Assembly: GCF_025751435.1 (NCBI RefSeq)
Contig: NZ_JAOWKY010000002.1
Span: 372,001-436,000 of the forward strand
Source of the DNA: Albidovulum marisflavi
Lineage (GTDB): Bacteria > Pseudomonadota > Alphaproteobacteria > Rhodobacterales > Rhodobacteraceae
Reading direction: 5' to 3'
DNA: 64,000 nt
Below, piece after piece: positions 1 to 64,000 of this stretch (the stretch's first letter is position 1; each line of letters opens with the position of its first letter). The position numbers and the translations under genes are program-made. The notes beneath the pieces are model-generated. The model ran no database searches, had not been told where the DNA came from, and saw only the letters and a program-made list of their open reading frames with translations.

Positions 1-293
1 AAGATGAGGCCGAAGCCCTGTCGATGGCCAACGACACGCAATTCGGCCTGGCCTCCGGCGTCTTCACGCGCAGCCTGACCCGCGCGCATCGGATGATCCG
101 CGGCATCCGCGCGGGCGTCGTCTGGGTGAACACCTACCGCGCCGTCTCGCCCATCGCGCCGTTCGGCGGACACGGGCTGTCAGGGCACGGCCGAGAGGGC
201 GGGCTTGCCGCCGCGCTTGATTACACGACCATCAAGACGGTGTGGCTGCGCACGTCGGATGACCCGATCCCCGACCCGTTCGTCATGCGCTGA
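1..293 (+). CDS. Aldehyde dehydrogenase, C-terminal fragment (gene enters from left edge)
   Basis: Only about the last 97 codons are present; the frame is open back to base 3, so the gene starts outside the window. The visible part has the typical ALDH C-terminal order: DEAEALSMANDTQFGLASG (cofactor-domain region), then GVVWVNTY, then the PFGGHGLSGHGRE loop, ending in a YTTIKTVW strand used for oligomerisation. The family oxidises aldehydes to acids with NAD(P)+. The catalytic Cys and Glu are off-window, so substrate class cannot be judged. The stop is at 291-293, and the next gene on this strand starts 289 bases further on. Confidence 0.85.
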   Translation, partial: DEAEALSMANDTQFGLASGVFTRSLTRAHRMIRGIRAGVVWVNTYRAVSPIAPFGGHGLSGHGREGGLAAALDYTTIKTVWLRTSDDPIPDPFVMR

Positions 294-582
294 AGCAGCC
301 TGCCAAAGGGCTGGCCATACCGTATCGGCGTCACGGCGCAGACATGACGAATGCGCCGCCGGGATCGCTTGCCCGAACGGTTTCTGATCGGTCAGCCCCT
401 GGGCAAGGGCACCCTACCCCGGCGACGCCGGCAGCGCGTTTCTGGCCGATCCGTTCCGCTCGGTGTAACCTTGCCGAAGCCGACCCAGGGCGATGGCACA
501 GCGCGCTTGCGGGTCTTGACGTCACCGACAGGGGCGGAAAGAAGGGGTCCAATGCCCGGACCGCGCCCCTGAGGAGAGGATT
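294..582. other. Intergenic region upstream of the decarboxylase gene
   Basis: No gene is supported in these 289 bases. There is no GGAAC...GTT stress promoter on the plus strand. A GAGGAGAGG-type ribosome binding site sits just before the ATG at 583. Open frames here on both strands are shadows without good ribosome sites. Confidence 0.5.
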
Positions 583-2874
583 ATGAAGTTCCGTTTCCCA
601 ATCGTTATCATCGACGAGGATTTTCGATCCGAGAACACCTCGGGGCTCAGCATCCGCGCCTTGGCGGAAGTCATCGAAAGCGAAGGCTTCGAGGTCCTGG
701 GCGCGACCAGCTACGGCGACCTGTCGCAGTTCGCGCAGCAGCAAAGCCGAGCCGCCGCCTTCGTGCTTTCGATCGATGACGAAGAGTTCAGCCCGGGCCC
801 GGACGTGGACCCGGTGATCGTGAACCTTCGCAACTTCATCGCCGAGGTGCGTCGCAAGAACGAGGACGTGCCGATCTATGTGTACGGCGAAACCAAGACC
901 TCGCGCCACCTGCCAAACGACATCCTGCGCGAACTGCACGGCTTCATCCACATGTTCGAGGATACGCCGGAATTCGTCGCCAAGCACATCATCCGCGAGG
1001 CGAAGGGCTACCTCGAAAGCATCCAGCCGCCGTTCTTCAAGGCGCTTCTGGATTATGCCGAGGACGGGTCGTATTCGTGGCACTGCCCGGGCCACTCCGG
1101 CGGCGTGGCGTTCCTGAAAAGCCCGATCGGGCAGATGTATCACCAGTTCTACGGCGAAAACATGCTGCGGGCCGACGTCTGCAATGCGGTCGAGGAACTG
1201 GGGCAGCTCCTGGATCACAACGGCGCCATCGGCGCATCGGAGCGCAACGCCGCGCGGATATTCAACGCCGATCATTGCTTCTTCGTCACAAATGGCACTT
1301 CGACCTCGAACAAGATGGTCTGGCACCACACCGTCGCGCCGGGCGATGTCGTGATCGTCGACCGCAACTGCCACAAGTCGATCCTGCATTCGATCATCAT
1401 GACAGGTGCGGTGCCTGTCTTCCTGCGGCCCACCCGGAACCATTGGGGCATCATCGGCCCCATCCCGCGCTCGGAGTTCGAGCCGGACTCGATCCGCGCG
1501 AAGATCCGCGCCAATCCTCTTTTGCAAGACACCGATCCCGACAGCGTGAAGCCGCGCATCATGACGCTGACCCAGTCGACCTATGACGGGGTGCTTTACA
1601 ACACCGAAGAGATCAAGCGGCTGCTCGACGGATATGTCGACAACCTGCACTTCGACGAGGCCTGGCTGCCCCACGCGGCGTTCCATCCCTTCTACGGGAC
1701 CTATCACGCGATGGGCCGCAAGAGGGGCCGCACGAAGCATTCGGTCACCTACGCCACCCAGTCGGTTCACAAGCTGCTGGCCGGAATCAGCCAGGCCAGC
1801 CATGTGCTGGTGCAGGATTCGCAGGGCACGAAGCTGGATCGGCACCTGTTCAATGAATCCTACCTGATGCACACATCGACCAGCCCGCAATATTCGATCA
1901 TCGCCAGCTGCGACGTCGCGGCAGCGATGATGGAACCGCCGGGCGGAACGGCGCTGGTCGAGGAAAGCATCCTCGAAGCGCTCGATTTCAGGCGCGCGAT
2001 GCGCAAGGTCGACGACGAGTTCGGCCCCGACGACTGGTGGTTCCAGGTCTGGGGTCCGCAGGAACTGGAAGATGAGGGCATCGGCCGCAACAAGGACTGG
2101 GTGCTGCGCCGGACCGACGAGGATGGCGTGCAACTCGCCGACGGCGAAGACAGCTGGCACGGCTTTGGCGACATGGCGCCGGGGTTCAACATGCTGGACC
2201 CGATCAAGGCCACGATCGTCACGCCGGGGCTCGACATCGACGGTCGCTTCGACGAGACGGGCATCCCGGCTTCGATCGTCTCGAAATACCTGACGGAACA
2301 CGGCGTCGTCGTCGAAAAGACCGGGCTCTACAGCTTCTTCATCATGTTCACGATCGGCATCACCAAGGGCCGGTGGAACACGCTTCTTGCGGCGCTTCAG
2401 CAGTTCAAGGACGACTACGACCGAAATCAGCCCTTGTGGCGCGTGATGCCCGAATTCTGCGCCAAGCAGCCGCGCTATGAAAAGATGGGGCTGAAGGATT
2501 TGTGCCAGCACGTCCACACGCTTTACGCGAAGTACGACGTCGCGCGGTTGTCGACAGAGATCTACCTGGGCGACCACCGGCCCGCGATGACCCCTTCCGA
2601 AGCGTTTTCCCACATCGCGCGGCGCAAGACCGAAAGGGTGGCGATCGACGATCTGGAAGGCCGGATCACGACCAGCCTGGTCACACCCTACCCGCCCGGC
2701 ATTCCGCTGCTGATCCCGGGCGAGGTCTTCAACGCCAAGATCGTCGACTACCTGCGCTTCAACCGCGAATTCGCGCGTGAATGCCCGGGGTTCGAAACCG
2801 ACATCCACGGCCTGGTGCAGGAAATCGGGGAAAACGGACAGCCGCAACACTTTGCCGATTGCGTCGCCGAGTAA
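583..2874 (+). CDS. Orn/Lys/Arg decarboxylase, fold-type I PLP enzyme
   Basis: 763 aa, the normal size for bacterial inducible arginine/lysine/ornithine decarboxylases. Residues 1 to about 130 look like the response-regulator-like wing domain (FPIVIIDEDF...SGLSIRALAEVIE). The PLP domain follows with HCPGHSGG, a TNGTSTSNK phosphate-binding stretch, the HFDEAW aspartate region and SVHKLLAGISQAS, whose Lys397 should bind PLP. A C-terminal domain ends the protein. The reaction removes the alpha-carboxyl of a basic amino acid, consuming a proton and giving a polyamine or agmatine. Which amino acid is used cannot be read from sequence; arginine is a common assignment for this alphaproteobacterial type. 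The start is supported by a GAGGAGAGG ribosome site. It stands alone, next to the stress gene block. Confidence 0.85.
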   Translation: MKFRFPIVIIDEDFRSENTSGLSIRALAEVIESEGFEVLGATSYGDLSQFAQQQSRAAAFVLSIDDEEFSPGPDVDPVIVNLRNFIAEVRRKNEDVPIYVYGETKTSRHLPNDILRELHGFIHMFEDTPEFVAKHIIREAKGYLESIQPPFFKALLDYAEDGSYSWHCPGHSGGVAFLKSPIGQMYHQFYGENMLRADVCNAVEELGQLLDHNGAIGASERNAARIFNADHCFFVTNGTSTSNKMVWHHTVAPGDVVIVDRNCHKSILHSIIMTGAVPVFLRPTRNHWGIIGPIPRSEFEPDSIRAKIRANPLLQDTDPDSVKPRIMTLTQSTYDGVLYNTEEIKRLLDGYVDNLHFDEAWLPHAAFHPFYGTYHAMGRKRGRTKHSVTYATQSVHKLLAGISQASHVLVQDSQGTKLDRHLFNESYLMHTSTSPQYSIIASCDVAAAMMEPPGGTALVEESILEALDFRRAMRKVDDEFGPDDWWFQVWGPQELEDEGIGRNKDWVLRRTDEDGVQLADGEDSWHGFGDMAPGFNMLDPIKATIVTPGLDIDGRFDETGIPASIVSKYLTEHGVVVEKTGLYSFFIMFTIGITKGRWNTLLAALQQFKDDYDRNQPLWRVMPEFCAKQPRYEKMGLKDLCQHVHTLYAKYDVARLSTEIYLGDHRPAMTPSEAFSHIARRKTERVAIDDLEGRITTSLVTPYPPGIPLLIPGEVFNAKIVDYLRFNREFARECPGFETDIHGLVQEIGENGQPQHFADCVAE

Positions 2875-2909
2875 GCAAGGAAAGACAGGCAGGGGCCGTC
2901 CAATCCCCT

Positions 2910-2923
2910 GCCCCGGAAGGGGC
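2910..2923 (+). terminator. Possible weak terminator hairpin after the decarboxylase gene
   Basis: GCCCC-GGAA-GGGGC forms a 5-bp stem with a tetraloop, followed by a short GTTT. It lies 36 bases after the stop and before the next promoter. The stem is short and the T-run poor, so this is tentative. Confidence 0.25.
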
Positions 2924-2939
2924 GGTTTGGATGCGCGCG

Positions 2940-2965
2940 GGAACTCCGGCCCCGCCTGATCCGTT
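2940..2965 (+). promoter_or_regulatory. Candidate EcfG (general stress sigma) promoter for the FMN reductase gene
   Basis: GGAAC at 2940-2944, 17 bases, CGTT at 2962-2965. This matches the alphaproteobacterial GSR consensus GGAAC-N16/17-CGTT and ends 35 bases before the gene start at 3001. Confidence 0.75.
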
Positions 2966-3000
2966 CAGAAAGGGAACAGACACAATCCAAGGTTAAGGGC

Positions 3001-3576
3001 ATGGAAGAACGAATGACGCGTATCCTGGGCATATCCGGCAGCCTCAGGGAACTGTCCTTCAACGCCGGGCTACTTCGCGCCGCGGTCGCGCTGGCGCCCG
3101 CGGGCGTGGTGCTGGATGCGCGGTCGATCAAGGGCGTCCCGCTTTACAACGCCGACGACGAGGAACGCGACGGCGTGCCAGCGACCGTCGCGCAGTTGAA
3201 AGAGGCCTTGAAGGCCGCGGACGGGCTCTTGCTCGTGACGCCGGAGTACAACAACGGCGTGCCAGGCGTCTTCAAGAATGCCATCGACTGGATGAGCCGG
3301 CCGCCGGGCGGCTTGGACATCTTCAGAGGCAAGCCCGTCGCGATGATCGGCGCCTCGTCGGGCGGTTTCGGAACGATCCTTTCGCAGGCGCACTGGTTGC
3401 CGGTTCTGCGGACCCTGCGGATGCGCCCGTGGTTCGAGGGTCGCCTGATGGTTTCGCGCGCCGAAAAGCTGTGCGATGCGGACAGCAACCTGACCGATGA
3501 GGCAACGCGCGAGAAGCTCGCTGACTTCCTGGAAGGGTTCGTCGAGTTCGTTCGGCACGAGACGCCCGAATCCTGA
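3001..3576 (+). CDS. NADPH-dependent FMN reductase family protein (flavodoxin-like quinone/chromate reductase type)
   Basis: 191 aa, flavodoxin-like fold. GISGSLRELSFNAGLLRA near the N terminus is the FMN phosphate-binding loop, and TPEYNNGVPGVFKNAIDWMSRP in mid-protein is the hallmark of the YieF/ChrR/Azr NAD(P)H:FMN or quinone reductases. Such soluble enzymes pass two electrons to quinones or metals and limit redox cycling. The start could be 3001 or the ATG at 3013; GGAAG five bases before 3013 makes the second attractive. A candidate EcfG promoter at 2940 suggests general-stress control. The last codons and the stop lie in the first unit of a 16-bp tandem repeat. Confidence 0.85.
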   Translation: MEERMTRILGISGSLRELSFNAGLLRAAVALAPAGVVLDARSIKGVPLYNADDEERDGVPATVAQLKEALKAADGLLLVTPEYNNGVPGVFKNAIDWMSRPPGGLDIFRGKPVAMIGASSGGFGTILSQAHWLPVLRTLRMRPWFEGRLMVSRAEKLCDADSNLTDEATREKLADFLEGFVEFVRHETPES

Positions 3577-3644
3577 TCTGCCCGAATCCTGATCTGCCCG
3601 AATCCTGATCTGCCCGAATCCTGATCTACCCGAATCCTGATCTG
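3565..3644. repeat. 16-bp tandem repeat, five units, overlapping a stop codon
   Basis: The unit CCCGAATCCTGATCTG is present five times in exact register (3565, 3581, 3597, 3613, 3629); only unit 4 differs, in its last base. Unit 1 encodes the C-terminal Pro-Glu-Ser and the TGA of the FMN reductase gene; the rest fills the space to the convergent gene ending at 3657. The units lack the dyad and spacer structure of CRISPR. Confidence 0.95.
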
Positions 3645-3656
3645 GTTACGCTTGGC

Positions 3657-3929
3657 TCAAAGCGTGTCATCCGCTTCCGTCTTGTCTGAGATCTGACGGT
3701 GCAGGATCCGCTTGATCTCGGTGACAAGATGTTCCCGGTCCGGATCGGGATCTTCGTTCTGCTCGTTCGTCAGACGGGTGAGCACCTGTTTTAGCCAAGC
3801 CTTGCGCCGTTCGGCCGAATAGCCTTCGTCGGCCAGCACATCCAGAAGCTCGTTGCGAGAGATCCGGTCTCCTTCCTCGGGCGCGCGCAGCGCCGGGGGG
3901 GAATTTGGGGGCGATTTGAGTTTGGACAT
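3657..3929 (-). CDS. Hypothetical protein, 90 aa
   Basis: Not recognised. The start at 3929 is chosen over one 11 codons upstream because AAGGAGA sits just before it. The protein has a Pro/Ser-rich basic N terminus (MSKLKSPPNSPP), then a charged, probably helical body with ISRNELLDVLADEGYSAERR, rich in Asp/Glu/Arg. No signal peptide, membrane segment or cysteine is seen. It lies 121 bases downstream of the epimerase-fusion gene on the same strand and may share its transcript. No EcfG-type promoter of its own was found. Confidence 0.6.
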   Translation of the reverse strand: MSKLKSPPNSPPALRAPEEGDRISRNELLDVLADEGYSAERRKAWLKQVLTRLTNEQNEDPDPDREHLVTEIKRILHRQISDKTEADDTL

Positions 3930-4050
3930 TGCGTTCTCCTTTCCGCGACATCTTTTCGGCACGAAACACGATCCAGGCGCCTTGCAGGCCAGGCGCGCCG
4001 GGGTAGCGACCGATGGGCCCGCAAAGGGGAACCTGGCCCCCTTTGACCCT

Positions 4051-6516
4051 CTACCTTATGAACCTGTCCCACGTCCCGAAGCTGCCGTGGACCGGCCCGC
4101 GCCGAACGCTCAGCCCGATCAGCGCGAGGCCGCAAAGGACCGAGAAGGCAAGTCCCGTCATCGATGCGCCGGCGACAAGCGGCGCGAACAGAAGCACGAT
4201 TCCCATGAGCATGTTCAGGAACCTGGCAAGCCGCACGACCGGGGCAAGCGCTGCAACCGAAACCGTCACGACCAAGGCGCCGACGATGTGGTTTGTCGCG
4301 GCGACCCCGCCCGCATCCCAGCCAAGACCGATCGGCGAAAGCATCAGCATCACGCCGATCGCCATTGAGACGAGCAGGGTCCAAGAGAAGGTCAGCCCCC
4401 CCGTCAGCATGTCGGCAAGGATCGCGCGCGGCGAGCGCTCGAAGTCCTCCTTGGTCGCGTCGTCGTCGCCTTCGTCGGTATCGCCGGAGAAGAAGACGCG
4501 CAGCCAAGGTTGGCCCACCTTGTGCCGGCGACGAAGGAACTGGTAGGTCGCGGCCAGTTCGTCGAGCGAGTAGGGAATCTGCCAGACCATCGCGAGCGCC
4601 GCCAACAGCGCCAGGGTCGAATAGGTTCCGATGACGATCGGCTGGATCACGATGAAGAAGATCGACACCGCGCCAAGCGGCACGATCAGCAGTCCGAACA
4701 GGACGACAAGCCAAGGCATGGTCCGCCAGCGCCGGGCCGACCCTACTGCGCCGACCAGGATCTCAAGGGCGTAGGTCAAGCCGCCAAGACCGGCATCGGG
4801 CACCGGCCAGCTTCTGGACACGTCCGAGGTGATGATCTGCTCGGTACCGTTTCTGTCGGGCAGCGTGCCTGCAAAGAATGGCTCCCACACGGCATCGATG
4901 GTGCCAAGCTGGTAGGCCGCGAGATAGCGAGACACCAGAAGGCCCACGAGGGCCAGCATGATCACAGGCAGTCTCTGGAACCAGTCGGATGGCGAATAAT
5001 GCCACCCTTTGGGGATCGTGGGCCCGGTTTGTGCGGCAACGGGCGCGACGCCGGGCGGCGGCGGCAGGCACAGGGCGAAGGCACAGGCCAGCATCCCCAC
5101 CAGCGTGCCGTTCAGGTAGCCGGCGCCGCTTGGCGTCCAGAACACGAGCGGCGCGAACATGATCCAGCAGGCGATGGTTGCGGTGGCGAACCGAGCCCAG
5201 ACAAGCCGCCAGGACAGCGACAGAAGCCCAAGGACAAATAGCGCCAGACCCGATATCAGGTTGCTGACCGCCAGCCCCCCACCATAGCCAAGAAGCGGCC
5301 CCGCGGTCATCATCCAGACGCCAAGCCCGGCATTGGTCCAGGCGCCCCAGATATTGTCACGATGAAGCCTGCGGTATTCGACCTCGTGGCGCGCCCTCAG
5401 CGCTTCGGCATCGTCGACGCGCGCATCGGCCGCCTCAAGCCAGGGCGGCGGCGTGATGCCGTTGTCGCGATACCAGGCAAGCGGATCGGACTTCAACGCC
5501 TTGACCAGCTTCGGCAGGTGGCTTTCGATCCGGTGGCGTGGCACCCAGTCCAGAAGCCTTTCGGCCTTCGATATGTCCAGCGCGTAGTGATCGCTTGCCA
5601 TGTCGATCATGAAGGGCCGGATGAAAGGCTTTTCGCCCTGGTCCAGCGCGTCGGGCACGATCGGCTCGGCCCGCGCCTCAAGCGCCGCGCCAAGCCTCGC
5701 GACCGGCGCGGGCAGGACCACCGTCCGCCAACCCGCCTCGCCGTGGATCAGCGTGCCGATACGGTCCTGAAGCACGCCGTAGCCTAGCGTATCCGGCTCT
5801 CCTCCAAGGATCACTTCGCCGCCATCCAGGTCACCTCGCCGGTCGACGACCCTTCGGAAAAGGTCCAGCATGTCGTCGATGTGGATCAAGGACTGACCGG
5901 CTTTCAGGTCGCCCGAGAAAACATGGCTCTTGAAGTCGCGCTCGTAGATGCGTGCGATCTGGTGCGACAGGGTCGGAACCGCGGTCCGGTCGTCGTAAAG
6001 CCCCGCGAGGTGAAGAAAGACGGTATTCATGCCCTTCGCCTTCTGGCGGATCACCTCCTCGGTTCGTGCCTTGGATTTCGGATAGGCCCAGCCGGGCGCA
6101 AGGGGCGTGTCTTCATTGATCCGTTCCCCCGGCGCGCCCGGAGCGTGGACCAGCATCGTGCCAGAGTAGACGAACTGCTCGACATTGGCCTGCTTGAGCG
6201 CGGCCAGCAGATTGCTTGTGCCCTGAACATTCACCGCATCGTATTGGGGGCGTTCTTCGCCGCTGAAATCGAAATAGGCGGCAAGGTGTATAACCGAAGC
6301 GATGTCGCGTCCGACGTCATCGACGACGGCGGCAATCGCCTGATCCGACGAGCCGGGTTCGGTAAGATCGCAACCGAACATGTCCTTGCCCTTGGCAGAG
6401 CCTGGAAGGTCAAGGCCGATGACCCTGTAGGCGTCGGACAGGCGCCGGGTCAGCCGCCTGCCTATTCGCCCCGCCGCACCCGTGATGAGGACGACAGGCT
6501 TGTGGTCTTTCTTCAT
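4051..6516 (-). CDS. NAD-dependent epimerase fused to SPW and VKOR-like membrane domains
   Basis: 821 aa from the preferred ATG at 6516. Residues 1 to about 330 are an extended short-chain dehydrogenase/epimerase: LITGAAGRIGRRL Rossmann loop, HLAAYFDF, and the YPKSK (YxxxK) pair. After a linker come membrane segments: an SPW-type segment (GAWTNAGLGVWMMTAG), then a vitamin-K-epoxide-reductase-like core (VWEPFF, SWPVPDAGLGGLTYALE, RWRTMPWLVVLFG), then a second SPW-like domain ending SFGTWDRFI. Where VKOR proteins carry a CxxC redox pair (normally near WCTLC), this protein reads IGTYSTLALL, with no cysteine. The VKOR part is therefore probably not a thiol oxidoreductase. Substrate of the epimerase part is unknown. 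Two weak upstream promoter candidates are listed separately. Confidence 0.75.
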   Translation of the reverse strand: MKKDHKPVVLITGAAGRIGRRLTRRLSDAYRVIGLDLPGSAKGKDMFGCDLTEPGSSDQAIAAVVDDVGRDIASVIHLAAYFDFSGEERPQYDAVNVQGTSNLLAALKQANVEQFVYSGTMLVHAPGAPGERINEDTPLAPGWAYPKSKARTEEVIRQKAKGMNTVFLHLAGLYDDRTAVPTLSHQIARIYERDFKSHVFSGDLKAGQSLIHIDDMLDLFRRVVDRRGDLDGGEVILGGEPDTLGYGVLQDRIGTLIHGEAGWRTVVLPAPVARLGAALEARAEPIVPDALDQGEKPFIRPFMIDMASDHYALDISKAERLLDWVPRHRIESHLPKLVKALKSDPLAWYRDNGITPPPWLEAADARVDDAEALRARHEVEYRRLHRDNIWGAWTNAGLGVWMMTAGPLLGYGGGLAVSNLISGLALFVLGLLSLSWRLVWARFATATIACWIMFAPLVFWTPSGAGYLNGTLVGMLACAFALCLPPPPGVAPVAAQTGPTIPKGWHYSPSDWFQRLPVIMLALVGLLVSRYLAAYQLGTIDAVWEPFFAGTLPDRNGTEQIITSDVSRSWPVPDAGLGGLTYALEILVGAVGSARRWRTMPWLVVLFGLLIVPLGAVSIFFIVIQPIVIGTYSTLALLAALAMVWQIPYSLDELAATYQFLRRRHKVGQPWLRVFFSGDTDEGDDDATKEDFERSPRAILADMLTGGLTFSWTLLVSMAIGVMLMLSPIGLGWDAGGVAATNHIVGALVVTVSVAALAPVVRLARFLNMLMGIVLLFAPLVAGASMTGLAFSVLCGLALIGLSVRRGPVHGSFGTWDRFIR

Positions 6517-6602
6517 CGCCGATCCAGTCCTTGAGCGAACCTGTCTTTGCGAGGGGTCAACGCGGAAACGGCCAAATCGTTTCAACAGTGGCGGCGCAAC
6601 GC

Positions 6603-6628
6603 GGAACAAGGCCCGCGGCTTGGACGTT
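6603..6628 (+). promoter_or_regulatory. Candidate EcfG promoter for the 89-aa gene at 6657
   Basis: GGAAC at 6603-6607, 17 bases, CGTT at 6625-6628. It ends 28 bases before the ATG at 6657. Confidence 0.75.
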
Positions 6629-6630
6629 CC
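6605..6630 (-). promoter_or_regulatory. Candidate opposite-strand EcfG promoter for the epimerase fusion gene
   Basis: On the minus strand GGAAC occupies 6630-6626, followed after 17 bases by TGTT at 6608-6605. It uses the same inverted-repeat elements as the plus-strand promoter and would start a leader of roughly 80 bases before the ATG at 6516. The -10 lacks the preferred C. Confidence 0.45.
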
Positions 6631-6656
6631 GACGCCAGTGACCTTGGGGGATTGCC

Positions 6657-6926
6657 ATGACCATCAGCGAAGTTGATGCCGAAAGACTTGAAGCCCGACT
6701 TGACGCACATCGCGAAGTGCTTGCCCTGCTTGTCGCCTATGCCGGCGACGGATCGAAGGAACTTACGGAGCGGCTCAGCCGACGCGATGCGACGCCCGCG
6801 CATCATGCCGAGGATCCCGGCGCGGTGCCCGATCGGGCCTTCGCGATCGAGGCTGCGTTCGAGCAGGAACTGCACATGATCGCAAAACAGATCGCGCGGA
6901 TCCGCGAAGCGTCGGGCAAAGGGTAA
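6657..6926 (+). CDS. Hypothetical helical protein, 89 aa
   Basis: Family not recognised. The sequence is mostly predicted helix with an acidic/basic heptad-like pattern (EVDAERLEARLDAHREVLALL at the start, EAAFEQELHMIAKQIARIRE near the end), suggesting a small cytoplasmic coiled-coil protein. There are no cysteines, signal peptide or membrane segment. A GGGGG ribosome site precedes the ATG. A good EcfG promoter lies just upstream, so it is probably a stress-induced protein. It converges with the ferritin-like gene, leaving 17 bases between the stops. Confidence 0.7.
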   Translation: MTISEVDAERLEARLDAHREVLALLVAYAGDGSKELTERLSRRDATPAHHAEDPGAVPDRAFAIEAAFEQELHMIAKQIARIREASGKG

Positions 6927-6943
6927 GCTAGGGAAAGCGGCGA

Positions 6944-7441
6944 TCAGGCCCTGCGGTTAAGACGCTCCTCTGACGCCTTGGTAAACATCTCGGCCTCCAT
7001 CTGCTCTTCGTCCAGCGTCTGTTCAAGCAGGTCAACGCAGTCTTCGCGGGCAAGTTCCTTGGCCCAGGCAAGCAGCGTGGAATAGCGCGCGATCTCGTAG
7101 GATTTGGCGGTCTTCATCACAGCGACCAGCGCCGCGTCGCGCAGGTCGTCCTCCGCCTCGTCGGGAACGACCCGCTGCATTTCGCCGACGATTTCGTCCA
7201 TCGCCGCGCAGGTGCCCTGCGAGGGCGTTTCACCAATCATTTCGTAGATGCGTTGGAGCCGTTCGATCTGCCCCTTCACTTCCTGCAACTGCGTTCGAAG
7301 CCCCTGCTCCAGAGGGCCGGCGGACGCCCGTTCGGCCAACTGCGGCAAGGCTTCGGCAAGCCTGTGCTCGGCATGATAGATGGAGTTCAGCCAATGCAGG
7401 AACAGGCCCTCCATTGTCGCTTTCTCAGCCGCAGCAGCCAT
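6944..7441 (-). CDS. Ferritin-like protein of the YciF/DUF892 family
   Basis: 165 aa, the usual family length. MEGLFLHWLNSIYHAEHRLAEALPQL at the start and the later helices (KTAKSYEIARYSTLLAWAKELA; LLEQTLDEEQMEAEMFTKASE) match the four-helix bundle of DUF892, whose E/H residues form a di-iron-type site. The family is typical of stress regulons; its biochemical role is not settled. AAGGAAAA lies upstream of the ATG. A minus-strand EcfG promoter at 7526-7551 fits general stress control. Confidence 0.85.
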   Translation of the reverse strand: MAAAAEKATMEGLFLHWLNSIYHAEHRLAEALPQLAERASAGPLEQGLRTQLQEVKGQIERLQRIYEMIGETPSQGTCAAMDEIVGEMQRVVPDEAEDDLRDAALVAVMKTAKSYEIARYSTLLAWAKELAREDCVDLLEQTLDEEQMEAEMFTKASEERLNRRA

Positions 7442-7525
7442 CCGGTTTTCCTTTCAGTGGTTTTCGTGCGCTGACCGCTTCGCCCGGCGCGGGCACACTC
7501 GGGACGGAAGCGTCGCCACTTGTGC

Positions 7526-7551
7526 AACGCAAAGGCAAAGCCTTGAGTTCC
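7526..7551 (-). promoter_or_regulatory. Candidate EcfG promoter for the ferritin-like gene
   Basis: Minus-strand GGAAC at 7551-7547, 17 bases, CGTT at 7529-7526; the gene starts 85 bases downstream at 7441. Confidence 0.75.
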
Positions 7552-7608
7552 GGTGCGCAGGGCCCGCTGGTTCACCTTGTGCCGGGGCCAGGGGCGGCAG
7601 GCGGGCAA

Positions 7609-7633
7609 GGAACCAGCCGTGACCTGCGCGGTT
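7609..7633 (+). promoter_or_regulatory. Candidate EcfG promoter for the first BON gene
   Basis: GGAAC at 7609-7613, then GTT at 7631-7633 after 17 bases (N16-GGTT). It ends 52 bases before the ATG at 7686. Confidence 0.6.
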
Positions 7634-7685
7634 TGTCCAATGTCAGCAAAGCACATCCACGACGGCAACCGGAAGGGAGCATCCG

Positions 7686-8300
7686 ATGACAAGATACCGA
7701 ACCGATCCTCTTTACGACATTGAAGCCTCCCGCCACCGCCATCGCAATGAGCGCGCCTTCGACCGGGAGCGTGAGATGCGCGGTTCCTGGAAGGAGCCGC
7801 CTTTTGAGCGCGAACCCACGATCGACGAGATGCGCATGTCGCGGGAGCCGTGGCCATATTCACCCTACGCCACCGCGCCGGTGCCCGGCACGCCGGGCTG
7901 GCACCCTCCGCATCTGGAGGGATACTACTCGGATGACCATGACCCGTCGGTCCCGGAATGGAATTGGCGCGAGCGGGACCTTCGCGACCGGATATCGGAC
8001 GAAATCGCGACGTGGTTCGGCGACCCGGATGCCGCGCGCCGGCGCAAGGCGGATTATACCGGCGTGGGCCCCAGAAACTATCAGCGCCCCGACAGCAGGA
8101 TCAATGATGACCTGCATGATCGCCTGACCGACGACCCGATCGTCGATGCATCCGAGATCACGGTGAAGGTGCTGGACGGCGAAGTGACCCTTGACGGCGA
8201 AGTCGACACCCTGCCCGAGAAACGCCGCGCCGAGGACTGCGCGGACCACGTCAGGGGCGTCGGCCACGTGCAGAACAACCTGCGCGTGCGCAACCGATGA
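7686..8300 (+). CDS. BON domain protein with long disordered N terminus
   Basis: 204 aa. The first about 130 residues are rich in Arg, Glu, Pro and Tyr with no signal peptide and look disordered. The last about 70 residues form one BON domain: RINDDLHDRLTDDP, then ITVKVLDGEVTLDGEVDT, then the GVGHVQNNLRV ending. BON domains bind membranes or lipid and occur in osmotic-shock proteins such as OsmY; cytoplasmic BON proteins of this shape are common in alphaproteobacterial stress regulons. It is a tandem relative of the next gene: both share EDCAD.V.GV.HVQNNLR. An EcfG-type promoter lies upstream. Confidence 0.85.
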   Translation: MTRYRTDPLYDIEASRHRHRNERAFDREREMRGSWKEPPFEREPTIDEMRMSREPWPYSPYATAPVPGTPGWHPPHLEGYYSDDHDPSVPEWNWRERDLRDRISDEIATWFGDPDAARRRKADYTGVGPRNYQRPDSRINDDLHDRLTDDPIVDASEITVKVLDGEVTLDGEVDTLPEKRRAEDCADHVRGVGHVQNNLRVRNR

Positions 8301-8405
8301 CCCCTGCCGCTGGCAGAGATCCAGACAGCCGATGGTCGGAGGCCGCATAGGCCGCCGAGGGTCGCCGCAGCCGCAATGGCGCCCGACGGAAACGGCCCGG
8401 CTCGG

Positions 8406-8431
8406 GGAACTTCGCGCGCTGTCCAGTCGTT
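8406..8431 (+). promoter_or_regulatory. Candidate EcfG promoter for the second BON gene
   Basis: GGAAC at 8406-8410, 17 bases, CGTT at 8428-8431; the preferred gene start at 8475 is 43 bases on. Confidence 0.75.
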
Positions 8432-8474
8432 TTGGATCTGCAATCCGATCGGGATCGCAGAAGGGAGGGCGACC

Positions 8475-9080
8475 ATGGCCCAGGACAGAAAACGCGGGCG
8501 CGAGGGCGCCGGCACCCGCCCCGAAGACCGCGACCCGGCCCGCTGGAGGCAGGAAGCCCTTCGCCAGCAGACCATACGGCACCAGATGGAGTCCCGCGGC
8601 GTTTGGGGCAGCACGTCCCATCCCCGCGCGCCGGAAACCCACGGAAATCGGCAGGCCGATCAGCCCCTGTATCGGATGGCTGGCGACTTCGCGGGGCCGT
8701 TCTACGGCGCGCCCTACAGCGATGAGGAAACCGGCGCTTCCAGCGGTTTCCGTCAACGCAGACCACGCGGTCGGCTTCAATCGGGTTGGAAGACCTTGGG
8801 CGGCGACCTGGAGCAGGAAGATCACACCGGCAAGGGTCCAAGGGGATATGTGCGATCGGACGATCGGATCCGCGAGGATGTGAACGAAAACCTGACAGCG
8901 GATCCTGATCTTGACGCGACGGATGTCGCGGTATCGGTCGCCGAGGGCGAAGTGACGCTGGAAGGCGAGGTCGACTCGAAATTCGCCAAGCGCTGCGCCG
9001 AGGATTGTGCGGACTCGGTCGCCGGCGTGCGTCACGTGCAGAACAACCTGCGCGCGAGGTTGTCGACACCCCGCGGCTGA
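8475..9080 (+). CDS. BON domain protein, tandem paralogue of the preceding gene
   Basis: 201 aa from the ATG at 8475, which has GGGAGGG upstream; an earlier in-frame ATG at 8376 lies before the promoter and is rejected. The N-terminal about 125 residues are Arg/Gly/Gln-rich and low in complexity, without a signal peptide. The C terminus is one BON domain (DDRIREDVNENLTADPDLDA; DVAVSVAEGEVTLEGEVDS; GVRHVQNNLRARL). Similarity to the upstream gene in the BON part and divergence elsewhere suggest an old tandem duplication. It has its own EcfG-type promoter. Confidence 0.85.
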   Translation: MAQDRKRGREGAGTRPEDRDPARWRQEALRQQTIRHQMESRGVWGSTSHPRAPETHGNRQADQPLYRMAGDFAGPFYGAPYSDEETGASSGFRQRRPRGRLQSGWKTLGGDLEQEDHTGKGPRGYVRSDDRIREDVNENLTADPDLDATDVAVSVAEGEVTLEGEVDSKFAKRCAEDCADSVAGVRHVQNNLRARLSTPRG

Positions 9081-9221
9081 CGCGGGTCGCATCGAGCTGC
9101 CGCAATCCGAAGGGGCCGAAAAGCAGGCCCCGCGCCGCCGACGCGGCATGAAGCCCGGACCACAGGCTCACCTGCTGTCCGCACGGGGGGCCTTGCCGCG
9201 AAGCTGAGAGGTGCAAGAACC

Positions 9222-9710
9222 ATGCAAGGCTTTCTTGATGCGGCCATGGCCGAGTTTCTGGGAACGCCCCACGTCCCCTTGTCGATCATGCTGCCCCGCA
9301 TCATCGGCAGCGTCATCCTGACGGGACTGATCGGATTCGAGCGCGAGACGCGCGACCGCCCCGCGGGGCTCAGGACACATATGCTGGTGGGCCTTGCGGC
9401 CGCCTGTTACTGCATCACCGCGCTGGACCTGATCGCCCGTGGCTACGAAGCCGACGTGAGCCTGGATCCGCTTCGGCTTGTCAACGCGGTGACGGGCGGC
9501 GTGGCGTTCCTGGCAGCCGGACTCATTGTGTTTGCGCGCGGCGAGATTCGCGGCCTCACGACGGGGGCGAGCCTGTGGCTGGCCGCGTCCGTCGGGCTAG
9601 CGGTAGGACTGGGTCAATGGATCCTGGCGCTGTCCGTGACGGCGCTGAGCCTGTTCATCGTCCGCGTTCTTGGCGCGGCAGAGGCGAGGATGAAATCGAA
9701 AGGCGACTGA
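9222..9710 (+). CDS. MgtC/SapB family membrane protein
   Basis: 162 aa with about four membrane segments. [41 protein letters not shown] contains the family signature (G-x-E-R, AGLRTH-LVG). MgtC-type proteins act in the inner membrane and are linked to acid and low-magnesium survival, partly by modulating ATP synthase; short members like this lack the cytoplasmic C-terminal domain of Salmonella MgtC. The ATG at 9222 has GAGAGG some way upstream. It lies 141 bases after the second BON gene, with no EcfG promoter of its own found. Confidence 0.85.
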
Positions 9711-9713
9711 GGG

Positions 9714-9739
9714 GGAACCCTCTTTGGCACTCGCGCGTT
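9714..9739 (+). promoter_or_regulatory. Candidate EcfG promoter for the DUF1328 gene
   Basis: GGAAC at 9714-9718, 17 bases, CGTT at 9736-9739; the ATG at 9790 is 50 bases downstream. Confidence 0.75.
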
Positions 9740-9789
9740 CAGGAGGTCGAAGATTTGACTTTGTAGCAGACCACAAAGGAGACATACTC

Positions 9790-9963
9790 ATGCTTGGATG
9801 GGCTATCGCATTTCTCGTTATCGCATTGATCGCCGCGGCACTCGGCTTCGGGGGTATCGCTGGCGCCTCGGCCGGCATCGCGAAGATCCTGTTCGTGATC
9901 TTCCTGGTGCTTTTCATAGCCGCGATGATTGTCCGCGCCCTTCGTGGCCGGCCACCGATGTAA
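9790..9963 (+). CDS. DUF1328 small membrane protein
   Basis: 57 aa, exactly the family size. [22 protein letters not shown]...[23 protein letters not shown] forms two membrane helices with a glycine-rich hinge, as in E. coli YtjA-type proteins. AAGGAG eight bases before the ATG supports this start over one 22 codons earlier. The function of the family is unknown; it is widespread and often stress-linked. An EcfG promoter lies immediately upstream, and the next gene, 98 bases on, may be cotranscribed. Confidence 0.9.
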
Positions 9964-10061
9964 GGCAGGCGTCATCAGGCGCGACACTGCGCTCGCGCCT
10001 TGGAACGCACTGGGCGAGAGGATGGCGGCGTGCGCAGATCGGTTGAACCGGGCCCCGGAAG

Positions 10062-11300
10062 ATGAGGTGGTCAAGCCCTTTTTCCGCTCTGATGACGGTA
10101 CCCGCGACCATTGCGTTGGCCATAGCGGCCACCGCGTTGCCGGCATCACTGATCGATCATCTCGTTGGCGAAACGGGTTGGTCCGGCCGCCTGGGCCACG
10201 ATGAGGCGCGACAGATCTTTGTCGTCGTGGCGACCGCCGCCATGACTGCGCTGTCGCTGACCTATTCGTTGACGCTCGTGGTCTTCACGCTTGCGGCCTC
10301 TTCCATCGGGCCGCGCCTTCTCAAGCGCTTCACGACCGAGCGCGTGAACCAGGTTACGGCCGGACTTCTGGGCGGCACCTTCATCTACGCGCTCGTCGCG
10401 CTTGCACTGACCGGCTATCATCCACCGCGTGCATCGGCGATCGGCGCCGTCATTCTGGCTGTCGCCTCGGTCGTCCAGCTGATCTGGTTCGTGCGCAACG
10501 TCGCGCAATCGGTGTCCGTCGACGACGAGATCGCCGCGATCACAGGCCGGCTGACAGAGGACATGATGCGATTGCAGAAGCATCGCGTCTCTGACGTGGA
10601 ACTGCCGCCTGACACCGCCTTCTGGCCCGCTGCCGCCGCCACTGATGCGGGCTACGTGGCGGGCTTCGACCGCCAAGCGCTGTGCGCCCTGGCAGCGCGC
10701 GCCGATGTTGTCCTCCGGACCGAACTGATGGCCGGCGAATTCGTCCTTGCGGGAAGAAATATTCTAAGCGTCTGCGGCCCCATGGAAGACCACGAACTGG
10801 CCGAGCTGAGGGGCCTGGTGCAGATCGAGGCGGCAAGATCAGATTCGAGAACAGTCCATTTCTCGATCAATCTTCTTGTCGAGGTCGCGCTCAGAGCCCT
10901 GTCGCCGGGTGTCAACGATACGTTCACCGCCATTGCCGTCACGGACAAGCTGTCGGGCGCGATGGCCGATCTGGCGGGTCTGGAAGCCGGCCCCGAAGTG
11001 ATCTTCGACAAGTCCGGCAAGCCGCGCGTGGTGGTCCTGGGGTCGGAACTGCCGGTTCTCGTCGACCAGGCCTTTCGGCCGCTGCGGGTCGCGGCAGCGG
11101 AAAACGTGCTGATGTCACGGGGGCTTGCCCGCGCCTTCACGCGGCTTTACGAGGCCGGCGGGCCGACCATCCAGCAGACCATCCTGACCCATTCCAGGCT
11201 ATTGCTGGAAGAATTGCGCAAGTCCCGCCTTCCCGCGCCGGACGTCGATGCCATCGAGCAGCTTCTTCCCACGTGGCGCGACGGCCAGCGGTCGGACTGA
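10062..11300 (+). CDS. DUF2254 membrane protein
   Basis: 412 aa. Four membrane helices lie in the first about 160 residues (VPATIALAIAATALPASL; MTALSLTYSLTLVVFTLAASS; GTFIYALVALALTGY; AIGAVILAVASVVQLIWFVRNVA). A soluble region follows with the family motif EVALRALSPGVNDTFTAI at about residue 270-290. The function is unknown. The upstream frame is stopped at 10044-10046, so the start is close to correct, though the N terminus is slightly short for the family. No EcfG promoter was found directly before it; it may be read from the DUF1328 promoter. Confidence 0.8.
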   Translation: MRWSSPFSALMTVPATIALAIAATALPASLIDHLVGETGWSGRLGHDEARQIFVVVATAAMTALSLTYSLTLVVFTLAASSIGPRLLKRFTTERVNQVTAGLLGGTFIYALVALALTGYHPPRASAIGAVILAVASVVQLIWFVRNVAQSVSVDDEIAAITGRLTEDMMRLQKHRVSDVELPPDTAFWPAAAATDAGYVAGFDRQALCALAARADVVLRTELMAGEFVLAGRNILSVCGPMEDHELAELRGLVQIEAARSDSRTVHFSINLLVEVALRALSPGVNDTFTAIAVTDKLSGAMADLAGLEAGPEVIFDKSGKPRVVVLGSELPVLVDQAFRPLRVAAAENVLMSRGLARAFTRLYEAGGPTIQQTILTHSRLLLEELRKSRLPAPDVDAIEQLLPTWRDGQRSD

Positions 11301-11345
11301 CGCCCGCTTCGCCCTTCTCTGCCCCTTGATTCCGCTTCCCTCGGC

Positions 11346-11371
11346 GGAACCCCGACCGGGGTGAGCGGGTT
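11346..11371 (+). promoter_or_regulatory. Candidate EcfG promoter for the PRC-barrel gene
   Basis: GGAAC at 11346-11350, then N17-GGTT with GTT at 11369-11371; the ATG at 11424 is 52 bases on. The -10 lacks the preferred C. Confidence 0.55.
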
Positions 11372-11423
11372 TCCTTGTTGCATACCCACCCACAAGGATT
11401 CCGATCCGAAGGAGGTCAACGAG

Positions 11424-12257
11424 ATGAAGAAGCTGCTTATCACAACCGTGATCCTGGCCGCGACGGGTTACCCGGCGCTGGCGCAGGAAAACACCGACAT
11501 GTTCCGGGCCGAGGCCGATCCGATGGCCTTCAATGCCTCGGACTTCATCGGCATGAGAGTCTACCGGGTCGACGATCCGGCAGAGACAACCACTTACATG
11601 GGCATCCAGGATGGCTGGGATGACATCGGCGAAATCGAGGACATCGTCATCAGCCGCGACGGATCGGTCGACGCGGTGCTGGTCGACATCGGCGGATTTC
11701 TTGGCATGGGCGAAAATCGCGTCGCGTTGTCGATGGATGCGATCCGTTTCGCCTCTGACACCGCCACCGCAGACGATGACTCGGACTTCTTCCTGGTCCT
11801 GAACGTACCCCGCGAGACGCTTCAACAGGCACCGACCTATACCGAGTCGCGCATGATGGAGCAGGCCGAAGCAATGCCCGAGCCGACCGGAATGGCGACG
11901 GATACGGCCGCGTCCGGCGATCAGACCATGAGCGACGACCGGCTGATGCCGACCGTGCGCGAAGGCTTTGTCGCCCTTGAAGCAGAAGACCTGACGGCGG
12001 AACGCCTGACGGGCGCGCCCGCCTACGACACCGAGGATAAGTGGGTCGGCGAAGTGTCCGAAATCCTTCTGTCCGATGAAGGTCGGGTCAGGTCGGTCAT
12101 CGTCGACGTCGGCGGCTTCCTTGGCATCGGCGAAAAGCCGGTCGAGCTCCAGCTGAGCAGCGTCGACATTCTGCGTTCCGACGATGGCAGCGAGGTGCGC
12201 GTGTACATCGCGCTGACCAAGGAACAGATGGAGGCGATCCCGAAATACGAAGGCTGA
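11424..12257 (+). CDS. Secreted protein with two PRC-barrel domains
   Basis: 277 aa starting MKKLLITTVILAATGYPALAQ, a clear Sec signal peptide with an ALA-Q cleavage site. AAGGAGG precedes this ATG, so the frame's earlier start 21 codons upstream is rejected. Two homologous PRC-barrel domains follow: about residues 40-130 (IGEIEDIVISRDGSVDAVLVDIGGFLGMGENRVAL) and about 190-270 (VGEVSEILLSDEGRVRSVIVDVGGFLGIGEKPVEL), separated by a Met/Pro/Thr-rich linker. Such proteins are periplasmic and common in Rhodobacteraceae; the role is unknown. An EcfG-type promoter and a downstream terminator make it a single-gene unit. Confidence 0.85.
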   Translation: MKKLLITTVILAATGYPALAQENTDMFRAEADPMAFNASDFIGMRVYRVDDPAETTTYMGIQDGWDDIGEIEDIVISRDGSVDAVLVDIGGFLGMGENRVALSMDAIRFASDTATADDDSDFFLVLNVPRETLQQAPTYTESRMMEQAEAMPEPTGMATDTAASGDQTMSDDRLMPTVREGFVALEAEDLTAERLTGAPAYDTEDKWVGEVSEILLSDEGRVRSVIVDVGGFLGIGEKPVELQLSSVDILRSDDGSEVRVYIALTKEQMEAIPKYEG

Positions 12258-12281
12258 CCCGGCCACACCGACAACATGAAG

Positions 12282-12308
12282 AAGGCCCACCCGTCTGGGG
12301 TGGGCCTT
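12282..12308 (+). terminator. Intrinsic terminator between convergent genes
   Basis: AAGGCCCACCC and GGGTGGGCCTT pair as an 11-bp stem with a 5-base loop, 24 bases after the PRC-barrel stop and 31 bases before the kinase stop on the other strand. The T-run is short (TTT), and it could work both ways. Confidence 0.65.
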
Positions 12309-12338
12309 TGACCGAAAGCTACTGCCCCGGAATAGACG

Positions 12339-13898
12339 TCAACCCTTGCCCGGTTCTTCCGAAGCCTCGAGCGCGATCGAAAAGTCGACGTTCACGCAGT
12401 GGCCCTGGCCGGCTTCGTGCGTGATGGTTCCGCCGATCTGGCCAACGAAGGCCCGGACAAGCTGCAAGCCGAGGTTTTCCGTGTTGGTGTCGGGGTTCAC
12501 TCCGGGGCCGTCGTCACGGATCCTAAGGCGAAGCCGGCCTTGCCCCATGCGCGAAAGGCTGACCTCCAGATGGCTGCCGCGGCCGTCGCCAAGCGCATGT
12601 TTGAAGGCGTTCGACACGATTTCGTTCGTCAGCATCCCCAACTGCATCGCCCGGTCTCCCGACAGGTCCACGTCGGCAATGTCGACATGCACATCGACAT
12701 CTTGCGAATAGGACTTTGCGACGTTCCGGACCAGGCGCGTCAGGTACGGTCGGGCGGCGATCGAACTCTGCGAGCCGGTTGAGTACATGTCCTCATGCAC
12801 CGCGACCATCGCCGAGATGCGACCAAGCAGGTCGGCCTCGGCCTCGGGCGGCAAACGCTCAAGCCGGATCAGCGACATGACCGTCTGAAGGTTGTTCTTC
12901 ACCCGGTGGACGATTTCGGCCATCAGCGCGTCCGCCCTCTCGTTCGCCTGAACCAGGGCGCGCTCTCTTCTTTCATCGCGCGCCCGAAGGCCGAACAGGC
13001 CCACAAGCGCCGCGCTCAGGCCGATGATGAGCGGCGCGGCAAAGATCAGCGCGATCTCCAGGTCGCGACCGAACTCGCGATAGACGGTTCCCCGGCTCAC
13101 CCCGACGACCGCTATCACCGGCCATTCTTCCATCTTGCGGTAGCCAAGGATCAGATCTCCCTGCGCGTCCGCGCCGTCTGGGTCCCGATCGGCATCGGCT
13201 CCCTGCACCAGACGCAGGCGAATGGCGGTGTCGAAATCATCCGCGCCTTCGGCGACGGGCCACCGGGCAATGATTGACCCATCGAGTCGGGTCAGCGCCA
13301 GACCGGATGGCGGCCCAAGATCAAGGCTTTCGGCAATGTCGGCCAAGGTGCTGACCGGCACCGCGATCGTCGTCGCGCCGGCGAACCGCCCGCCGTCGTC
13401 GATGCGGCGTGCCAGAACAAAGACCTCTTCGCCCGACACGCGCTCGGTGATCGAAGAAGATATGGAAAGCGCGCTTCCGCCCTGTACGCCTTGAAAATAG
13501 CTGCGGTCGCTGACGTCGATCTGGCCGGCATCACGGAAGCTGGAACGGACAAGACGGCCGAAGGCATCGTAGAGAGCATACTGGAAGCCATCAGGAAGCC
13601 CGCCCACCTCTTCGCTCAGAGTGACGTCGGGCACCGGGCCCTGACTGCGGGAATCGACAGCGGTTTCGATCCTTTGCAGCGCCTGGACGCCCGCGTGGAA
13701 CATCCAGGAAAACTGCGAGGCCGCCGCCGCCGCCGTCCTTTCAACCCGGGCCTCGGTTGCGCTGCGCGAGGATTGCAGATGCAGATAGCCGACAAGGCCT
13801 ACCAGAACGATGATCATGGACAGCAGCAAGCCGACGCCAATCCGAATGACGCGATTCGTGCGATGCAAGATCGCTTCTGCCCCGACACTGTCCAGCAT
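12339..13898 (-). CDS. Sensor histidine kinase, HisKA_2 type, with periplasmic sensor domain
   Basis: 519 aa from the ATG at 13898; a TTG 11 codons upstream is possible, and neither has a strong ribosome site. Membrane helices at about 17-40 and 281-303 enclose a periplasmic dCache-like domain with DRSYFQGV. The cytoplasmic part has the HisKA_2 phosphoacceptor box AEIVHRVKNNLQTVMSLIRLE (His331), then an ATPase domain with NEIVSNAFKHAL and RIRDDGPGV. Kinases of this type commonly phosphorylate PhyR in alphaproteobacteria, and phyR lies 4.6 kb away, so it is a plausible GSR input. No EcfG promoter was found upstream. Confidence 0.85.
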   Translation of the reverse strand: MLDSVGAEAILHRTNRVIRIGVGLLLSMIIVLVGLVGYLHLQSSRSATEARVERTAAAAASQFSWMFHAGVQALQRIETAVDSRSQGPVPDVTLSEEVGGLPDGFQYALYDAFGRLVRSSFRDAGQIDVSDRSYFQGVQGGSALSISSSITERVSGEEVFVLARRIDDGGRFAGATTIAVPVSTLADIAESLDLGPPSGLALTRLDGSIIARWPVAEGADDFDTAIRLRLVQGADADRDPDGADAQGDLILGYRKMEEWPVIAVVGVSRGTVYREFGRDLEIALIFAAPLIIGLSAALVGLFGLRARDERRERALVQANERADALMAEIVHRVKNNLQTVMSLIRLERLPPEAEADLLGRISAMVAVHEDMYSTGSQSSIAARPYLTRLVRNVAKSYSQDVDVHVDIADVDLSGDRAMQLGMLTNEIVSNAFKHALGDGRGSHLEVSLSRMGQGRLRLRIRDDGPGVNPDTNTENLGLQLVRAFVGQIGGTITHEAGQGHCVNVDFSIALEASEEPGKG

Positions 13899-13931
13899 CT
13901 CTGGCAACCCGAACGCCCCCCACACCTGCAA

Positions 13932-14145
13932 AACTTATCAATACGATAACCGTTTCATCATAGGTACAGCGATCTGCGCCACCACGAAACCCGGGGTCAT
14001 CGCCCGACTGGGCGAATGCTCAGTTTCCCGCTCAATGGCGCCGGGCGCCCGCGATATTGCCGACCGGTGACCGATCGAAAGGCGAATCAGCCTGATAGAA
14101 AACCGCGATCATCTGAGTATACACCCAAGGCCCGGCCGGAAGGCA
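13932..14145. other. Intergenic region between kinase and KGG-like gene
   Basis: No gene is supported. It holds a small dyad, TTATC at 13935-13939 and GATAA at 13945-13949, just upstream of the kinase start, which could be an operator. The rest shows nothing recognisable until the EcfG promoter at 14146. Confidence 0.4.
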
Positions 14146-14170
14146 GGAACAACTGGGCGTCTGCCGCGTT
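14146..14170 (+). promoter_or_regulatory. Candidate EcfG promoter for the 14233-14906 operon
   Basis: GGAAC at 14146-14150, 16 bases, CGTT at 14167-14170; the ATG at 14233 is 62 bases on. A full consensus match. Confidence 0.8.
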
Positions 14171-14232
14171 TCCAAAAGGACGCCGACACCAATGCGGCGC
14201 GTCCAGTTCACCACCGTGGAAAAGGAGCGACC

Positions 14233-14460
14233 ATGAGCAATCCGGACAAAACTCCTTCACGCAAGGGCAAGGAAGACAACCGAGACACGACAAGCCTGCC
14301 GGGCGCCAAGGGCTCGATTTCCGGGCAGGGCCGCGAAGGCGGTCGCTACGCCCGCGACATCGGCTCGCGCGATGAGTTGAAGCGCGCGACGGAACGGCCG
14401 GCGGGCACGACCCGGATCCGCAAGAGCGACAAGACCGGCGGAAGCCAGGAGGAATCATGA
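14233..14460 (+). CDS. Small hydrophilic stress-type protein, 75 aa
   Basis: The protein is very rich in Lys, Arg, Gly, Ser and Thr and probably disordered (SRKGKEDNRDTTSLPGAKGS; GQGREGGRYARDIGSRDELK). The GG-rich stretch resembles the KGG-type repeats of small bacterial stress proteins, but a family cannot be named with confidence. AAAAGGAG precedes the ATG. Its stop overlaps the next start (ATGA), so the two are translationally coupled under the EcfG promoter at 14146. Confidence 0.65.
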   Translation: MSNPDKTPSRKGKEDNRDTTSLPGAKGSISGQGREGGRYARDIGSRDELKRATERPAGTTRIRKSDKTGGSQEES

Positions 14461-14906
14461 CGGGACTGAAGACAGGAACCTGGGTGCTGGTCGCCGACGG
14501 ACAGAAGGCGTTGTTCCTGGAAAACGTGGGCGACGAACAGGCGATGCACCTGAAAGTCGTGCGCAAGGAAAAGCAGGACAATCCCGCGACGTCCGAACAG
14601 GGCACGGACCGTCCTGGCCGCATGAACGACGGCCCCTCGGTCCACCGTTCGGCGCTGTCGGATGCCGACTGGCACCAGCTGCAGAAGGAGCGCTTCGCGC
14701 AGGACCTGGCGGACTTGCTCTATGAAAGGGCGCACGCCAATCGCTTTGACACCATCGTGCTGGTCGCGGCGCCGGAAATCCTTGGCGCGCTGCGTTCCAA
14801 TCTCCACAAGGCGGTTCGCGATCGCGTGATCGGCGAGATCGCGAAGACCCTGACGCCGCAGCCTCTGGACGAGATCGAAAGGCGCCTGAGCGCCGAGTTG
14901 GGGTGA
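14457..14906 (+). CDS. Host-attachment family protein (COG5622-like)
   Basis: 149 aa. It begins TGTWVLVADGQKALFLENVGD and contains DRPGRMNDGPSVHRSALSDADWH, DLLYERAHANRFDTIVLVAAPEILGALR and a final LTPQPLDEIERRL, the pattern of proteins annotated as required for attachment to host cells in Agrobacterium and relatives. The fold resembles eRF1/baeRF-type domains. The actual function is not established, and the name should not be read as proof of host interaction. It overlaps the upstream small gene by ATGA and ends before a hairpin at 14963. Confidence 0.75.
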   Translation: MTGLKTGTWVLVADGQKALFLENVGDEQAMHLKVVRKEKQDNPATSEQGTDRPGRMNDGPSVHRSALSDADWHQLQKERFAQDLADLLYERAHANRFDTIVLVAAPEILGALRSNLHKAVRDRVIGEIAKTLTPQPLDEIERRLSAELG

Positions 14907-14962
14907 CGCCCGCCCTGGGCGACTTGAACCTGGGCGATTTGAACCGGCACGCGCGCATATGA

Positions 14963-14986
14963 AAGGGGCAGCATCCGCTGCCCCTT
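14963..14986. terminator. Hairpin terminator between convergent operons
   Basis: AAGGGGCAGC-ATCC-GCTGCCCCTT: a perfect 10-bp stem with a tetraloop, between the + strand gene ending at 14906 and the - strand gene ending at 15020. Symmetric, so possibly bidirectional; there is no long T-run. Confidence 0.55.
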
Positions 14987-15019
14987 AAAATTCGTGCGCG
15001 AACGTCAGGCTGTCCGCGA

Positions 15020-15532
15020 TCACCCGGTCGCGTCGAAGCGCAGAACCAGGTGCTCGCCAACGTCCGGAGTATGCTCGGCATCTATGTTCGCGCGCGCGAC
15101 CTCGAGCCCGAAGATGAACGTATTCTGGGTCGCAGTCCAGACGGCCGCCTCTTGCAAGGCGAGCCTGAGCAGCGACACGTCCGGGTCGTCCCGCCCCCCC
15201 TTGAACCATGCAGCCGTTGGGGCCGACCACAGCTCATCCAGCTTCTTGCGGTCATCGCTTTGTTCCAATGTGCCTGTCAGGCAGGCATAGAACTCTCCGT
15301 TCGGCGTCACCACGCAGTGATGCGCGCGCGTGCCCTGCCCGATGTCGCGGACAAGATCCGTCTGCGCGGACGAGATGAACCAGACCTCGGCCTTGTCCCT
15401 GTCCGCGAAATGGACCATCGGCTGCAAGGCATGTTCCGATCCGACGATGCCAAGCATGCCGGTCCGTTGATCCTCCATGACGTCGAACAGGGTGGCACGG
15501 GGATCGTCGCGCACCTTCTCTCTCAGGGTCAT
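15020..15532 (-). CDS. Pyridoxamine 5'-phosphate oxidase-like general stress protein
   Basis: 170 aa from the ATG at 15532, which has GAGGT upstream. LFDVMEDQRTGMLGIVGSEHALQPMVHFAD, the VWFISSAQTDLVRDI strand and the GTLEQSDDRKKLDELWSAPTAAWFKGGRDDP stretch match the GSP26-like split-barrel flavin/F420-binding proteins. These bind FMN or FAD; the reaction is usually unknown. It lies 10 bases after csbD on the same strand and is presumably cotranscribed from the EcfG promoter at 15783. Confidence 0.8.
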   Translation of the reverse strand: MTLREKVRDDPRATLFDVMEDQRTGMLGIVGSEHALQPMVHFADRDKAEVWFISSAQTDLVRDIGQGTRAHHCVVTPNGEFYACLTGTLEQSDDRKKLDELWSAPTAAWFKGGRDDPDVSLLRLALQEAAVWTATQNTFIFGLEVARANIDAEHTPDVGEHLVLRFDATG

Positions 15533-15542
15533 GTCAATTACC

Positions 15543-15740
15543 TCAAAGCGAGCGCGACCATTCGTCGACTTCGCGCTCGACCTCGTCACGGGCGCGCCCG
15601 TAGCGTTCCTGGATGAGCCCCACGATTTCTTCGCGGCTACCTTCGATGCGCTGCCAGTCGTCGTCGGTTATGTCGCCCCATTTCTCCCTGGCCTTGCCTT
15701 TCAGCTGCTTCCAGTTCCCTTTGATCGTGTCCCAGTTCAT
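15543..15740 (-). CDS. CsbD family stress protein
   Basis: 65 aa starting MNWDTIKGNWKQLKGKAREKWGDITDDDW, the CsbD signature (NWxxxKGxxKxxxGkaxxkwGdlTDDD). AAGGAGG before the ATG at 15740 fixes the start; the longer frame upstream is rejected. CsbD proteins are small, charged and strongly stress-induced (sigma-B in Bacillus, EcfG in alphaproteobacteria), with unknown mechanism. It is first in an operon with the PNPOx-like gene. Confidence 0.92.
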   Translation of the reverse strand: MNWDTIKGNWKQLKGKAREKWGDITDDDWQRIEGSREEIVGLIQERYGRARDEVEREVDEWSRSL

Positions 15741-15782
15741 GCTTCCTCCTTTCGAACGGACCACCCGTTCTTCAGGGTTAAG

Positions 15783-15808
15783 AACGCGGTTCTCCACGCT
15801 CTGGTTCC
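15783..15808 (-). promoter_or_regulatory. Candidate EcfG promoter for csbD
   Basis: Minus-strand GGAAC at 15808-15804, 17 bases, CGTT at 15786-15783; the csbD ATG at 15740 is 42 bases downstream. Confidence 0.78.
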
Positions 15809-15881
15809 AACGGATCGCGGAGGAATGGCGCAAGATCGCGAAATCGGAAACGTCCGGCCGCGAACCCTTGCGTGCAAAGGA

Positions 15882-17648
15882 TCAGGCAAGTCTGGTCGGA
15901 TAGCCGGAGACCGGCAGCGCATCTTCCTCGTGCGGGGGCTTGATCGCGAAACGGATCGTTACGCCGTAGCGCGACCCCTCCATTCCGCGCTGCAACTCGC
16001 CGTTCAGCTGGCGTCCGAAGGCCGAGACCAGCTGTTCCCCCAGCCCCCCTTTCCCGCGGGCGTCATCCGCCACGCGCTTGTCCTTGGCCACGTCGTTGAA
16101 GATCTTCAGAATGCCTTCGTCGTCGCGGCCCTTCTTGAAACTGAGGTCGATGCGCCGGGCACCGCCTGATGAAACCGCGGCATGACGCATGGCGTTGTTC
16201 AGCGCCTCTGTCGCGAGAAGCGCCAATGGCACGATCTGGTCCGCCGTCATGCGGATCGGATCAAGATCCGTCCGGACATCATAGGCATGACCCAGCTCAT
16301 CCACGCGCCGCGCCAGATGGTTCGCGATGTCCGCAAGGACCTCGTCCGCGGGGACCTCGCGCAGGCCCGAGGCCCTGAACAGTTCGTCATGGATGCTGGC
16401 GAGACTCAGCACCCGGTCCTGCACCACCCTCAGTTCGTCGCGAAGTTCGACAGAGGACACGCGGCGAAGCTGCATGTTCATGAACGAGGCGATCAGCTGC
16501 AGGTTGTTCTTCACCCGGTGGTGCACCTCTCGCAAAAGCACGTCCCGCTCACGGACCATGTTTTCAAGCTCGGCCTCGTCGTGAATGACGTTGTCCATCA
16601 TGCGATCGAAGGAGGCGGCGATCTCGCGCAGTTCGGTCGGGGCACGCTCAATCGCGACTTTGCCGACGACCCTCGAGCCGCTGGCGAAGTCGCGGATCGC
16701 GTTCCTCAGTGTGCTGATGTTGCGGATCACCAGGCGATCCACGGCAAGCAGCGCGACGATCAGGCTGGCAAACCACATCAGCGCGGGCACCAGCACGGGG
16801 ATCGATGAGATCCATGGATTGCCCGTCGCATCCGCCGATGCCCTAAGCGAGCCAAGTGCGTAGACCTCGTTCGGGATAAGTGGAATGACCGAATAGATGC
16901 GCCTGTTTCCGCCGTTGTCGGTGGCGGCAAAGGACATGGGACTTGCGCTTACCAGCGCCGCAAGAGGCCGGTCGGACGGCAGCACCTCGTCGAGGTTCGT
17001 GCTGTCCGGTGGACCCATCAGAATGTTGCCGTCGCTTGAGAATATCGTGAGCGCGACGGCCCCTTCATCGCCATTGCCGCCGCGGATGGACGTGAAGGGT
17101 ATCGATACGGCGACAAATCCGGCGTAGGCGCCGGTCGCGTCAATAACCGGCGCCGTGAGGGAAAGGACAGGTTCGTCGGACAAGCGCGGCGACCGGTTCA
17201 AGACGATCTGTGGCGTCCTTGTGTCGACAATCCGATCGAACAGAGGGTCTTGGCTGACGTCCATCGGTTCCGAGTGGGAGGAACAGCGGATCACGCCGCT
17301 GCTTGGCACGAAACCCGCGAAGGCGAAATGCGTCTTGGTGTGGATGACGGAACGCATCAGGTCCGAGCATGTGGCGGCGTCATCGGCAAGATGATGTCGG
17401 ACCGCAAGCGCAAGCGTCGCCGCGATCCCGGCGGCCTCCTGTATGATCCGCCGTTCCTCGGCGGCGGCGCGCGTGGTTTCGCCCAGAAGCGCCGCCTCGG
17501 ATCTTGCCTGTGCCTCCTGCACCAGTGCAATGGATCTGACGGCCGAGACCAGCGCGAGCGGCAGCAGAACGACGGCCAGCAGGAATGCGATCTGGAAACC
17601 CAGTCTGTTCGCCCACCGCGGGCCGCTCAGCCCCGCGCGGGCATTCAT
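15882..17648 (-). CDS. Sensor histidine kinase, HisKA_2 type, third gene of the nepR-ecfG operon
   Basis: 588 aa. Membrane helices at about 18-40 and 282-304 bracket a periplasmic sensor region of about 240 residues with few clear motifs. A HAMP-like region at about 305-360 leads to REVHHRVKNNLQLIASFMNMQ, where His377 is the expected phosphoacceptor, then ATPase boxes LATEALNNAMRHA and GKGGLGEQLVSAFGRQL. The ATG overlaps the ecfG stop (ATGA), so it is coupled to the sigma factor. Kinases in this position are the usual PhyR activators (PhyK/LovK-like role). It is the most likely direct signal input to the stress switch. Confidence 0.9.
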   Translation of the reverse strand: MNARAGLSGPRWANRLGFQIAFLLAVVLLPLALVSAVRSIALVQEAQARSEAALLGETTRAAAEERRIIQEAAGIAATLALAVRHHLADDAATCSDLMRSVIHTKTHFAFAGFVPSSGVIRCSSHSEPMDVSQDPLFDRIVDTRTPQIVLNRSPRLSDEPVLSLTAPVIDATGAYAGFVAVSIPFTSIRGGNGDEGAVALTIFSSDGNILMGPPDSTNLDEVLPSDRPLAALVSASPMSFAATDNGGNRRIYSVIPLIPNEVYALGSLRASADATGNPWISSIPVLVPALMWFASLIVALLAVDRLVIRNISTLRNAIRDFASGSRVVGKVAIERAPTELREIAASFDRMMDNVIHDEAELENMVRERDVLLREVHHRVKNNLQLIASFMNMQLRRVSSVELRDELRVVQDRVLSLASIHDELFRASGLREVPADEVLADIANHLARRVDELGHAYDVRTDLDPIRMTADQIVPLALLATEALNNAMRHAAVSSGGARRIDLSFKKGRDDEGILKIFNDVAKDKRVADDARGKGGLGEQLVSAFGRQLNGELQRGMEGSRYGVTIRFAIKPPHEEDALPVSGYPTRLA

Positions 17649-18217
17649 GCCACCTGAACCTTTGATCGTCCCATGACGGCCATCATCGCATCGTCGCTGC
17701 CCGACATCGGGTCTTCGCCCTCCTTGAGGTCAAGCAATTCGCAAAGCCGCGCGCGCGCCCTGTTGGTCCGGCTTTTCACGGTGCCGATCGCGACCCCGAT
17801 CGTCGAGGCCGCCTCCTCATAGGAAAACCCCAACGCGCCGACCAGGATCAGGACTTCCCGATGTTCGGGCGTCAGCTGATTGAACGCTGCGGCGAAGTCC
17901 GAAAATGCAAGATGCGCGTCATGCGCCGGGCGATGGTAAAGTCGGGCGGTGTGAACCCCGTCCGGATCGGAAACCTCGCGCTTGCGCTTGCGGCGTTCCG
18001 AAAAGAAGGTGTTGCGCAGGATCGTGAACAGCCAGGCCCTCATGTTCGTGCCCGGTTCGAACTTGTCGATATTGGTCCAGGCCTTGACGATCGTGTCCTG
18101 CACGAGGTCGTCGGCCGCCGCCACGTTGCGCGTCAGACTGATCGCGAACGCGCGCATGGCCGACAGATGCTCGGGCAACTCGTCGCGCGGATCGAGATGT
18201 GCGGGATCGTCACTCAT
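17645..18217 (-). CDS. ecfG: EcfG-type general stress sigma factor (ECF15)
   Basis: 190 aa from MSDDPAHLDPRDELPEHL; the ATG overlaps the nepR stop (ATGA). The sigma-2 region has NVAAADDLVQDTIVKAWTNIDKFEPGTNMRAWLFTILRN and sigma-4 has LTPEHREVLILVGALGFSYEEAASTIGVAIGTVKSRTNRARARL. Immediate linkage to nepR and divergence from phyR identify it as the GSR sigma factor rather than another ECF. In the family model it is held by NepR and freed when phosphorylated PhyR binds NepR, then directs RNA polymerase to GGAAC-N16/17-CGTT promoters, of which this window contains many. Confidence 0.95.
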   Translation of the reverse strand: MSDDPAHLDPRDELPEHLSAMRAFAISLTRNVAAADDLVQDTIVKAWTNIDKFEPGTNMRAWLFTILRNTFFSERRKRKREVSDPDGVHTARLYHRPAHDAHLAFSDFAAAFNQLTPEHREVLILVGALGFSYEEAASTIGVAIGTVKSRTNRARARLCELLDLKEGEDPMSGSDDAMMAVMGRSKVQVA

Positions 18218-18378
18218 TTCTGGCCTTCCGCCTTGCGTCGAAGCTCCTCCAGCAGCAGCTTGAACCGTTCGGGAATTTCCTCTTCCAGCGCTTCCTGATA
18301 GACTCGTCTCAGGTTCTGATCGATCAGAGCCTTCACGTTGGGACCGCACTGATTTGGCCTGCCCTCATCATGGGCCAT
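18214..18378 (-). CDS. nepR: NepR anti-sigma factor
   Basis: 54 aa, decoded directly from the minus strand: MAHDEGRPNQCGPNVKALID, then QNLRRVYQEALEEEIPERFK, then LLLEELRRKAEGQK. The core NLRRVYQEALEEEIPERFKLLLEEL is the NepR signature, two amphipathic helices that clamp EcfG or the sigma-like domain of PhyR. It is small but complete, with a normal stop. Its TGA overlaps the ecfG ATG, a coupling that would keep anti-sigma and sigma levels matched. An EcfG consensus promoter lies 46 bases upstream, giving autoregulation. Confidence 0.93.
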   Translation of the reverse strand: MAHDEGRPNQCGPNVKALIDQNLRRVYQEALEEEIPERFKLLLEELRRKAEGQK

Positions 18379-18416
18379 CGCTCAACACTCTCTTTTGCAT
18401 TTCGGCATTCCTATAC

Positions 18417-18441
18417 GGAACCTAACGCCAAGTTCCGAGTT
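18417..18441 (+). promoter_or_regulatory. Candidate EcfG promoter for phyR
   Basis: GGAAC at 18417-18421, then GTT at 18439-18441 (N16-AGTT); the phyR ATG at 18475 is 33 bases on. It interleaves with the nepR promoter on the other strand. Confidence 0.7.
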
Positions 18442-18448
18442 GGGTTCC
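18424..18448 (-). promoter_or_regulatory. Candidate EcfG promoter for nepR-ecfG-kinase
   Basis: Minus-strand GGAAC at 18448-18444, 16 bases, CGTT at 18427-18424: a full consensus match 45 bases from the nepR ATG. Confidence 0.82.
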
Positions 18449-18474
18449 CTAGAAAATCGGTACGGGAGCAAAAA

Positions 18475-19287
18475 ATGTCCACGAAAGACCAAGTTTCAAA
18501 AACCGAAGGCATCGCGGCAGGCGTTCCGTATCTTCGCCGCTACGCGCGCGCGCTGACCGGCAGCCAGCCGACCGGCGACCGCTACGCCGCTGCGGCGCTT
18601 GAGGCCATTCTGGCCGATGAGCAGATTGACATCGACGACGGCCATACCCCGAAAGTCATGCTGTTTCGCGCCTTTCACCTTGTCTGGTCTAGCGCCGGAT
18701 CGCCCGTGGGTGCGCCCGACACCGCCCTTGCCGCGCGGGCGCAGTACAACATGTCCAAGCTGACGCCGCATTCCCGTGAAGCGCTGCTTCTGCACGCGAT
18801 CGAAGGGTTCGACTTCGAGGAGATCGGACAAATACTCGACCTGACTGGCGACGAGGCGCGCGAAAGCGTCGACATCGCGCGGCGCGAGCTTGACACGGCG
18901 GTCCGGGGCAAGGTCATGATCATCGAGGACGAGGCGATCATCGCTTTGGACATTGCGGCGATCGTCGAAGAAATCGGGCACACGGTGACGGGAATCGCGC
19001 GAACCCATGAAGAAGCGCTGCGCCTTGCCGCGCGCGCGAAACCGAACCTGATCCTTGCGGACATCAAGCTTGCGGACAATTCCTCGGGCATCGATGCGGT
19101 CAACGACATACTGGGCCATTTCGACAGGCTGCCGGTGATCTTCATCACGGCCTTTCCGGAACGGTTGCTCACGGGCGACAGGCCAGAACCCGCCTTCCTG
19201 ATCACCAAGCCCTTTACCGAGGAGCAGGTTCGGTCGGCCGTCAGCCAAGCGATGTTCTTCGCCTCGACCGAGACGCTTGCCGCCTGA
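18475..19287 (+). CDS. phyR: PhyR anti-anti-sigma response regulator
   Basis: 270 aa from the ATG at 18475, with GGGAG upstream. Residues 1 to about 140 are a degenerate EcfG-like sigma domain (VPYLRRYARALTGSQPTGDRY; LTPHSREALLLHAIEGFDFEEIGQIL). Residues 145-262 are a receiver with acidic pocket E151-D152, phosphoacceptor Asp196 (LILADIKLAD) and Lys245 (ITKPFTEE). The IFITAFPERLLTG segment is typical of this receiver subgroup. Phosphorylation opens the protein so that the sigma-like domain captures NepR and releases EcfG. It is transcribed away from nepR-ecfG, with an EcfG promoter of its own, giving positive feedback. Confidence 0.95.
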   Translation: MSTKDQVSKTEGIAAGVPYLRRYARALTGSQPTGDRYAAAALEAILADEQIDIDDGHTPKVMLFRAFHLVWSSAGSPVGAPDTALAARAQYNMSKLTPHSREALLLHAIEGFDFEEIGQILDLTGDEARESVDIARRELDTAVRGKVMIIEDEAIIALDIAAIVEEIGHTVTGIARTHEEALRLAARAKPNLILADIKLADNSSGIDAVNDILGHFDRLPVIFITAFPERLLTGDRPEPAFLITKPFTEEQVRSAVSQAMFFASTETLAA

Positions 19288-19351
19288 GACGGCGCAAGGC
19301 GCTGCGAACCGCCGCCTTGACGCTGGCGGCGTTCGCCACGCCGGCGCGCGC

Positions 19352-19846
19352 CTATTTCGCAATCGCCCGAAGCATCCAGGCAGCGGTTTCATGGAATGCC
19401 GACCTTTGCGTCAGAAGATCGGCCGTCACCGGATCGTTGTGTTCGTCCGACAGCGCGATCGCATCATGCATCCGCCTTGCGACCTGCTCGTGGTCGCGGG
19501 CAAGTTCCTCGACCATGACCTCGGCCGAGGGAAGCTCATCGCAGTCCTTCACCACAGAGAAATCCAGGATGTCCTTCATCCGGGCCGGGGCAAGCTGCCC
19601 CAGGGCGCGGGCGCGCTCGGCTATCTCGTCGGCCGCGTCGAACAAGTTCTTGTACTGATCTTCGGTAAGGTTATGGATCCCGTAGAAAAGCGGACCTTCC
19701 ACGTTCCAGTGGTAGGCATGGGTCTTGAACACCAGCCGGTAGGTATCCGCGAGCGCACCGTTCAGCGCCTGGGAAATCGCCTTGGCATTGCGAACTCCGG
19801 TTTCAACTTTTTCCGGGCCCGGAACCACGTCCATTGCGTCGGTCAT
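19352..19846 (-). CDS. dps: Dps family DNA-binding ferritin-like protein
   Basis: 164 aa from the ATG at 19846, which has AAAGGAG upstream. The ferroxidase signature is clear: KTHAYHWNVEGPLFYGIHNLTEDQY and FDAADEIAERARALG, then VEELARDHEQVARRMHDAI. Dps dodecamers oxidise and store iron using H2O2 and coat DNA in starved or stressed cells. The N terminus (MTDAMDVVPGPEKVETGVR) lacks a strongly Lys-rich tail, so DNA binding is less certain than iron storage. A minus-strand EcfG promoter at 19929-19954 fits stress induction. Confidence 0.92.
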   Translation of the reverse strand: MTDAMDVVPGPEKVETGVRNAKAISQALNGALADTYRLVFKTHAYHWNVEGPLFYGIHNLTEDQYKNLFDAADEIAERARALGQLAPARMKDILDFSVVKDCDELPSAEVMVEELARDHEQVARRMHDAIALSDEHNDPVTADLLTQRSAFHETAAWMLRAIAK

Positions 19847-19928
19847 ATCGTCTCCTTTCTTCCGCGACCGCGTGGCGCCGCGGCGCGGAATGCGTCTTGG
19901 GGCGGGCATAACAGCCCACCTGGGTCCG

Positions 19929-19954
19929 AACGCACTGCGGCTGTCGAAGGTTCC
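19929..19954 (-). promoter_or_regulatory. Candidate EcfG promoter for dps
   Basis: Minus-strand GGAAC at 19954-19950, 17 bases, CGTT at 19932-19929; the dps ATG is 82 bases downstream. Confidence 0.78.
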
Positions 19955-19993
19955 GGGGACCGGGCCGCGATTTTCGGGGCGCCGAACGGGATC

Positions 19994-20019
19994 GGAACCT
20001 CCGGCTGGCGCGATACGTT
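19994..20019 (+). promoter_or_regulatory. Candidate EcfG promoter for the EamA transporter
   Basis: GGAAC at 19994-19998, 17 bases, CGTT at 20016-20019. The assigned ATG at 20029 is only 9 bases after the -10, so the mRNA would be almost leaderless, or translation begins further downstream. Confidence 0.65.
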
Positions 20020-20028
20020 GGGGGCAGC

Positions 20029-20976
20029 ATGAAACGGCAAGATCCCGACGAAAGGTCGAAAGACGCGCGCACGACGGGCGATCGCGGCACCGCGCTTTCG
20101 GTGCGCGCGCGCCTTGCCCTGGGGATGATCATCTTCGGCTCTGCGACCCCGGTCAGCAAGATCGTCGCCGCCGCCGCCCCGGTCTTCGTCGGGGCCTTGT
20201 TTCGCGTCGCGCTTGGCGCACTGGTGCTCGCGCCCTTCGCGATCCGCAAGCGCAAGGCAATGACAGAGCTTGCTGGCGGGGACTGGTTCCGGATCGCCCT
20301 GATTTCACTCTTCGGGATGTTCGGCTTCACGGCTGCCATGCTTTACGGGATGCAGATGGTTTCCGGCGTCGTCGGCGCCGCGGTCATGTCGACCACGCCG
20401 GCCGTCACCGGGCTTGCCGCCATGATCTTCCTCAGGGAAAGCCCGACGTGGCGCAAGTTTGCGGCACTGGTGCTGGCGGTGGTGGGCGTGCTGATCCTCC
20501 ACCTTGGCCGCACCGGAGAGCAGGGCGCGGGCGGCAACGCGCTTCTTGGCATCGCGCTGGTCTTCACCGCGGTCTGCTGCGAGGCTATCTATACGCTGCT
20601 CGGCAAACGGATGTCGGAGCGCAGCGACCCGATCCTCGTGGCATGGCTGGCCGCCATCCTGTCCATCCCGATTTTTCTGCCGTTTGCAGTGTGGCAATGG
20701 GATGGGCCGCAGTTCGGACTTCAAGGGTGGCTGGCGATCCTGTGGTATGGGGCGGGCACGCTCGCCCTGGGAAGCTGGCTTTGGTATTCGGGCATCGCCC
20801 GGGCCGAAGGGTCGATCGCGGCAGGTTTCATGGGTCTGATGCCAGTCTCGGCCCTGGTTCTCTCCTATGTGCTTCTGGACGAAGCTTTCCGCTGGCGGGA
20901 CCTGATCGGCTTCGCGACGGTCTTCGCAGGCGTGCTGCTCATGTCCTGGGAACACGCCCGCAAGGCGTCGGAGTAA
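20029..20976 (+). CDS. EamA/DMT family transporter
   Basis: 315 aa with about ten membrane helices in two five-helix EamA repeats. MIIFGSATPVSKIVAAAAPVFVGALFRVALGALVLAPFA opens the first, and LVAWLAAILSIPIFLPFAVWQW to LIGFATVFAGVLLMSW makes the second. Drug/metabolite transporters export small metabolites or amino acids from the cytoplasm; the substrate is unknown. A charged 25-residue N-terminal leader precedes the first helix. The EcfG -10 ends 9 bases before this ATG, so either the mRNA is leaderless or the start is downstream; the GTG at 20100 is an in-frame alternative. Confidence 0.8.
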   Translation: MKRQDPDERSKDARTTGDRGTALSVRARLALGMIIFGSATPVSKIVAAAAPVFVGALFRVALGALVLAPFAIRKRKAMTELAGGDWFRIALISLFGMFGFTAAMLYGMQMVSGVVGAAVMSTTPAVTGLAAMIFLRESPTWRKFAALVLAVVGVLILHLGRTGEQGAGGNALLGIALVFTAVCCEAIYTLLGKRMSERSDPILVAWLAAILSIPIFLPFAVWQWDGPQFGLQGWLAILWYGAGTLALGSWLWYSGIARAEGSIAAGFMGLMPVSALVLSYVLLDEAFRWRDLIGFATVFAGVLLMSWEHARKASE

Positions 20977-21007
20977 AAGGCCATCAGGCCGCAGGGCTTG
21001 ACTGTGC

Positions 21008-21301
21008 TCAGAAAAGCAGGGTCAGGATCAGGACGATGGCGATGCCGACCAGCAACGGTACGAGCATGCCGCCGTTCCGGCGTGCGGGATGTATGTGCGG
21101 CGGCGTCTTCAGGCGCTCTGGAACGTCCGACGCACCAGCATCACCGGGCCCCGCCGGCACCTCTGTTTCCGCCGGTCGCCCGCCCTTCCGATTTCGTTCG
21201 GCATCATCCGGCGGCGTTTCGCTTCTTTCGGATGCGGCACTCTGTTCGTCGGGGGCCTTGCCCTTGGACCCTTGGCCCGCATGCGGTTTGGATTCGGCCA
21301 T
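21008..21301 (-). CDS. Small tail-anchored membrane protein, hypothetical
   Basis: 97 aa from the ATG at 21301, which has AAAGGAG upstream. The first about 75 residues are hydrophilic, rich in Glu, Pro, Ser, Gly and Arg and likely disordered. The end, NGGMLVPLLVGIAIVLILTLLF, is one strong membrane helix at the very C terminus, so the protein is probably tail-anchored with its body in the cytoplasm. No family is recognised. It converges with the EamA gene (31 bases between stops) and is divergent from a BON gene, sharing a control region with two candidate EcfG promoters. Confidence 0.7.
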   Translation of the reverse strand: MAESKPHAGQGSKGKAPDEQSAASERSETPPDDAERNRKGGRPAETEVPAGPGDAGASDVPERLKTPPHIHPARRNGGMLVPLLVGIAIVLILTLLF

Positions 21302-21332
21302 GACGGTCTCCTTTTCATCCATTCGCACAGAT

Positions 21333-21358
21333 AACTTGGCCGACCACCGGAACGTTCC
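21333..21358 (-). promoter_or_regulatory. Candidate EcfG promoter for the tail-anchored protein gene
   Basis: Minus-strand GGAAC at 21358-21354, then N17-AGTT with GTT at 21335-21333; the gene starts 32 bases on at 21301. Confidence 0.5.
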
Positions 21359-21374
21359 CCGCCGGATGCGCGTT
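21349..21374 (+). promoter_or_regulatory. Candidate EcfG promoter for the third BON gene
   Basis: GGAAC at 21349-21353, 17 bases, CGTT at 21371-21374; the ATG at 21420 is 45 bases downstream. Confidence 0.75.
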
Positions 21375-21419
21375 CAGGGATTGAAGGCCACGCGCGCGCT
21401 GCCCCGAAGGGAGGCCGGA

Positions 21420-21725
21420 ATGAAGAAATCCTTTGAAGCGACGCACAATCCTATCGCGGATGCGCCTGTCGATCCGCCGCCCGACCAGCCCGGCGACAGC
21501 GCCCTGCTCGCCGCTGTTCATGCGGCGATCGCGGCGGATGGCCGGCTTGCGGAAGAACCCATCAGCATCGTCATCAGGGACGGCTGCGCAACTCTGACCG
21601 GCACGGTTTCGTATGAATACCAGAGGGTTCTGGCCGATGCCTGCGTCAGCTCGGTCCCGGGCATACTTGTCGTCCTGAACCAGCTTGACGTGCAGGAGAC
21701 GGGTCCGATGGCCTACCCGGACTGA
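21420..21725 (+). CDS. Short BON domain protein
   Basis: 101 aa from the ATG at 21420, which has AAGGGAGG upstream and lies just after an EcfG promoter. A hydrophilic 25-residue N terminus is followed by one BON domain: LLAAVHAAIAADGRLAEEPISIVIRDGCATLTGTVSYEYQR, ending VSSVPGILVVLNQLDV. It has no signal peptide. It is shorter and more divergent than the two BON proteins near 8 kb (it lacks HVQNNLR), so it is not a recent copy. Dodecin follows 101 bases later. Confidence 0.8.
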   Translation: MKKSFEATHNPIADAPVDPPPDQPGDSALLAAVHAAIAADGRLAEEPISIVIRDGCATLTGTVSYEYQRVLADACVSSVPGILVVLNQLDVQETGPMAYPD

Positions 21726-21748
21726 CGCACCGGCGGGCGGGCGGTTCA

Positions 21749-21804
<56 letters not shown>

Positions 21805-21826
21805 CACAACGAAGGAAGGAGACACG

Positions 21827-22024
21827 ATGTCCATCGCGAAACACACCGAGATCAGCGCATCCGGCCCATCGCTTGCCGAGGCGATCGACAACGGGATCAC
21901 GAAGGCCTCGAAGTCGATCCACAACATCGAGCAAGCCTGGGTCAAGGATATATCGGTCGACGTCAAGAACGGGACGGCGGCGCAGTACCGCGTCAACATG
22001 AAGCTGACCTTCATCGTCGACTGA
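21827..22024 (+). CDS. Dodecin, flavin-binding protein
   Basis: 65 aa, near the family size of about 68-70. SIAKHTEISASGPSLAEAIDNGITKASKSIHNIEQAWVKDISVDVKNG matches dodecin, including the Trp in QAWVKD that stacks on the isoalloxazine ring. Dodecins form dodecameric shells that bind and protect riboflavin, FMN or FAD, buffering free flavin. GAAGGAAGGAG precedes the ATG. The 54-base GACCAC repeat lies only 22 bases upstream of the start and would be in the mRNA leader if it is read from the BON promoter. Confidence 0.92.
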   Translation: MSIAKHTEISASGPSLAEAIDNGITKASKSIHNIEQAWVKDISVDVKNGTAAQYRVNMKLTFIVD

Positions 22025-22052
22025 ACAAACAGCAGCCCGGGGAGGGTAAAAC

Positions 22053-22517
<465 letters not shown>

Positions 22518-22536
22518 GGTCAGCCGCAATGAGCCC

Positions 22537-22562
22537 GGAACCTTGGCGCCCTTCGCCGCGTT
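22537..22562 (+). promoter_or_regulatory. Candidate EcfG promoter for the fad operon
   Basis: GGAAC at 22537-22541, 17 bases, CGTT at 22559-22562; the fadE-like ATG at 22584 follows after 21 bases, with GGAGG between. Confidence 0.78.
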
Positions 22563-22583
22563 GATTCCGCGGAGGAAAACCGG

Positions 22584-24860
22584 ATGGCCCTGCGATCGCT
22601 CCGGCGCGACTATCTGACCCGTCCAATTCACCGTTGGGCGCGGGACGCCCTTCCCGTGCTTTCGCAATCCGAGGAAGAGGCACTCAACGCCGGCGATACC
22701 TGGTGGGAGGCCGACCTTTTCACGGGCAATCCGGACTGGTCAAAGCTGCGGTCGGTTGCGCCGCCCCGCCTGACCGGCGAGGAAAAGGCCTTCCTTGATG
22801 GCGCATGCCGCGAACTTTGCGACATGATCGACGAATGGCAGGTGAATCAGCTGACCGCCACTCTTCCCGACCGCGCTTGGGATTTCATGCGCGCTCAGGG
22901 CTTCTTCGGCATGATCATCCCCAAGACATATGGTGGCCTTGGCTTTTCCGCCTATGCCCATTCCGAGGTCGTCCGCTTTATCTCGACCCGGTCGCTGGTT
23001 GCGGCGGTGACCGTGATGGTGCCGAACTCGCTGGGTCCGGGCGAGCTGATCCTTCAATTCGGCACCGACGCGCAAAAGGAACATTGGCTCCCTCGCCTCG
23101 CCGACGGGCGCGAACTGCCCGCCTTTGCCTTGACCAGCGAAGAGGCCGGATCGGACGCGGCGGCGATGGTGGATACCGGCGTCGTCTGCAAGGGGCGCTG
23201 GAATGGGAAAGAAGTGCTTGGTCTGCGCCTTGACTGGTCGAAGCGCTACATCACGCTTGCGCCCGTCTGCACGGTCCTTGGCCTTGCATTCCGAATGCGC
23301 GATCCTGATCGTCTTCTGGGCGGCAAGGTGGACATCGGCATTACCTGCGCCTTGGTTCCGACGGACCTGGATGGTGTGAGCATCGGCCGCCGCCACATTC
23401 CGGCGGGTCAGATGTTCCAGAACGGCCCGACCACCGGCAGTGGGGTGTTCATTCCCCTGGATCACATCATCGGCGGGCCGGATTTCGCCGGTCGCGGCTG
23501 GATGATGCTGATGAGCGCGCTTGCCGCAGGGCGGGGCATCTCGCTGCCCTCGCTCGCTTCGGCAGCGGCCTCGATCTCGGCGCAAACGTCGGGCGCGTAC
23601 GCCCGCATCCGCCAACAGTTCGGCGTTCCGATCGCCGAATTCGGGGGCGTGCAGGAAGGGCTCGCCCGGCTGGCCTCCGGAACCTATGCACTGGATGCCG
23701 CGCGGCAGCTGACCTGCGCCGGCCTTGATGAGGGGCGCAGGCTTGCGGTGATCTCGGGCATCATGAAGGCGCACGGCACCTACCGGATGCGCGACGCCGT
23801 CATCGACGCAATGGACATCCATGCGGGCAAGGCGGTAATCGACGGGCCGCGCAACTACCTGTCCATGCTCTACAAGGCCCTGCCGATCGGGATTACGGTC
23901 GAGGGGGCGAACATCCTGACCCGAAGCCTGATCATATTCGGCCAGGGGGTGATCCGCGCCCATCCGCACCTTCTGGACGAGATGGACGCGCTTGCGCGAG
24001 ATGACACCGAGAGATCGCTTGACGAATTCGACCGCGCATTCTGGGCGCATGTCGGCCACCTTGCCCGAACCTTCAGACTGGCCGCCGTTCGCGCCTGGAC
24101 GAACGGCAGGTTCGCGCCCGCGCCCGATGAAAGCCCGGCGAGACCCATCTACCGACTCATGGCGCGCTGGTCCGCTGCCTTCGCGCTGACGGCCGATTTC
24201 GCGCTGCTTACACTTGGGGGCAGCCTGAAGCGTCGGGAAATGCTGTCTGCGCGGTTGGGGGATGTCTTGTCGGAACTCTACATCCTTTCGGCGACGGTCA
24301 AGCGGTGGGAAGACGAAGGGGCGCACGAAGAAGACCGCCCGCTGGTCGATTTCGCCGCCCAGACGGCCTTTGCCCGGATCGGCCGAAGCCTGGATGCGGT
24401 TCTTGCGAACTTGCCCGACCGTTGGGCCGCCTGGTTTCTCAGGCCGCTCATCCTGCCACGCAGGCATGGCCGCGGCCCCTCCGACCGGCTGACCAAGGCC
24501 TGCGCCGACCTTGTCTCGAACGCCGGGCCGACGCGCGACCGGATCAAGGGCGCATGTCACGACGGATGCGCACGCGACGGGATACGGCTTGTGAATGCGG
24601 CCTTCGAGGCGGCAAGCGCATGTGAGCCCCTGTTGAAGCGCCTTCGCAAAGCCGGTCTGAGCATCGCGCAGGCACGCGCAGATGGCTGCCTCTCCAAGGA
24701 CGAGGCGGCCCGGATCGAAAACATGCAAACCAAGGTGGCAGAGGCGATCCGTGTCGACGACTTCGGCCCCGACGAAATCGCGCGCCTTTTCCCCGAAGCG
24801 CCGCGGCAGCCACGCGACACCAGCCAACCCGCCCCAGGCAGCAAGGAGGTTGCCCGATGA
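22584..24860 (+). CDS. fadE: FadE-type acyl-CoA dehydrogenase
   Basis: 758 aa, close to E. coli FadE (about 814) and much longer than ordinary acyl-CoA dehydrogenases. An N-terminal region (TRPIHRWARDALPVLSQSEEEAL) is followed by the dehydrogenase core with FGMIIPKTYGGLGFSAYAHSEVV, ALTSEEAGSD and GRGWMMLMSALAAGRGISLPSLA, then the long C-terminal domain typical of FadE. It introduces the trans-2 double bond in acyl-CoA with FAD, the first step of beta-oxidation. GGAGG precedes the ATG. Its stop overlaps the next start (ATGA). An EcfG promoter immediately upstream is unusual for this pathway. Confidence 0.9.
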   Translation: MALRSLRRDYLTRPIHRWARDALPVLSQSEEEALNAGDTWWEADLFTGNPDWSKLRSVAPPRLTGEEKAFLDGACRELCDMIDEWQVNQLTATLPDRAWDFMRAQGFFGMIIPKTYGGLGFSAYAHSEVVRFISTRSLVAAVTVMVPNSLGPGELILQFGTDAQKEHWLPRLADGRELPAFALTSEEAGSDAAAMVDTGVVCKGRWNGKEVLGLRLDWSKRYITLAPVCTVLGLAFRMRDPDRLLGGKVDIGITCALVPTDLDGVSIGRRHIPAGQMFQNGPTTGSGVFIPLDHIIGGPDFAGRGWMMLMSALAAGRGISLPSLASAAASISAQTSGAYARIRQQFGVPIAEFGGVQEGLARLASGTYALDAARQLTCAGLDEGRRLAVISGIMKAHGTYRMRDAVIDAMDIHAGKAVIDGPRNYLSMLYKALPIGITVEGANILTRSLIIFGQGVIRAHPHLLDEMDALARDDTERSLDEFDRAFWAHVGHLARTFRLAAVRAWTNGRFAPAPDESPARPIYRLMARWSAAFALTADFALLTLGGSLKRREMLSARLGDVLSELYILSATVKRWEDEGAHEEDRPLVDFAAQTAFARIGRSLDAVLANLPDRWAAWFLRPLILPRRHGRGPSDRLTKACADLVSNAGPTRDRIKGACHDGCARDGIRLVNAAFEAASACEPLLKRLRKAGLSIAQARADGCLSKDEAARIENMQTKVAEAIRVDDFGPDEIARLFPEAPRQPRDTSQPAPGSKEVAR

Positions 24861-26146
24861 AGGATCGCCCCGTGTATCTCGTCGATGGCGCCCGCACGCC
24901 GTTCCTCAAGGCACGCGGACGGCGCGGCCCGTTCACGCCGGTGGACCTTGCGGTGCAGTGCGGCCGCCCCCTTCTGCTGCGCCAGCCGATCGACCGACGC
25001 GACTTCGACCTGGTCATACTGGGTTGCGTCAACGTCATCGCGGACGAGATGAACCCGGCCCGCGTCGCCGCGCTTCGGATGGGCATGGGCGACGCGATGG
25101 TGGCCTTCACCGTGCAAATCAACTGCGGGTCGGGAATGCAGTCGATCGACACCGGCTTTCGCTACATCCGCGACGGGCGGTGCGACCTGGTCCTTGCCGG
25201 TGGGACCGAGGCGCTGAGCCACGCCCCGCTCGTCCTGTCCGCCGACGCCGCGGACTGGTACGCCGGGATGGCGACCGCCAAGGGCCCCGTCGACCGGGCC
25301 CTGCAACTGACGGACCTGCGCCCGGATCACTTGCGACCGGTCATTGGCCTGGAACGCGGCCTGACCGATCCCGTGACCGATCTGAGCATGGGGCAGACCG
25401 CGGAAATCCTCGCCTACCGCTTCGGCATCAGCCGCGAAGCCGCCGACAGTTATGCCGTCCAAAGCCACCGCCGACTTGAACGCGCGCAACACGAAGGCTG
25501 GCTGGCCACCGAGGTTCTTCCGGCGTTCGACAGGGATGGGAAGGTTCACGACCGGGATGATGGCATCCGGCCCGACACCTCGACGGCGGCGCTGGCCGCA
25601 TTGAAACCGGCGTTTGAGAAGCCATACGGAAACGTCACGCCCGGCAACTCGTCCCAGATCACCGACGGCGCGTCATGGGTGATCCTTGCCTCGGAGGAGG
25701 CCGTGAGCAAGCGCGGCCTTGAGCCCATCGCGCGCATTGTCGACAGCGAATGGGCCGCGCTTGATCCCGCCTTCATGGGGCTTGGCCCCGTCCTGTGTGC
25801 GACATCCCTGGTGCGGCGGCACGGCCTTGCGCGCGAAGACATCGGGCTTTGGGAGTTGAATGAGGCGTTCGCCGCCCAGGTCCTGGCCTGTCTTGCGGCA
25901 TGGGAAGACAAGGCTTTCTGCCGCGATGTACTGAAGCTGGATGATGCCTTCGGCCGGATCGACCCAGGCCGCCTCAATGTCGATGGCGGCGCGATCGCGC
26001 TTGGCCACCCGGTCGGAACCAGCGGTAACCGCATCGTCCTGCACCTCGCGAAGGCGATGCGCAGGCGCGGTGACCGGCGCGGCATCGCCACCGAGTGCAT
26101 CGGCGGCGGGCAAGGCGGCGCCATGTTGCTGGAGGCGGCGGCATGA
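24857..26146 (+). CDS. fadI: Acetyl-CoA acyltransferase (thiolase), FadI/FadA-like
   Basis: 429 aa, thiolase size. Catalytic elements are visible: INCGSGMQSID with the acyl-accepting Cys, NEAFAAQ, INVDGGAIALGHPVG-type stretch (LNVDGGAIALGHPVGTSGNR) with the catalytic His, and ECIGGGQGGAM with the C-terminal Cys. It cleaves 3-ketoacyl-CoA with CoA to give acetyl-CoA and a shortened acyl-CoA. It sits between fadE and fadJ with ATGA overlaps on both sides, and would form the trifunctional beta-oxidation unit with the fadJ product. Confidence 0.9.
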   Translation: MKDRPVYLVDGARTPFLKARGRRGPFTPVDLAVQCGRPLLLRQPIDRRDFDLVILGCVNVIADEMNPARVAALRMGMGDAMVAFTVQINCGSGMQSIDTGFRYIRDGRCDLVLAGGTEALSHAPLVLSADAADWYAGMATAKGPVDRALQLTDLRPDHLRPVIGLERGLTDPVTDLSMGQTAEILAYRFGISREAADSYAVQSHRRLERAQHEGWLATEVLPAFDRDGKVHDRDDGIRPDTSTAALAALKPAFEKPYGNVTPGNSSQITDGASWVILASEEAVSKRGLEPIARIVDSEWAALDPAFMGLGPVLCATSLVRRHGLAREDIGLWELNEAFAAQVLACLAAWEDKAFCRDVLKLDDAFGRIDPGRLNVDGGAIALGHPVGTSGNRIVLHLAKAMRRRGDRRGIATECIGGGQGGAMLLEAAA

Positions 26147-28230
26147 GCGGCCCCATCTCCTCGCAACTCGGGCCCGACCGGCTTGAACTTGGCCCCGCCC
26201 GCGATGCGCAGCGCGACCGGCATTGGCGCGCGGCGACCGACACAGGAGGCGTGTGCTGGCTTCTGCTCGACGTCGAGGGGCAGGACACGAACACGATCAA
26301 CGAAGACGTGCTTCGCGGCCTTTCGGATCAGCTTGGCCTGATCGAAGCCGATCCGCCGTCCGGCCTTGTCATACGATCCGCGAAGCCGGGCGGGTTCGCA
26401 GCCGGGGCGGACGTCGGAATGCTGGCCGCAATGACCGACCCCAAGGGTGCGGGTCAGCGCCTTCGCGATGCGCACGCGATCCTTGACCGGCTGGAAGACC
26501 TGCCCTGCCCGACCGTCGCGGTGGTCCATGGCGCGGCCTTGGGCGCAGGCTTCGAGATCGTGCTGGCCTGTGATGCCTGCATCGCGATCGACGGCGCAAG
26601 CTTCGGCTTCCCCGAGATCAAGCTTGGCCTTCATCCCGGTCTGGGCGGCACCTTCAGACTACCCGCGCGGATCAACGACACGAAGGCCATGAAGATGATG
26701 CTGACCGGCAGGTCCGCGCACACGAGCAAGGCCAAGGACCTGGGCATCGCCGATGTCGTGACCCAGGAACGCCATCTTGCAGCGGCGGTCCGCGGGGTGC
26801 TGGCGGACGGAATCAAGCGAAACGGGCCGGGCCTCGCGGATCGGGCGATGGCCATCGCACCCGCCCGGTCGATCGTCGCGCGCCGGATGCGCGCAAAGAC
26901 CCAGGACAAGGCGCCACAGGAACACTACCCCGCGCCTTTCAAGCTTATCGACCTTTGGGAGCAACACGTTGGTGGCCGCGAGGCCCAGGAAGAGGCCGAG
27001 ATAGACTCCTTCGTCGATCTTCTGGAAACGGACACCGCGCGGAACCTGATGCGGCTTTTCCGGCTGCGCCAGAAACTCAAGTCCCGCGCGCCGGACGAGG
27101 ATGGCGTGGAGCATGTGCATGTCATCGGCGCGGGCCAGATGGGGGGCGCGATCGCCGCCTGGTGCGCCATGAAGGGAAAGACGGTCACCCTGTCGGACCC
27201 CGATCTGCAACAGATAGGCAAAGCCCTGCCCGCCGCCGTCAAACTGTGCGAAGGCGCGCATCTTTCCAGCCTGGAGACGCGCGATGCGCTGGACAGGTTG
27301 ATCCCGGACCCCGACGGCGAAGGCGCGTCCCATGCCGACCTGGTGATCGAGGCCGGCCCGGAAGACGCCGGGATCAAGGCGGAGATCTATGCCAAAGTCG
27401 AGCCGCGCCTGAAGCCCGACGCGATCCTGGCGACAAACACTTCAAGCCTTGGGCTTGAAGGGCTTGCGCACGACCTGCGCCGTCCCGGTCAGTTCGCGGG
27501 GCTGCACTTCTTCAACCCGGTGGAAAAGCTGCCGCTGGTCGAGGTCGTCAGCGCCGACAAGACCGAAGTTCGGGTTCAGGACGCGCTGGCCGCGTTCTGC
27601 GGAGCTGTGGACAAGCTTCCCGCCCGCGTCTCGGACGGGCCCGGCTACCTGGTCAACCGCGCGCTCACGCCTTACCTGCTTGAGGCTGTCCTGCTCATCG
27701 GCGAGGGGATCCAGAACGAGGCGATCGACCTGACCGCCACCCGCTTCGGGATGCCGACGGGTCCTGTCGAGCTTGCGGACCGCATCGGGCTGGACATCTG
27801 CCTTGACGTCGCGGACAGCCTTCGGTCGCAACTCGACAAGCCGATGGCCGAAATCCCGGACTGGTTTCGCGACAAGGTAAGGCAAGAGCGACATACAGGC
27901 CGCAAGGCACAGCGCGGCTTCTACCTGTGGAAGGACGGAAACGTCCAGAAGATCGACAGCAACAACGAGCCGAAGGAAGACTTCACGGACAGGCTGATCC
28001 TGCCGATGCTGAATGCCTGCGTCGAATGTCTGCGCAAGGGTGTGGCGGAGGATGAGGATCAGGTAGATGCCGCCCTGGTCTTCGGCGCGGGCTTCGCCCC
28101 CTTCCGGGGTGGACCGATGCGCTACGCGCGCAGCCGGGGGGCCCTCTCCGTTCGCGATCGGCTGGAAGAACTGGCCGACATCCATGGTGAACGGTTCCGG
28201 CCGGACCCGGGATGGTCGGATCTCGCGTGA
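26143..28230 (+). CDS. fadJ: Bifunctional enoyl-CoA hydratase/3-hydroxyacyl-CoA dehydrogenase
   Basis: 695 aa from the ATG overlapping the fadI stop. Residues 1 to about 300 are a crotonase domain (GAALGAGFEIVLACDACIAID; FGFPEIKLGLHPGLGGTFRL, with the catalytic Glu region). From about residue 325, VHVIGAGQMGGAIAAW starts the NAD-binding dehydrogenase domain, with AILATNTSSL and FAGLHFFNPVEKLPLVEVV, then a C-terminal 3HCDH domain. It hydrates 2-enoyl-CoA and oxidises the 3-hydroxyacyl-CoA with NAD+. Operon position with fadE and fadI supports a full long-chain beta-oxidation role. Confidence 0.92.
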   Translation: MSGPISSQLGPDRLELGPARDAQRDRHWRAATDTGGVCWLLLDVEGQDTNTINEDVLRGLSDQLGLIEADPPSGLVIRSAKPGGFAAGADVGMLAAMTDPKGAGQRLRDAHAILDRLEDLPCPTVAVVHGAALGAGFEIVLACDACIAIDGASFGFPEIKLGLHPGLGGTFRLPARINDTKAMKMMLTGRSAHTSKAKDLGIADVVTQERHLAAAVRGVLADGIKRNGPGLADRAMAIAPARSIVARRMRAKTQDKAPQEHYPAPFKLIDLWEQHVGGREAQEEAEIDSFVDLLETDTARNLMRLFRLRQKLKSRAPDEDGVEHVHVIGAGQMGGAIAAWCAMKGKTVTLSDPDLQQIGKALPAAVKLCEGAHLSSLETRDALDRLIPDPDGEGASHADLVIEAGPEDAGIKAEIYAKVEPRLKPDAILATNTSSLGLEGLAHDLRRPGQFAGLHFFNPVEKLPLVEVVSADKTEVRVQDALAAFCGAVDKLPARVSDGPGYLVNRALTPYLLEAVLLIGEGIQNEAIDLTATRFGMPTGPVELADRIGLDICLDVADSLRSQLDKPMAEIPDWFRDKVRQERHTGRKAQRGFYLWKDGNVQKIDSNNEPKEDFTDRLILPMLNACVECLRKGVAEDEDQVDAALVFGAGFAPFRGGPMRYARSRGALSVRDRLEELADIHGERFRPDPGWSDLA

Positions 28231-30098
28231 CGATGGCGGGCGTGACTTCCAGAACGGATCCTCAGGAAATCGCACGGGACATCGTCGCGCGCGTCGGCCC
28301 GAACGTGCGTCTTGCGCTGCCGCTGGGGCTTGGCAAGGCCGTCACCATCACCAACGCGCTGACACGTCTTGCGGAAGAGGACAGTTCGATCCGGCTCGAC
28401 ATATTCACCGCGCTCACGCTTGAACGACCGCAGCCCGAATCCGACCTGCACGCGCGCTTCCTTGGCCCTGCCATGGACCGGCTGTTCGGCGCCTACCCGG
28501 ATATCCGCTATGCCCAGCTTCTTCGCCGCGATGCCCTTCCTCGCAACATCACCGTCAGCGAGTTCTTCTTCATGGCGGGCCGCTGGCTTGGCAACGTCCG
28601 GGCGCAGGCGGCCCATGTGACGGCCAACTACACCCACGCGCTAGGCGACCTGATCGCCCGCCGGCCCAATGTCGTGGCCCAGCTTCTGGCCGAAGAGCGC
28701 GGACGGCTCAGCCTGTCATGCAACACGGATATCACGGTCGATCTGCTGCAAGCCCGCAGCCGAGGCGAGGCAAGCTTTCTGATGGTTGGCGAGGTCAACC
28801 GTCAGCTGCCCTTCATGGGCGGAACCGGCGAAATCGGCCGGGGCGAGGTGGACATCTTGCTAGACGACCCGGACAACGCCTTCGAACTTTTTTCGGTCGT
28901 CAAGCGACCGCTTTCGCTTGCCGATCACGCGATCGGGTTGCACGTCGGACGCCTTGTCCCGGACGGCGGCACGCTTCAGATCGGCATCGGCCAGATCGGC
29001 GATGCGGTTTCCTCGGCGCTGCTGCTGAGGCACGAAAGGCCGGAGGTCGCAGCAAGCATCTGGCGCGATACCCCGTTTCCGCGCGCCCCGGACTTCAAGG
29101 GGGCCGGTTTCAATGAATCAGGTCCGTTCCGGACCGGACTTTACGTCGTGACGGAAATGCTGGTCGAGGGCATCCTGGCGTTGCTGAAGGCCGGGGTCAT
29201 CGGGCGCGAGGCCCAAGGGGCGTTGGTGCATGCGGGGTTCTTCCTGGACAGCCGCGCCTTCTACCGGACCCTGCGCGAAATGTCTGCGACGGATCGCGCA
29301 CGCATCGCGATGGTGCCGGTTTCCTTCACGAACGACCTTTTCGGGGATGAGCCAGCCAAGCGCGCCGCGCGCCGCGACGCGCGCTTCGTCAATGCGGCGA
29401 TGAAGGTTACGGCCCTGGGCGGGGTGATCTCGGACATCACGCGGCAGGGCCAGACGATCAGCGGTGTCGGCGGGCAGTACAATTTCGTGGCCCAGGCCCA
29501 TGCGCTGGACGGCGCGCGCTCGGTCATCGCGCTTGACGCGACACGGGTGCGGCGCGGCCGTCCGGTTTCGAACATCGTCTGGGACCATCCGCATGAAACC
29601 ATCCCGCGCCATCTGCGGGATATCGTCGTCACGCAATACGGCATCGCCGACCTGCGCGGACGCCCGGACGCCGATGCGATCCTGGCAATGATCGCGATCT
29701 CGGATTCACGCTTCCAGGAGGAGCTACTGGAAATGGCGAAGTCCGCAGGCAAGCTGCCGGCTCGGGCGCAGGTGCCCAAGGCGCGGCGCCAGAACACAAG
29801 CGAAAACCTGTCGGCATGGCTGGCAGGCTACCGGCGAAGCGGTGAGCTTCGGGATTTTCCCTTCGGCACGGATTTCAGCGAAACCGAACAACGCCTTCTT
29901 CCGGCGCTTCAGCGCATCAAGCAGGCGACCGGTTCGCCCCGAAGCCTTGCGATGTTGGCGCTCAGGGGGGCCATGCACGCATCGCCAAGCGCTGGCCCCG
30001 AATGCCTGCGCAGGCTGAAGCTGGACCGGCCCGCCACACCAAGGGAACTCGCCTTGAGATGGCTTGTGCTTGGCGCACTGGCGCAGCGGGATCGCTGA
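28227..30098 (+). CDS. Acetyl-CoA hydrolase/transferase family protein
   Basis: About 623 aa. The start is uncertain: GTG at 28227 overlaps the fadJ stop (chosen), with ATG at 28212 or 28233 as alternatives. Early VRLALPLGLGKAVTITNAL and late GGVISDITRQGQTISGVGGQYNFVAQAHAL, VSNIVWDHPHETIPRHLRDIVVTQYGIADLRG match the acetyl-CoA hydrolase/4-hydroxybutyrate CoA-transferase family; the latter block holds the CoA-transferase active-site region. It releases CoA from acetyl-CoA or transfers it to another acid. As the fourth gene of the fad operon it could dispose of beta-oxidation acetyl-CoA and recycle CoA. Confidence 0.82.
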   Translation: MTMAGVTSRTDPQEIARDIVARVGPNVRLALPLGLGKAVTITNALTRLAEEDSSIRLDIFTALTLERPQPESDLHARFLGPAMDRLFGAYPDIRYAQLLRRDALPRNITVSEFFFMAGRWLGNVRAQAAHVTANYTHALGDLIARRPNVVAQLLAEERGRLSLSCNTDITVDLLQARSRGEASFLMVGEVNRQLPFMGGTGEIGRGEVDILLDDPDNAFELFSVVKRPLSLADHAIGLHVGRLVPDGGTLQIGIGQIGDAVSSALLLRHERPEVAASIWRDTPFPRAPDFKGAGFNESGPFRTGLYVVTEMLVEGILALLKAGVIGREAQGALVHAGFFLDSRAFYRTLREMSATDRARIAMVPVSFTNDLFGDEPAKRAARRDARFVNAAMKVTALGGVISDITRQGQTISGVGGQYNFVAQAHALDGARSVIALDATRVRRGRPVSNIVWDHPHETIPRHLRDIVVTQYGIADLRGRPDADAILAMIAISDSRFQEELLEMAKSAGKLPARAQVPKARRQNTSENLSAWLAGYRRSGELRDFPFGTDFSETEQRLLPALQRIKQATGSPRSLAMLALRGAMHASPSAGPECLRRLKLDRPATPRELALRWLVLGALAQRDR

Positions 30099-30144
30099 CG
30101 CCTGTCATGGCAATCGTGTTCAGGCCCGCACAGAAGGCCTACCC

Positions 30145-31521
30145 TCAGCCATGAAGCATGAGCTTTTCGGGGTCGCCCAGAAGCGCGCGCACCGCGTTCA
30201 CGAAACGCGCCGCCTGCGCGCCGTCGGCGACGCGGTGATCAAAGGTCAGGCACACCGGCAGGCAGAGCGCAAGCTCGAAACGGTAGTCGTCAAGGTCACC
30301 CTTCACAAGCTGGCGAAGCTCGGCTCGGGCCGCGCCGAAGATCGCGGTTTGCGGCGGATTGATGATCGGAGAAAGCCCCGTCCCGCCGATGGGGCCAATG
30401 TTGGTCAGCGTGAAGGTCGCCCCCCTCAGGTCTTCCGCGCGGGCCTTGCCTTCGCGCAGGCGCTCTGCAAGTTCGCCAAGGTTGTGCGCCATGTCGATGA
30501 TGCTGGCCTGGCCCGCATTGCGAAGCACAGGCACCAGTAGCCCCCGTTCCGTATCCAGGGCCACGCCGACGTCGAAGCGATTCTTTCGGTGAACCTCGCG
30601 GGCTTCGGCGTCGAACGTGGCATTGAAGTCTGGAAAGTCGGCAAGTGCCACGGCCAGCGCCTTGACCAGAAACGGCGTGAGCGTGAGCGCGCCACCTTTC
30701 TTCTCGATCTCCGGTGCGTGTTTGCGGCGCAGACGTTCAAGCGCGGTGATGTCGATCACGTCGTGATGGGTCACATGCGGGATATCGCGCCAGGCCTGTT
30801 CCATGCGCCGGGCGGTCGTGCGGCGAAGCGAGCGCAATTCGTAGACATCCTCTTCGCCGTCGGCCGCGTCCGCGTCGTCATCCGCTTCGCCATGCGTGGT
30901 CTGCGCGGCCTCCCTGACCGCCTTTTCGGTGACGCGCCCGTCCTTGCCGGTCGCTTCCAACTTTGTCAGATCCACCCCAAGTTCACGCGCAAGCCCTCGC
31001 ACGGCCGGTGTCGCAAGAACCTCGTCGGGTTTGAGCTTTTCGTCCCTGTCGCGACTGCGCTCTGGCTCATCGGAGGCTTCGCCCCCGCCTCCTTCATCCG
31101 TGTCTCCTTCATCCGTGTCTCCTTCATCCCTGTCCCACTCGCCTTCGCCGTCTTCAGGCGCGCGGTCCTCCGGTTCGTCGTCGGATCGCGCCTTCGCCGG
31201 GGCCGTTTCTGTTGGGGCCGTTTCTGTTGGGGCCGGTTCGCGGTCTCCGTTCTGTGACTGGGCCTTGTCTGCATCCCCATCCCCGTCTTCCGAAAACACC
31301 AGCAGGACATCGCCGACATTGACGATGTCGCCCACCGCGACGCGGATCTCCTGGACTGTGCCGCTGACTGGCGCGGGAATGTCGACCGCAGCCTTGTCCG
31401 TCTCGGCCACGATCACGTCATCGCCCTCGGCGACCTTGTCGCCCTTTGCGACATTGATCTCGACGATCTCCGCCTCATGGATGCCTTCGCCGGGATCTTG
31501 CAGTCGGAATTCGTGGGGCAT
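30145..31521 (-). CDS. 2-oxo acid dehydrogenase E2, dihydrolipoamide acyltransferase
   Basis: 458 aa from the second of two adjacent ATGs, seven bases after GGGAG. One lipoyl domain is at residues 1-80 (VAETDKAAVDIPAP, lipoyl-Lys in the DKA motif). A long acidic linker at about 80-160 contains 15-bp repeats. The E1/E3-binding domain is at about 165-200 (ATPAVRGLARELGVDLTKLEATGKDGRV). The catalytic domain ends with LTFDHRVADGAQAARFV, containing the DHRxxDG active-site His. It accepts an acyl group from E1 and passes it to CoA. It is third of an E1alpha-E1beta-E2 operon with no E3 nearby. Confidence 0.9.
   Translation of the reverse strand: MPHEFRLQDPGEGIHEAEIVEINVAKGDKVAEGDDVIVAETDKAAVDIPAPVSGTVQEIRVAVGDIVNVGDVLLVFSEDGDGDADKAQSQNGDREPAPTETAPTETAPAKARSDDEPEDRAPEDGEGEWDRDEGDTDEGDTDEGGGGEASDEPERSRDRDEKLKPDEVLATPAVRGLARELGVDLTKLEATGKDGRVTEKAVREAAQTTHGEADDDADAADGEEDVYELRSLRRTTARRMEQAWRDIPHVTHHDVIDITALERLRRKHAPEIEKKGGALTLTPFLVKALAVALADFPDFNATFDAEAREVHRKNRFDVGVALDTERGLLVPVLRNAGQASIIDMAHNLGELAERLREGKARAEDLRGATFTLTNIGPIGGTGLSPIINPPQTAIFGAARAELRQLVKGDLDDYRFELALCLPVCLTFDHRVADGAQAARFVNAVRALLGDPEKLMLHG
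31090..31134 (-). repeat. 15-bp tandem repeat in the E2 linker (DTDEG units)
   Basis: Three head-to-tail 15-base units, the third with one substitution, reading in frame as repeated Asp-Thr/Arg-Asp-Glu-Gly in the disordered linker of the E2 protein. Confidence 0.85.
31199..31236 (-). repeat. 15-bp tandem repeat in the E2 linker (TETAP units)
   Basis: Two full 15-base units plus part of a third, encoding repeated Thr-Glu-Thr-Ala-Pro between the lipoyl and subunit-binding domains. Confidence 0.85.
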
Positions 31522-31535
31522 CATGTATCTCCCGG

Positions 31536-32516
31536 CTAGTAGTTCATGGTCGCGCGGCAAGCATCGGCGATGCGTTCCGCATCCGGCAGGTAGAGTTGTT
31601 CGCGCGCGAAATAAGGCACGTTCACGTCCGGTCCGGTCACGCGCATGACCGGCGCCTGCAGCTTGAGGAAGGCACCCTCCATCACACGCGCCGCGATCTC
31701 GGCGCCCGGGCCATAGCTTAGCGGCGCCTCGTGCACGACGACGCAGCGCCCGGTCCGTCGCACGGAGGCCGCAATCGCCTCATGGTCGAGCGGAGAAAGC
31801 GTGAGCAGATCGATCACCTCGGCCTCGATCCCCCCGTCGGCCAGCGTCTTCGCGGCCTCCATGGCGCGCGGCAGCATGGCGCCATAGGCCACGAGCGTCA
31901 GATCGGTCCCGTCACGCCGGATCATGGCCTTGCCGATCGTGATCGGTTCGTCCTCCTCATCCGACACCTCTTCGCGAAAGGCGCGGTAGAGGGCCTTGGG
32001 CTCGAAGAACACCACCGGATCGGGATCCCGGATCGCCGCGACCAGCAAGGTTCTTGCGGCGCGCGGCCCGGATGGCACCACCAGCTTGATCCCCGGCATG
32101 TGGGTGTAGAAAACCTCGCGGCTTTCCGAGTGGTGTTCGAGTGCGCGCACGCCCGCGCCATAGGGCATCCTGACGACCACCGGCACCTGACGCCCGCCCT
32201 GCGTTCGCCAGCGCATCCTCGACAGGTGCGACTCGATCTGGTGGAAGCCGAGATAGGAAAAGCCCGAAAACTGCATCTCCGGAACCGGGCGCAGCCCGCG
32301 CATGGCCATCCCGACCGACACGCCCATGATCCCGCTTTCGGCCAGCGGCGTGTCGATCACCCGTTCTTCGCCGAATTCCTCGATCAGGTCCTTGGTCACA
32401 CGGAAGATGCCGCCGTCGACGCCGACATCCTCTCCAAGAATGACGACGCGTTCGTCCCGGCGCATTTCTTCGGCAAGCGCAAGGTTGATCGCTTCGACCA
32501 TGGTCAGTTCAGCCAT
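31536..32516 (-). CDS. 2-oxo acid dehydrogenase E1 beta subunit
   Basis: 326 aa, standard length. MVEAINLALAEEMRRDERVVILGEDVGVDGGIFRVTKDL and VIDTPLAESGIMGVSVGMAMRG are the transketolase-like PYR domain signature with the conserved Glu that activates thiamine diphosphate. VIDLLTLSPLDHEAIAASVRRTGRCVVVHEA is the C-terminal transketolase domain. Paired with E1alpha it decarboxylates a 2-oxo acid and acylates E2. It overlaps E1alpha by 8 bases. Pyruvate versus branched-chain 2-oxo acids cannot be decided from sequence reading alone. Confidence 0.92.
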   Translation of the reverse strand: MAELTMVEAINLALAEEMRRDERVVILGEDVGVDGGIFRVTKDLIEEFGEERVIDTPLAESGIMGVSVGMAMRGLRPVPEMQFSGFSYLGFHQIESHLSRMRWRTQGGRQVPVVVRMPYGAGVRALEHHSESREVFYTHMPGIKLVVPSGPRAARTLLVAAIRDPDPVVFFEPKALYRAFREEVSDEEDEPITIGKAMIRRDGTDLTLVAYGAMLPRAMEAAKTLADGGIEAEVIDLLTLSPLDHEAIAASVRRTGRCVVVHEAPLSYGPGAEIAARVMEGAFLKLQAPVMRVTGPDVNVPYFAREQLYLPDAERIADACRATMNY

Positions 32517-33609
32517 CCTTCCACCCGCCGGGACTGTGCCCGTCCTGCATGCGCGCGCGCTGCCGCGCGAGTTCCGGTGTCAGTTCGGCGAAGACATGAT
32601 CGAACATCGGGCCGACATCCTTCAGCGTCTCGATCCGGGCCTCGGTGGCCTTCCAGGCGGCCTGGATCTCATCGGTGATCTCTTCCTCCATCCGCTCGAT
32701 GCCCTTGTCATCGACAAGACCGCGCGCCATCAGCCACTTCCCGAACCGTTCGATCGGGTCGCGCTGCCGCCATTTTGCCACTTCTTCCTCGTCGCGGTAG
32801 CGGCTGGGATCGTCGGCTGTCGTATGCATCTCAAGACGGTAGGTCACGCACTCGATCAGCGTTGGTCGGCTTTCGTTTCGGGCACGATCGACAGCCTCGC
32901 GGGCGGCGACATGGCAGGCAAAGATGTCATTGCCGTCGACCTGGATGCCGGTCACACCGTAGGCGATCGCCTTTTGCGCCAGTGTTTCCGATCGGGTCTG
33001 GCGCGACCGCGGCACCGAGATCGCGTATTGGTTGTTCTGGCAGACGAAGACGACGGGGCAATCGAAGACAGAGGCAAAGTTCATCGCCTCGTGAAAATCG
33101 CCCTGGCTTGTGGCGCCATCGCCGAAATAGGTCATGGCGATCTCTTCCTCGCCCAGAAGCCGCGCCGCGTGCACGATGCCCACGGCGTGCAGCATCTGCG
33201 TGCCGACCGGCACGGCAAGCGGCAGGGTGCGGCTGTCTTCAGCAAGCGCGCCACCCTCGTTGTAGCCGGCATCGTAAAGCAGGATGTCCTTGGGATCGGT
33301 GCCGCGCCAGAAATGCGCAGCCGTTTCGCGGTACGACGGCACGAACCAGTCCGTTTCATCAAGGGCAGAGATCGTGCCGACCTGGGCCGCTTCCTGGCCA
33401 TTCACGGGTGCGAAGGTGCCGATCCGCCCCGACCGCTGCAACTTGAGCCGCCGTTGATCGAAGCGGCGGGCCTTGACCATCGTGCGGTAGCCGCGGACAA
33501 GCAGATCATCGGGGATTTCGGGCACAAGTTCTTCGTCCGCCTTGCCGTCTTCATCCAGGATCGACAGGCGTTCAACGCGGCTTTCAAATTGAAGCGGTTC
33601 TCTTGGCAA
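32509..33609 (-). CDS. 2-oxo acid dehydrogenase E1 alpha subunit (TTG start)
   Basis: 366 aa from a TTG at 33609, preceded by GGAGAGGATT. A longer frame to 33744 exists, but the EcfG promoter at 33635-33660 lies inside it, and 366 aa fits the pyruvate/2-oxo E1alpha subgroup, so the short start is preferred. FAPVNGQEAAQVGTISAL and MTYFGDGATSQGDFHEAMNFASVFDCPVVFVCQNNQYAIS contain the thiamine-diphosphate motif (GDG...NN). RYRDEEEV is the conserved loop region. It is first in the E1alpha-E1beta-E2 operon, convergent with the fad operon. Confidence 0.88.
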   Translation of the reverse strand: MPREPLQFESRVERLSILDEDGKADEELVPEIPDDLLVRGYRTMVKARRFDQRRLKLQRSGRIGTFAPVNGQEAAQVGTISALDETDWFVPSYRETAAHFWRGTDPKDILLYDAGYNEGGALAEDSRTLPLAVPVGTQMLHAVGIVHAARLLGEEEIAMTYFGDGATSQGDFHEAMNFASVFDCPVVFVCQNNQYAISVPRSRQTRSETLAQKAIAYGVTGIQVDGNDIFACHVAAREAVDRARNESRPTLIECVTYRLEMHTTADDPSRYRDEEEVAKWRQRDPIERFGKWLMARGLVDDKGIERMEEEITDEIQAAWKATEARIETLKDVGPMFDHVFAELTPELARQRARMQDGHSPGGWKDG

Positions 33610-33634
33610 AATCCTCTCCGCAGTGATGTGACAC

Positions 33635-33660
33635 AACGTTTTCAGACGGGGAATGGTTCC
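33635..33660 (-). promoter_or_regulatory. Candidate EcfG promoter for the 2-oxo acid dehydrogenase operon
   Basis: Minus-strand GGAAC at 33660-33656, 17 bases, CGTT at 33638-33635. It lies 25 bases upstream of the TTG start at 33609 and within the longer open frame, so it helps decide the start. Confidence 0.75.
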
Positions 33661-34020
33661 GAACAGCCTGATCGGCGCACGCCACAGGTCTTTCCGGCGT
33701 TGGCGCGATCGCCGCCGCGTCGCCTCGTCGCCTTCGCCGCCCACCGAGCGCCAAAGTCATTGACGATCTCGGGCCGTTTTCAGGAAGATGTCATCGCGAC
33801 GCCGACGCCAGTGGCGGAAATTCATTGCTTCAATGCGGCCCATTCGTGGCTGGGCGGCAAACGCAGCGCCGAAGTGATGCCGCCAGAAGCGGACCGTCCC
33901 ATGGATCACGTCGTCGTCGCGTTGGTGAAGCAGTTCAAAGTGCTGACGCGCGACAGCGGCGGTCAAAGTGAGGGATGAGACTTCGCACCCCAACCGATGC
34001 CATTGATAAAAATGGGGCTG
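33661..34020. other. Intergenic region between E1alpha promoter and tRNA-Ser
   Basis: About 360 bases with no supported gene. A plus-strand frame from a TTG at 33760 to 33978 (72 codons) has no ribosome site or recognised family. A minus-strand frame here begins inside the tRNA and is an artefact. Confidence 0.45.
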
Positions 34021-34110
34021 TGGCGGACAGAGAGGGATTCGAACCCTCGAGACGGTTCCCCGCCTACACACTTTCCAGGCGTGCGCCTTCGACCACTCGG
34101 CCATCTGTCC
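34021..34110 (-). tRNA. tRNA-Ser (anticodon GGA)
   Basis: Read on the minus strand it starts GGACAGATGGCCGAGTGG and ends with the matching acceptor strand TCTGTCC-G-CCA, with CCA encoded. The anticodon arm is CACGC-CTGGAAA-GTGTG, anticodon GGA (plus strand 34074-34076). A long variable arm and the GGTTCGAATCC T-arm confirm a class II serine tRNA of 90 bases. It decodes UCC/UCU. Confidence 0.97.
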
Positions 34111-34173
34111 GTGGCGCGCTGTTTACAGGGGGATATGGTCGATTTGCAAGGGGGCGCCGGGGAAATTTGACGG

Positions 34174-34893
34174 TTAATCGGTAAGGTACAGGTTCACCCG
34201 GCGGTTCTGCTTGCCCTTGTTCTCGATCTTGCCAAGCGTCACGCGTCCGATCTCTTTGGTCCGCGCCACATGGGTGCCCCCACAGGGCTGCAGATCCACC
34301 TGGTTTTCCGCAAGCCCGATCCTGACCAGGCGCACCCTGCCCTGCCCCATCGGAGGCTGCACCGACATTGTCTTGACCAGCCCTGGATTTGCCAGAAGCT
34401 GCTCGTCGGTGATCCAGTCGTCGCTTACCGGAAGGTCCAGCGCGATCAGATCGTTCAGCGCGGCCTCGATCGCCGACGGATCGGTCGGAGGTTCGGGCAT
34501 CATGAAATCCAGCCGGCCCTTTTCCGTTCCGATCTGCCCGCCTGTCACCGGCAGCGGGATGACCACTGAAAGCAGATGCAGGGCGGTGTGGACACGCATG
34601 TGGCGGAGGCGGCGATCCCAGTCGATACGCTGAAGGACTTCGCCCCCGACCGGCGGCAAGGGGCCCGATGTGGCGGGAACCAGGACGATCGCATCGCCTT
34701 CGCCCTTGACCGCTGTCTCGATCTCAAGCCTCGCACCATCGTGGACCAGGAAGCCGCAGTCGCCGGGCTGGCCGCCGGATGTCGGGTAAAAGATCGTCCG
34801 GTCCAGGATCACGCCGCCTTCTGGCGTGTGCGCCAGAACCCGACCTGTCGATTCACGCAGATAGGCGTCGGCCCGGAACAGCGGCTCGGTCAT
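34174..34893 (-). CDS. AlaX-type alanyl-tRNA editing protein
   Basis: 239 aa, resembling the free-standing editing domain of alanyl-tRNA synthetase (AlaX-M). It has the N-terminal glycine-rich barrel (GVILDRTIFYPTSGGQPGD) and the zinc ligands of the editing site: HTALHLL (HxxxH) and later CGGTHVARTKEIG (CxxxH). It would hydrolyse Ser- or Gly-mischarged tRNA-Ala in trans. Its ATG overlaps the MscS stop (ATGA). It is the last gene of the run that starts at cysK or further upstream; tRNA-Ser follows. Confidence 0.9.
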   Translation of the reverse strand: MTEPLFRADAYLRESTGRVLAHTPEGGVILDRTIFYPTSGGQPGDCGFLVHDGARLEIETAVKGEGDAIVLVPATSGPLPPVGGEVLQRIDWDRRLRHMRVHTALHLLSVVIPLPVTGGQIGTEKGRLDFMMPEPPTDPSAIEAALNDLIALDLPVSDDWITDEQLLANPGLVKTMSVQPPMGQGRVRLVRIGLAENQVDLQPCGGTHVARTKEIGRVTLGKIENKGKQNRRVNLYLTD

Positions 34894-37316
34894 TGCCCAT
34901 CATCCTCATCCGAAGGATCGTTATGGATCAGGCGCGGATCGGTCTCGGGCTTTTCGGCTGCCGGCTGGGCCGCGCCAGCGGCCGGCTTGGGCTTTTGCTC
35001 GCCGCGCAGCGCCTCGGGGTTCCTGATCCAGATGTCACGCTGGGCGAAGGGTATCTCAATCCCCTCCTCGGCGAAGCGGCGAGCGATCTCGTGGTTGATC
35101 TCGGACTGGACCACCAGCTTGTAATTGACGTCCGACAGGATCAGGCGGATTTCGAAATCAAGCGAATCCGCCCCGAAGCCGGTAAAGATGATTGAGGGTT
35201 CGGGATCGACCAGCGCCATCGGCTGAGCATCCGCGATTTCCTTGAGAATCGCGTCGACCCGCCGCGTGTCCGTACCGTAAGCGACCCCGACCTTAAGGAT
35301 CAGGCGCCCCGTCAGGTTCCCGCGCGTGAGGTTCGTCACCACGCCGGAAACCAGGTCGCCGTTCGGCACGATCACATCGGTGCGGTCGAAGGTCTCGATC
35401 CAGGTCGACCGGACCGAGATGCCCTTGACGGTGCCGAACTGGCCGTTGACCTCGATCATGTCGCCTTCCGAGATGGGCCGTTCGATCAGGAGGATGATGC
35501 CCGAAACGAAGTTCTGCACGATGTTTTGCAGACCGAAACCGATCCCGACCGACAGCGCGCCGGCGACGATGGCCAGCGACGAAAGATCAAGCCCGGCCGC
35601 GGTGATCGCGATGACCGCGGCAAGGACGATACCGACGTAGCCGACGCCGGCCGCAAGCGCGTTCTGGACGCCCTTGTCAAGCTTGGTGCGCGGCAGGACC
35701 GAAGACTTCAGCGCGCCCTGTATGAGCCGCGTCACCAGGTAGCCTATGACGAAGACCGCCACCAGCGTCAGGAATGAGGTCGGCGAGATCCGCGTGCCGC
35801 CCAGCACCACGCCTTCCCGGAAGCGCGTCCAGGCTTCGGTCAGGTCGGCTATCCTGGCGCCCCAGATCAGGGCAAGAACCGGAATAGCGCAGACCGACAG
35901 CAACAGGCCGATCAACACCGGAACCAGCGCCTCCCGCCCCTCTTCGCCGGAGCGAGAGACGATCAGGTAGACGTCGGTCAGGAACCTGTGCAGGAAAATG
36001 ACAAGACCGACCAGAGCCAGCGTCCCCAACGCGGGCCAGATCAGGGCGTTGGCCGCGGCGACGTAGCCCACGGCGCCCAGAACGGGCGAAATGATCGATG
36101 CCGCGACCAGCCCGGTCCCGAACAGGCGTTGGACACGCGCTCGGAACGCGCTTCCGGCATCAGCGCCGCGGGCCCCTTCACGCCGGATAAGCTGGCCAAG
36201 CCGGAACAGGAACACCGCGACCAGCACCACGACCGGGAACGCCCAGACCGATTGCGCCGATTGGGACAGGGGCGGACGAACGTCGGTCGCGAACGCGATG
36301 CGCATCACCTCAAGCGCGGCGGCGAGGCCCAGCATATTCGCGTGGAAGCGTGCCTCACTAGGGCGATCCACGACGATCGGCGCCGTCGTGCCCCCCGAAA
36401 AGACCGATGCCCCAAGCCAGCTTGCAAAGAACAGCGCCGCCGCCGCATCGGGCAGCGCGCTGATCAGTTCGCCGGATCTTAGCCCGGTCATGCCGGTCGC
36501 CTTGACCGCAAGAACCAGAAGGAAGACACCGATCACCGGAACCACGACCTGTCCCAACGACAGGATCGAGGCGGCAACGTCGCGCGTGCGCATCGAGGCG
36601 GAATGGCGCAGCCTGGCCGTCATCCTCTCAATGAACGCCGGGGCTCGCAGCACCAGGAATCCCGCGACCACGAGGTAAAGGATTATGACCGGAAGGTTGT
36701 TGCGCAGCTCCGTGCGACGCGCGGGGTTTTCCCAGGCTTCGACGGATTCCTTCCAGAGCGTCTTCATGCCCTGCGTCAGAACCGCCGCGCCCGCGGGCCA
36801 GTTGATCGGGTTCACGGGCGATGGGGACAGCTTCAGCAGAGCATCCGCCTGCCTTTCGCGAATCCTCGTGTCGATTTCCTTGATGATGCCTTCTGCGCGG
36901 CTGTGCGCCTCGACCGCGGCGATGCCCGGCGCCTGCAGCTTGTTGAGCTGGTCGTTCAGTTCCGCTCTGCGTGATGCGATTTCGTCCGCCTCGCCGTTTC
37001 CATCTTCGGGAACCGGGCCAAGCGCGGTGATCTGGTTGCGCAGCGTTTCGATCCGCTGCTGGTTCGCGGTCTGCGAGGCGGCGAACTTGCTCCGCCAGTC
37101 GTCGATACGGGTCCGCAGTTGCTCAAGCGCCTGATTGGACGCGCGATCGGCCTCAAGAACCTGCTCGGCCAGTGCGGCGTCCTTTTCCCACTGCTTGTAA
37201 TCTGGTGCAGCCGGCGCCTCTTGCGCGATCGCGGCGGATGGCGTCAGCAGCACGACGCCCGTGGGCGCCGCGAGCATCGCCAGCAGCACCAGCAGGAAAA
37301 GGCGAAGCCCCCCCAT
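34890..37316 (-). CDS. MscS-family mechanosensitive channel with DUF3772 N-terminal domain
   Basis: 808 aa. A signal sequence (MGGLRLFLLVLLAMLAAPTGVVLL) leads to a periplasmic coiled-coil DUF3772 region (about 35-165; LEQLRTRIDDWRSKFAASQTANQQRIETL). Multiple membrane helices follow. The MscS pore and beta domain are at about 560-700: AAGLDLSSLAIVAGALSVGIGFGLQNIVQNFVSGIILLIERPISEGDMIEVNGQFGTV region, with the glycine/alanine-rich pore helix. A Pro/Glu-rich tail ends it. It releases solutes on hypo-osmotic shock in the inner membrane. Its start overlaps the cysK stop by one base (TGATG). Confidence 0.9.
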   Translation of the reverse strand: MGGLRLFLLVLLAMLAAPTGVVLLTPSAAIAQEAPAAPDYKQWEKDAALAEQVLEADRASNQALEQLRTRIDDWRSKFAASQTANQQRIETLRNQITALGPVPEDGNGEADEIASRRAELNDQLNKLQAPGIAAVEAHSRAEGIIKEIDTRIRERQADALLKLSPSPVNPINWPAGAAVLTQGMKTLWKESVEAWENPARRTELRNNLPVIILYLVVAGFLVLRAPAFIERMTARLRHSASMRTRDVAASILSLGQVVVPVIGVFLLVLAVKATGMTGLRSGELISALPDAAAALFFASWLGASVFSGGTTAPIVVDRPSEARFHANMLGLAAALEVMRIAFATDVRPPLSQSAQSVWAFPVVVLVAVFLFRLGQLIRREGARGADAGSAFRARVQRLFGTGLVAASIISPVLGAVGYVAAANALIWPALGTLALVGLVIFLHRFLTDVYLIVSRSGEEGREALVPVLIGLLLSVCAIPVLALIWGARIADLTEAWTRFREGVVLGGTRISPTSFLTLVAVFVIGYLVTRLIQGALKSSVLPRTKLDKGVQNALAAGVGYVGIVLAAVIAITAAGLDLSSLAIVAGALSVGIGFGLQNIVQNFVSGIILLIERPISEGDMIEVNGQFGTVKGISVRSTWIETFDRTDVIVPNGDLVSGVVTNLTRGNLTGRLILKVGVAYGTDTRRVDAILKEIADAQPMALVDPEPSIIFTGFGADSLDFEIRLILSDVNYKLVVQSEINHEIARRFAEEGIEIPFAQRDIWIRNPEALRGEQKPKPAAGAAQPAAEKPETDPRLIHNDPSDEDDGQ

Positions 37317-38347
37317 CAGCCTTCGAAGACCGAGGGCAGGTCCCTCGGCTCACCATCTAGCCATGCCGGGACCGGAAGCCCCTTCGCGCGCAGGAAATCG
37401 GGATTGAAAAGCTTGGACTGGTACCTGTTGCCGTAGTCACAAAGTACCGTCACGATCGTGTGGCCGGGGCCCATTTCCTTCGCCATGCGGATGGCGCCGG
37501 CGATGTTGATGCCCGACGATCCGCCCAGGCAAAGCCCCTCTTCGGACAAGAGGTCAAAGACGATCGGCAAGGCCTCGCTGTCGGGGATGCGCCAGGCCAT
37601 GTCGGGTGTCATGCCTTCAAGGTTGGCCGTTATGCGCCCCTGGCCGATCCCCTCGGTGATCGAGGATCCTTCGGCCTTGAGCACGCCCGAGGTGTAGTAG
37701 CTGAAAAGCGCGGCGCCATCGGGGTCCGCAAGGCCGATCTTCACGCCCTTGGGCTGAAGCGCCATGGCGACGCCGGCAAGAGTGCCGCCCGATCCAACCG
37801 CGCAGACAAAGCCATCGACCTTGCCGCCGGTCTGCTCCCATACCTCGGGTCCCGTCGTTTCGACATGCGCCTGGCGGTTGGCCACGTTGTCGAACTGATT
37901 GGCCCAGATCGCGCCGTTCGGCTCGCTCTGCGTCAACGCCGCGGCCAGGCGACCGGAATAACGGACGTAGTTGTTGGGATTTGAATAGGGAGCCGCGGGA
38001 ACCTGCACGAGTTCGGCACCGGCAAGGCGCAGCATGTCCTTCTTTTCCTGGCTCTGGGTTTCGGGGATGACGATCACGGTGCGAAAGCCCAGTGACGCCC
38101 CGACAAGCGCAAGGCCGATGCCGGTGTTGCCCGCCGTACCCTCGACGATCGTGCCGCCGGGCTTCAGAAGCCCCTTCGCCACCGCGTCACGGATGATGAA
38201 CAGCGCCGCGCGGTCCTTGACCGACTGGCCGGGGTTCATGAACTCTGCCTTGCCGAGAATCTCGCACCCGGTCAGCTCGCTGGCTTTTTTCAGGCGCACC
38301 AGCGGTGTGTTGCCGACCGCATCGGCCAAGTCCTTGTGAATGCGCAT
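37316..38347 (-). CDS. cysK: Cysteine synthase
   Basis: 343 aa from MRIHKDLADAVGNTPLVRLKKASE at 38347; an in-frame start 10 codons upstream lacks family support. FMNPGQSVKDRAALFI holds the PLP Lys, EGTAGNTGIGLALVGASLG the substrate loop, and AVGSGGTLAGV the phosphate-binding loop; EEGLCLGGSSGINIAGA is the C-terminal active-site segment. It makes cysteine from O-acetylserine and sulfide. In R. sphaeroides a cysK next to trgAB contributes to tellurite resistance, and the same trgA-trgB-cysK order is found here. Confidence 0.92.
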   Translation of the reverse strand: MRIHKDLADAVGNTPLVRLKKASELTGCEILGKAEFMNPGQSVKDRAALFIIRDAVAKGLLKPGGTIVEGTAGNTGIGLALVGASLGFRTVIVIPETQSQEKKDMLRLAGAELVQVPAAPYSNPNNYVRYSGRLAAALTQSEPNGAIWANQFDNVANRQAHVETTGPEVWEQTGGKVDGFVCAVGSGGTLAGVAMALQPKGVKIGLADPDGAALFSYYTSGVLKAEGSSITEGIGQGRITANLEGMTPDMAWRIPDSEALPIVFDLLSEEGLCLGGSSGINIAGAIRMAKEMGPGHTIVTVLCDYGNRYQSKLFNPDFLRAKGLPVPAWLDGEPRDLPSVFEG

Positions 38348-38401
38348 AAGCCCCGTCTCCCCGGTTCGTTGATTCATTCCTAGGACGGCGGGCGCGGGAC
38401 C

Positions 38402-39529
38402 TCAAGCCCCGGATCGATGCCGCTTCCGGATCGCCGGGCGCTTGCGCGCAAGGACCATCCCCAGAACCAGCAAGGGCGCATTGTCCACCTCGCCGCTGTC
38501 GAGCAGGTCCATGAAGTTCTCGAAGGACAGGAGATGCGCGCGGATATCCTCGGCCTCGTGCTCGACGCCGCCGATGCCCGCGACACCGTCCGGCAGGTCG
38601 GCAAGGCCAATGTAGGTGTAAAGGTATTCTGCCTTGGCTCCCGGCGTGGGATAGTAGTTCGCCGCCGGGACAAGCTCGGACAAGGTCAGGCCCGCCTCTT
38701 CCTTCGCCTCGCGACGAACGGCCTCCTCTGGTGTCTCATCGGGATCGATGCGCCCCGCGATCGACTCGATCTGCCAGGGCTCGGCGTCGCCGCGGGCATA
38801 GGGTCCCATACGGAACTGCTCGATCAGCAGAACCCGGTCGCGGACCGGGTCGTAAGGAAGGACCACCGCCGCGTCGGCAGAGATAAAGGCGGCGCGGTTC
38901 ACGGTCTCGCTCATGGTGCCGTCGAAGCGGCGGAAGCGCAGGTCGTACTCCTCGACCGCGAAGAAACGGGCATAGGGCTGGCGCCAGGCATCGACCTGCA
39001 CGTCGTCGGGGCGGGCATGGCGGCGCAGCCGCAAAGGCCGCACCGCGCGGGCACGAAGCCGCGACGCCGCCTGCATCAGGACCATGCGGTACCTGCGGAA
39101 GGCTTCCTTGGCGGGAACGGTGCCGAACAGGCGCATGATGTCCGCCGCCGCCTCGACCGTTACGGCCCCCCAGCGGTCGACCCAGTCCTCAAGCCGCCAC
39201 GGCGCCCCCGGCTTCACGCTGCCCGCTTCGGGAAAGTAGACGCGCGCGACGACCTGTCGCCCCTGCGCATCGACCGTCAGCTCGCGCGTGCTGTAGGCGA
39301 ACCCCGCCTCGTAGTGATCGAGCCGCGCCAGATCGTCCGGGCCCAACCCCTCGACAAGAAGCCCCTGCGCACCCTCGCCCCCGGCGTCGATCACCGGAAA
39401 GTTCTCGCCCTCGGCCCAGAAAACCGAATGACCAGGCAGGCGCGCCTTCACACTCTCAGGCTCACGGCCAAGCACGACAGACAGAAGCGGCCGATGGCAC
39501 AGGGTCCCGTAGAAGAACAGATCAGCCAC
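38402..39529 (-). CDS. trgB: TrgB-like protein: gamma-glutamylcyclotransferase-like domain fused to NUDIX hydrolase
   Basis: 375 aa from a GTG start. Residues 1 to about 120 are an AIG2/GGCT-like domain (LFFYGTLCHRPLLSVVLG, with the YGTL motif). Residues about 190-360 are a NUDIX hydrolase of ADP-ribose pyrophosphatase type, with the exact box GRIDPDETPEEAVRREAKEEAGL (GX5EX7REUXEEXGU) and EQFRMGPYARG upstream. The family is named for tellurite resistance in Rhodobacter; a biochemical link between the domains is unknown. It lies 4 bases after trgA and 54 bases before cysK. Confidence 0.85.
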   Translation of the reverse strand: MADLFFYGTLCHRPLLSVVLGREPESVKARLPGHSVFWAEGENFPVIDAGGEGAQGLLVEGLGPDDLARLDHYEAGFAYSTRELTVDAQGRQVVARVYFPEAGSVKPGAPWRLEDWVDRWGAVTVEAAADIMRLFGTVPAKEAFRRYRMVLMQAASRLRARAVRPLRLRRHARPDDVQVDAWRQPYARFFAVEEYDLRFRRFDGTMSETVNRAAFISADAAVVLPYDPVRDRVLLIEQFRMGPYARGDAEPWQIESIAGRIDPDETPEEAVRREAKEEAGLTLSELVPAANYYPTPGAKAEYLYTYIGLADLPDGVAGIGGVEHEAEDIRAHLLSFENFMDLLDSGEVDNAPLLVLGMVLARKRPAIRKRHRSGA

Positions 39530-39533
39530 GGCG

Positions 39534-39974
39534 TCACTTCCAGCGTTTTGCCGCCCACTCGGTCAGCATTCCGGCAAGCCCGCCACCGATCAGCAACACC
39601 GCCAGCATGTCGGCAAACAGAAGATAGGCCCCGAACTCGATGAACAGCCGCGCGACGTCCACCACGGCCTCCATCGGGCCGTCGTAGATGTTGCGAAGCG
39701 TCTGTTGCAGCATCTCCTCGAACGCGAAGACAAACAGCGCCCAGGCTGCGGTGACCACTGCGGTCTTCATGCCGGATCCGAAGGACCTGTAATATCCCCT
39801 GCCCGCGATCGGCCCCATCACCATCCAGCCGCATGCCAGCCCTACCAAGGCTGCGACCTGCGACATGTAGCCGAAATTCGTGCTTTCCGGCATGTGCGGT
39901 TTTGCGATTTCAGCCGTGAAGAATGCGAGCATAGCGAAAGCCAGCGCGCCCATGAGCTTTGCGGCTGTCGGCAT
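39534..39974 (-). CDS. trgA: TrgA family membrane protein
   Basis: 146 aa from MPTAAKLMGALAFAMLAFFTAE at 39974, whose ATG overlaps the upstream stop by one base. Four membrane helices are seen (residues about 7-25, 38-58, 75-97, 115-140), with the PHMPESTNFGYMSQVAALVGLACGWMVMG region characteristic of TrgA. It is an inner-membrane protein linked to tellurite resistance in R. sphaeroides, of unknown mechanism. Position directly before trgB and cysK supports the name. Confidence 0.85.
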   Translation of the reverse strand: MPTAAKLMGALAFAMLAFFTAEIAKPHMPESTNFGYMSQVAALVGLACGWMVMGPIAGRGYYRSFGSGMKTAVVTAAWALFVFAFEEMLQQTLRNIYDGPMEAVVDVARLFIEFGAYLLFADMLAVLLIGGGLAGMLTEWAAKRWK

Positions 39975-41188
39975 CAGGCAAGCGGCCTTGTCACGGTGAT
40001 CTGTGTCACGTCGCAGTTGCCGCCATGGAAGGCACCCGCGCAGGACGTCAGATAAAAGTTCCACATCCGCCTGAACCTTTCGTCAAATCCTATCCTTGCG
40101 ACCTCGTCCCAACGCGCATTGAAAGTCTCGTGCCAACGGCGAAGTGTCTGGCTGTAGCTTTCACCGAATTCCAGGGATCCCACAAGCCCCAGACCCGCAC
40201 GGGCGATTTCGGTGCGCAGCGCCGTGGGACTGGGCAGCATGCCGCCGGGGAAGATGTACTTCTGGATGAAGTCGACCCCCTTGCGGTAGGCATCGAACCT
40301 TCGGTCCTGGAGCGTGATGATCTGAAGCGTCGCGCTTTTCCCGGGCTTCAGGCGTTCGCGAACCGTGTCGAAATAGACCGGCCAGTACTTCTCGCCGACG
40401 GCCTCGAACATCTCGATCGAGGCGATGCCGTCGTAGGTCCCGCGCTCGTCCCGATAATCCTGCAGCTTGATCTCGACCCGGTCGGACAGTCCCGCGCGCG
40501 CCATGCGCTCGATCGCGTATTCGCGCTGCGCCTTGGAAATGGTCAGCGCGGTGACGCGAAGCCCCCGCTCGCCCGCAGCGTACTCGCAAAAACCGCCCCA
40601 GCCGCAACCAATTTCAAGCACATGATCGCCCGGCCGCGCCCCCATGCGATCCACCATCGAGGCGTATTTGGCCTTCTGCGCCGCCTCAAGGCTTTCCTGG
40701 CCCGAGGTGAACAACGCCGAGGAATAGGTCATGCTGTCGTCCAGCCAAAGCCGGTAGAAGTCGTTTCCAAGGTCATAGTGGTAGGCGATGTTCTTTTTCG
40801 CCTGGCTCTTGGAGTTCGATTTCAGGAAGTGGCGCATACGTTCGTAGAAACGCACCAGGCCCATCCCGGGGAAGCCGTCGTAAAGCCGTTCGTTGTGATC
40901 GTGGACCAGATCCATCAGCGCCTGCAAGTCGGGCGTTGTCCAACCGCCCTCAAGATAGGCGTCGCAAAATCCCAGGTCGCCCTCGCGGATCAGCCGCGCA
41001 AAGATGTCCGGATCGTGGACCCGGATTTCGGCGACATAGCCCGGCTCGCGGCCCTCGGCGCGAAAACGCCGCCCGTCCGGCAACACGAAATCCAGCCGCC
41101 CGCGTTCCAGTTCGGTCGCGGTCCGGAAAGTTTGCGCGAAGTACCGCGGCAGGTCCTTCTGTCCTTCGATCGAAGAAAGTGCGTCCAT
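39974..41188 (-). CDS. Cyclopropane-fatty-acyl-phospholipid synthase family methyltransferase
   Basis: 404 aa from the ATG at 41188, which has GGGGGAG upstream. An N-terminal domain of about 120 residues is followed by AYHYDLGNDFYRLWLDDSMTYSSALF, VLEIGCGWGGFCEYAA (SAM-binding loop), IEMFEAVGEKYWPVYF and FIQKYIFPGGMLPS, the standard CFA synthase order. The family adds a methylene group from SAM to unsaturated phospholipid chains at the membrane surface. Close relatives make other lipid modifications, so cyclopropane product is likely but not proven. It lies 41 bases after the photolyase gene. Confidence 0.85.
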   Translation of the reverse strand: MDALSSIEGQKDLPRYFAQTFRTATELERGRLDFVLPDGRRFRAEGREPGYVAEIRVHDPDIFARLIREGDLGFCDAYLEGGWTTPDLQALMDLVHDHNERLYDGFPGMGLVRFYERMRHFLKSNSKSQAKKNIAYHYDLGNDFYRLWLDDSMTYSSALFTSGQESLEAAQKAKYASMVDRMGARPGDHVLEIGCGWGGFCEYAAGERGLRVTALTISKAQREYAIERMARAGLSDRVEIKLQDYRDERGTYDGIASIEMFEAVGEKYWPVYFDTVRERLKPGKSATLQIITLQDRRFDAYRKGVDFIQKYIFPGGMLPSPTALRTEIARAGLGLVGSLEFGESYSQTLRRWHETFNARWDEVARIGFDERFRRMWNFYLTSCAGAFHGGNCDVTQITVTRPLA

Positions 41189-41229
41189 GGCTCCCCCCTC
41201 AAGGTGAATCAGTAACCGAAACTTCTGCC

Positions 41230-42642
41230 TCAGGGCAACAATTTCAGTGCTTTCCACCGTTCATAGGCGTCAAGTGCGCGCTTGCGACCCTCGGCGGGAT
41301 CGATGCGGCGGGAGGGGTATCGCGCGTCTGGTGCGATTTTCCATGATTTCGGCGCGGCCTCGAAGAACGCCAGCGCATCCTCTTGCGGCTGCTTGCGGCC
41401 TTCGGCGATCCAGCGATGCCGGTATGCGCCTTCAGGGTCGAACTTTTCGCCCTGAGTCACGGGGTTGAAGACGCGAAAATACGGCGCCGCGTCGGGGCCG
41501 GAACCGGCGACCCACTGCCAGCCCAGCGCGTTGGCCGCCGGGTCCCAATCGGTCAGGCAATCCGCGAACCATGCAAGGCCGACGCGCCAGTCGGTCAGCA
41601 GATGCTTGGTCAGGTACGAGGCCGCGACCATGCGCGCGCGGTTGTGCATCCGGCCAGTCACATACATCTCGCGCAGCGCCGCGTCGACGAACGGCTCGCC
41701 GGTCATGCCCCGCCGCCAGGCCTCGGCGTCGGCATTGTCCGCGCGCCATGGGAACCGGTCCCAATCACGGTTCCAGTTGTCCCGCGCCATGTCCGGCGAA
41801 TGATGCAGAAGGTGGTAGGCGAACTCTCGCCAGCCCACCTCTGACAGGAACTTGGCGTTGCCGCCGGCCTTGCCGGTTTCGGACCAGATGGTGCGGGGGG
41901 AAATCTCTCCGTATGTCAGGTATTCCGACAGACCCGAGGTTGCGTCCTCGGCGGGGAAATCGCGCCGCTCGGCGTAGGCCGCGGCGCGGGAGCGCAGGAA
42001 ATCCGAAAGTCGCTCAAGCGCCTCCGGCTCCCCCGGCGCGGAATTGCGGCGCAGAACGGCTTCACCCGCACGCAGCGCGTCCGCCAACCGCCAGGAAGAC
42101 AGATCGTCGGAATCCGGCCAGCCAGACGGAGGCACAAGCACGCCCGGCGCCGGCAAGGGCCGGCCGGGATCCAGGCGGGACGCGGCCCGCCAATAGGCGG
42201 AAAAGACCTTGTAGCCCGTGCCCTGCCCCGTCGTCACCGCGTCCGGTTCGAACAGCAGATGCCCGGGAAAGCTGCGCGCGCCCGTGCCGTTTGCCCGCAG
42301 CCTGGCCTTTGCCGCGACGTCGCGGGCGCGCCCGTCCGGATCGTATGTGCGCGACCACCAGACGGCCTCTGCCCCGGTCTCGGCCACGAGTTGCGAAAGG
42401 ATATCCCTCGCCTCTCCGCGCCTCAGGATCAGCCGCGCCCCCTTTTGCGCCAGCGACTTGGCGAACACGCTCAACCCTTCGCCCCAGCGCCATCTGGCGG
42501 CCGCGCCCCAGCTTTCGGCAACCGGGTCAAGGATCGCCACGGGGATCAACGGCCGTCCGGTGCGGGCGGCTTCGTGCAGCATCGGGTTGTCCGCAAGCCG
42601 CAAGTCGCGCCGGAACCAGAGGATGATGGGCCTATCGCTCAC
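41230..42642 (-). CDS. phr: Deoxyribodipyrimidine photolyase
   Basis: 470 aa from a GTG at 42642, 10 bases after the upstream stop; a TTG nine codons earlier would overlap that gene. PIILWFRRDLRLADNPML is the N-terminal antenna domain signature. The C-terminal FAD domain has WRRGMTGEPFVDAALREMYVTGRMHNRARMVAAS, LGWQWVAGSGPDAAPYFRVFNP and the Trp-rich chain expected for class I CPD photolyases. It repairs UV cyclobutane dimers using light. No EcfG promoter was found near it. Confidence 0.92.
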   Translation of the reverse strand: MSDRPIILWFRRDLRLADNPMLHEAARTGRPLIPVAILDPVAESWGAAARWRWGEGLSVFAKSLAQKGARLILRRGEARDILSQLVAETGAEAVWWSRTYDPDGRARDVAAKARLRANGTGARSFPGHLLFEPDAVTTGQGTGYKVFSAYWRAASRLDPGRPLPAPGVLVPPSGWPDSDDLSSWRLADALRAGEAVLRRNSAPGEPEALERLSDFLRSRAAAYAERRDFPAEDATSGLSEYLTYGEISPRTIWSETGKAGGNAKFLSEVGWREFAYHLLHHSPDMARDNWNRDWDRFPWRADNADAEAWRRGMTGEPFVDAALREMYVTGRMHNRARMVAASYLTKHLLTDWRVGLAWFADCLTDWDPAANALGWQWVAGSGPDAAPYFRVFNPVTQGEKFDPEGAYRHRWIAEGRKQPQEDALAFFEAAPKSWKIAPDARYPSRRIDPAEGRKRALDAYERWKALKLLP

Positions 42643-42652
42643 GAACCGGCGC

Positions 42653-43891
42653 TCACAGCACCCGGTCAAGCGCCCCGATCAGGCGCGCGACCTCGTCCGA
42701 AGTGGTGTAATGCGTGGCCGACATGCGCAGCACGCCCCTGTCCAGATCGACCCCCATCGCGGTCAGCGGCCGGACGGCGTAGAAATCACCCGCCCAGCAG
42801 TTGATGCCATGTTTCGCAAGCTCTGCCGACACCGGTTCCGCCGGCCGGTCAAGGGCAACGGCAACGGTGGGCGCACGCCTGGCTCCATCGCGGGGCCCCA
42901 GCAAGCGCAGGTCATTGCGGGCTGAAAGGTAATCCAGCAAGGGCTGGATCAAAGCGATTTCATGTGCGCGGATCATGTCGTGCACCTGCTGGCCGCGCGC
43001 CCTGGGGTCGGCCTCGGCGCGGATGAAGTGGTGGGTGTGCAGGGCGTCAAAGTAATCCGCCATGCCGGCGCTGGCGGCGATCTGGGCATGGTCTGGGCCA
43101 GCGGGTGTGAAGCGCTTGTAAAGCGTCTCGCCGTTGAACCAGTGGCCCTGGTTCGGAAGCCGCGCGCCCAGGTCACGGCGTATCGCCATGATCCCCTGGT
43201 GCGGCCCATAGACCTTGTAGGCCGAGAAGAGGTAGATGTCGGTCCCAAGTGCCGCAACGTCCGGGATGCCGTGTGGCGCGTAGCTGACACCATCGACGCA
43301 GGTCGCCGCACCTGCCGCATGGGCCATCGCGACGATGTCGGCCACCGGGTTGATCTCGGCCACCACGTTCGAACAGTGCGGAAAGGCGACAAGCCGCACA
43401 TTGCCATCGGCCAGAAGCGGCTTCAGCCACTCTGGGTCCAGATGTCCGGTATCTGGATCGATCTTCCATTCGCGGATTTCGATTCCCTCGTCCCCCAGCC
43501 GCCGCCACGGCCCGGAGTTGGCTTCATGGTCCTGATCGGTGACGACGATGGCCTCTCCCGGTTTCAGGTGGTGACGGAACGCCTGCGCCAGCACATAGGT
43601 ATTGGCGGTGGTCGAAGGCCCGAAGCTCAGCTCATCCGCAGCGATGCCCATCATCGCCGCCAGCCGCGCGCGCGCCTCGTCCATCTCATCGCCGCCAAGA
43701 CGGCCCGCCTCATAGGGGGCGTAGGGCTGCACCTTGCGCTCTCGGTAGAACCGGTTCAGACGATCGATGACCGGCCCGCAGGCATAGGACCCGCCGGCAT
43801 TCTCGAAGAACGCCTTGTCCGCAAGCGCGGGGACGGAAAAGGCCGGGAACTGGCTGCGGACGTAGGCGTGGTCGAGCTTGGGCAAGGACAC
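42653..43891 (-). CDS. Class V aminotransferase, cysteine desulfurase-like
   Basis: 412 aa from a GTG start. The fold-type I PLP pattern is clear: FENAGGSYACGPVIDRL, FGPSTTANTYVLAQAF, VTDQDHEANSGPWRRL, CVDGVSYAPHGIPD and the PLP Lys in FSAYKVYGPHQGI. It resembles the SufS/CsdA-like branch, but the C-terminal region lacks an obvious catalytic Cys loop like that of true desulfurases; the only nearby Cys is in GINCWAGDF. The reaction is therefore uncertain. It follows the ABC transporter genes by 65 bases and may act on the imported amino acid. Confidence 0.75.
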   Translation of the reverse strand: MSLPKLDHAYVRSQFPAFSVPALADKAFFENAGGSYACGPVIDRLNRFYRERKVQPYAPYEAGRLGGDEMDEARARLAAMMGIAADELSFGPSTTANTYVLAQAFRHHLKPGEAIVVTDQDHEANSGPWRRLGDEGIEIREWKIDPDTGHLDPEWLKPLLADGNVRLVAFPHCSNVVAEINPVADIVAMAHAAGAATCVDGVSYAPHGIPDVAALGTDIYLFSAYKVYGPHQGIMAIRRDLGARLPNQGHWFNGETLYKRFTPAGPDHAQIAASAGMADYFDALHTHHFIRAEADPRARGQQVHDMIRAHEIALIQPLLDYLSARNDLRLLGPRDGARRAPTVAVALDRPAEPVSAELAKHGINCWAGDFYAVRPLTAMGVDLDRGVLRMSATHYTTSDEVARLIGALDRVL

Positions 43892-43956
43892 GTCGGACCC
43901 CTTTCGTTGACGTGGCGATCCTTGCCCGGCTCATTCCTGACCGCAAGGGGGTTTCT

Positions 43957-44829
43957 CTAACCCTTCCCGCGCTCCAGCCGTCGGAACAGAAGCGACAGCA
44001 GGAAGCACAGTCCGCCATACAGAACTGCCGTCGTGATCCAGGCCTCGAAGATCGCGCGGGTCGAGGACACCAACTCCACCGTCTTGTAGGTCAGGTCATG
44101 GACCGAGATCAGCGATACGATGGCCGAATTCTTCACCAGTGCGATGAATTCGCTGGCAAGGGGCGGCACGACCTTCCGCATCGCTTGCGGCAGGACGATG
44201 AACCTCATCTCGTCGCCCCAGGTCATGCCGATGGACTGCGCCGCTTCTCTTTGTCCTTTCGGGATCGACTGGATGCCTGCGCGCACGATTTCGCCGACGA
44301 ACGCGCTTTCGAATAGCGCCAGCACCAGGATCCCCGAGATGAGCGAGGGAAAGCGGCGCATGTCGCCGAAGAAGCTTTCCCAGATCCACGCGTTTTCACC
44401 GCGCGCGATGCCGCGGGCCCAGGACTCGACCCCGAAGGCGGCGATCAGCTGTTCCGACAGAAAGAAGTAGAAGATGAAGATGACAACCACGGCCGGAACG
44501 TTCCGCAGAACCTCCAGGTAGGTTCGCGCCAGCATCCGCACCGCCAGGTTCTGCGCCACCCGCGCCAGCCCCAGCACCGTGCCAAGCACCAGAGCCAGCA
44601 TCCCGGCGAGGACCGAGATGCGCACCGTGTTCATCAGCCCCTGCATCAGGATGTTGGCGACCCAGCGGCCCTTTTCCTCATCGTAGCGGAACAGGTACTG
44701 CGGGATGATCTCCCAACGCCACTTGTAGTTCAGTGCGCCATCGATCCGAAACCATACATAGCCCGCGAACAGGATCAGAAGGGCAAGGATCGCCCAATCG
44801 AGCCAGTGCAGTTTGCCAAGCCTGTTCAT
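43957..44829 (-). CDS. Polar amino acid ABC transporter permease
   Basis: 290 aa with about six membrane helices. It carries the HisMQ-type signature NTVRISVLAGMLALVLGTVLGLAR at about 66 and the EAA loop GIQSIPKGQREAAQSIGMTWGDEMRFIVLPQAM that docks the ATPase. It is the second permease of the cluster, following the binding-protein gene by 53 bases. Together the four genes import a polar amino acid such as Glu, Asp, Gln or Asn; the exact substrate is not readable. Confidence 0.9.
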   Translation of the reverse strand: MNRLGKLHWLDWAILALLILFAGYVWFRIDGALNYKWRWEIIPQYLFRYDEEKGRWVANILMQGLMNTVRISVLAGMLALVLGTVLGLARVAQNLAVRMLARTYLEVLRNVPAVVVIFIFYFFLSEQLIAAFGVESWARGIARGENAWIWESFFGDMRRFPSLISGILVLALFESAFVGEIVRAGIQSIPKGQREAAQSIGMTWGDEMRFIVLPQAMRKVVPPLASEFIALVKNSAIVSLISVHDLTYKTVELVSSTRAIFEAWITTAVLYGGLCFLLSLLFRRLERGKG

Positions 44830-44882
44830 GAGGCGCGCCGATCATCCATGCCCCGCCGAGCCGGCCAGCGGGGCGTTTCGCT

Positions 44883-45713
44883 TCACTGCACCTGGTCGGC
44901 CCAGTCCTCGGTCGTGAACCAGTAGTCGTGCCGCTCTTGCAACCAGCCCGAACGCCACTGCTGCGCGATCCAGTTGTTGAAGTAGTTTTCCGCGTCCGGA
45001 TCGCCCTTGCGGAACACGAAGCCTTCGCCGCTTTGCGCATAAAGCGGACTGTCCATGACCACCAAGGTCTCTGGATGCTTGCGCGCCTCGAGCGAGGGCG
45101 TCGGCTCGGCCGCCATGGTTGCATGGGCGTTGCCGTTCAGGACCTCTTGCGTGGCGGCGCCGTCCTCGTCGAACTGCAGGAGCGCGGCGTTGGGGAAGAT
45201 CTGCCCGATGACGGTCGCGGGCGTCGCGCCGCGGCGGGCAGCGAACGTGATCGCGCCGTCGTTGAGATCGGCCACCGACTTGCCTTCGACCATCGCCCTG
45301 TTGGCGAGGATCTTCAGCCCCGAATAGGCGTACGGATCAGAAAAGTTGACCGTCAGGTTGCGCTGCGCCGTCCAGCTCATCCCCGATATGATGACGTCGA
45401 ACTTGCCCGAGACCAGCGCGGGGATGATCCCGTCCCATGCGGTTTCGACAAATTCGACCTCGACCCCCATATCCTCGGCCAGCTTGCGGCCCACATCAAG
45501 TTCGAACCCGATCAGGTCGCCGTTCTTGGCCCGCATCGACCAGGGAACGAACAGCGACAGGCCGATCTTGATCACGCCGCGCTCCTTGATCCCTTCGATG
45601 ACGCTTTCGCTTGCCAACGCCTGCGTCGCCTGTTGGGCGATCGCGGGCAACGCGACAAGGGCCGATGTCGCGATCGCGAATACACCGGCTAGAAAGGTTC
45701 GTTTCGTCGTCAT
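44883..45713 (-). CDS. Amino acid ABC transporter substrate-binding protein
   Basis: 276 aa with a Sec signal peptide (TFLAGVFAIATSALVALPAIAQ). The SBP_bac_3 fold shows in IKIGLSLFVPWSMRAKNGDLIGFELDVGRKLAEDMGVEVEFVE, WDGIIPALVSGKFDVIISGM and RNLTVNFSDPYAYSGL. It binds the ligand in the periplasm and delivers it to the permease pair. It lies between the two permease genes, an order less usual than binding protein first. Confidence 0.9.
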   Translation of the reverse strand: MTTKRTFLAGVFAIATSALVALPAIAQQATQALASESVIEGIKERGVIKIGLSLFVPWSMRAKNGDLIGFELDVGRKLAEDMGVEVEFVETAWDGIIPALVSGKFDVIISGMSWTAQRNLTVNFSDPYAYSGLKILANRAMVEGKSVADLNDGAITFAARRGATPATVIGQIFPNAALLQFDEDGAATQEVLNGNAHATMAAEPTPSLEARKHPETLVVMDSPLYAQSGEGFVFRKGDPDAENYFNNWIAQQWRSGWLQERHDYWFTTEDWADQVQ

Positions 45714-45742
45714 GGCAGTTCTCTCCGTGTTGGAAATGTTCT

Positions 45743-46579
45743 TCAGATTTCAACGGCAAATCGGCGTTCGAGATGCGAGACGAAAACAGACAGGCACAGC
45801 GTCACGGCCAGGTAGATCACGGCGACGGTGAACCAGATCTCGAAGCTCATGTAGGTGTCCGAAATGATGTTGCGTCCGGCGGTGGTCAGTTCTGCGACGG
45901 CAATGACTGAAACGATGGCAGAGCTTTTGATCATGTTCACCGCCTCACCCGTAATCGGCGGCAACATGAACCGGACCGACTGCGGCAGGATGATGTAGCG
46001 ATAGGACTGCATCCGCGTCATGCCAATGGACATGGCGGCTTCCCACTGGCCACGGCCAACCGAGTTTATGCCGGCGCGGAAGACCTCGGACAGGATCGCG
46101 CCGTGGAAGACTCCAAGGCACAGGACCGACGCAACATAGCGGTCGAGCCCGAAGATCGGCCCGCCGACGTAGTAGAAGAGGTAAAGCAGCACCAGAAGCG
46201 GCATATTGCGCACGATCTCAAGGAAGGCGCGCGCCACGGCCTTGCCGACGACCAGATTGGAAAGCCGCAACAGCGCCACGACAAGCCCGATGATCAGCGC
46301 AAGCGTGAACGCGACCGCAGACAGCAGCAGCGACGCGCCCAGCCCCGTGGCCAGTTCGCCCAGGGCAAACCCGTCGTCGGTCCGGCGCAGCAGGTACTGC
46401 GGAACGCGGTACCATTGCCAGTTGTAGCCCATCGCCTCGGCGCCCGTCCAAGCGGTGCGCACGATCAGCCAGATGACGACGGCGTAGAGGGCGACCGAGA
46501 AGATTCGGGACGCGAACATCCGGCGCAGAGTCAGTCGCCTGCTGCGTGCGTCGGACCCGGGAATGCTCGCCTCGGCCAC
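45743..46579 (-). CDS. Polar amino acid ABC transporter permease
   Basis: 278 aa from a GTG at 46579, two bases after the ATPase stop; a longer frame overlaps the ATPase gene and is less likely. Helices and the EAA loop (GINSVGRGQWEAAMSIGMTRMQSYRYIILPQSVRFMLPP) mark it as a HisMQ-family permease. WQWYRVPQYLL before the second helix resembles a similar segment in the other permease (WRWEIIPQYLF), so the two are paralogues forming a heterodimer. The binding protein gene follows after 29 bases. Confidence 0.88.
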   Translation of the reverse strand: MAEASIPGSDARSRRLTLRRMFASRIFSVALYAVVIWLIVRTAWTGAEAMGYNWQWYRVPQYLLRRTDDGFALGELATGLGASLLLSAVAFTLALIIGLVVALLRLSNLVVGKAVARAFLEIVRNMPLLVLLYLFYYVGGPIFGLDRYVASVLCLGVFHGAILSEVFRAGINSVGRGQWEAAMSIGMTRMQSYRYIILPQSVRFMLPPITGEAVNMIKSSAIVSVIAVAELTTAGRNIISDTYMSFEIWFTVAVIYLAVTLCLSVFVSHLERRFAVEI

Positions 46580-46581
46580 CC

Positions 46582-47325
46582 TCAGTGCTCCAGTATCTGG
46601 TCCAGGAAGGCGCGGCACCGTTCGCTTTTCGGCGCGGTGAAGAACACGTCCGGGGGCGCGACCTCCACGATTTCTCCGCGTTCCATGAAGACCATGCGGT
46701 CGGCGACCTTGCGCGCGAACCCCATCTCGTGCGTGACGACGACCATCGTCATGCCGGTGCCGGCCAATTCCACCATGACATCCAGCACCTCATTGATCAT
46801 CTCGGGATCAAGCGCCGAGGTCGGCTCGTCAAAAAGCATGATCCGGGGCTCCATGCACAGGCTGCGCGCGATCGCGACCCGCTGTTGCTGGCCACCGGAA
46901 AGCTGCGCGGGATACTTGTCCGCCTGTTCGGGGATGTGGACCCGCGCCAGGTACTTGCGCGCCCGCGCCTCTGCCTCGGCCTTGGGGATCTTGCGCACCC
47001 GCATCGGGCCGATGGTCAGGTTTTCAAGGACGGTCATGTGCGGAAACAGGTTGAACTGCTGGAACACCATGCCGACCTCGCGGCGCACGGCCCGAATGTC
47101 CTTGGTTTCCTCGGTCAGTTCGATCCCGTCGACGATCATCCGCCCCGAACTGTGTTCCTCAAGCCGGTTGATGCAGCGGATCAGCGTGGACTTGCCCGAG
47201 CCCGAAGGCCCGCAGACCACGACTTTCTCCCCTGACAGGACGGTCAGGTTGATATCCTTCAGCGCCTCGAAGCCATCGTAGAACTTGCCGAGGTTGCGGA
47301 TTTCAATGATCGGCCTGGCCGTCAT
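46582..47325 (-). CDS. Amino acid ABC transporter ATP-binding protein
   Basis: 247 aa, GlnQ/BztD-type. Walker A is GPSGSGKST, the signature is [15 protein letters not shown], and Walker B is [14 protein letters not shown]; the H-loop is VTHEMGFAR. It powers uptake through the two permeases. It is the first gene of the cluster on this strand, with 128 bases of featureless sequence upstream (47326-47453) where no clear promoter was recognised. Confidence 0.93.
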
Positions 47326-47453
47326 TCATGCCCCTGTTCGCGCGCGCGGATGCCATTTTCCCGATTTTGCTTACATTCATTCGATTCGCACAAACTGCCT
47401 TCACCCTTGATAAGGCCCGTCCGGGCGATCAATCCGCGCAACGTCCCGCCCCG

Positions 47454-47786
47454 CTAAAGCAGCACCTGAACCATTCCGTCGTGCACGCGCGCCTGGATCA
47501 TGCGCAGGGGACGCCGCGCCGGGCTGGCCAGCGCGGCACCGGATCGTGCGTCGAACAGACCCTGATGCAAAGGGCACTCGATGCGCCGCCCGTCGAAATA
47601 GCCGTCGCAAAGATTTGCGGCGCCATGCGTGCAGCGCGCATGGGAAACCGTGATCCCGCCTGCGCCGTCATAGACGGCAAGATCCCGTGTGCCCAGACTA
47701 ACCGGGGTGACGTCGCCCTTTTCCAGCCGAGACACCTCGATCAGGTCGCGCCATGCCCGTTCCGGCGCGGCCGCCGCGCTGGTCAT
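47454..47786 (-). CDS. Rieske [2Fe-2S] ferredoxin, MocE-like
   Basis: 110 aa with the Rieske ligands C52-x-H54 (ARCTHGAANLCDG) and C71-x2-H74 (ECPLHQGLFD), no membrane anchor and no signal, so a soluble electron carrier. The start overlaps the desaturase stop (ATGA). A diiron membrane oxygenase followed by a small Rieske ferredoxin is the arrangement of MocD-MocE of rhizopine metabolism and similar demethylase/hydroxylase systems, so it most likely feeds electrons to the desaturase-like enzyme. No reductase gene is adjacent. Confidence 0.85.
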   Translation of the reverse strand: MTSAAAAPERAWRDLIEVSRLEKGDVTPVSLGTRDLAVYDGAGGITVSHARCTHGAANLCDGYFDGRRIECPLHQGLFDARSGAALASPARRPLRMIQARVHDGMVQVLL

Positions 47787-48751
47787 TCGACAGCCTCGCC
47801 GCGCAGATCGGCACGCGGCACCCGACCGCGAAGCTGCCGCAGGATTTCCCGGTGCGCACCGAAATAGCCCCCCGCCTCGACATGGACATAGCCGTTCAAC
47901 TTCGCATGCAGGCGCGGCAGCGCATGGAAGGGAACCGAAGCGGCATAATGATGTTCGGCATGGTAGTTCATGTTCCAACCCAGGAACCTTAGAAACCGGT
48001 TGGTCAGGTTCGTGCGCGTGTTTTCCCGCATGTCGGCGATGTTCGGCCGCCCTACATGCTCGGTCATGCGGATCGCGCGCATGACGGGTTGTCCCAGCAG
48101 CGACGGAAGGAGCCAGTACCAATGCGCCGCCGTGCTGCCCGTGGCGACGGACCCGGCAAGCACGACGGCGTAAACCGCCAGATAAGCGCGCGCCTCCCAT
48201 ATGACGGTTGCGCGGGCCTCCCTTGGCAGGAACACCAGGTCTGCCTCGGATATCCGCCCAAACGCGTGCAGGAACAGACCGCCCAGATTCGATCGCCAAT
48301 AGGGAACCGCCGTGATGTACCAGAGATAGGCCCGCAGCGAGCCCGGCAGCTCGATCAGTTCCGGGTCGTGCCCCTTGAGCTGCGTGTGCGTGTGATGATC
48401 GCAGTGCTCATACCGGAAATACTGGTGGGGAAGCGCGATGATCAGGCCGCAGAGCGTTCCGAAAACATCATTCAGCCATCGCGTGCGAAAGACCGTGTAG
48501 TGGCAGCATTCGTGCTGCAGCGCGAAATGATGGACGACCACGATCCCGTGCACGAACATCGCGGGCCAAATCCAAGGCGTCCCCATCGTCAGATGAACAG
48601 CCGCGGTGGTCGAGCCAAGCATCAGGATCCAGCCAGCCAGATGTCTGAGCGCGGGCAGGTCGGATCGCCGCATGAATTGCTTCAGCTCCTGCCGTGTCAG
48701 CACGCCGTCTTGCAGCGCCTGGGTGATCGGAGTCCTGACCTGCATCCCCAT
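47783..48751 (-). CDS. Fatty acid desaturase family membrane diiron enzyme, MocD-like
   Basis: 322 aa from the ATG at 48751. The three histidine boxes are intact: HECCH at 80-84, HCDHH at 116-120 and HAEHH at 264-268, between hydrophobic segments. Such integral membrane diiron enzymes desaturate or hydroxylate lipids, alkanes or other small substrates. Coupling to a Rieske ferredoxin favours a MocD-like oxygenase over a classical acyl desaturase; the substrate is unknown. It follows the VOC gene by 20 bases. Confidence 0.85.
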   Translation of the reverse strand: MGMQVRTPITQALQDGVLTRQELKQFMRRSDLPALRHLAGWILMLGSTTAAVHLTMGTPWIWPAMFVHGIVVVHHFALQHECCHYTVFRTRWLNDVFGTLCGLIIALPHQYFRYEHCDHHTHTQLKGHDPELIELPGSLRAYLWYITAVPYWRSNLGGLFLHAFGRISEADLVFLPREARATVIWEARAYLAVYAVVLAGSVATGSTAAHWYWLLPSLLGQPVMRAIRMTEHVGRPNIADMRENTRTNLTNRFLRFLGWNMNYHAEHHYAASVPFHALPRLHAKLNGYVHVEAGGYFGAHREILRQLRGRVPRADLRGEAVE

Positions 48752-48771
48752 GCGCCCCGCCCGACCCCGCC

Positions 48772-49353
48772 TCAGTACGGATTCCGCGCGGCCCGGTCGG
48801 AAGACAGGCTTTGCTGACGCCGGGCGACCAGAAGCTCGATCGCGTCGGCCAGGTGTTCCTCGTGGATGTTGTAGTCGCCACGCTCGACGCGCAGCCTGTG
48901 CGCCTCGATCATGACATCGGCATGGGTGCATCCAACGGGCGGTTCGAAGCGGTAGCAGGCAAGTTCGATCAGAAAGCCCAGCGGGTCGCGGAAATAGATC
49001 GAGTCCATGAAACCGCGGTCCTTCGGACCGTAGACGCTGATGCCGCGCTCTTCGAGCCGGTCCTTGGCATGGGTGAAGGTCGCCCGGCTGACGTTGAACG
49101 CCAGGTGATGAACTGCGCCAGGATCGTTGGGCGTCCGGGTAGGATCGGGCTTGCGGTCCTCGTTGGTGAATACCGTGATCAGCCGCCCGTCGCCGGGATC
49201 AAAGTACAGATGGCCTTCGCGCGGGTTGTCCAGGTTCGGCTGGTCAAAGACGAAGGGCATGCCCAGAACACCTTCCCAGAAGTCTATGGAGGTCTGGCGG
49301 TCCGCCCCGTTCAGCGTGATGTGATGGACGCCCTGGCTCTGGATCTTCTTCAT
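48772..49353 (-). CDS. VOC family (glyoxalase/ring-cleavage dioxygenase fold) protein
   Basis: 193 aa, two VOC modules. Probable metal ligands are in GVHHITLNG (residue about 11), AVHHLAFNV (about 82) and the Glu of FLIELACYRF (about 131). The first half resembles ring-cleaving dioxygenase/glyoxalase proteins (SIDFWEGVLGMPFVFDQPN). The C-terminal about 60 residues (HADVMIEAHRLRVERGDYNIHEEHLADAI) extend beyond the usual fold. It is the first gene of the VOC-desaturase-Rieske operon, so it may process the oxygenase product. The reaction is unknown. Confidence 0.8.
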   Translation of the reverse strand: MKKIQSQGVHHITLNGADRQTSIDFWEGVLGMPFVFDQPNLDNPREGHLYFDPGDGRLITVFTNEDRKPDPTRTPNDPGAVHHLAFNVSRATFTHAKDRLEERGISVYGPKDRGFMDSIYFRDPLGFLIELACYRFEPPVGCTHADVMIEAHRLRVERGDYNIHEEHLADAIELLVARRQQSLSSDRAARNPY

Positions 49354-49446
49354 TGTCGTGCCCTCCGGAGGCCAGTATGGGCGCGGGTGGACGTTCGGGC
49401 AAGGCGGATCGCGGCACGCGGCCTGTGCAATGACGCAGGTGCGGAC

Positions 49447-51090
49447 CTATTGCGCCAGCAGGTCCTGGGCGGCTGCGCGCGCAGCTTCGGTGATGGTCTC
49501 GCCCGAAATCATCCGGGCAAGCTCGTCCACACGTTCGTCACGGGCCAGCGCCACCACGGTCGAGGTGGTGATGCCGCCCGACACCTGCTTTTGCACGCGG
49601 AAATGATGCGCGGCGCGGGCGGCGACCTGCGGGCTGTGGGTCACGACCAGGATCTGCGCGCCTTCGGCCAGCCGTTCAAGGCGCCGACCGACCGCATCGG
49701 CCGTCGCCCCGCCGACGCCGCGGTCGATCTCGTCGAAGATCATGGTCAGCGCCTCGCCCCCGCGCGCAAGGCAAACCTTGAGCGCCAGAAGAAAACGCGA
49801 CAGTTCCCCGCCCGACGCGATCCGGTTCAAGGGCCCCGAGGGGGCGCCGGGGTTGGTGGCGACAGTGAAGGAAACGGCCTCGGTACCGTCAGGTCCGGGT
49901 TCCGCCGTCTGGACCTGGGTGCGGAAAACCGCCCGCTCCATCTTCAGCGGGGCCAGTTCGCCCGCGATGGCCGCATCCAGAGCTTCGGCCGCACTGCGAC
50001 GCGCAGCGCCCAAGGTCTGAGCGGCCTGCGCATAGGCGGCACCGGCCGCATCCACCGCGTCTTTCAGTCCCGCGATGTCGCGCGCCCCGCCATCAAGCGC
50101 CGCCAGGCGACCACGCAAACCGTCGGCGAACCCGCCCAGATCATCGGGCAGCACCCCATGCTTGCGCGCCAGCGCCCGGATCGCGAAAAGCCGCTCTTCA
50201 ACGCGCTCCATCTCGCGCGGATCGAAGTCGAGCCGGTCAAGCGCGTCTTCCACGCCCTGCGTCGCCTCGCCCAGTTCCGTAATCGCGCGGGACAAGGCCG
50301 CGATGGATTCGTCCAGCAGACCTTCGGCCTTGGCCGCTGCTCCATCCAGCCAGCGCGCGGCGTCCGCCATCAGGCCCTCGGCGCCTTCGCCGCCCAAGGC
50401 CTGCAGCGCCCGCGCGATGTCCTCGCGGATGCGGACGCCTGCCTGCATCTGACGTCTGCGCGTGTCCAGGTCCGCCTCTTCGCCAGCCTGCGGGTCAAGC
50501 TTGTCGAGTTCCGACACCGCATGACGCAGGAAGTCCTCTTCGGCCTTCAGCGCCGAAAGCCCTTGCTCGGCTTCCGCAAGCACTTGCCGCGCCTTGCCAA
50601 GCGCCGACCAGGCCCTGCGAACGGGCGCGGCATCGGCGCCTGCGAAGGCGTCCAGCATCGCCCGATGCCCGCGCGGATCCAGGAGCCCGCGATCGTCCTG
50701 CTGTCCATGCAATTCGATCAGCGCGTCCGACAGCGCGCGCAGAACCTCGCCCGTGGTGCGGCGATCGTTCACATAGGCCGTCTTGCGCCCGTCTGCGGCA
50801 TTCACCCGGCGAAGGATCAGTTCATCATCGGCGCCGATCCCCGCATCGGCAAGAATGGCGCGCGCCGGATGCCCATCGGGCAGGTCGAACACCGCAGTCA
50901 CTTCGCCTTGCGCGGCCCCGGCGCGCACCAGTTCCGCCCGACCTCTCCAGCCCAGGACGAAGCCCAGGCAATCCAGAAGGATCGACTTTCCGGCGCCGGT
51001 TTCACCGGTCAGCACGTTCAGACCCGGCTTGAACTCCAACTCAAGCCGGTCGATCAGCAACATGTCACGAATGTCCAGCGACCGAAGCAT
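49447..51090 (-). CDS. recN: DNA repair protein RecN
   Basis: 547 aa from MLRSLDIRDMLLIDRLELEF at 51090. It is SMC-like, with N-terminal Walker A GETGAGKS, a long coiled-coil middle rich in Ala/Glu/Arg, and C-terminal signature LLALKVCLARGG region with Walker B LTMIFDEIDRGVGG and VTHSPQVAARA. RecN gathers broken DNA ends in recombination repair in the cytoplasm. It follows bamD by 34 bases, a common alphaproteobacterial pairing. Confidence 0.95.
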   Translation of the reverse strand: MLRSLDIRDMLLIDRLELEFKPGLNVLTGETGAGKSILLDCLGFVLGWRGRAELVRAGAAQGEVTAVFDLPDGHPARAILADAGIGADDELILRRVNAADGRKTAYVNDRRTTGEVLRALSDALIELHGQQDDRGLLDPRGHRAMLDAFAGADAAPVRRAWSALGKARQVLAEAEQGLSALKAEEDFLRHAVSELDKLDPQAGEEADLDTRRRQMQAGVRIREDIARALQALGGEGAEGLMADAARWLDGAAAKAEGLLDESIAALSRAITELGEATQGVEDALDRLDFDPREMERVEERLFAIRALARKHGVLPDDLGGFADGLRGRLAALDGGARDIAGLKDAVDAAGAAYAQAAQTLGAARRSAAEALDAAIAGELAPLKMERAVFRTQVQTAEPGPDGTEAVSFTVATNPGAPSGPLNRIASGGELSRFLLALKVCLARGGEALTMIFDEIDRGVGGATADAVGRRLERLAEGAQILVVTHSPQVAARAAHHFRVQKQVSGGITTSTVVALARDERVDELARMISGETITEAARAAAQDLLAQ

Positions 51091-51124
51091 CCTTGCCCCC
51101 AAAAGGCCGCGCTTCAGCGCATCG

Positions 51125-51967
51125 TCACAGCCATTCGCCCTTGACCACGCGACGGTAGATCATCGCAAGCCAACTGTCGCCCTGCGCCTCGGGCTGCAGA
51201 CCCTGCTTGGTCAGCAGGCGGTAGCCATCCTCGTACCAGACCGTGGACTGGTAGTTGTGGCCCAGGATCGCGCCGGCGGTCTGCGCCTCTTCGGTCAGCC
51301 CCAGCGACAGGTAGCACTCGATCAGACGGTAAAGCGCCTCGGCGGTGTGGGTCGTGGTCTGGTACTGCTCCACCACGACGCGGAAACGATTGAGCGCGGC
51401 GGTGAAATGATTGCGACGCAGGTAGTAGCGGCCGATCTCCATCTCTTTCGACGCAAGGTGGTCGAACGCAAGGTCGAACTTCAGGATCGCCGATCGAGCG
51501 TAGTCGGTATCGGGGTATTCCTCGATGACTGCGCGCAGCGCCTGCAGAGCCTGGAAGGTCAGACCCTGGTCGCGGCCAACCTCGTCGATCTGGTCGTAGT
51601 AGCTGAGCGCCAGAAGGTACTTGGCATAGGCCGCGTCTTCCTCGGCCGGGTAGGTGTCGATATAGCGCTGCGCGGCGGCGCGGCTGTTCTCGTAGTCCTT
51701 GTCCTTGTGATACCCATAGGCCTGCATGATCAGCGCGCGCTTGGACATCTCGGAATAGGGGTAGAGCCGTTCAACCTCGGCGAAGTAATAAACCGCGTTC
51801 TCTGCCTTCTTCTCGGTCGCAAGCGACTGCTCGCCCAGTCTGAAGATCGACTCGGCGTCAAGCTGGTCCAGGGGCTGATCCTTGACCTCGCTGCTGCCAC
51901 AGGCTCCTAGAAACAAGGCCAGCGCAAGGCTCGCGACACCCTTTGCCGTTCCAATGCGCCGCGCCAT
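51125..51967 (-). CDS. bamD: Outer membrane assembly lipoprotein BamD
   Basis: 280 aa. It has a lipoprotein signal with lipobox LALFLGAC, then TPR repeats (ESIFRLGEQSLATEKKAENAVYYFAEVERLYPYSEMSKRALIMQAYGYHK; DEDAAYAKYLLALSYYDQID). BamD anchors to the inner face of the outer membrane and helps BamA insert beta-barrel proteins. It lies between lpxC and recN on the same strand, as in other alphaproteobacteria. Confidence 0.93.
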   Translation of the reverse strand: MARRIGTAKGVASLALALFLGACGSSEVKDQPLDQLDAESIFRLGEQSLATEKKAENAVYYFAEVERLYPYSEMSKRALIMQAYGYHKDKDYENSRAAAQRYIDTYPAEEDAAYAKYLLALSYYDQIDEVGRDQGLTFQALQALRAVIEEYPDTDYARSAILKFDLAFDHLASKEMEIGRYYLRRNHFTAALNRFRVVVEQYQTTTHTAEALYRLIECYLSLGLTEEAQTAGAILGHNYQSTVWYEDGYRLLTKQGLQPEAQGDSWLAMIYRRVVKGEWL

Positions 51968-52083
51968 CTGCCGCTACCCCGATTCCGCTTCAATTCTTGG
52001 TGGTTCGCGCCCAAAGGCGCGCCGGTTCGCCACGTCCTAGCACAGAAAAATCCGTTGCGCAAAACGCCTTTGGCGCTTCAGCG

Positions 52084-53004
52084 TCAGGCGACGGCAGGGA
52101 TGTCGGCGCGGCTGACACCGACGCCGGGAAGCCGCGCGCGGCGATCGGCGGCACACTCCACGACACGGAACGCCGTGGGATCGGCGAAAAGCGCCCGCAA
52201 TAGGCGGTTCGTCATCGCATGGCCGGCGCGGTTCCCGGTGTAGCGGCCAAGAATCGGTGCGCCTGCCAAGGCCAGATCACCAAGCGCGTCCAGCATCTTG
52301 TGACGCACGGCTTCGTCCTGATGGCGCAGGCCACCGGGGCTGAGAACACGGTCACCATCGACAACGACCGCGTTTTCGTAGGTCCCACCCAAGGCGAGCC
52401 CGTTGGCGCGCATGGCATCGACGTCAGACTGACGGCAGAAGGTCCGACTGTCGGACAACTCACGCACGAAAGCGCCGTTGGCGAGCGTCATGCGCTTTTC
52501 CTGCCGCCCGATCGCCGCGTCCTCAAACTGGATGCGGAAGTCGATCTCAAGCGTCTCGGCCGGCTCGAGCCTTGCATAGGCGTCGCCGCCATGCACCTCG
52601 ACGGGCTTCAGGATCTCAAAGCAGCGAACGTCCTGGTCCAAGGAACGCAGCCCCCTTGCCAGGATGCCCGACACGAACGGCGCCGAGGACCCGTCCAGGA
52701 TCGGAACCTCGGGCCCGTCGATCTCGATCAGGGCATTATGGACACCGCAACCCGCAAGCGCCGCCATGATGTGTTCGATCGTCGAAACCGAAACACCAGA
52801 CGCGTTTTCGATGCGTGTGCAAAGCTGGGCGGGGATGACGGCATCCCAGATCGCAGGAACCATGGGGTCTGCGCCGATCACATCGGTGCGGCGAAACCAT
52901 ACGCCAAAGTTGGCCGACGCAGCATGCACGCGCATCCGGGCAGGCCGGCCCGAGTGAAGGCCGACGCCGGTGAATGTCACTGTGGATCTTATGGTCGTCT
53001 GCAA
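52084..53004 (-). CDS. lpxC: UDP-3-O-acyl-N-acetylglucosamine deacetylase LpxC (TTG start)
   Basis: 306 aa from a TTG with GGGGG upstream, reading MQTTIRSTVTFTGVGLHSGRPARM, the normal LpxC N terminus. Zinc and catalytic residues are visible: STIEHIMAALAGCGVHNALIEIDGPEVPILDGSS (zinc His) and HKMLDALGDLALAG (HKxLD). It removes acetate from the lipid A precursor, the committed step of LPS synthesis in the cytoplasm. It lies 234 bases downstream of ftsZ, separated by a strong terminator, so it likely has its own promoter in 53005-53184, which I could not pinpoint. Confidence 0.94.
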   Translation of the reverse strand: MQTTIRSTVTFTGVGLHSGRPARMRVHAASANFGVWFRRTDVIGADPMVPAIWDAVIPAQLCTRIENASGVSVSTIEHIMAALAGCGVHNALIEIDGPEVPILDGSSAPFVSGILARGLRSLDQDVRCFEILKPVEVHGGDAYARLEPAETLEIDFRIQFEDAAIGRQEKRMTLANGAFVRELSDSRTFCRQSDVDAMRANGLALGGTYENAVVVDGDRVLSPGGLRHQDEAVRHKMLDALGDLALAGAPILGRYTGNRAGHAMTNRLLRALFADPTAFRVVECAADRRARLPGVGVSRADIPAVA

Positions 53005-53184
53005 GACTGCCCCCGAAACTTTGATCCGAAAGCTGGGAATGAAATCCGCATGCTTTTCGGCAAGGGTGAGGTAACCATCCTGCGCTGAACACTCAATTCA
53101 CTCTTTGCAACGAACTGAAACAAAACCTTCACGATTGGGCAAGGCGTTGCCGACGCGACAAAAAGATCCCGCAAGTCGCTGTTA

Positions 53185-53217
53185 TAAAAAGAAAAAGGGC
53201 CGGATATCTCCGGCCCT
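53185..53217 (-). terminator. Strong intrinsic terminator downstream of ftsZ
   Basis: On the minus strand AGGGCCGGA-GATA-TCCGGCCCT forms a perfect 9-bp stem at 53217-53196, followed by TTTTTCTTTTT (53195-53185). It lies 21 bases after the ftsZ stop and ends the dcw transcript before lpxC. Confidence 0.92.
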
Positions 53218-53238
53218 AGTGAACGAAATGTTACAGGT

Positions 53239-54846
53239 TTAGTTCGCTTGCCGACGCAGGAATGCCGGAATTTCGATGCGCTCCTGATCAGGATCGACCT
53301 CCTGCTCGTCGTCATAGGCCGTGCTCAGGCGCGGCTGTTGGCGCATGGCGGGAGCCGCGCGTTCGGTATGGTCAGACGAATGCCCGGTCATCCGGTTGAT
53401 CAAGGTGTTTATTCCGAAACGCGGGCGTTCTGCGGCTTGCGGCGCGGACTGGGCCGCACGGGGCTGGGCCGGGCGCTGTTGCGGCTGCGCGGGCTGGCGG
53501 CTCACCGCAGCCTGCAAACGAGCCAGCGCTTCGGCAGAAGGGGTGCCGGGTGCGCGCGGACGTGGCGCAACGAAGGCCGCCGCGTCGTCTTCCACATGAA
53601 CACTGCGGGCCTGCGCGACCTGTGCGGCGGTCGGCTGCGGCTGGTAAGCCGGCGGAGGAAGATCATCCTCGACCGATGCCGCGGGCGCGTCGAACAGAGT
53701 GCGGTCCTGCGCCGCTGCTGGCTGTGGCGCGGGCTCGGGCCGCACGGGTTCCGGGGTGGGCTGGGCGGCCACGACTGGCGCGGGTTCGGCGGCGCGGGGT
53801 GCCTCGACCGCAGCCTGATTGCGCTGCGGCAGGGGCTCGGCCAAGCTGCGGCGCGGCGCAGGGGTTTCCGCCTCGGCCGTCGCAACGTCGATCCCGGTGG
53901 CAACGACGGACACGCGCATCATCCCGTCCATCTTCTCGTCCAGGGTCGAGCCCACGATGATGTTGGCGTCGGGATCCACTTCTTCGCGGATGCGGTTTGC
54001 GGCCTCGTCCAGCTCGAACAGTGTCAGGTCCGGACCGCCGGTGATGTTGATCAGGACGCCCTTGGCGCCACGCAGGCTGATTTCGTCCAGAAGCGGGTTG
54101 GCAATCGCCTTTTCGGCAGCCTGGATCGCACGATCCTCGCCGCTGGCCTCGCCCGTGCCCATCATGGCCTTGCCCATCTCATCCATGACCGAGCGCACAT
54201 CGGCGAAGTCCAGGTTGATGAGACCGGGGCGAACCATCAGATCTGTCACGCCCTTCACGCCCTGGTAAAGTACGTCATCGGCCATCGCGAAGGCCTCGGT
54301 GAACGTGGTTTTTTCGTTGGCCAGGCGGAACAGGTTCTGGTTGGGAATGATGATCAGCGTATCGACGACTTTCTGAAGCGCCTCGATCCCCTCGTTCGCC
54401 TGGCGCATCCGCTTGGCGCCCTCGAACTGGAACGGCTTTGTAACCACGCCGACGGTCAGAACGCCAAGCTCGCGCGCAGCCTGCGCGATGATCGGGGCCG
54501 CGCCAGTGCCGGTGCCGCCGCCCATGCCCGCGGTGATGAAACACATGTGCGCGCCGGCAAGGTGATCTACGATTTCCTCGATGGTTTCTTCCGCAGCCGC
54601 AGCGCCGACAGCCGGACGCGCGCCAGCGCCCAGCCCCTCGGTGACCTTCACGCCCATCTGCACGCGGGAATTCGCCTTGGACTGCTGAAGCGCCTGCGCG
54701 TCGGTGTTCGCGACGACGAATTCGACGCCCTCAAGCGCCTTGGCGATCATGTTGTTGACCGCATTGCCGCCCGCACCGCCGACTCCGAATACCGTGATCC
54801 GCGGCTTCAGCTCTTCATGCTCGCTCATCGTCAGGTTCAGTGCCAT
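53239..54846 (-). CDS. ftsZ: Cell division GTPase FtsZ
   Basis: 535 aa, long because of an extended Ala/Pro/Gln-rich linker, as in other Rhodobacteraceae. The GTPase core has [33 protein letters not shown] (tubulin signature) and [11 protein letters not shown]. The linker from about 325 to 515 is low in complexity. The C-terminal peptide [13 protein letters not shown] binds FtsA and other partners. It polymerises into the division ring. It follows ftsA with a 168-base gap (54847-55014), which may hold its own promoter. Confidence 0.97.
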
Positions 54847-55014
54847 CGGTCCCCGCCTGTGCTACCGGCCGTTTCGGCCATTTTGCCCCGCAATTGGGGT
54901 GATTTTATAGACTACGGCCACCGAGGTCACGAAAAAAACGCCCGGAAACCACAAAATATAGAGACATTCTTACAGCTTTCGGCGGCATTTCGCCAAGCTG
55001 TCAGCATGTAGCGT

Positions 55015-56346
55015 TTACCAGTTGTCCTTGAACCACCTGACGGCCCGCCGAAGCGATCGGGCCGGGTAGCGCTCGGCTGGAATCTCGAAGTCCCACCACT
55101 CGTCCTGAGGGTGCGCCGCGAACAGGCACAGCCCCACCGAGGAAGAAAACGCAGCCCCGGTCGCCGCCTGCGGCAAGCCCTGGACGCGCAGCGGTCGGCC
55201 AAGGCGAACGTTGTGGCCCAGGATCCTTGCGGCAAGACCGTCCAGGCCGGGGATCTGGCTTGCCCCGCCCGTCAGGACGATCTGCTGGCTGGGCAGGTGG
55301 TCGAAGCCCGCGACGTCAAGGATCGCGCGCACCTCTTCCAGGATCTCTTCGATCCTTGGCCGCATGATACCGATCAGCTCGGTCCGGCTGATCTTGCGGC
55401 GGTCCTTTTCCCAGTCGCCGCTGTCGCCGCCGATCTCGATCATCTCCCGGTCATCCATCCCTGTGGCATGGACGCCACCGTGGATCGTCTTGATCCGTTC
55501 GGCCACGGGCACCGGCACCTGCAGCCCCTTTGCGATATCGGACGTGACATGATCGCCGCCAAGACGCGCGCTTTCGGCGAAGATCATGTGTTTCTTGATG
55601 AAGATCGACACGCCCGTCGCGCCACCGCCCATGTCGATGCAGGCGGCGCCAAGTTCCTGTTCGTCCTCGACGAGGCTCGCAAGACCGGAAACATAGGCAG
55701 AGGATGCGAGCCCTGCCATTTCAAGATCACAGCGCTTGATGCAATAAAGCAGGTTCTGAACCGCGGGGGTATCGACTGTCAGAAGATGCATGTCCACCGC
55801 CAGGCGGTTGCCGACATGCCCGCGCGGATCACCGAAGCCGGTCCGGTGATCGACCGCGAAGTTGACGGGGTGGGCGTGCAGAACCTCGCGCCCTTGCCCG
55901 TAGTCGGGCACATCGCAAGCTGCCAGGACGCGGGCCACGTCGTTCTCACTGACCTGTCCTTCGGCCAGCTGCACCTCTCCGGCCAGACCATAGCTGCGCG
56001 GATGCGCACCTGAAAAACAGGCGATAACATGGTCGACCCGCACCTGCGCCATCTTCTGTGCCGCCTGGACGGCCGTCCGGATCGCGCGTTCGGTTTCCTG
56101 CATCGTGTGAATTTCGCCGAAGCGCACGCCGCGCGACCGCGTCGTCGCGGCACCGATCACCCTAAACTGGGACTGACCCGCCAGGGACCCAAGCCCGTCC
56201 TCACGCTCGGGTTCGGGCCCGTCGAATTTCAGCACCAGGCAGGCGATCTTCGACGTGCCGACATCAAGGATCGCGATCACGCCGCGCTGCATCGCGGCCT
56301 GACGCATGTTCCGCATGGCTCTTTGCGACTGGTACAGATCGGTCAT
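55015..56346 (-). CDS. ftsA: Cell division protein FtsA
   Basis: 443 aa, actin-like. GVIAILDVGTSKIACLVLKF is the phosphate-1 loop, CIDMGGGATGVSIFIKKHMIFAESARLGGDHVTSDIAKGL the phosphate-2/SHS2 region, and QIVLTGGASQIPGLDGLAARIL the adenosine motif. The C-terminal amphipathic helix RSLRRAVRWFKDNW attaches FtsZ filaments to the membrane. The ATG overlaps the ftsQ stop (ATGA). Confidence 0.96.
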   Translation of the reverse strand: MTDLYQSQRAMRNMRQAAMQRGVIAILDVGTSKIACLVLKFDGPEPEREDGLGSLAGQSQFRVIGAATTRSRGVRFGEIHTMQETERAIRTAVQAAQKMAQVRVDHVIACFSGAHPRSYGLAGEVQLAEGQVSENDVARVLAACDVPDYGQGREVLHAHPVNFAVDHRTGFGDPRGHVGNRLAVDMHLLTVDTPAVQNLLYCIKRCDLEMAGLASSAYVSGLASLVEDEQELGAACIDMGGGATGVSIFIKKHMIFAESARLGGDHVTSDIAKGLQVPVPVAERIKTIHGGVHATGMDDREMIEIGGDSGDWEKDRRKISRTELIGIMRPRIEEILEEVRAILDVAGFDHLPSQQIVLTGGASQIPGLDGLAARILGHNVRLGRPLRVQGLPQAATGAAFSSSVGLCLFAAHPQDEWWDFEIPAERYPARSLRRAVRWFKDNW

Positions 56347-57251
56347 TGCCCGTTCACCTTTGTCTTATCCACGGTCTGCCCCCTGAGGCTGGCGATCGCG
56401 GCTTCGCTCAGCCGGATCGTCGGACGGTAGTCGTTGCGCATGTCGATGACGGCGACATCGCGCGAAAGCAGGTCTTCGGCGCGGTCCAGTTCGATCACGT
56501 GGTTCAGCGCCGCGATCGGATCCGTTTCGGGCAACATGATCCGCTGGTCACGATCAAGAACCAGATCCCAGCGACGCTCGCCGACCAGGATTAGCCCGCG
56601 CAGCCGCGGCGCAAGCGGCCGCGCGTGCGCGATCAGCACAAGCGCGTCCTGGACGTGATCCTCTGCGCCCTCGCCCGCGATTACGGCAAGGTCCGGGCGC
56701 GCGTCGCGGGCGGTCAGGGTCGCGACCCGGTGCCCCTGCGCGTCCAGCATCTCAAGCCGCCCGGCGGCGGTGCGCCACAGGATGGCCGCCTGCCGCTCCG
56801 TCACGTCAACCTGAAGCACGCCGCCCGGCCTGATGCGCAGATCGACCGAGGCAACGGCATCGATCTGGGCGATCGTGGCGCGAAAGGTTTCCAGGTCGAT
56901 GCGGAACGACGATGCCGGAAGCTCGACCGGCAGCATTGCGCGAATGCCGGCGGCGACCGCCTCTGACGCGCCATCGATCCGCATCAGCGTCACCATGAAC
57001 TCCGGTCGCTCCTGTAGGTCGCGCTTCAGATGCTCGAAGCCCGAAGCCAGGTGCGCCCGGCGGCCGTCGTCCTTCAGATAAAGCCCCGTGGCCAGCGCCA
57101 GGACAAGCGCCGGCAGACCGACGCGCGTGGCGCTGCGCACCAGCGGCGTCAGCCAAAGCCGGTTGAGCCTGTAGGCCAGACGCGACGGCGCCGGGTCTGC
57201 GCGCCCATTATCCTGCCACCGCTCTCTCTCGTGCGGCTTCAGCGCCCACAT
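56343..57251 (-). CDS. ftsQ: Cell division protein FtsQ
   Basis: 302 aa from [20 protein letters not shown] at 57251. A cytoplasmic tail, one membrane helix at about 45-62 ([16 protein letters not shown]), then a POTRA domain ([37 protein letters not shown]) and the FtsQ domain ([24 protein letters not shown]). It links early and late divisome proteins in the periplasm. It overlaps ddl by 13 bases. Confidence 0.93.
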
Positions 57252-58162
57252 GACGCGTCCTCCACGATCCAGCGGCAAAGCTCGGCAAAGCTCATCCCCT
57301 CGGCCGCCGCCTGTTCCGGCGCGAGCGAGGTCGGGGTCATGCCGGGCTGGGTGTTGGTTTCCAGGATGAACAGTCCCTTGATACCGCGCGCATCGTCCCA
57401 GCGGAAATCGGACCGCGACAGACCGCGGCACCCCAGCGCCCGATGCGCCCGCAGCGCATAGTCGCGGCAGGCCTCGGCGATCTCGGTCGGGATATCGGCC
57501 GGGCAGACGTGCCGCGACCCGCCCGGAGCATATTTCGCGTGGTAGTCATACCAGCCCGCGGTCACGATCTCGGTCACGCAGAAGGCCCGATCGCCAAGGA
57601 TGGTGCAGGTCAACTCGCGGCCCGGAACGTAGGCTTCGACCATGACCTCGTCCGGCATCTCGGGCCCAAGCCGCGGCGGCGTGTTGGCACTTTCGGAAAC
57701 GATATAGACGCCGACCGACGACCCTTCGGCGTTGGGCTTGACGACATAGGGCGTGTTCAGCACATGCCGGGCCATGACCTGGGACTTGGGCGCGATAACG
57801 CTTTCGACGACGGGCAGTCCGGCGGATGCGAAGGCCGCCTTGGCGCGGGTCTTGTCCATCGCAAGCGCCGAGGCAAGAACTCCGGAATGGGTATAGGCAA
57901 GGCCCAGCCATTCCAGCAGGCCCTGAACGCAGCCATCCTCGCCCCAGCGGCCATGGAGGGCATTGAAACAGACGTCGGGGCTGAGATCGGACAGGCGTGC
58001 GGCAAGGTCGGGGCCGGCATCGACCTCGACCACCTCGTATCCTGCCTCCCGCAGCGCGGCCGCGCATTCGCGCCCACTGACAAGCGAGACCTCGCGCTCG
58101 GCAGAGCGCCCGCCCATCAACACCGCAACCTTGGGGGCTGTCCTGCTCGACCTGCCCGCCAA
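57239..58162 (-). CDS. ddl: D-alanine--D-alanine ligase (TTG start)
   Basis: 307 aa from a TTG preceded by GAGGCGGAT; no ATG or GTG in frame fits better. [51 protein letters not shown], the ATP-grasp loop [19 protein letters not shown] and [21 protein letters not shown] are all diagnostic. It joins two D-Ala for the peptidoglycan stem peptide. It sits in its usual place between murB and ftsQ. Confidence 0.95.
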
Positions 58163-58223
58163 ATCCGCCTCTGTCCGGGGCTTGTCGCCCCTGTTTTCGG
58201 ACCATTTTCGGCCCTGAATTCGT

Positions 58224-59153
58224 TTACTTGTCAGCCGCCGTTACACCGACGCGCATGATTTCCCACTCTAGCGTCAAACCGCTTTGTTGGAAAACCCTTT
58301 TTCGGACTTCTTCGCCCAATCCTTCAAGATCCGCCGCGGTCGCGCCGCCCGTGTTGATGAGGAAGTTCGAATGCTTTTCGCTCATCTGCGCACCACCCAG
58401 CCGCGCGCCGCGCAAACCGGCATCGTCGATCACCTTCCATGCCTTGAGTTCGTGGGTGTCGTCGGCCAGCCCGGTCGAGGAAAAGCCCGCTGGATTGCGG
58501 AACGTGGACCCTGCCGAACGCTCCTTGGTCGGTTGGCTCGCATCCCGCCTTGCGATCTGATCGGCCATCCTGGCGTCAAGTGCTGCGGGATCGGCAAGAT
58601 CGCCCTGCAAGGTCGCCGACGTGATGACCCACCCCTCGGGCAGGTCGGTCTGCCGGTAGCGGAAGCACAGGTCCCCGGCGCCCAGCGTCACGCGGCGCCC
58701 GTCGCGGCGTATCGCGGTGGCGGAAACGAAATGGTCGGCGACGTAAGACCCGTAGCAGCCCGCGTTCATTCGCACCGCCCCCCCGACAGCGCCGGGGATC
58801 GTCCTCAGAAATGTCAGGTCCACGCCCGCTTCTGCCGCGCGCCGCGCGACATGCGCATCCAGCGCCGCAGCGCCCGCGGTGACGCGATTGCCCTCGACAC
58901 TGATCGTGTTGAACCCGCGCCCCAAGCGCACGACCACGGCGCGAAGACCGCCATCGCGCACGATCAGGTTGGACCCGACACCCATCGGAAAGACTGGAAT
59001 CGACGGATCGAGCGCGGCCAGGAACGTGGACAGATCCTCTTCGTCCGCGGGCTGGAACAGCCAGTCCGCGGGGCCGCCTACGCGCAGCCAGGTCAGATCT
59101 GCCAAGGGCCGGTTGGGTGTAAGCTGGCCGCGAACTGGGGGAAGGGCGGTCAT
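58224..59153 (-). CDS. murB: UDP-N-acetylenolpyruvoylglucosamine reductase MurB
   Basis: 309 aa. FAD-binding motifs are [15 protein letters not shown] and [11 protein letters not shown]; the core has [26 protein letters not shown] and [14 protein letters not shown], with the Ser that protonates the enolpyruvyl intermediate. It reduces UDP-GlcNAc-enolpyruvate to UDP-MurNAc with NADPH. A hairpin terminator at 59174 separates it from the small-protein genes upstream, so murB may have its own start site or depend on read-through. Confidence 0.95.
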
Positions 59154-59173
59154 GGTCTGCCGTCGGAAAAGTG

Positions 59174-59198
59174 AAGGGGGCCGATAGCCGGCCCCTTT
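59174..59198 (-). terminator. Terminator-like hairpin between the small-protein genes and murB
   Basis: On the minus strand a 10-bp stem (one G-U pair) with a 5-base loop spans 59198-59174, followed by CACTTTTCC. It lies 51 bases after the stop of the last small-protein gene and 20 bases before the murB start, so it may act as a partial terminator inside the dcw cluster. Confidence 0.55.
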
Positions 59199-59249
59199 CT
59201 CAAATCAGATCATGCCGCGCCGCACAAGGCCGGTTTGAGGTCCGACGGA

Positions 59250-59459
59250 CTACCTGCCCGTCGCGCCGCCGCTGCCCGAAGACGCAGCCGCCGCAATCAG
59301 CAGCAGAAGCAGAAGCGGAACCACGATACCGGCGCTGGACGAACTGGCCTGTTCGATCACCGGTTCCTGTTCCATGATTGGCTCGGCCATGCCCCCGGCA
59401 AGCGCCGGACCTGACATGATCGCCAGAGCGGTGGCGCAGGCAATGATCTTGGACTTCAT
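59250..59459 (-). CDS. Tiny secreted/membrane protein, tandem paralogue B
   Basis: 69 aa from the ATG at 59459, six bases after GGAGAG. A signal peptide (MKSKIIACATALAIMSGPALA) is followed by GGMAEPIMEQEPVIEQASSS, then one hydrophobic helix AGIVVPLLLLLLIAAAASSG and a short Gly/Ser tail. It is nearly identical to the upstream paralogue from the cleavage site to the end of the helix, while the signal peptides differ. Small proteins of this design occur in Rhodobacteraceae; the function is unknown. The predicted product is an inner-membrane protein with a short acidic periplasmic segment. Confidence 0.75.
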   Translation of the reverse strand: MKSKIIACATALAIMSGPALAGGMAEPIMEQEPVIEQASSSSAGIVVPLLLLLLIAAAASSGSGGATGR

Positions 59460-59523
59460 AAAACTCTCCATGGCTAAAAACCCCGGCGCCCTTGCCGAGG
59501 TGAGAAATTTCAAATCGGATGGA

Positions 59524-59736
59524 TCAACCCGGGGAAGGCGTGCTGCCGCCACCCGAGGACGCAGCCGCTGCGATCAGCAGCAGAAGCAGCAATGGAACGA
59601 CGATGCCGGCGTTGGAAGAGCTGGCCTGCTCGATCACCGGTTCCTGTTCCATGATGGGTTCGGCCATACCGCCCGCAAGCGCCGTACCGCTGGCCGCAAC
59701 CGTCACAGCCAAGGCCCCGAATATGTTCCTGAACAT
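59524..59736 (-). CDS. Tiny secreted/membrane protein, tandem paralogue A
   Basis: 70 aa from the ATG at 59736, with AAGGGG upstream. Signal peptide MFRNIFGALAVTVAASGTALA, then GGMAEPIMEQEPVIEQASSS and NAGIVVPLLLLLLIAAAASS, ending in GGGSTPSPG. It shares about 37 consecutive residues with paralogue B but for one Ser/Asn change, showing recent duplication or gene conversion of the mature part. It lies 132 bases downstream of the DUF2484 pair. Function unknown. Confidence 0.75.
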   Translation of the reverse strand: MFRNIFGALAVTVAASGTALAGGMAEPIMEQEPVIEQASSSNAGIVVPLLLLLLIAAAASSGGGSTPSPG

Positions 59737-59868
59737 CGTGCATCCCCTTCCGAAACGTCTGTGGTTTTCCAGAAGGCTGCGTTCGCCCCAAGCGCGAGTC
59801 AATTGCAATCTTGGACTCTGTCCGATTTTTCCCGGTTCGCAGCGGTCAAGTCGCCGGAATCGCGGCTT

Positions 59869-60117
59869 TCAGCGCCCGCTTGCAAGCCTGCGAAGCCATC
59901 GGAACAGGTATATGACCGGCCAGCGCAGAATCGACATCGCACCCGCCAGCACGGCCATTCCGGCCCAGGGTCCGCTTTGCCAGAAGACCGCAACGAGGAT
60001 CGGAATGCCAAGCGCGATCAACACGTAGGCCGCGCGCCAGTGGTGGTCGCGCGTGGGCGTGAACGCGACCGTCGTCGCAACGACGAACCACGCGGCGGCG
60101 GCCCCGATCGCCAGCAT
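59869..60117 (-). CDS. DUF2484 family membrane protein, second copy
   Basis: 82 aa from MLAIGAAAAWFVVATTVAFT at 60117; the ATG overlaps the upstream stop by one base (TGATG). About three membrane helices are seen, with RDHHWRAAYVLIALGIPILVAVFWQSGPWAGMAVLAGAMSILRWPVIYLFRWLRR, typical of DUF2484. The family occurs in the dcw cluster of Rhodobacteraceae; function unknown, though position suggests cell envelope or division. Confidence 0.82.
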   Translation of the reverse strand: MLAIGAAAAWFVVATTVAFTPTRDHHWRAAYVLIALGIPILVAVFWQSGPWAGMAVLAGAMSILRWPVIYLFRWLRRLASGR

Positions 60118-60359
60118 CAGCCGCGCACCCGCGTCAAAGCCCTTCGCGCAAGAAAGAAGAGCGGCCGCCTGAACATCGAGACGAACCCCACCGTGGCGGC
60201 AATGCCTGCCCATACGCCATAGTCGAGCGTTGCCAGGACGATCAGCACCGGCGCTGCAAGCAGCAGGAACACCCCTGGCACGACTTGCCGCCGCATGGGC
60301 AGGAAGGCGGTCAGGGTGGCCATGATCACCCAAGCGCAGATGAGGATCTGCAACGTCAC
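60117..60359 (-). CDS. DUF2484 family membrane protein, first copy (GTG start)
   Basis: 80 aa from a GTG. Helices MTLQILICAWVIMATLTAFLP and VPGVFLLLAAPVLIVLATLDYGVWAGIAATVGFVSMFRRPLFFL match the paralogue that follows (aligned W-AG...A..S..R.P..FL positions). It lies 60 bases after murC. Two neighbouring members with moderate similarity suggest an old duplication kept in the dcw cluster. Confidence 0.8.
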   Translation of the reverse strand: MTLQILICAWVIMATLTAFLPMRRQVVPGVFLLLAAPVLIVLATLDYGVWAGIAATVGFVSMFRRPLFFLARRALTRVRG

Positions 60360-60419
60360 GCCGCCACCCTTGCGGCCGCCGCGCAGACACCATCATCCGT
60401 CGCGGCCATCGCGATCGCC

Positions 60420-61826
60420 TCAGCCCTTGAGACGGTCGGGCAGCGCATTTGCCCAGGTGCTTATGGTGCCCGCGCCAAGGCAGACCACCATGTCGCCGGG
60501 ACGGCCCTGCTCGCGCACCAGTCGCTCCAGGTCGCTTTCGTCGATGATCGCGCGGGCATGGCGGTGGCCGTGGGCGATGAGCCCGGCCACCAGGTCATCG
60601 CGCGAGGCGCCGGGGATCGGGTCCTCGCCCGCGGCATAGACCTCGGCGATGGCGACAACGTCTGCCTCGTTGAAGCAGGTGCAGAAATCCTCGAACAGGT
60701 TCGAAAGGCGCGAATAGCGGTGGGGCTGGTGAACGGCGATCACCCGGCCCTTGGTGGCCTGGCGCGCGGCCTTCAGCACCGCCGCGATCTCGACCGGATG
60801 GTGGCCGTAGTCGTCGATTATGGTGACGCCGTGCACCTCGCCCACCCTGGTGAAGCGGCGGTTCACGCCACCAAAGGCGGCCAGTGCGGCGCGGATCTCA
60901 TCCTTCTTCATGCCAAGGTGACGTGCGACCGCGATCGCCGCCAAAGCGTTCGACACGTTGTGGTCGCCCGGCATCGGCAGGGTGCAGCCTTCGATCACCG
61001 CCCCCTCGCCCTCGCCCTGAAGCGCCACGTCGAAATGGGCGACGCCATCTTCGTACGTCAGGTTCACCGCCCGCACGTCGGCCTGGGCATTGAAGCCGAA
61101 GGTGACAAATCGGCGATCCGTGATGCGGCCGACAAGCGCCTGGACCTCGGGGTGGTCGGTGCAGCAGACGGCCAGCCCGTAGAAGGGAATGTTCGACACG
61201 AAATCGTAAAATCCCTTGCGCAGGTTCTCGATCGTGCCCCAGTGCTCCATGTGTTCGGGGTCGATGTTGGTGACGATGGCGATGGTCGCTGGCAGGCGGT
61301 TGAAGCTGCCGTCGCTTTCATCGGCCTCAACCACCATCCATTCGCCTGCGCCCGCGCGCGCGTTGGACCCATAGGCGTGGATGATCCCGCCATTGATCAC
61401 GGTCGGGTCAAGCCCCCCCTTGTCCAGCAAAGTCGCAACCATGGTCGTGGTCGTGGTCTTGCCGTGCGTCCCGGCTATCGCCACGTTCGATTTCAGGCGC
61501 ATGAGTTCGGCCAGCATCTCGGCCCGGCGCACGACCGGCAGCCCGCGACGGCGCGCTTCCTCAAGCTCGGGATTGCCGCGCTTGATGGCGGATGAGATGA
61601 CGACAACAGCCGCGTCGCTGACGTTTTCCTCCTTCTGACCCTCGAAGAAGGTCGCTCCCAGCTTCACCAGCCGGTCCGTGATCTTGGAGGACTTGGCGTC
61701 CGAACCCTGGACGCGGTAGCCCAGGGTCATCAGGACCTCGGCGATACCGGACATGCCGATGCCGCCGATGCCGACGAAGTGGATGGGGCCAAGCTCTCCG
61801 GGAAGTTTCGTCGCCGCTGCGTTCAT
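60420..61826 (-). CDS. murC: UDP-N-acetylmuramate--L-alanine ligase MurC
   Basis: 468 aa from [32 protein letters not shown] at 61826; a longer open frame extends into murG and is rejected. Mur ligase motifs: [20 protein letters not shown] (P-loop), EADESDGSF, and [21 protein letters not shown] in the C-terminal domain. It adds L-Ala to UDP-MurNAc with ATP. The ATG overlaps the murG stop (ATGA). Confidence 0.96.
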
Positions 61827-62917
61827 GTCTTTTCTTTCGCTGCCAGAGCTTCGACCATGGCGGCAAGCCGCCCGGTCGCGTCCGGGATGCCATAGGCAAG
61901 GGCCGCGTGGGCCATCTTCACCGCAGCACCGGGGTTTTCGAGGATGGCGGCGACATGACTGCAAAGCGTCGCGGCGTCAAGCTTCGATTCCGGGATCAGG
62001 ACAGCCGCATCGGCCGCGGCCAGCCCATGGGCGTTCGCGGTCTGGTGGTCGCCCGAAGCCGCGGCGAAGGGGATGAGGATGGAGGGGCGCCCGATGACCG
62101 AGATATCGGCAACCGACGATGCGCCCGACCGCGAAATGACCAGTTGCGCCTCTGACAGGCGTCTGGGAACATCCGCGAAGAAAGGCTGGACTTCGGCCGA
62201 TATCCCGGCCTTGCCATAGGCTTCGGTGACGCGGTCCGCGTCTTCGGGACGGGCCTGGTGGGCAACGCGCAAATGTCTGCGCAAGGCTTCGGGAAGCCCC
62301 CCAAGGGCAGCAGGCACCACGTCGGACAGGATGCGCGCGCCCTGGCTGCCGCCGATGACAAGCACGCTCATCGGATAGTCACCCGGCGGGATATAGGGTG
62401 CGCCAGCGCGCTCTAGCACCGCAGCCCGCACGGGGTTTCCGGTGTGGGTTGCCTGCGCGCCCTCGGGCAGGTCCGTGGGCCAGGTGCCGCAGGCGATCCT
62501 GTCGACGCGCCGGGAAAAGACCCGGTTCACGCGGCCCAGGACGCCATTCTGTTCATGGATCATGCGCGGCAGGCGCAGGATCGTGGCTGCCGCCAGCGCG
62601 GGAATGGTCGGATAACCTCCAAACCCCACCACCGCCGAGGGCCGGTCCCCGTGCAGACGCATGATCGCCGACATGACCCCGCCTGCGATCCTGAAGGGCG
62701 CCACGAGTTTCGCCAGCACCCCGCCCCGGGCGAAGGTGGCCGAGGCGACGGTCTCGATCTCGACCGCCTTTGGGAACCCGCCGATGTAGCGCGCGCCGCG
62801 TTCGTCCGTGGACAGCCTGACGCGCCAACCCTGCGCCAGCATCGCCTCGGCAAGCGCCTGCGCGGGAAACATGTGCCCGCCGGTCCCCCCGGCGGCGATC
62901 AGCAGAAGCCGCGCCAT
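61823..62917 (-). CDS. murG: UDP-GlcNAc--lipid I transferase MurG
   Basis: 364 aa from [24 protein letters not shown] at 62917, whose ATG overlaps the ftsW stop (TGATG). [10 protein letters not shown] is the N-terminal glycine loop; [18 protein letters not shown] and [24 protein letters not shown] form the UDP-GlcNAc-binding C-terminal domain. A peripheral membrane glycosyltransferase that converts lipid I to lipid II. The open frame runs further upstream but is shadow there. Confidence 0.96.
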
Positions 62918-64000
62918 CAGCGCCCCCGCCTGCCGATGAAGTCGCTGATCCGCCCTTGCGGACGCGTGCGCGTGAACGCCAGCAGCATTCCAACCGCAAT
63001 GCCGCTGGCGATCACCGAGGACCCGCCGTAGCTCACGAAGGGAAGCGTCATGCCCTTGGCCGGCAAAAGCCGGACAGCCACGCCCATGTTGATCAGTGCC
63101 TGCACTCCGAAGGCGCAGGCCAGGCCCGTGCCCGCCAGCCGGATGAACGGGTCGCGTTCGCGCATCAGGCGGAACAGCGAGCGCACCGTGACGAAGGCAT
63201 AGAGCGCGATGATGATCAGCACCATGATCAGGCCGTATTCCTCTGCCGCCACGGCGATGATGAAATCGGTATGCGCGTCCGGCAGAGACCACTTCACGGT
63301 CCCCTCGCCCACGCCGACGCCGAAGATCCCGCCCTCCTGGATCGCGTTCGTGGCATAGCCGATCTGGGTGCGCGGGTCGATTTCAGACGACAGAAAGCCA
63401 TCGATCCGGCGCGCGAAGTGTTCGGACGCGTTGTAGGCGGTCAACCCGCCCGCAACGACCATGCCCGCGAGGACGGTCAACAGCAGGAAGGGCGCGCCGC
63501 CCACGAAATACATGACCCCCCAGGCAAAAAGCACGAGGCAGGCTTGTCCGAAATCTGGCTGAAACGCCAGGAAAAGCACGATGACCAGCGTCAGCACGAA
63601 GGAATAGAGCCTGCCCGGCGGGCCGTTGATTTCCTGCGCGGCAGCCATCAGCCAGGCCGTCAGGACAATGTAGCCGGGTTTGAGGAACTCGGACGGCTGG
63701 AACGAGGCGAAGCCCAGCGAATACCAGCGCACCGCGCCCTTGCCGAAATCGGTGCCGAGGATCGGTAGCAGCGTCAGCGCGACGAAGGCGCCAAGAAACC
63801 CCAGGACGCCCAGGCGTCGGACCATGTCGGGCGACATCATCGAGGTTATGGTCATCGCCACGATCGCGGCCGCGCCGAAGACCGCCTGGCGCGACACGTA
63901 GTAGAACGGATCAAGCCCGTTCTTTTCGGCCAGCGGAACCGAAGCCGCGAGCCCCAGAAGAAGGCCAAGGCCGAAAAGCGCTATGACGGCGCCAAGCGCC
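62917..64000 (-). CDS. ftsW: Peptidoglycan glycosyltransferase FtsW, 5' end off-window
   Basis: About 360 codons are present. The frame stays open from the internal GTG at 63897 to the right edge, adding [20 protein letters not shown] and [14 protein letters not shown], so the start lies outside. SEDS-family features: many membrane helices, [11 protein letters not shown]-like [32 protein letters not shown]-like loop ([29 protein letters not shown]) and [22 protein letters not shown] near the C terminus. It polymerises septal glycan from lipid II with a partner transpeptidase. About 20-30 N-terminal residues are missing. Confidence 0.95.

What the first reader, a model, noticed from the sequence alone, without database searches (positions are those of the whole stretch)
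2940..33660. A general stress response regulon clustered around its own sigma factor
Seen: 18 candidate EcfG promoters (GGAAC, 16-17 bases, CGTT or NGTT) lie in short intergenic spaces from 2.9 to 33.7 kb; 13 have the full CGTT. Nearly all point at the next gene, usually 20-85 bases upstream. They precede FMN reductase, an 89-aa protein, DUF892, three BON genes, DUF1328, PRC-barrel, a KGG-like operon, csbD, nepR, phyR, dps, EamA, a tail-anchored protein, the fad operon and an E1alpha operon. In the intergenic regions I checked from 34 to 64 kb I found none. Known: this is the EcfG consensus. Inference: a large share of the regulon has gathered around nepR-ecfG-phyR, which is unusual since GSR regulons are normally scattered. 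I did not scan coding DNA exhaustively for background matches.
Basis: partly seen in the sequence, partly recalled or inferred. Interest (0 to 1): 0.85.

Follow-up and report, generated by a model that had tools for sequence, protein, structure and literature searches.

The report
Stress genes clustered by their switch
In this bacterium many of the genes predicted to answer to the general stress switch sit right beside the switch itself, the same holds in many of its relatives, and a second, related switch elsewhere in the genome has its own neighbourhood of genes with a slightly different start signal.

Summary
GGAAC-N16/17-CGTT occurs 15 times in the window, all at 2940-33660 (0.93 expected); 13 are at promoter positions, plus four NGTT sites. 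The whole genome has 68 strict sites, the reversed control 91, so these 31 kb are a real hot spot. It is not peculiar to this strain: 80 relatives' phyR loci hold 311 sites against 31 control; Paracoccus is an exception. Acquisition next to tRNA-Ser is likely but unproven: the two closest relatives (by one flank protein) lack PhyR and EcfG, yet no integrase or att repeat was found and the PhyR tree is poorly resolved. A second EcfG gene, about 298 kb away, has its own site-rich island with a different motif, GGAACA-N15-[GT]GTT. The split recurs in other EcfG2 loci (p=9e-15), while ecfG2's own promoter is mostly EcfG1-type (12:3 against 22:88). Best reading: EcfG1 drives its island and ecfG2; EcfG2 reads a partly separate code in its own island. 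No expression data were available.

The parts
2940..2965 (+). EcfG-type promoter, N17-CGTT, before FMN reductase (3013-3576)
6603..6628 (+). EcfG-type promoter, N17-CGTT, before 89-aa ORF (6657-6926)
   Evidence: ORF has no Pfam match
7526..7551 (-). EcfG-type promoter, N17-CGTT, before DUF892 gene (6944-7414)
7609..7633 (+). candidate promoter, N16-GGTT, before BON gene (7686-8300)
8406..8431 (+). EcfG-type promoter, N17-CGTT, before BON gene (8475-9080)
9714..9739 (+). EcfG-type promoter, N17-CGTT, before DUF1328-like gene (9790-9963)
Evidence: in relatives' phyR loci a strict site precedes 38 of 57 homologues and an NGTT site 56 of 57.
11346..11371 (+). candidate promoter, N17-GGTT, before PRC-barrel gene (11424-12257)
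   Evidence: strict in 14 of 16, NGTT in 16 of 16 homologues
12339..13898 (-). HisKA_2 sensor kinase; no EcfG-type site found upstream
14146..14170 (+). EcfG-type promoter, N16-CGTT, before KGG-like (14233-14460) and Host_attach/baeRF (14457-14906) genes
   Evidence: the KGG-like ORF has no Pfam match
15783..15808 (-). EcfG-type promoter, N17-CGTT, before csbD (15543-15740) and a PNPOx-like gene (15020-15532)
   Evidence: strict in 23 of 28, NGTT in 24 of 28 CsbD homologues
15882..17648 (-). HisKA_2 sensor kinase with weak Cache and HAMP matches; overlaps the end of ecfG
17645..18217 (-). ecfG (EcfG1 sigma factor)
18214..18378 (-). nepR anti-sigma factor
   Evidence: PF18557
18417..18441 (+). 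candidate promoter, N16-AGTT, before phyR
18424..18448 (-). EcfG-type promoter, N16-CGTT, before nepR-ecfG
18475..19287 (+). phyR anti-anti-sigma response regulator
   Evidence: PF22029, PF22233, PF00072
19929..19954 (-). EcfG-type promoter, N17-CGTT, before dps/ferritin-like gene (19352-19846)
   Evidence: strict in 18 of 25, NGTT in 24 of 25 homologues
19994..20019 (+). EcfG-type promoter, N17-CGTT, 9 nt before EamA gene (20029-20976)
   Evidence: no homologue in the loci compared
21333..21358 (-). candidate promoter, N17-AGTT, before tail-anchored gene (21008-21301); shares a palindromic -35, GGAACGTTCC, with the next
21349..21374 (+). EcfG-type promoter, N17-CGTT, before BON (21420-21725) and dodecin (21827-22024) genes
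22537..22562 (+). EcfG-type promoter, N17-CGTT, before fad operon (22584-30098)
   Evidence: first and last genes by Pfam; the two between not scanned; site also present in G006, absent in Roseivivax marinus
33635..33660 (-). EcfG-type promoter, N17-CGTT, before E1alpha/E1beta/E2-like operon (30145-33609)
34021..34110 (-). tRNA-Ser(GGA), right edge of the island; in relatives the same side of this tRNA often carries recombinase-like genes

Best explanation
The 31-kb stretch is a general-stress-response island. Stress-sensing HisKA_2 kinases phosphorylate PhyR, PhyR takes NepR away from EcfG, and EcfG starts transcription at about 13-17 promoters packed around its own gene (BON, DUF892, CsbD, DUF1328-like, PRC-barrel, Dps, KGG-like and others). 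Such islands recur in Rhodobacteraceae, on chromosomes and plasmids; this copy was probably acquired next to tRNA-Ser. EcfG also switches on a second, non-canonical sigma gene, ecfG2 (own genome C3:91119-91640), whose product then reads a partly separate promoter code, GGAACA-N15-[GT]GTT, concentrated in its own island (C3:91-114 kb). Shown by sequence: site clusters, regulator identities, motif difference, distribution. Inferred: that these sites are promoters, that each sigma reads its local motif, the order of the cascade, and the transfer.
For: Cluster 1: 15 strict sites against 0.93 expected and 53 in the other 3.79 Mb. Core proteins by Pfam. Relatives: 311 against 31 control in 80 phyR loci, falling off over about 8 kb; 107 against 9 in 11 same-genus loci. 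Footprinting: NGTT site before 56 of 57 DUF1328-like, 24 of 28 CsbD, 24 of 25 Dps and 16 of 16 PRC homologues. Second island: an EcfG paralogue of 46-47% identity with 5 strict and 13 non-C sites, 0 and 0 control, in 23 kb. Motif split: C to non-C 418:208 in 91 EcfG1 loci and 29:79 in 16 EcfG2 loci, p=9e-15; by locus (68 and 14 loci with at least 3 sites) p=3e-5, and A after GGAAC p=7e-7. ecfG2's own promoter is C type in 12 of 15 found (17 loci examined, 2 without a site) against 22 of 110 other sites, p=8e-6. 14 of 14 other EcfG2 genomes have PhyR. Hand-picked named plasmids repeat the split: 19:5 against 6:25, p=1e-5. GGAACA-N15-KGTT occurs 24 times in the own genome against 9 control, 6 of them in 17 kb of the second island.
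Against: No transcription data. EcfG1 loci also hold many non-C sites (208 of 626), so the codes overlap and EcfG1 may read both. Three of the four EcfG2 plasmids in the count are Paracoccus, whose phyR loci also use non-C sites (17 of 19); there only the base after GGAAC separates the two. I picked 4 EcfG2-like and 3 phyR plasmid regions of 361 and 15 records; a fifth EcfG2-like region, R. etli 8C-3, has one CGTT site and no cluster and was not in that count. The ecfG2 start is uncertain: with the start chosen the site at 91087 would lie inside the gene, and in two relatives (L193, L200) the site overlaps the presumed start. How many of the 295 family genomes without EcfG2 have PhyR was not tested. 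Fifteen of 69 long phyR loci have no site beyond the regulator spacer. EamA, the E1alpha operon and the 89-aa ORF have no supporting promoter in a homologue; FMN reductase has one homologue, without a site. No integrase, att repeat or GC shift marks the island. In the PhyR tree the genus rows themselves fall in more than one place and the backbone there is open. Fisher counts treat related sites as independent.
Confidence: 0.62

Rival explanations
1. Both islands are read by EcfG1 alone, or interchangeably by both sigmas; the motif difference reflects tuning of promoter strength, not a separate code.
For: The EcfG paralogues of Sphingopyxis granuli seem to share target genes and the -10 box is flexible there (PMC7083833 and PMC8103513, passages read); EcfG1 loci also contain 208 non-C sites of 626.
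Against: The split is seen over 15 EcfG2 loci from 14 genomes, each of a different genus, plus G006, extends to spacing (p=2e-5) and to the base after -35, and ecfG2's own promoter departs from its island. GC is the same in both islands.
Confidence: 0.3
2. Clustering is inherited neighbourhood only: a local regulon that grew by duplication and insertion, with loss in some relatives and no transfer of the island as a unit.
For: Gene content differs widely between relatives; mainly DUF1328-like, CsbD, Dps, PRC and the regulators recur. No mobility gene found in the island. Part of the PhyR tree is unresolved.
Against: PhyR and EcfG are present together in 13 of 22 genus genomes and absent together in 9; phyR lies at different places relative to the flank gene within the genus; the window's PhyR pairs with Actibacterium, 99/81; 15 plasmid records carry phyR.
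Confidence: 0.33
3. The site excess is a chance or composition effect and most sites are not promoters.
For: Genome-wide the strict motif is no commoner than its reversed control (68 against 91).
Against: Local excess in many genomes, position upstream of genes, and footprinting.
Confidence: 0.02

Closest known systems
PhyR-NepR-EcfG general stress response of Alphaproteobacteria (ECF15)
   Same: Same regulators in the same order with a HisKA_2 kinase, EcfG-type sites before nepR and phyR, GGAAC-N16-17-CGTT motif, and several gene families known as targets elsewhere (csbD and PRC-barrel in the passages).
   Different: Many predicted targets are packed beside the regulators; in the passages read, the listed targets of Sphingomonas melonis and Sphingopyxis granuli carry widely spread locus numbers (PMC6599016, PMC7083833).
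Rhizobium etli EcfG1/EcfG2 (canonical and non-canonical)
   Same: A second EcfG without its own NepR/PhyR nearby; plasmid-borne there and in some relatives of the present EcfG2.
   Different: No motif was found for R. etli EcfG2 (PMC3892343 section 19); here a candidate motif is seen. A related R. etli 8C-3 locus shows no cluster (one site in 24 kb).
Caulobacter SigT/SigU
   Same: The second EcfG is a target of the first (as told in PMC8103513, passage).
   Different: SigU is described there as controlling a small subset of SigT's genes; here each sigma has its own island.
Two GSR loci in Rubellimicrobium thermophilum (PMC12148442, passages)
   Same: A genome with two EcfG loci, promoters predicted with the C/GGTT consensus.
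   Different: There both loci carry PhyR; the passages I read do not speak of regulon clustering or paralogue-specific motifs.

Membership tests
PhyR-NepR-EcfG general stress response | PhyR with sigma-like and receiver domains | tested here: met
PhyR-NepR-EcfG general stress response | NepR encoded upstream of and overlapping ecfG, divergent from phyR | tested here: met
   (PF18557); 4-nt overlap 18214-18217
PhyR-NepR-EcfG general stress response | HWE/HisKA_2 kinase adjacent | tested here: met
PhyR-NepR-EcfG general stress response | EcfG consensus before nepR-ecfG and phyR | tested here: met
   (the phyR site is AGTT)
PhyR-NepR-EcfG general stress response | EcfG-dependent, stress-induced transcription | not testable with these tools
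   needs mutants and RNA data
Non-canonical EcfG (EcfG2) | EcfG homologue without nepR/phyR beside it | tested here: met
   none of 17 loci shows a NepR hit; L188 has a weak PhyR-like hit (37%) and L192 an EcfG1-like gene about 9 kb off
Non-canonical EcfG (EcfG2) | Promoter pattern of its own | tested here: inconclusive
   motif split is statistical; recognition by the sigma untested
tRNA-borne genomic island | Abuts the 3' end of a tRNA gene with broken synteny | tested here: met
tRNA-borne genomic island | Integrase and flanking att repeat | tested here: not met
   no hit to the relatives' recombinases in the window or the 16 kb before it; no second copy of the tRNA end there. So it is not filed as such an island, only as lying at a hot spot

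The most novel reading that the evidence does not exclude
Paralogous general-stress sigma factors in Rhodobacteraceae have split their promoter code: EcfG1 reads GGAACC-N15/16-CGTT and EcfG2 reads GGAACA-N15-[GT]GTT. Each keeps much of its regulon physically around its own gene as a transferable module, and the two are wired in series because ecfG2 itself carries an EcfG1-type promoter.
Probability: 0.5. Interest if true: 0.78.

Novelty: new variant of a known kind. Interest (0 to 1): 0.62.

Why it matters
[quoted passage not shown] The locally clustered sites here give each paralogue a set of neighbouring candidate promoters, so a code can be read from sequence and tested in one in vitro experiment. 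It also suggests that a stress response can spread as a module, switch and targets together.

Tried and rejected
Chance: rejected. Compositional island: GC is 0.642 in cluster 1, 0.641 in cluster 2, 0.648 in the rest of the window and 0.639 in a sample of other own-genome stretches. Integration by att repeat: no second copy of the tRNA-Ser end in the window or L133; the direct repeats found are short and none involves the tRNA. E1alpha promoter footprint: one homologue in 21 other genus genomes at E<=1e-60, 44% identical, so nothing to compare. Fad operon: the site is conserved in G006, but none lies upstream of the operon with the same annotated gene order near ecfG2 in Roseivivax marinus. 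A third group of EcfG-like loci (G010, G002, G001; 35-39% identity) has no sites in 20 kb each. The 80 phyR loci are the best 80 of 124 confirmed relatives. G006 is a fragmented assembly (about 570 contigs, contamination 6, two phyR genes), so its islands may be of mixed origin. Literature: seven searches listed no paper that I recognised as reporting clustered EcfG regulons in Rhodobacteraceae; only open-licence papers are held, and I read passages of six papers and one section of one of them, no whole text.
Full report
OBSERVATION. The strict motif GGAAC-N16/17-CGTT occurs 15 times in the 64-kb window, all between 2940 and 33660; dinucleotide shuffles give a mean of 0.93 and a maximum of 4 in 100. 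Thirteen sites are outside called genes and precede a same-strand gene; two lie inside genes (7034-, 21054-). The right half has no strict site and two NGTT sites.

GENES. Pfam supports NepR, EcfG, PhyR and two HisKA_2 kinases, with DUF892, three BON proteins, PRC-barrel, CsbD, Dps/ferritin, dodecin, baeRF/Host_attach, PNPOx-like, MgtC, DUF2254, FMN reductase, EamA, an acyl-CoA dehydrogenase and an acetyl-CoA hydrolase C-terminal domain. The KGG-like, 89-aa and 90-aa ORFs have no Pfam match; the tail-anchored ORF was not scanned in its own frame.

GENOME-WIDE TEST. The window is C3:372001-436000 of a 3.82-Mb assembly in 10 contigs. There are 68 strict sites in all and 91 matches of the reversed control. 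Outside the cluster there are 53: 34 genic, 19 intergenic, 12 of these with a gene called downstream. So of about 25 promoter-positioned strict sites, 13 lie in this 0.8% of the genome, 5 in a second cluster and 7 elsewhere; by my reading of the downstream proteins these 7 include a Ku-like, a UspA-like and an entericidin-like gene (names recalled, not searched). The inside and outside sites were not judged by quite the same procedure. The Poisson figure for cluster 1 is about 2e-18, with boundaries chosen after the fact.

RELATIVES. PhyR found 80 named loci (best 80 of 124). They hold 311 strict sites against 31 control in 1.53 Mb; leaving out the 300 nt before phyR, 221 against 30. Density is 178-300 per Mb in the bins from -8 to -2 kb and 0 to +4 kb, 94 at 4-6 kb, 42-87 further out, and 38 in the bin from -2 to -0.3 kb; control bins run from 0 to 43. 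Of 69 loci over 15 kb, 44 have at least two such sites, 25 at least four and 15 none. Eleven same-genus loci give 107 against 9. In 17 loci from other alphaproteobacterial families the count is 46 against 6, 21 of them over 1.5 kb from phyR: a weaker clustering. Paracoccus is a clear exception: 11 phyR loci carry 2 strict sites in all and little beyond the nepR site. Genes recurring behind strict sites are NepR, DUF1328-like, PhyR, CsbD, a DUF883-like protein, an unnamed 163-aa protein, an AI-2E-like protein, a PLD-N-like protein, PRC-barrel and Dps (several names recalled from sequence). Footprinting supports the window's DUF1328-like, CsbD, Dps and PRC promoters strongly; DUF892 (NGTT in 6 of 7) and the 204-aa BON gene (2 of 3) have homologues with sites in EcfG2 loci; E1alpha, EamA and the 89-aa ORF have none, and FMN reductase has one homologue, without a site.

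ORIGIN. Thirteen of 22 genus genomes have a full PhyR match and the same 13 have an EcfG-like sigma at E<=1e-20. The two closest relatives by the right-flank protein (85% and 81%) have neither. The right-flank gene 34174-34893 is found in 13 of 14 relatives examined, and none of the own genes left of tRNA-Ser was found at E<=1e-15 in the 16 stretches (4 to 20 kb each) fetched beside it. A serine-recombinase-like gene lies within 20 kb on that side in 7 of 12 relatives by a shared sequence string, and BLAST links genes in two more (G003, G008) to them; the family name is recalled, not from a Pfam run. The window's PhyR pairs with Actibacterium ureilyticum (99/81), not with the 14 genus rows (13 different sequences), but those rows themselves fall in more than one place and the backbone is open. 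Plasmids of D. shibae, Gemmobacter, Roseobacter and others carry phyR (15 records). This favours acquisition, but no integrase or att repeat was found, so transfer remains inferred.

SECOND ISLAND. A second EcfG (46-47% identical) lies at C3:91119-91640, about 298 kb from ecfG, in a 23-kb stretch with 5 strict and 13 non-C sites and none for either control. Its neighbours include a BON-like protein, SDR, cytochrome oxidase genes, entericidin-like and dodecin-like proteins and others (names recalled from sequence, no Pfam run). Genome-wide the non-C motif gives 144 against 129 control (the list of places was cut, but contig C3 is shown). GGAACA-N15-KGTT gives 24 against 9 control, 6 of them in 17 kb here. 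EcfG2 orthologues at E<=1e-45 occur in 15 of 295 family genomes including this one, and 14 of 14 others have PhyR. In the genus only G006 has one (75%); by the protein starts its island mixes relatives of genes from both islands of this genome, including csbD, DUF892, KGG-like and the fad operon, though that assembly is fragmented.

TWO CODES. Across 91 EcfG1 loci C to non-C at the -10 start is 418:208, and across 16 EcfG2 loci (own genome excluded) 29:79 (p=9e-15); spacing 16 to 17 is 363:263 and 86:22 (p=2e-5). Within this genome the same holds: 15:7 against 5:13 (p=0.02), spacing 7:15 against 15:3 (p=0.002). By locus, p=3e-5 for the -10 base and 7e-7 for A after GGAAC (own and G006 islands included). 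ecfG2's own promoter is C type in 12 of 15 found (two of 17 loci had none), against 22 of 110 other sites (p=8e-6); start codons are uncertain in a few of these. Seven named plasmid regions picked by me repeat the split, 19:5 (three phyR loci) against 6:25 (four EcfG2-like loci); three of the four are Paracoccus, where the -10 base does not discriminate, and an R. etli locus without a cluster was left out of that count. Alignment of 87 EcfG1 and 17 EcfG2 proteins shows consistent differences in several regions; I do not assign them to base contacts.

MECHANISM. Most likely the PhyR-NepR switch frees EcfG1, which drives its island and ecfG2; EcfG2 then drives its own island. Steps shown: regulator identities, site positions and motif statistics. 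Steps inferred: promoter activity, sigma specificity, order. Literature read in passages gives precedent for EcfG cascades (PMC7083833, PMC8103513) and reports no motif for R. etli EcfG2 (PMC3892343 section 19).

Noticed in passing
L064, L078, L083, L084, L089, L091, L092, L094, L095, L099, L107 (Paracoccus phyR loci): These loci lack the target cluster; the nepR site is GGTT or TGTT type in 9 of 11, and in most of the nine spacers shown there is a shared stretch around CTTGTGCGCAC of unknown role.
   Followed up: partly
window 21333-21374: Two divergent EcfG-type promoters share one palindromic -35 element, GGAACGTTCC.
   Followed up: no
window 3564-3643 and 21737-21814: Short tandem repeats: a 16-nt unit at the end of the FMN reductase gene, and a 12-nt-spaced ACGACC repeat before dodecin.
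   Followed up: no
L222 (Paracoccus aminovorans plasmid IV): Fourteen EcfG-type sites in 30 kb around an EcfG2-like gene, 11 beginning GGAACA and 8 ending GGTT; Ku, PRC-barrel and superoxide dismutase family genes lie there.
   Followed up: partly
left side of tRNA-Ser(GGA) in L203, L204, L205, L207, L209, L211, L216: A recurrent insertion hot spot with serine-recombinase-like genes in this genus.
   Followed up: partly
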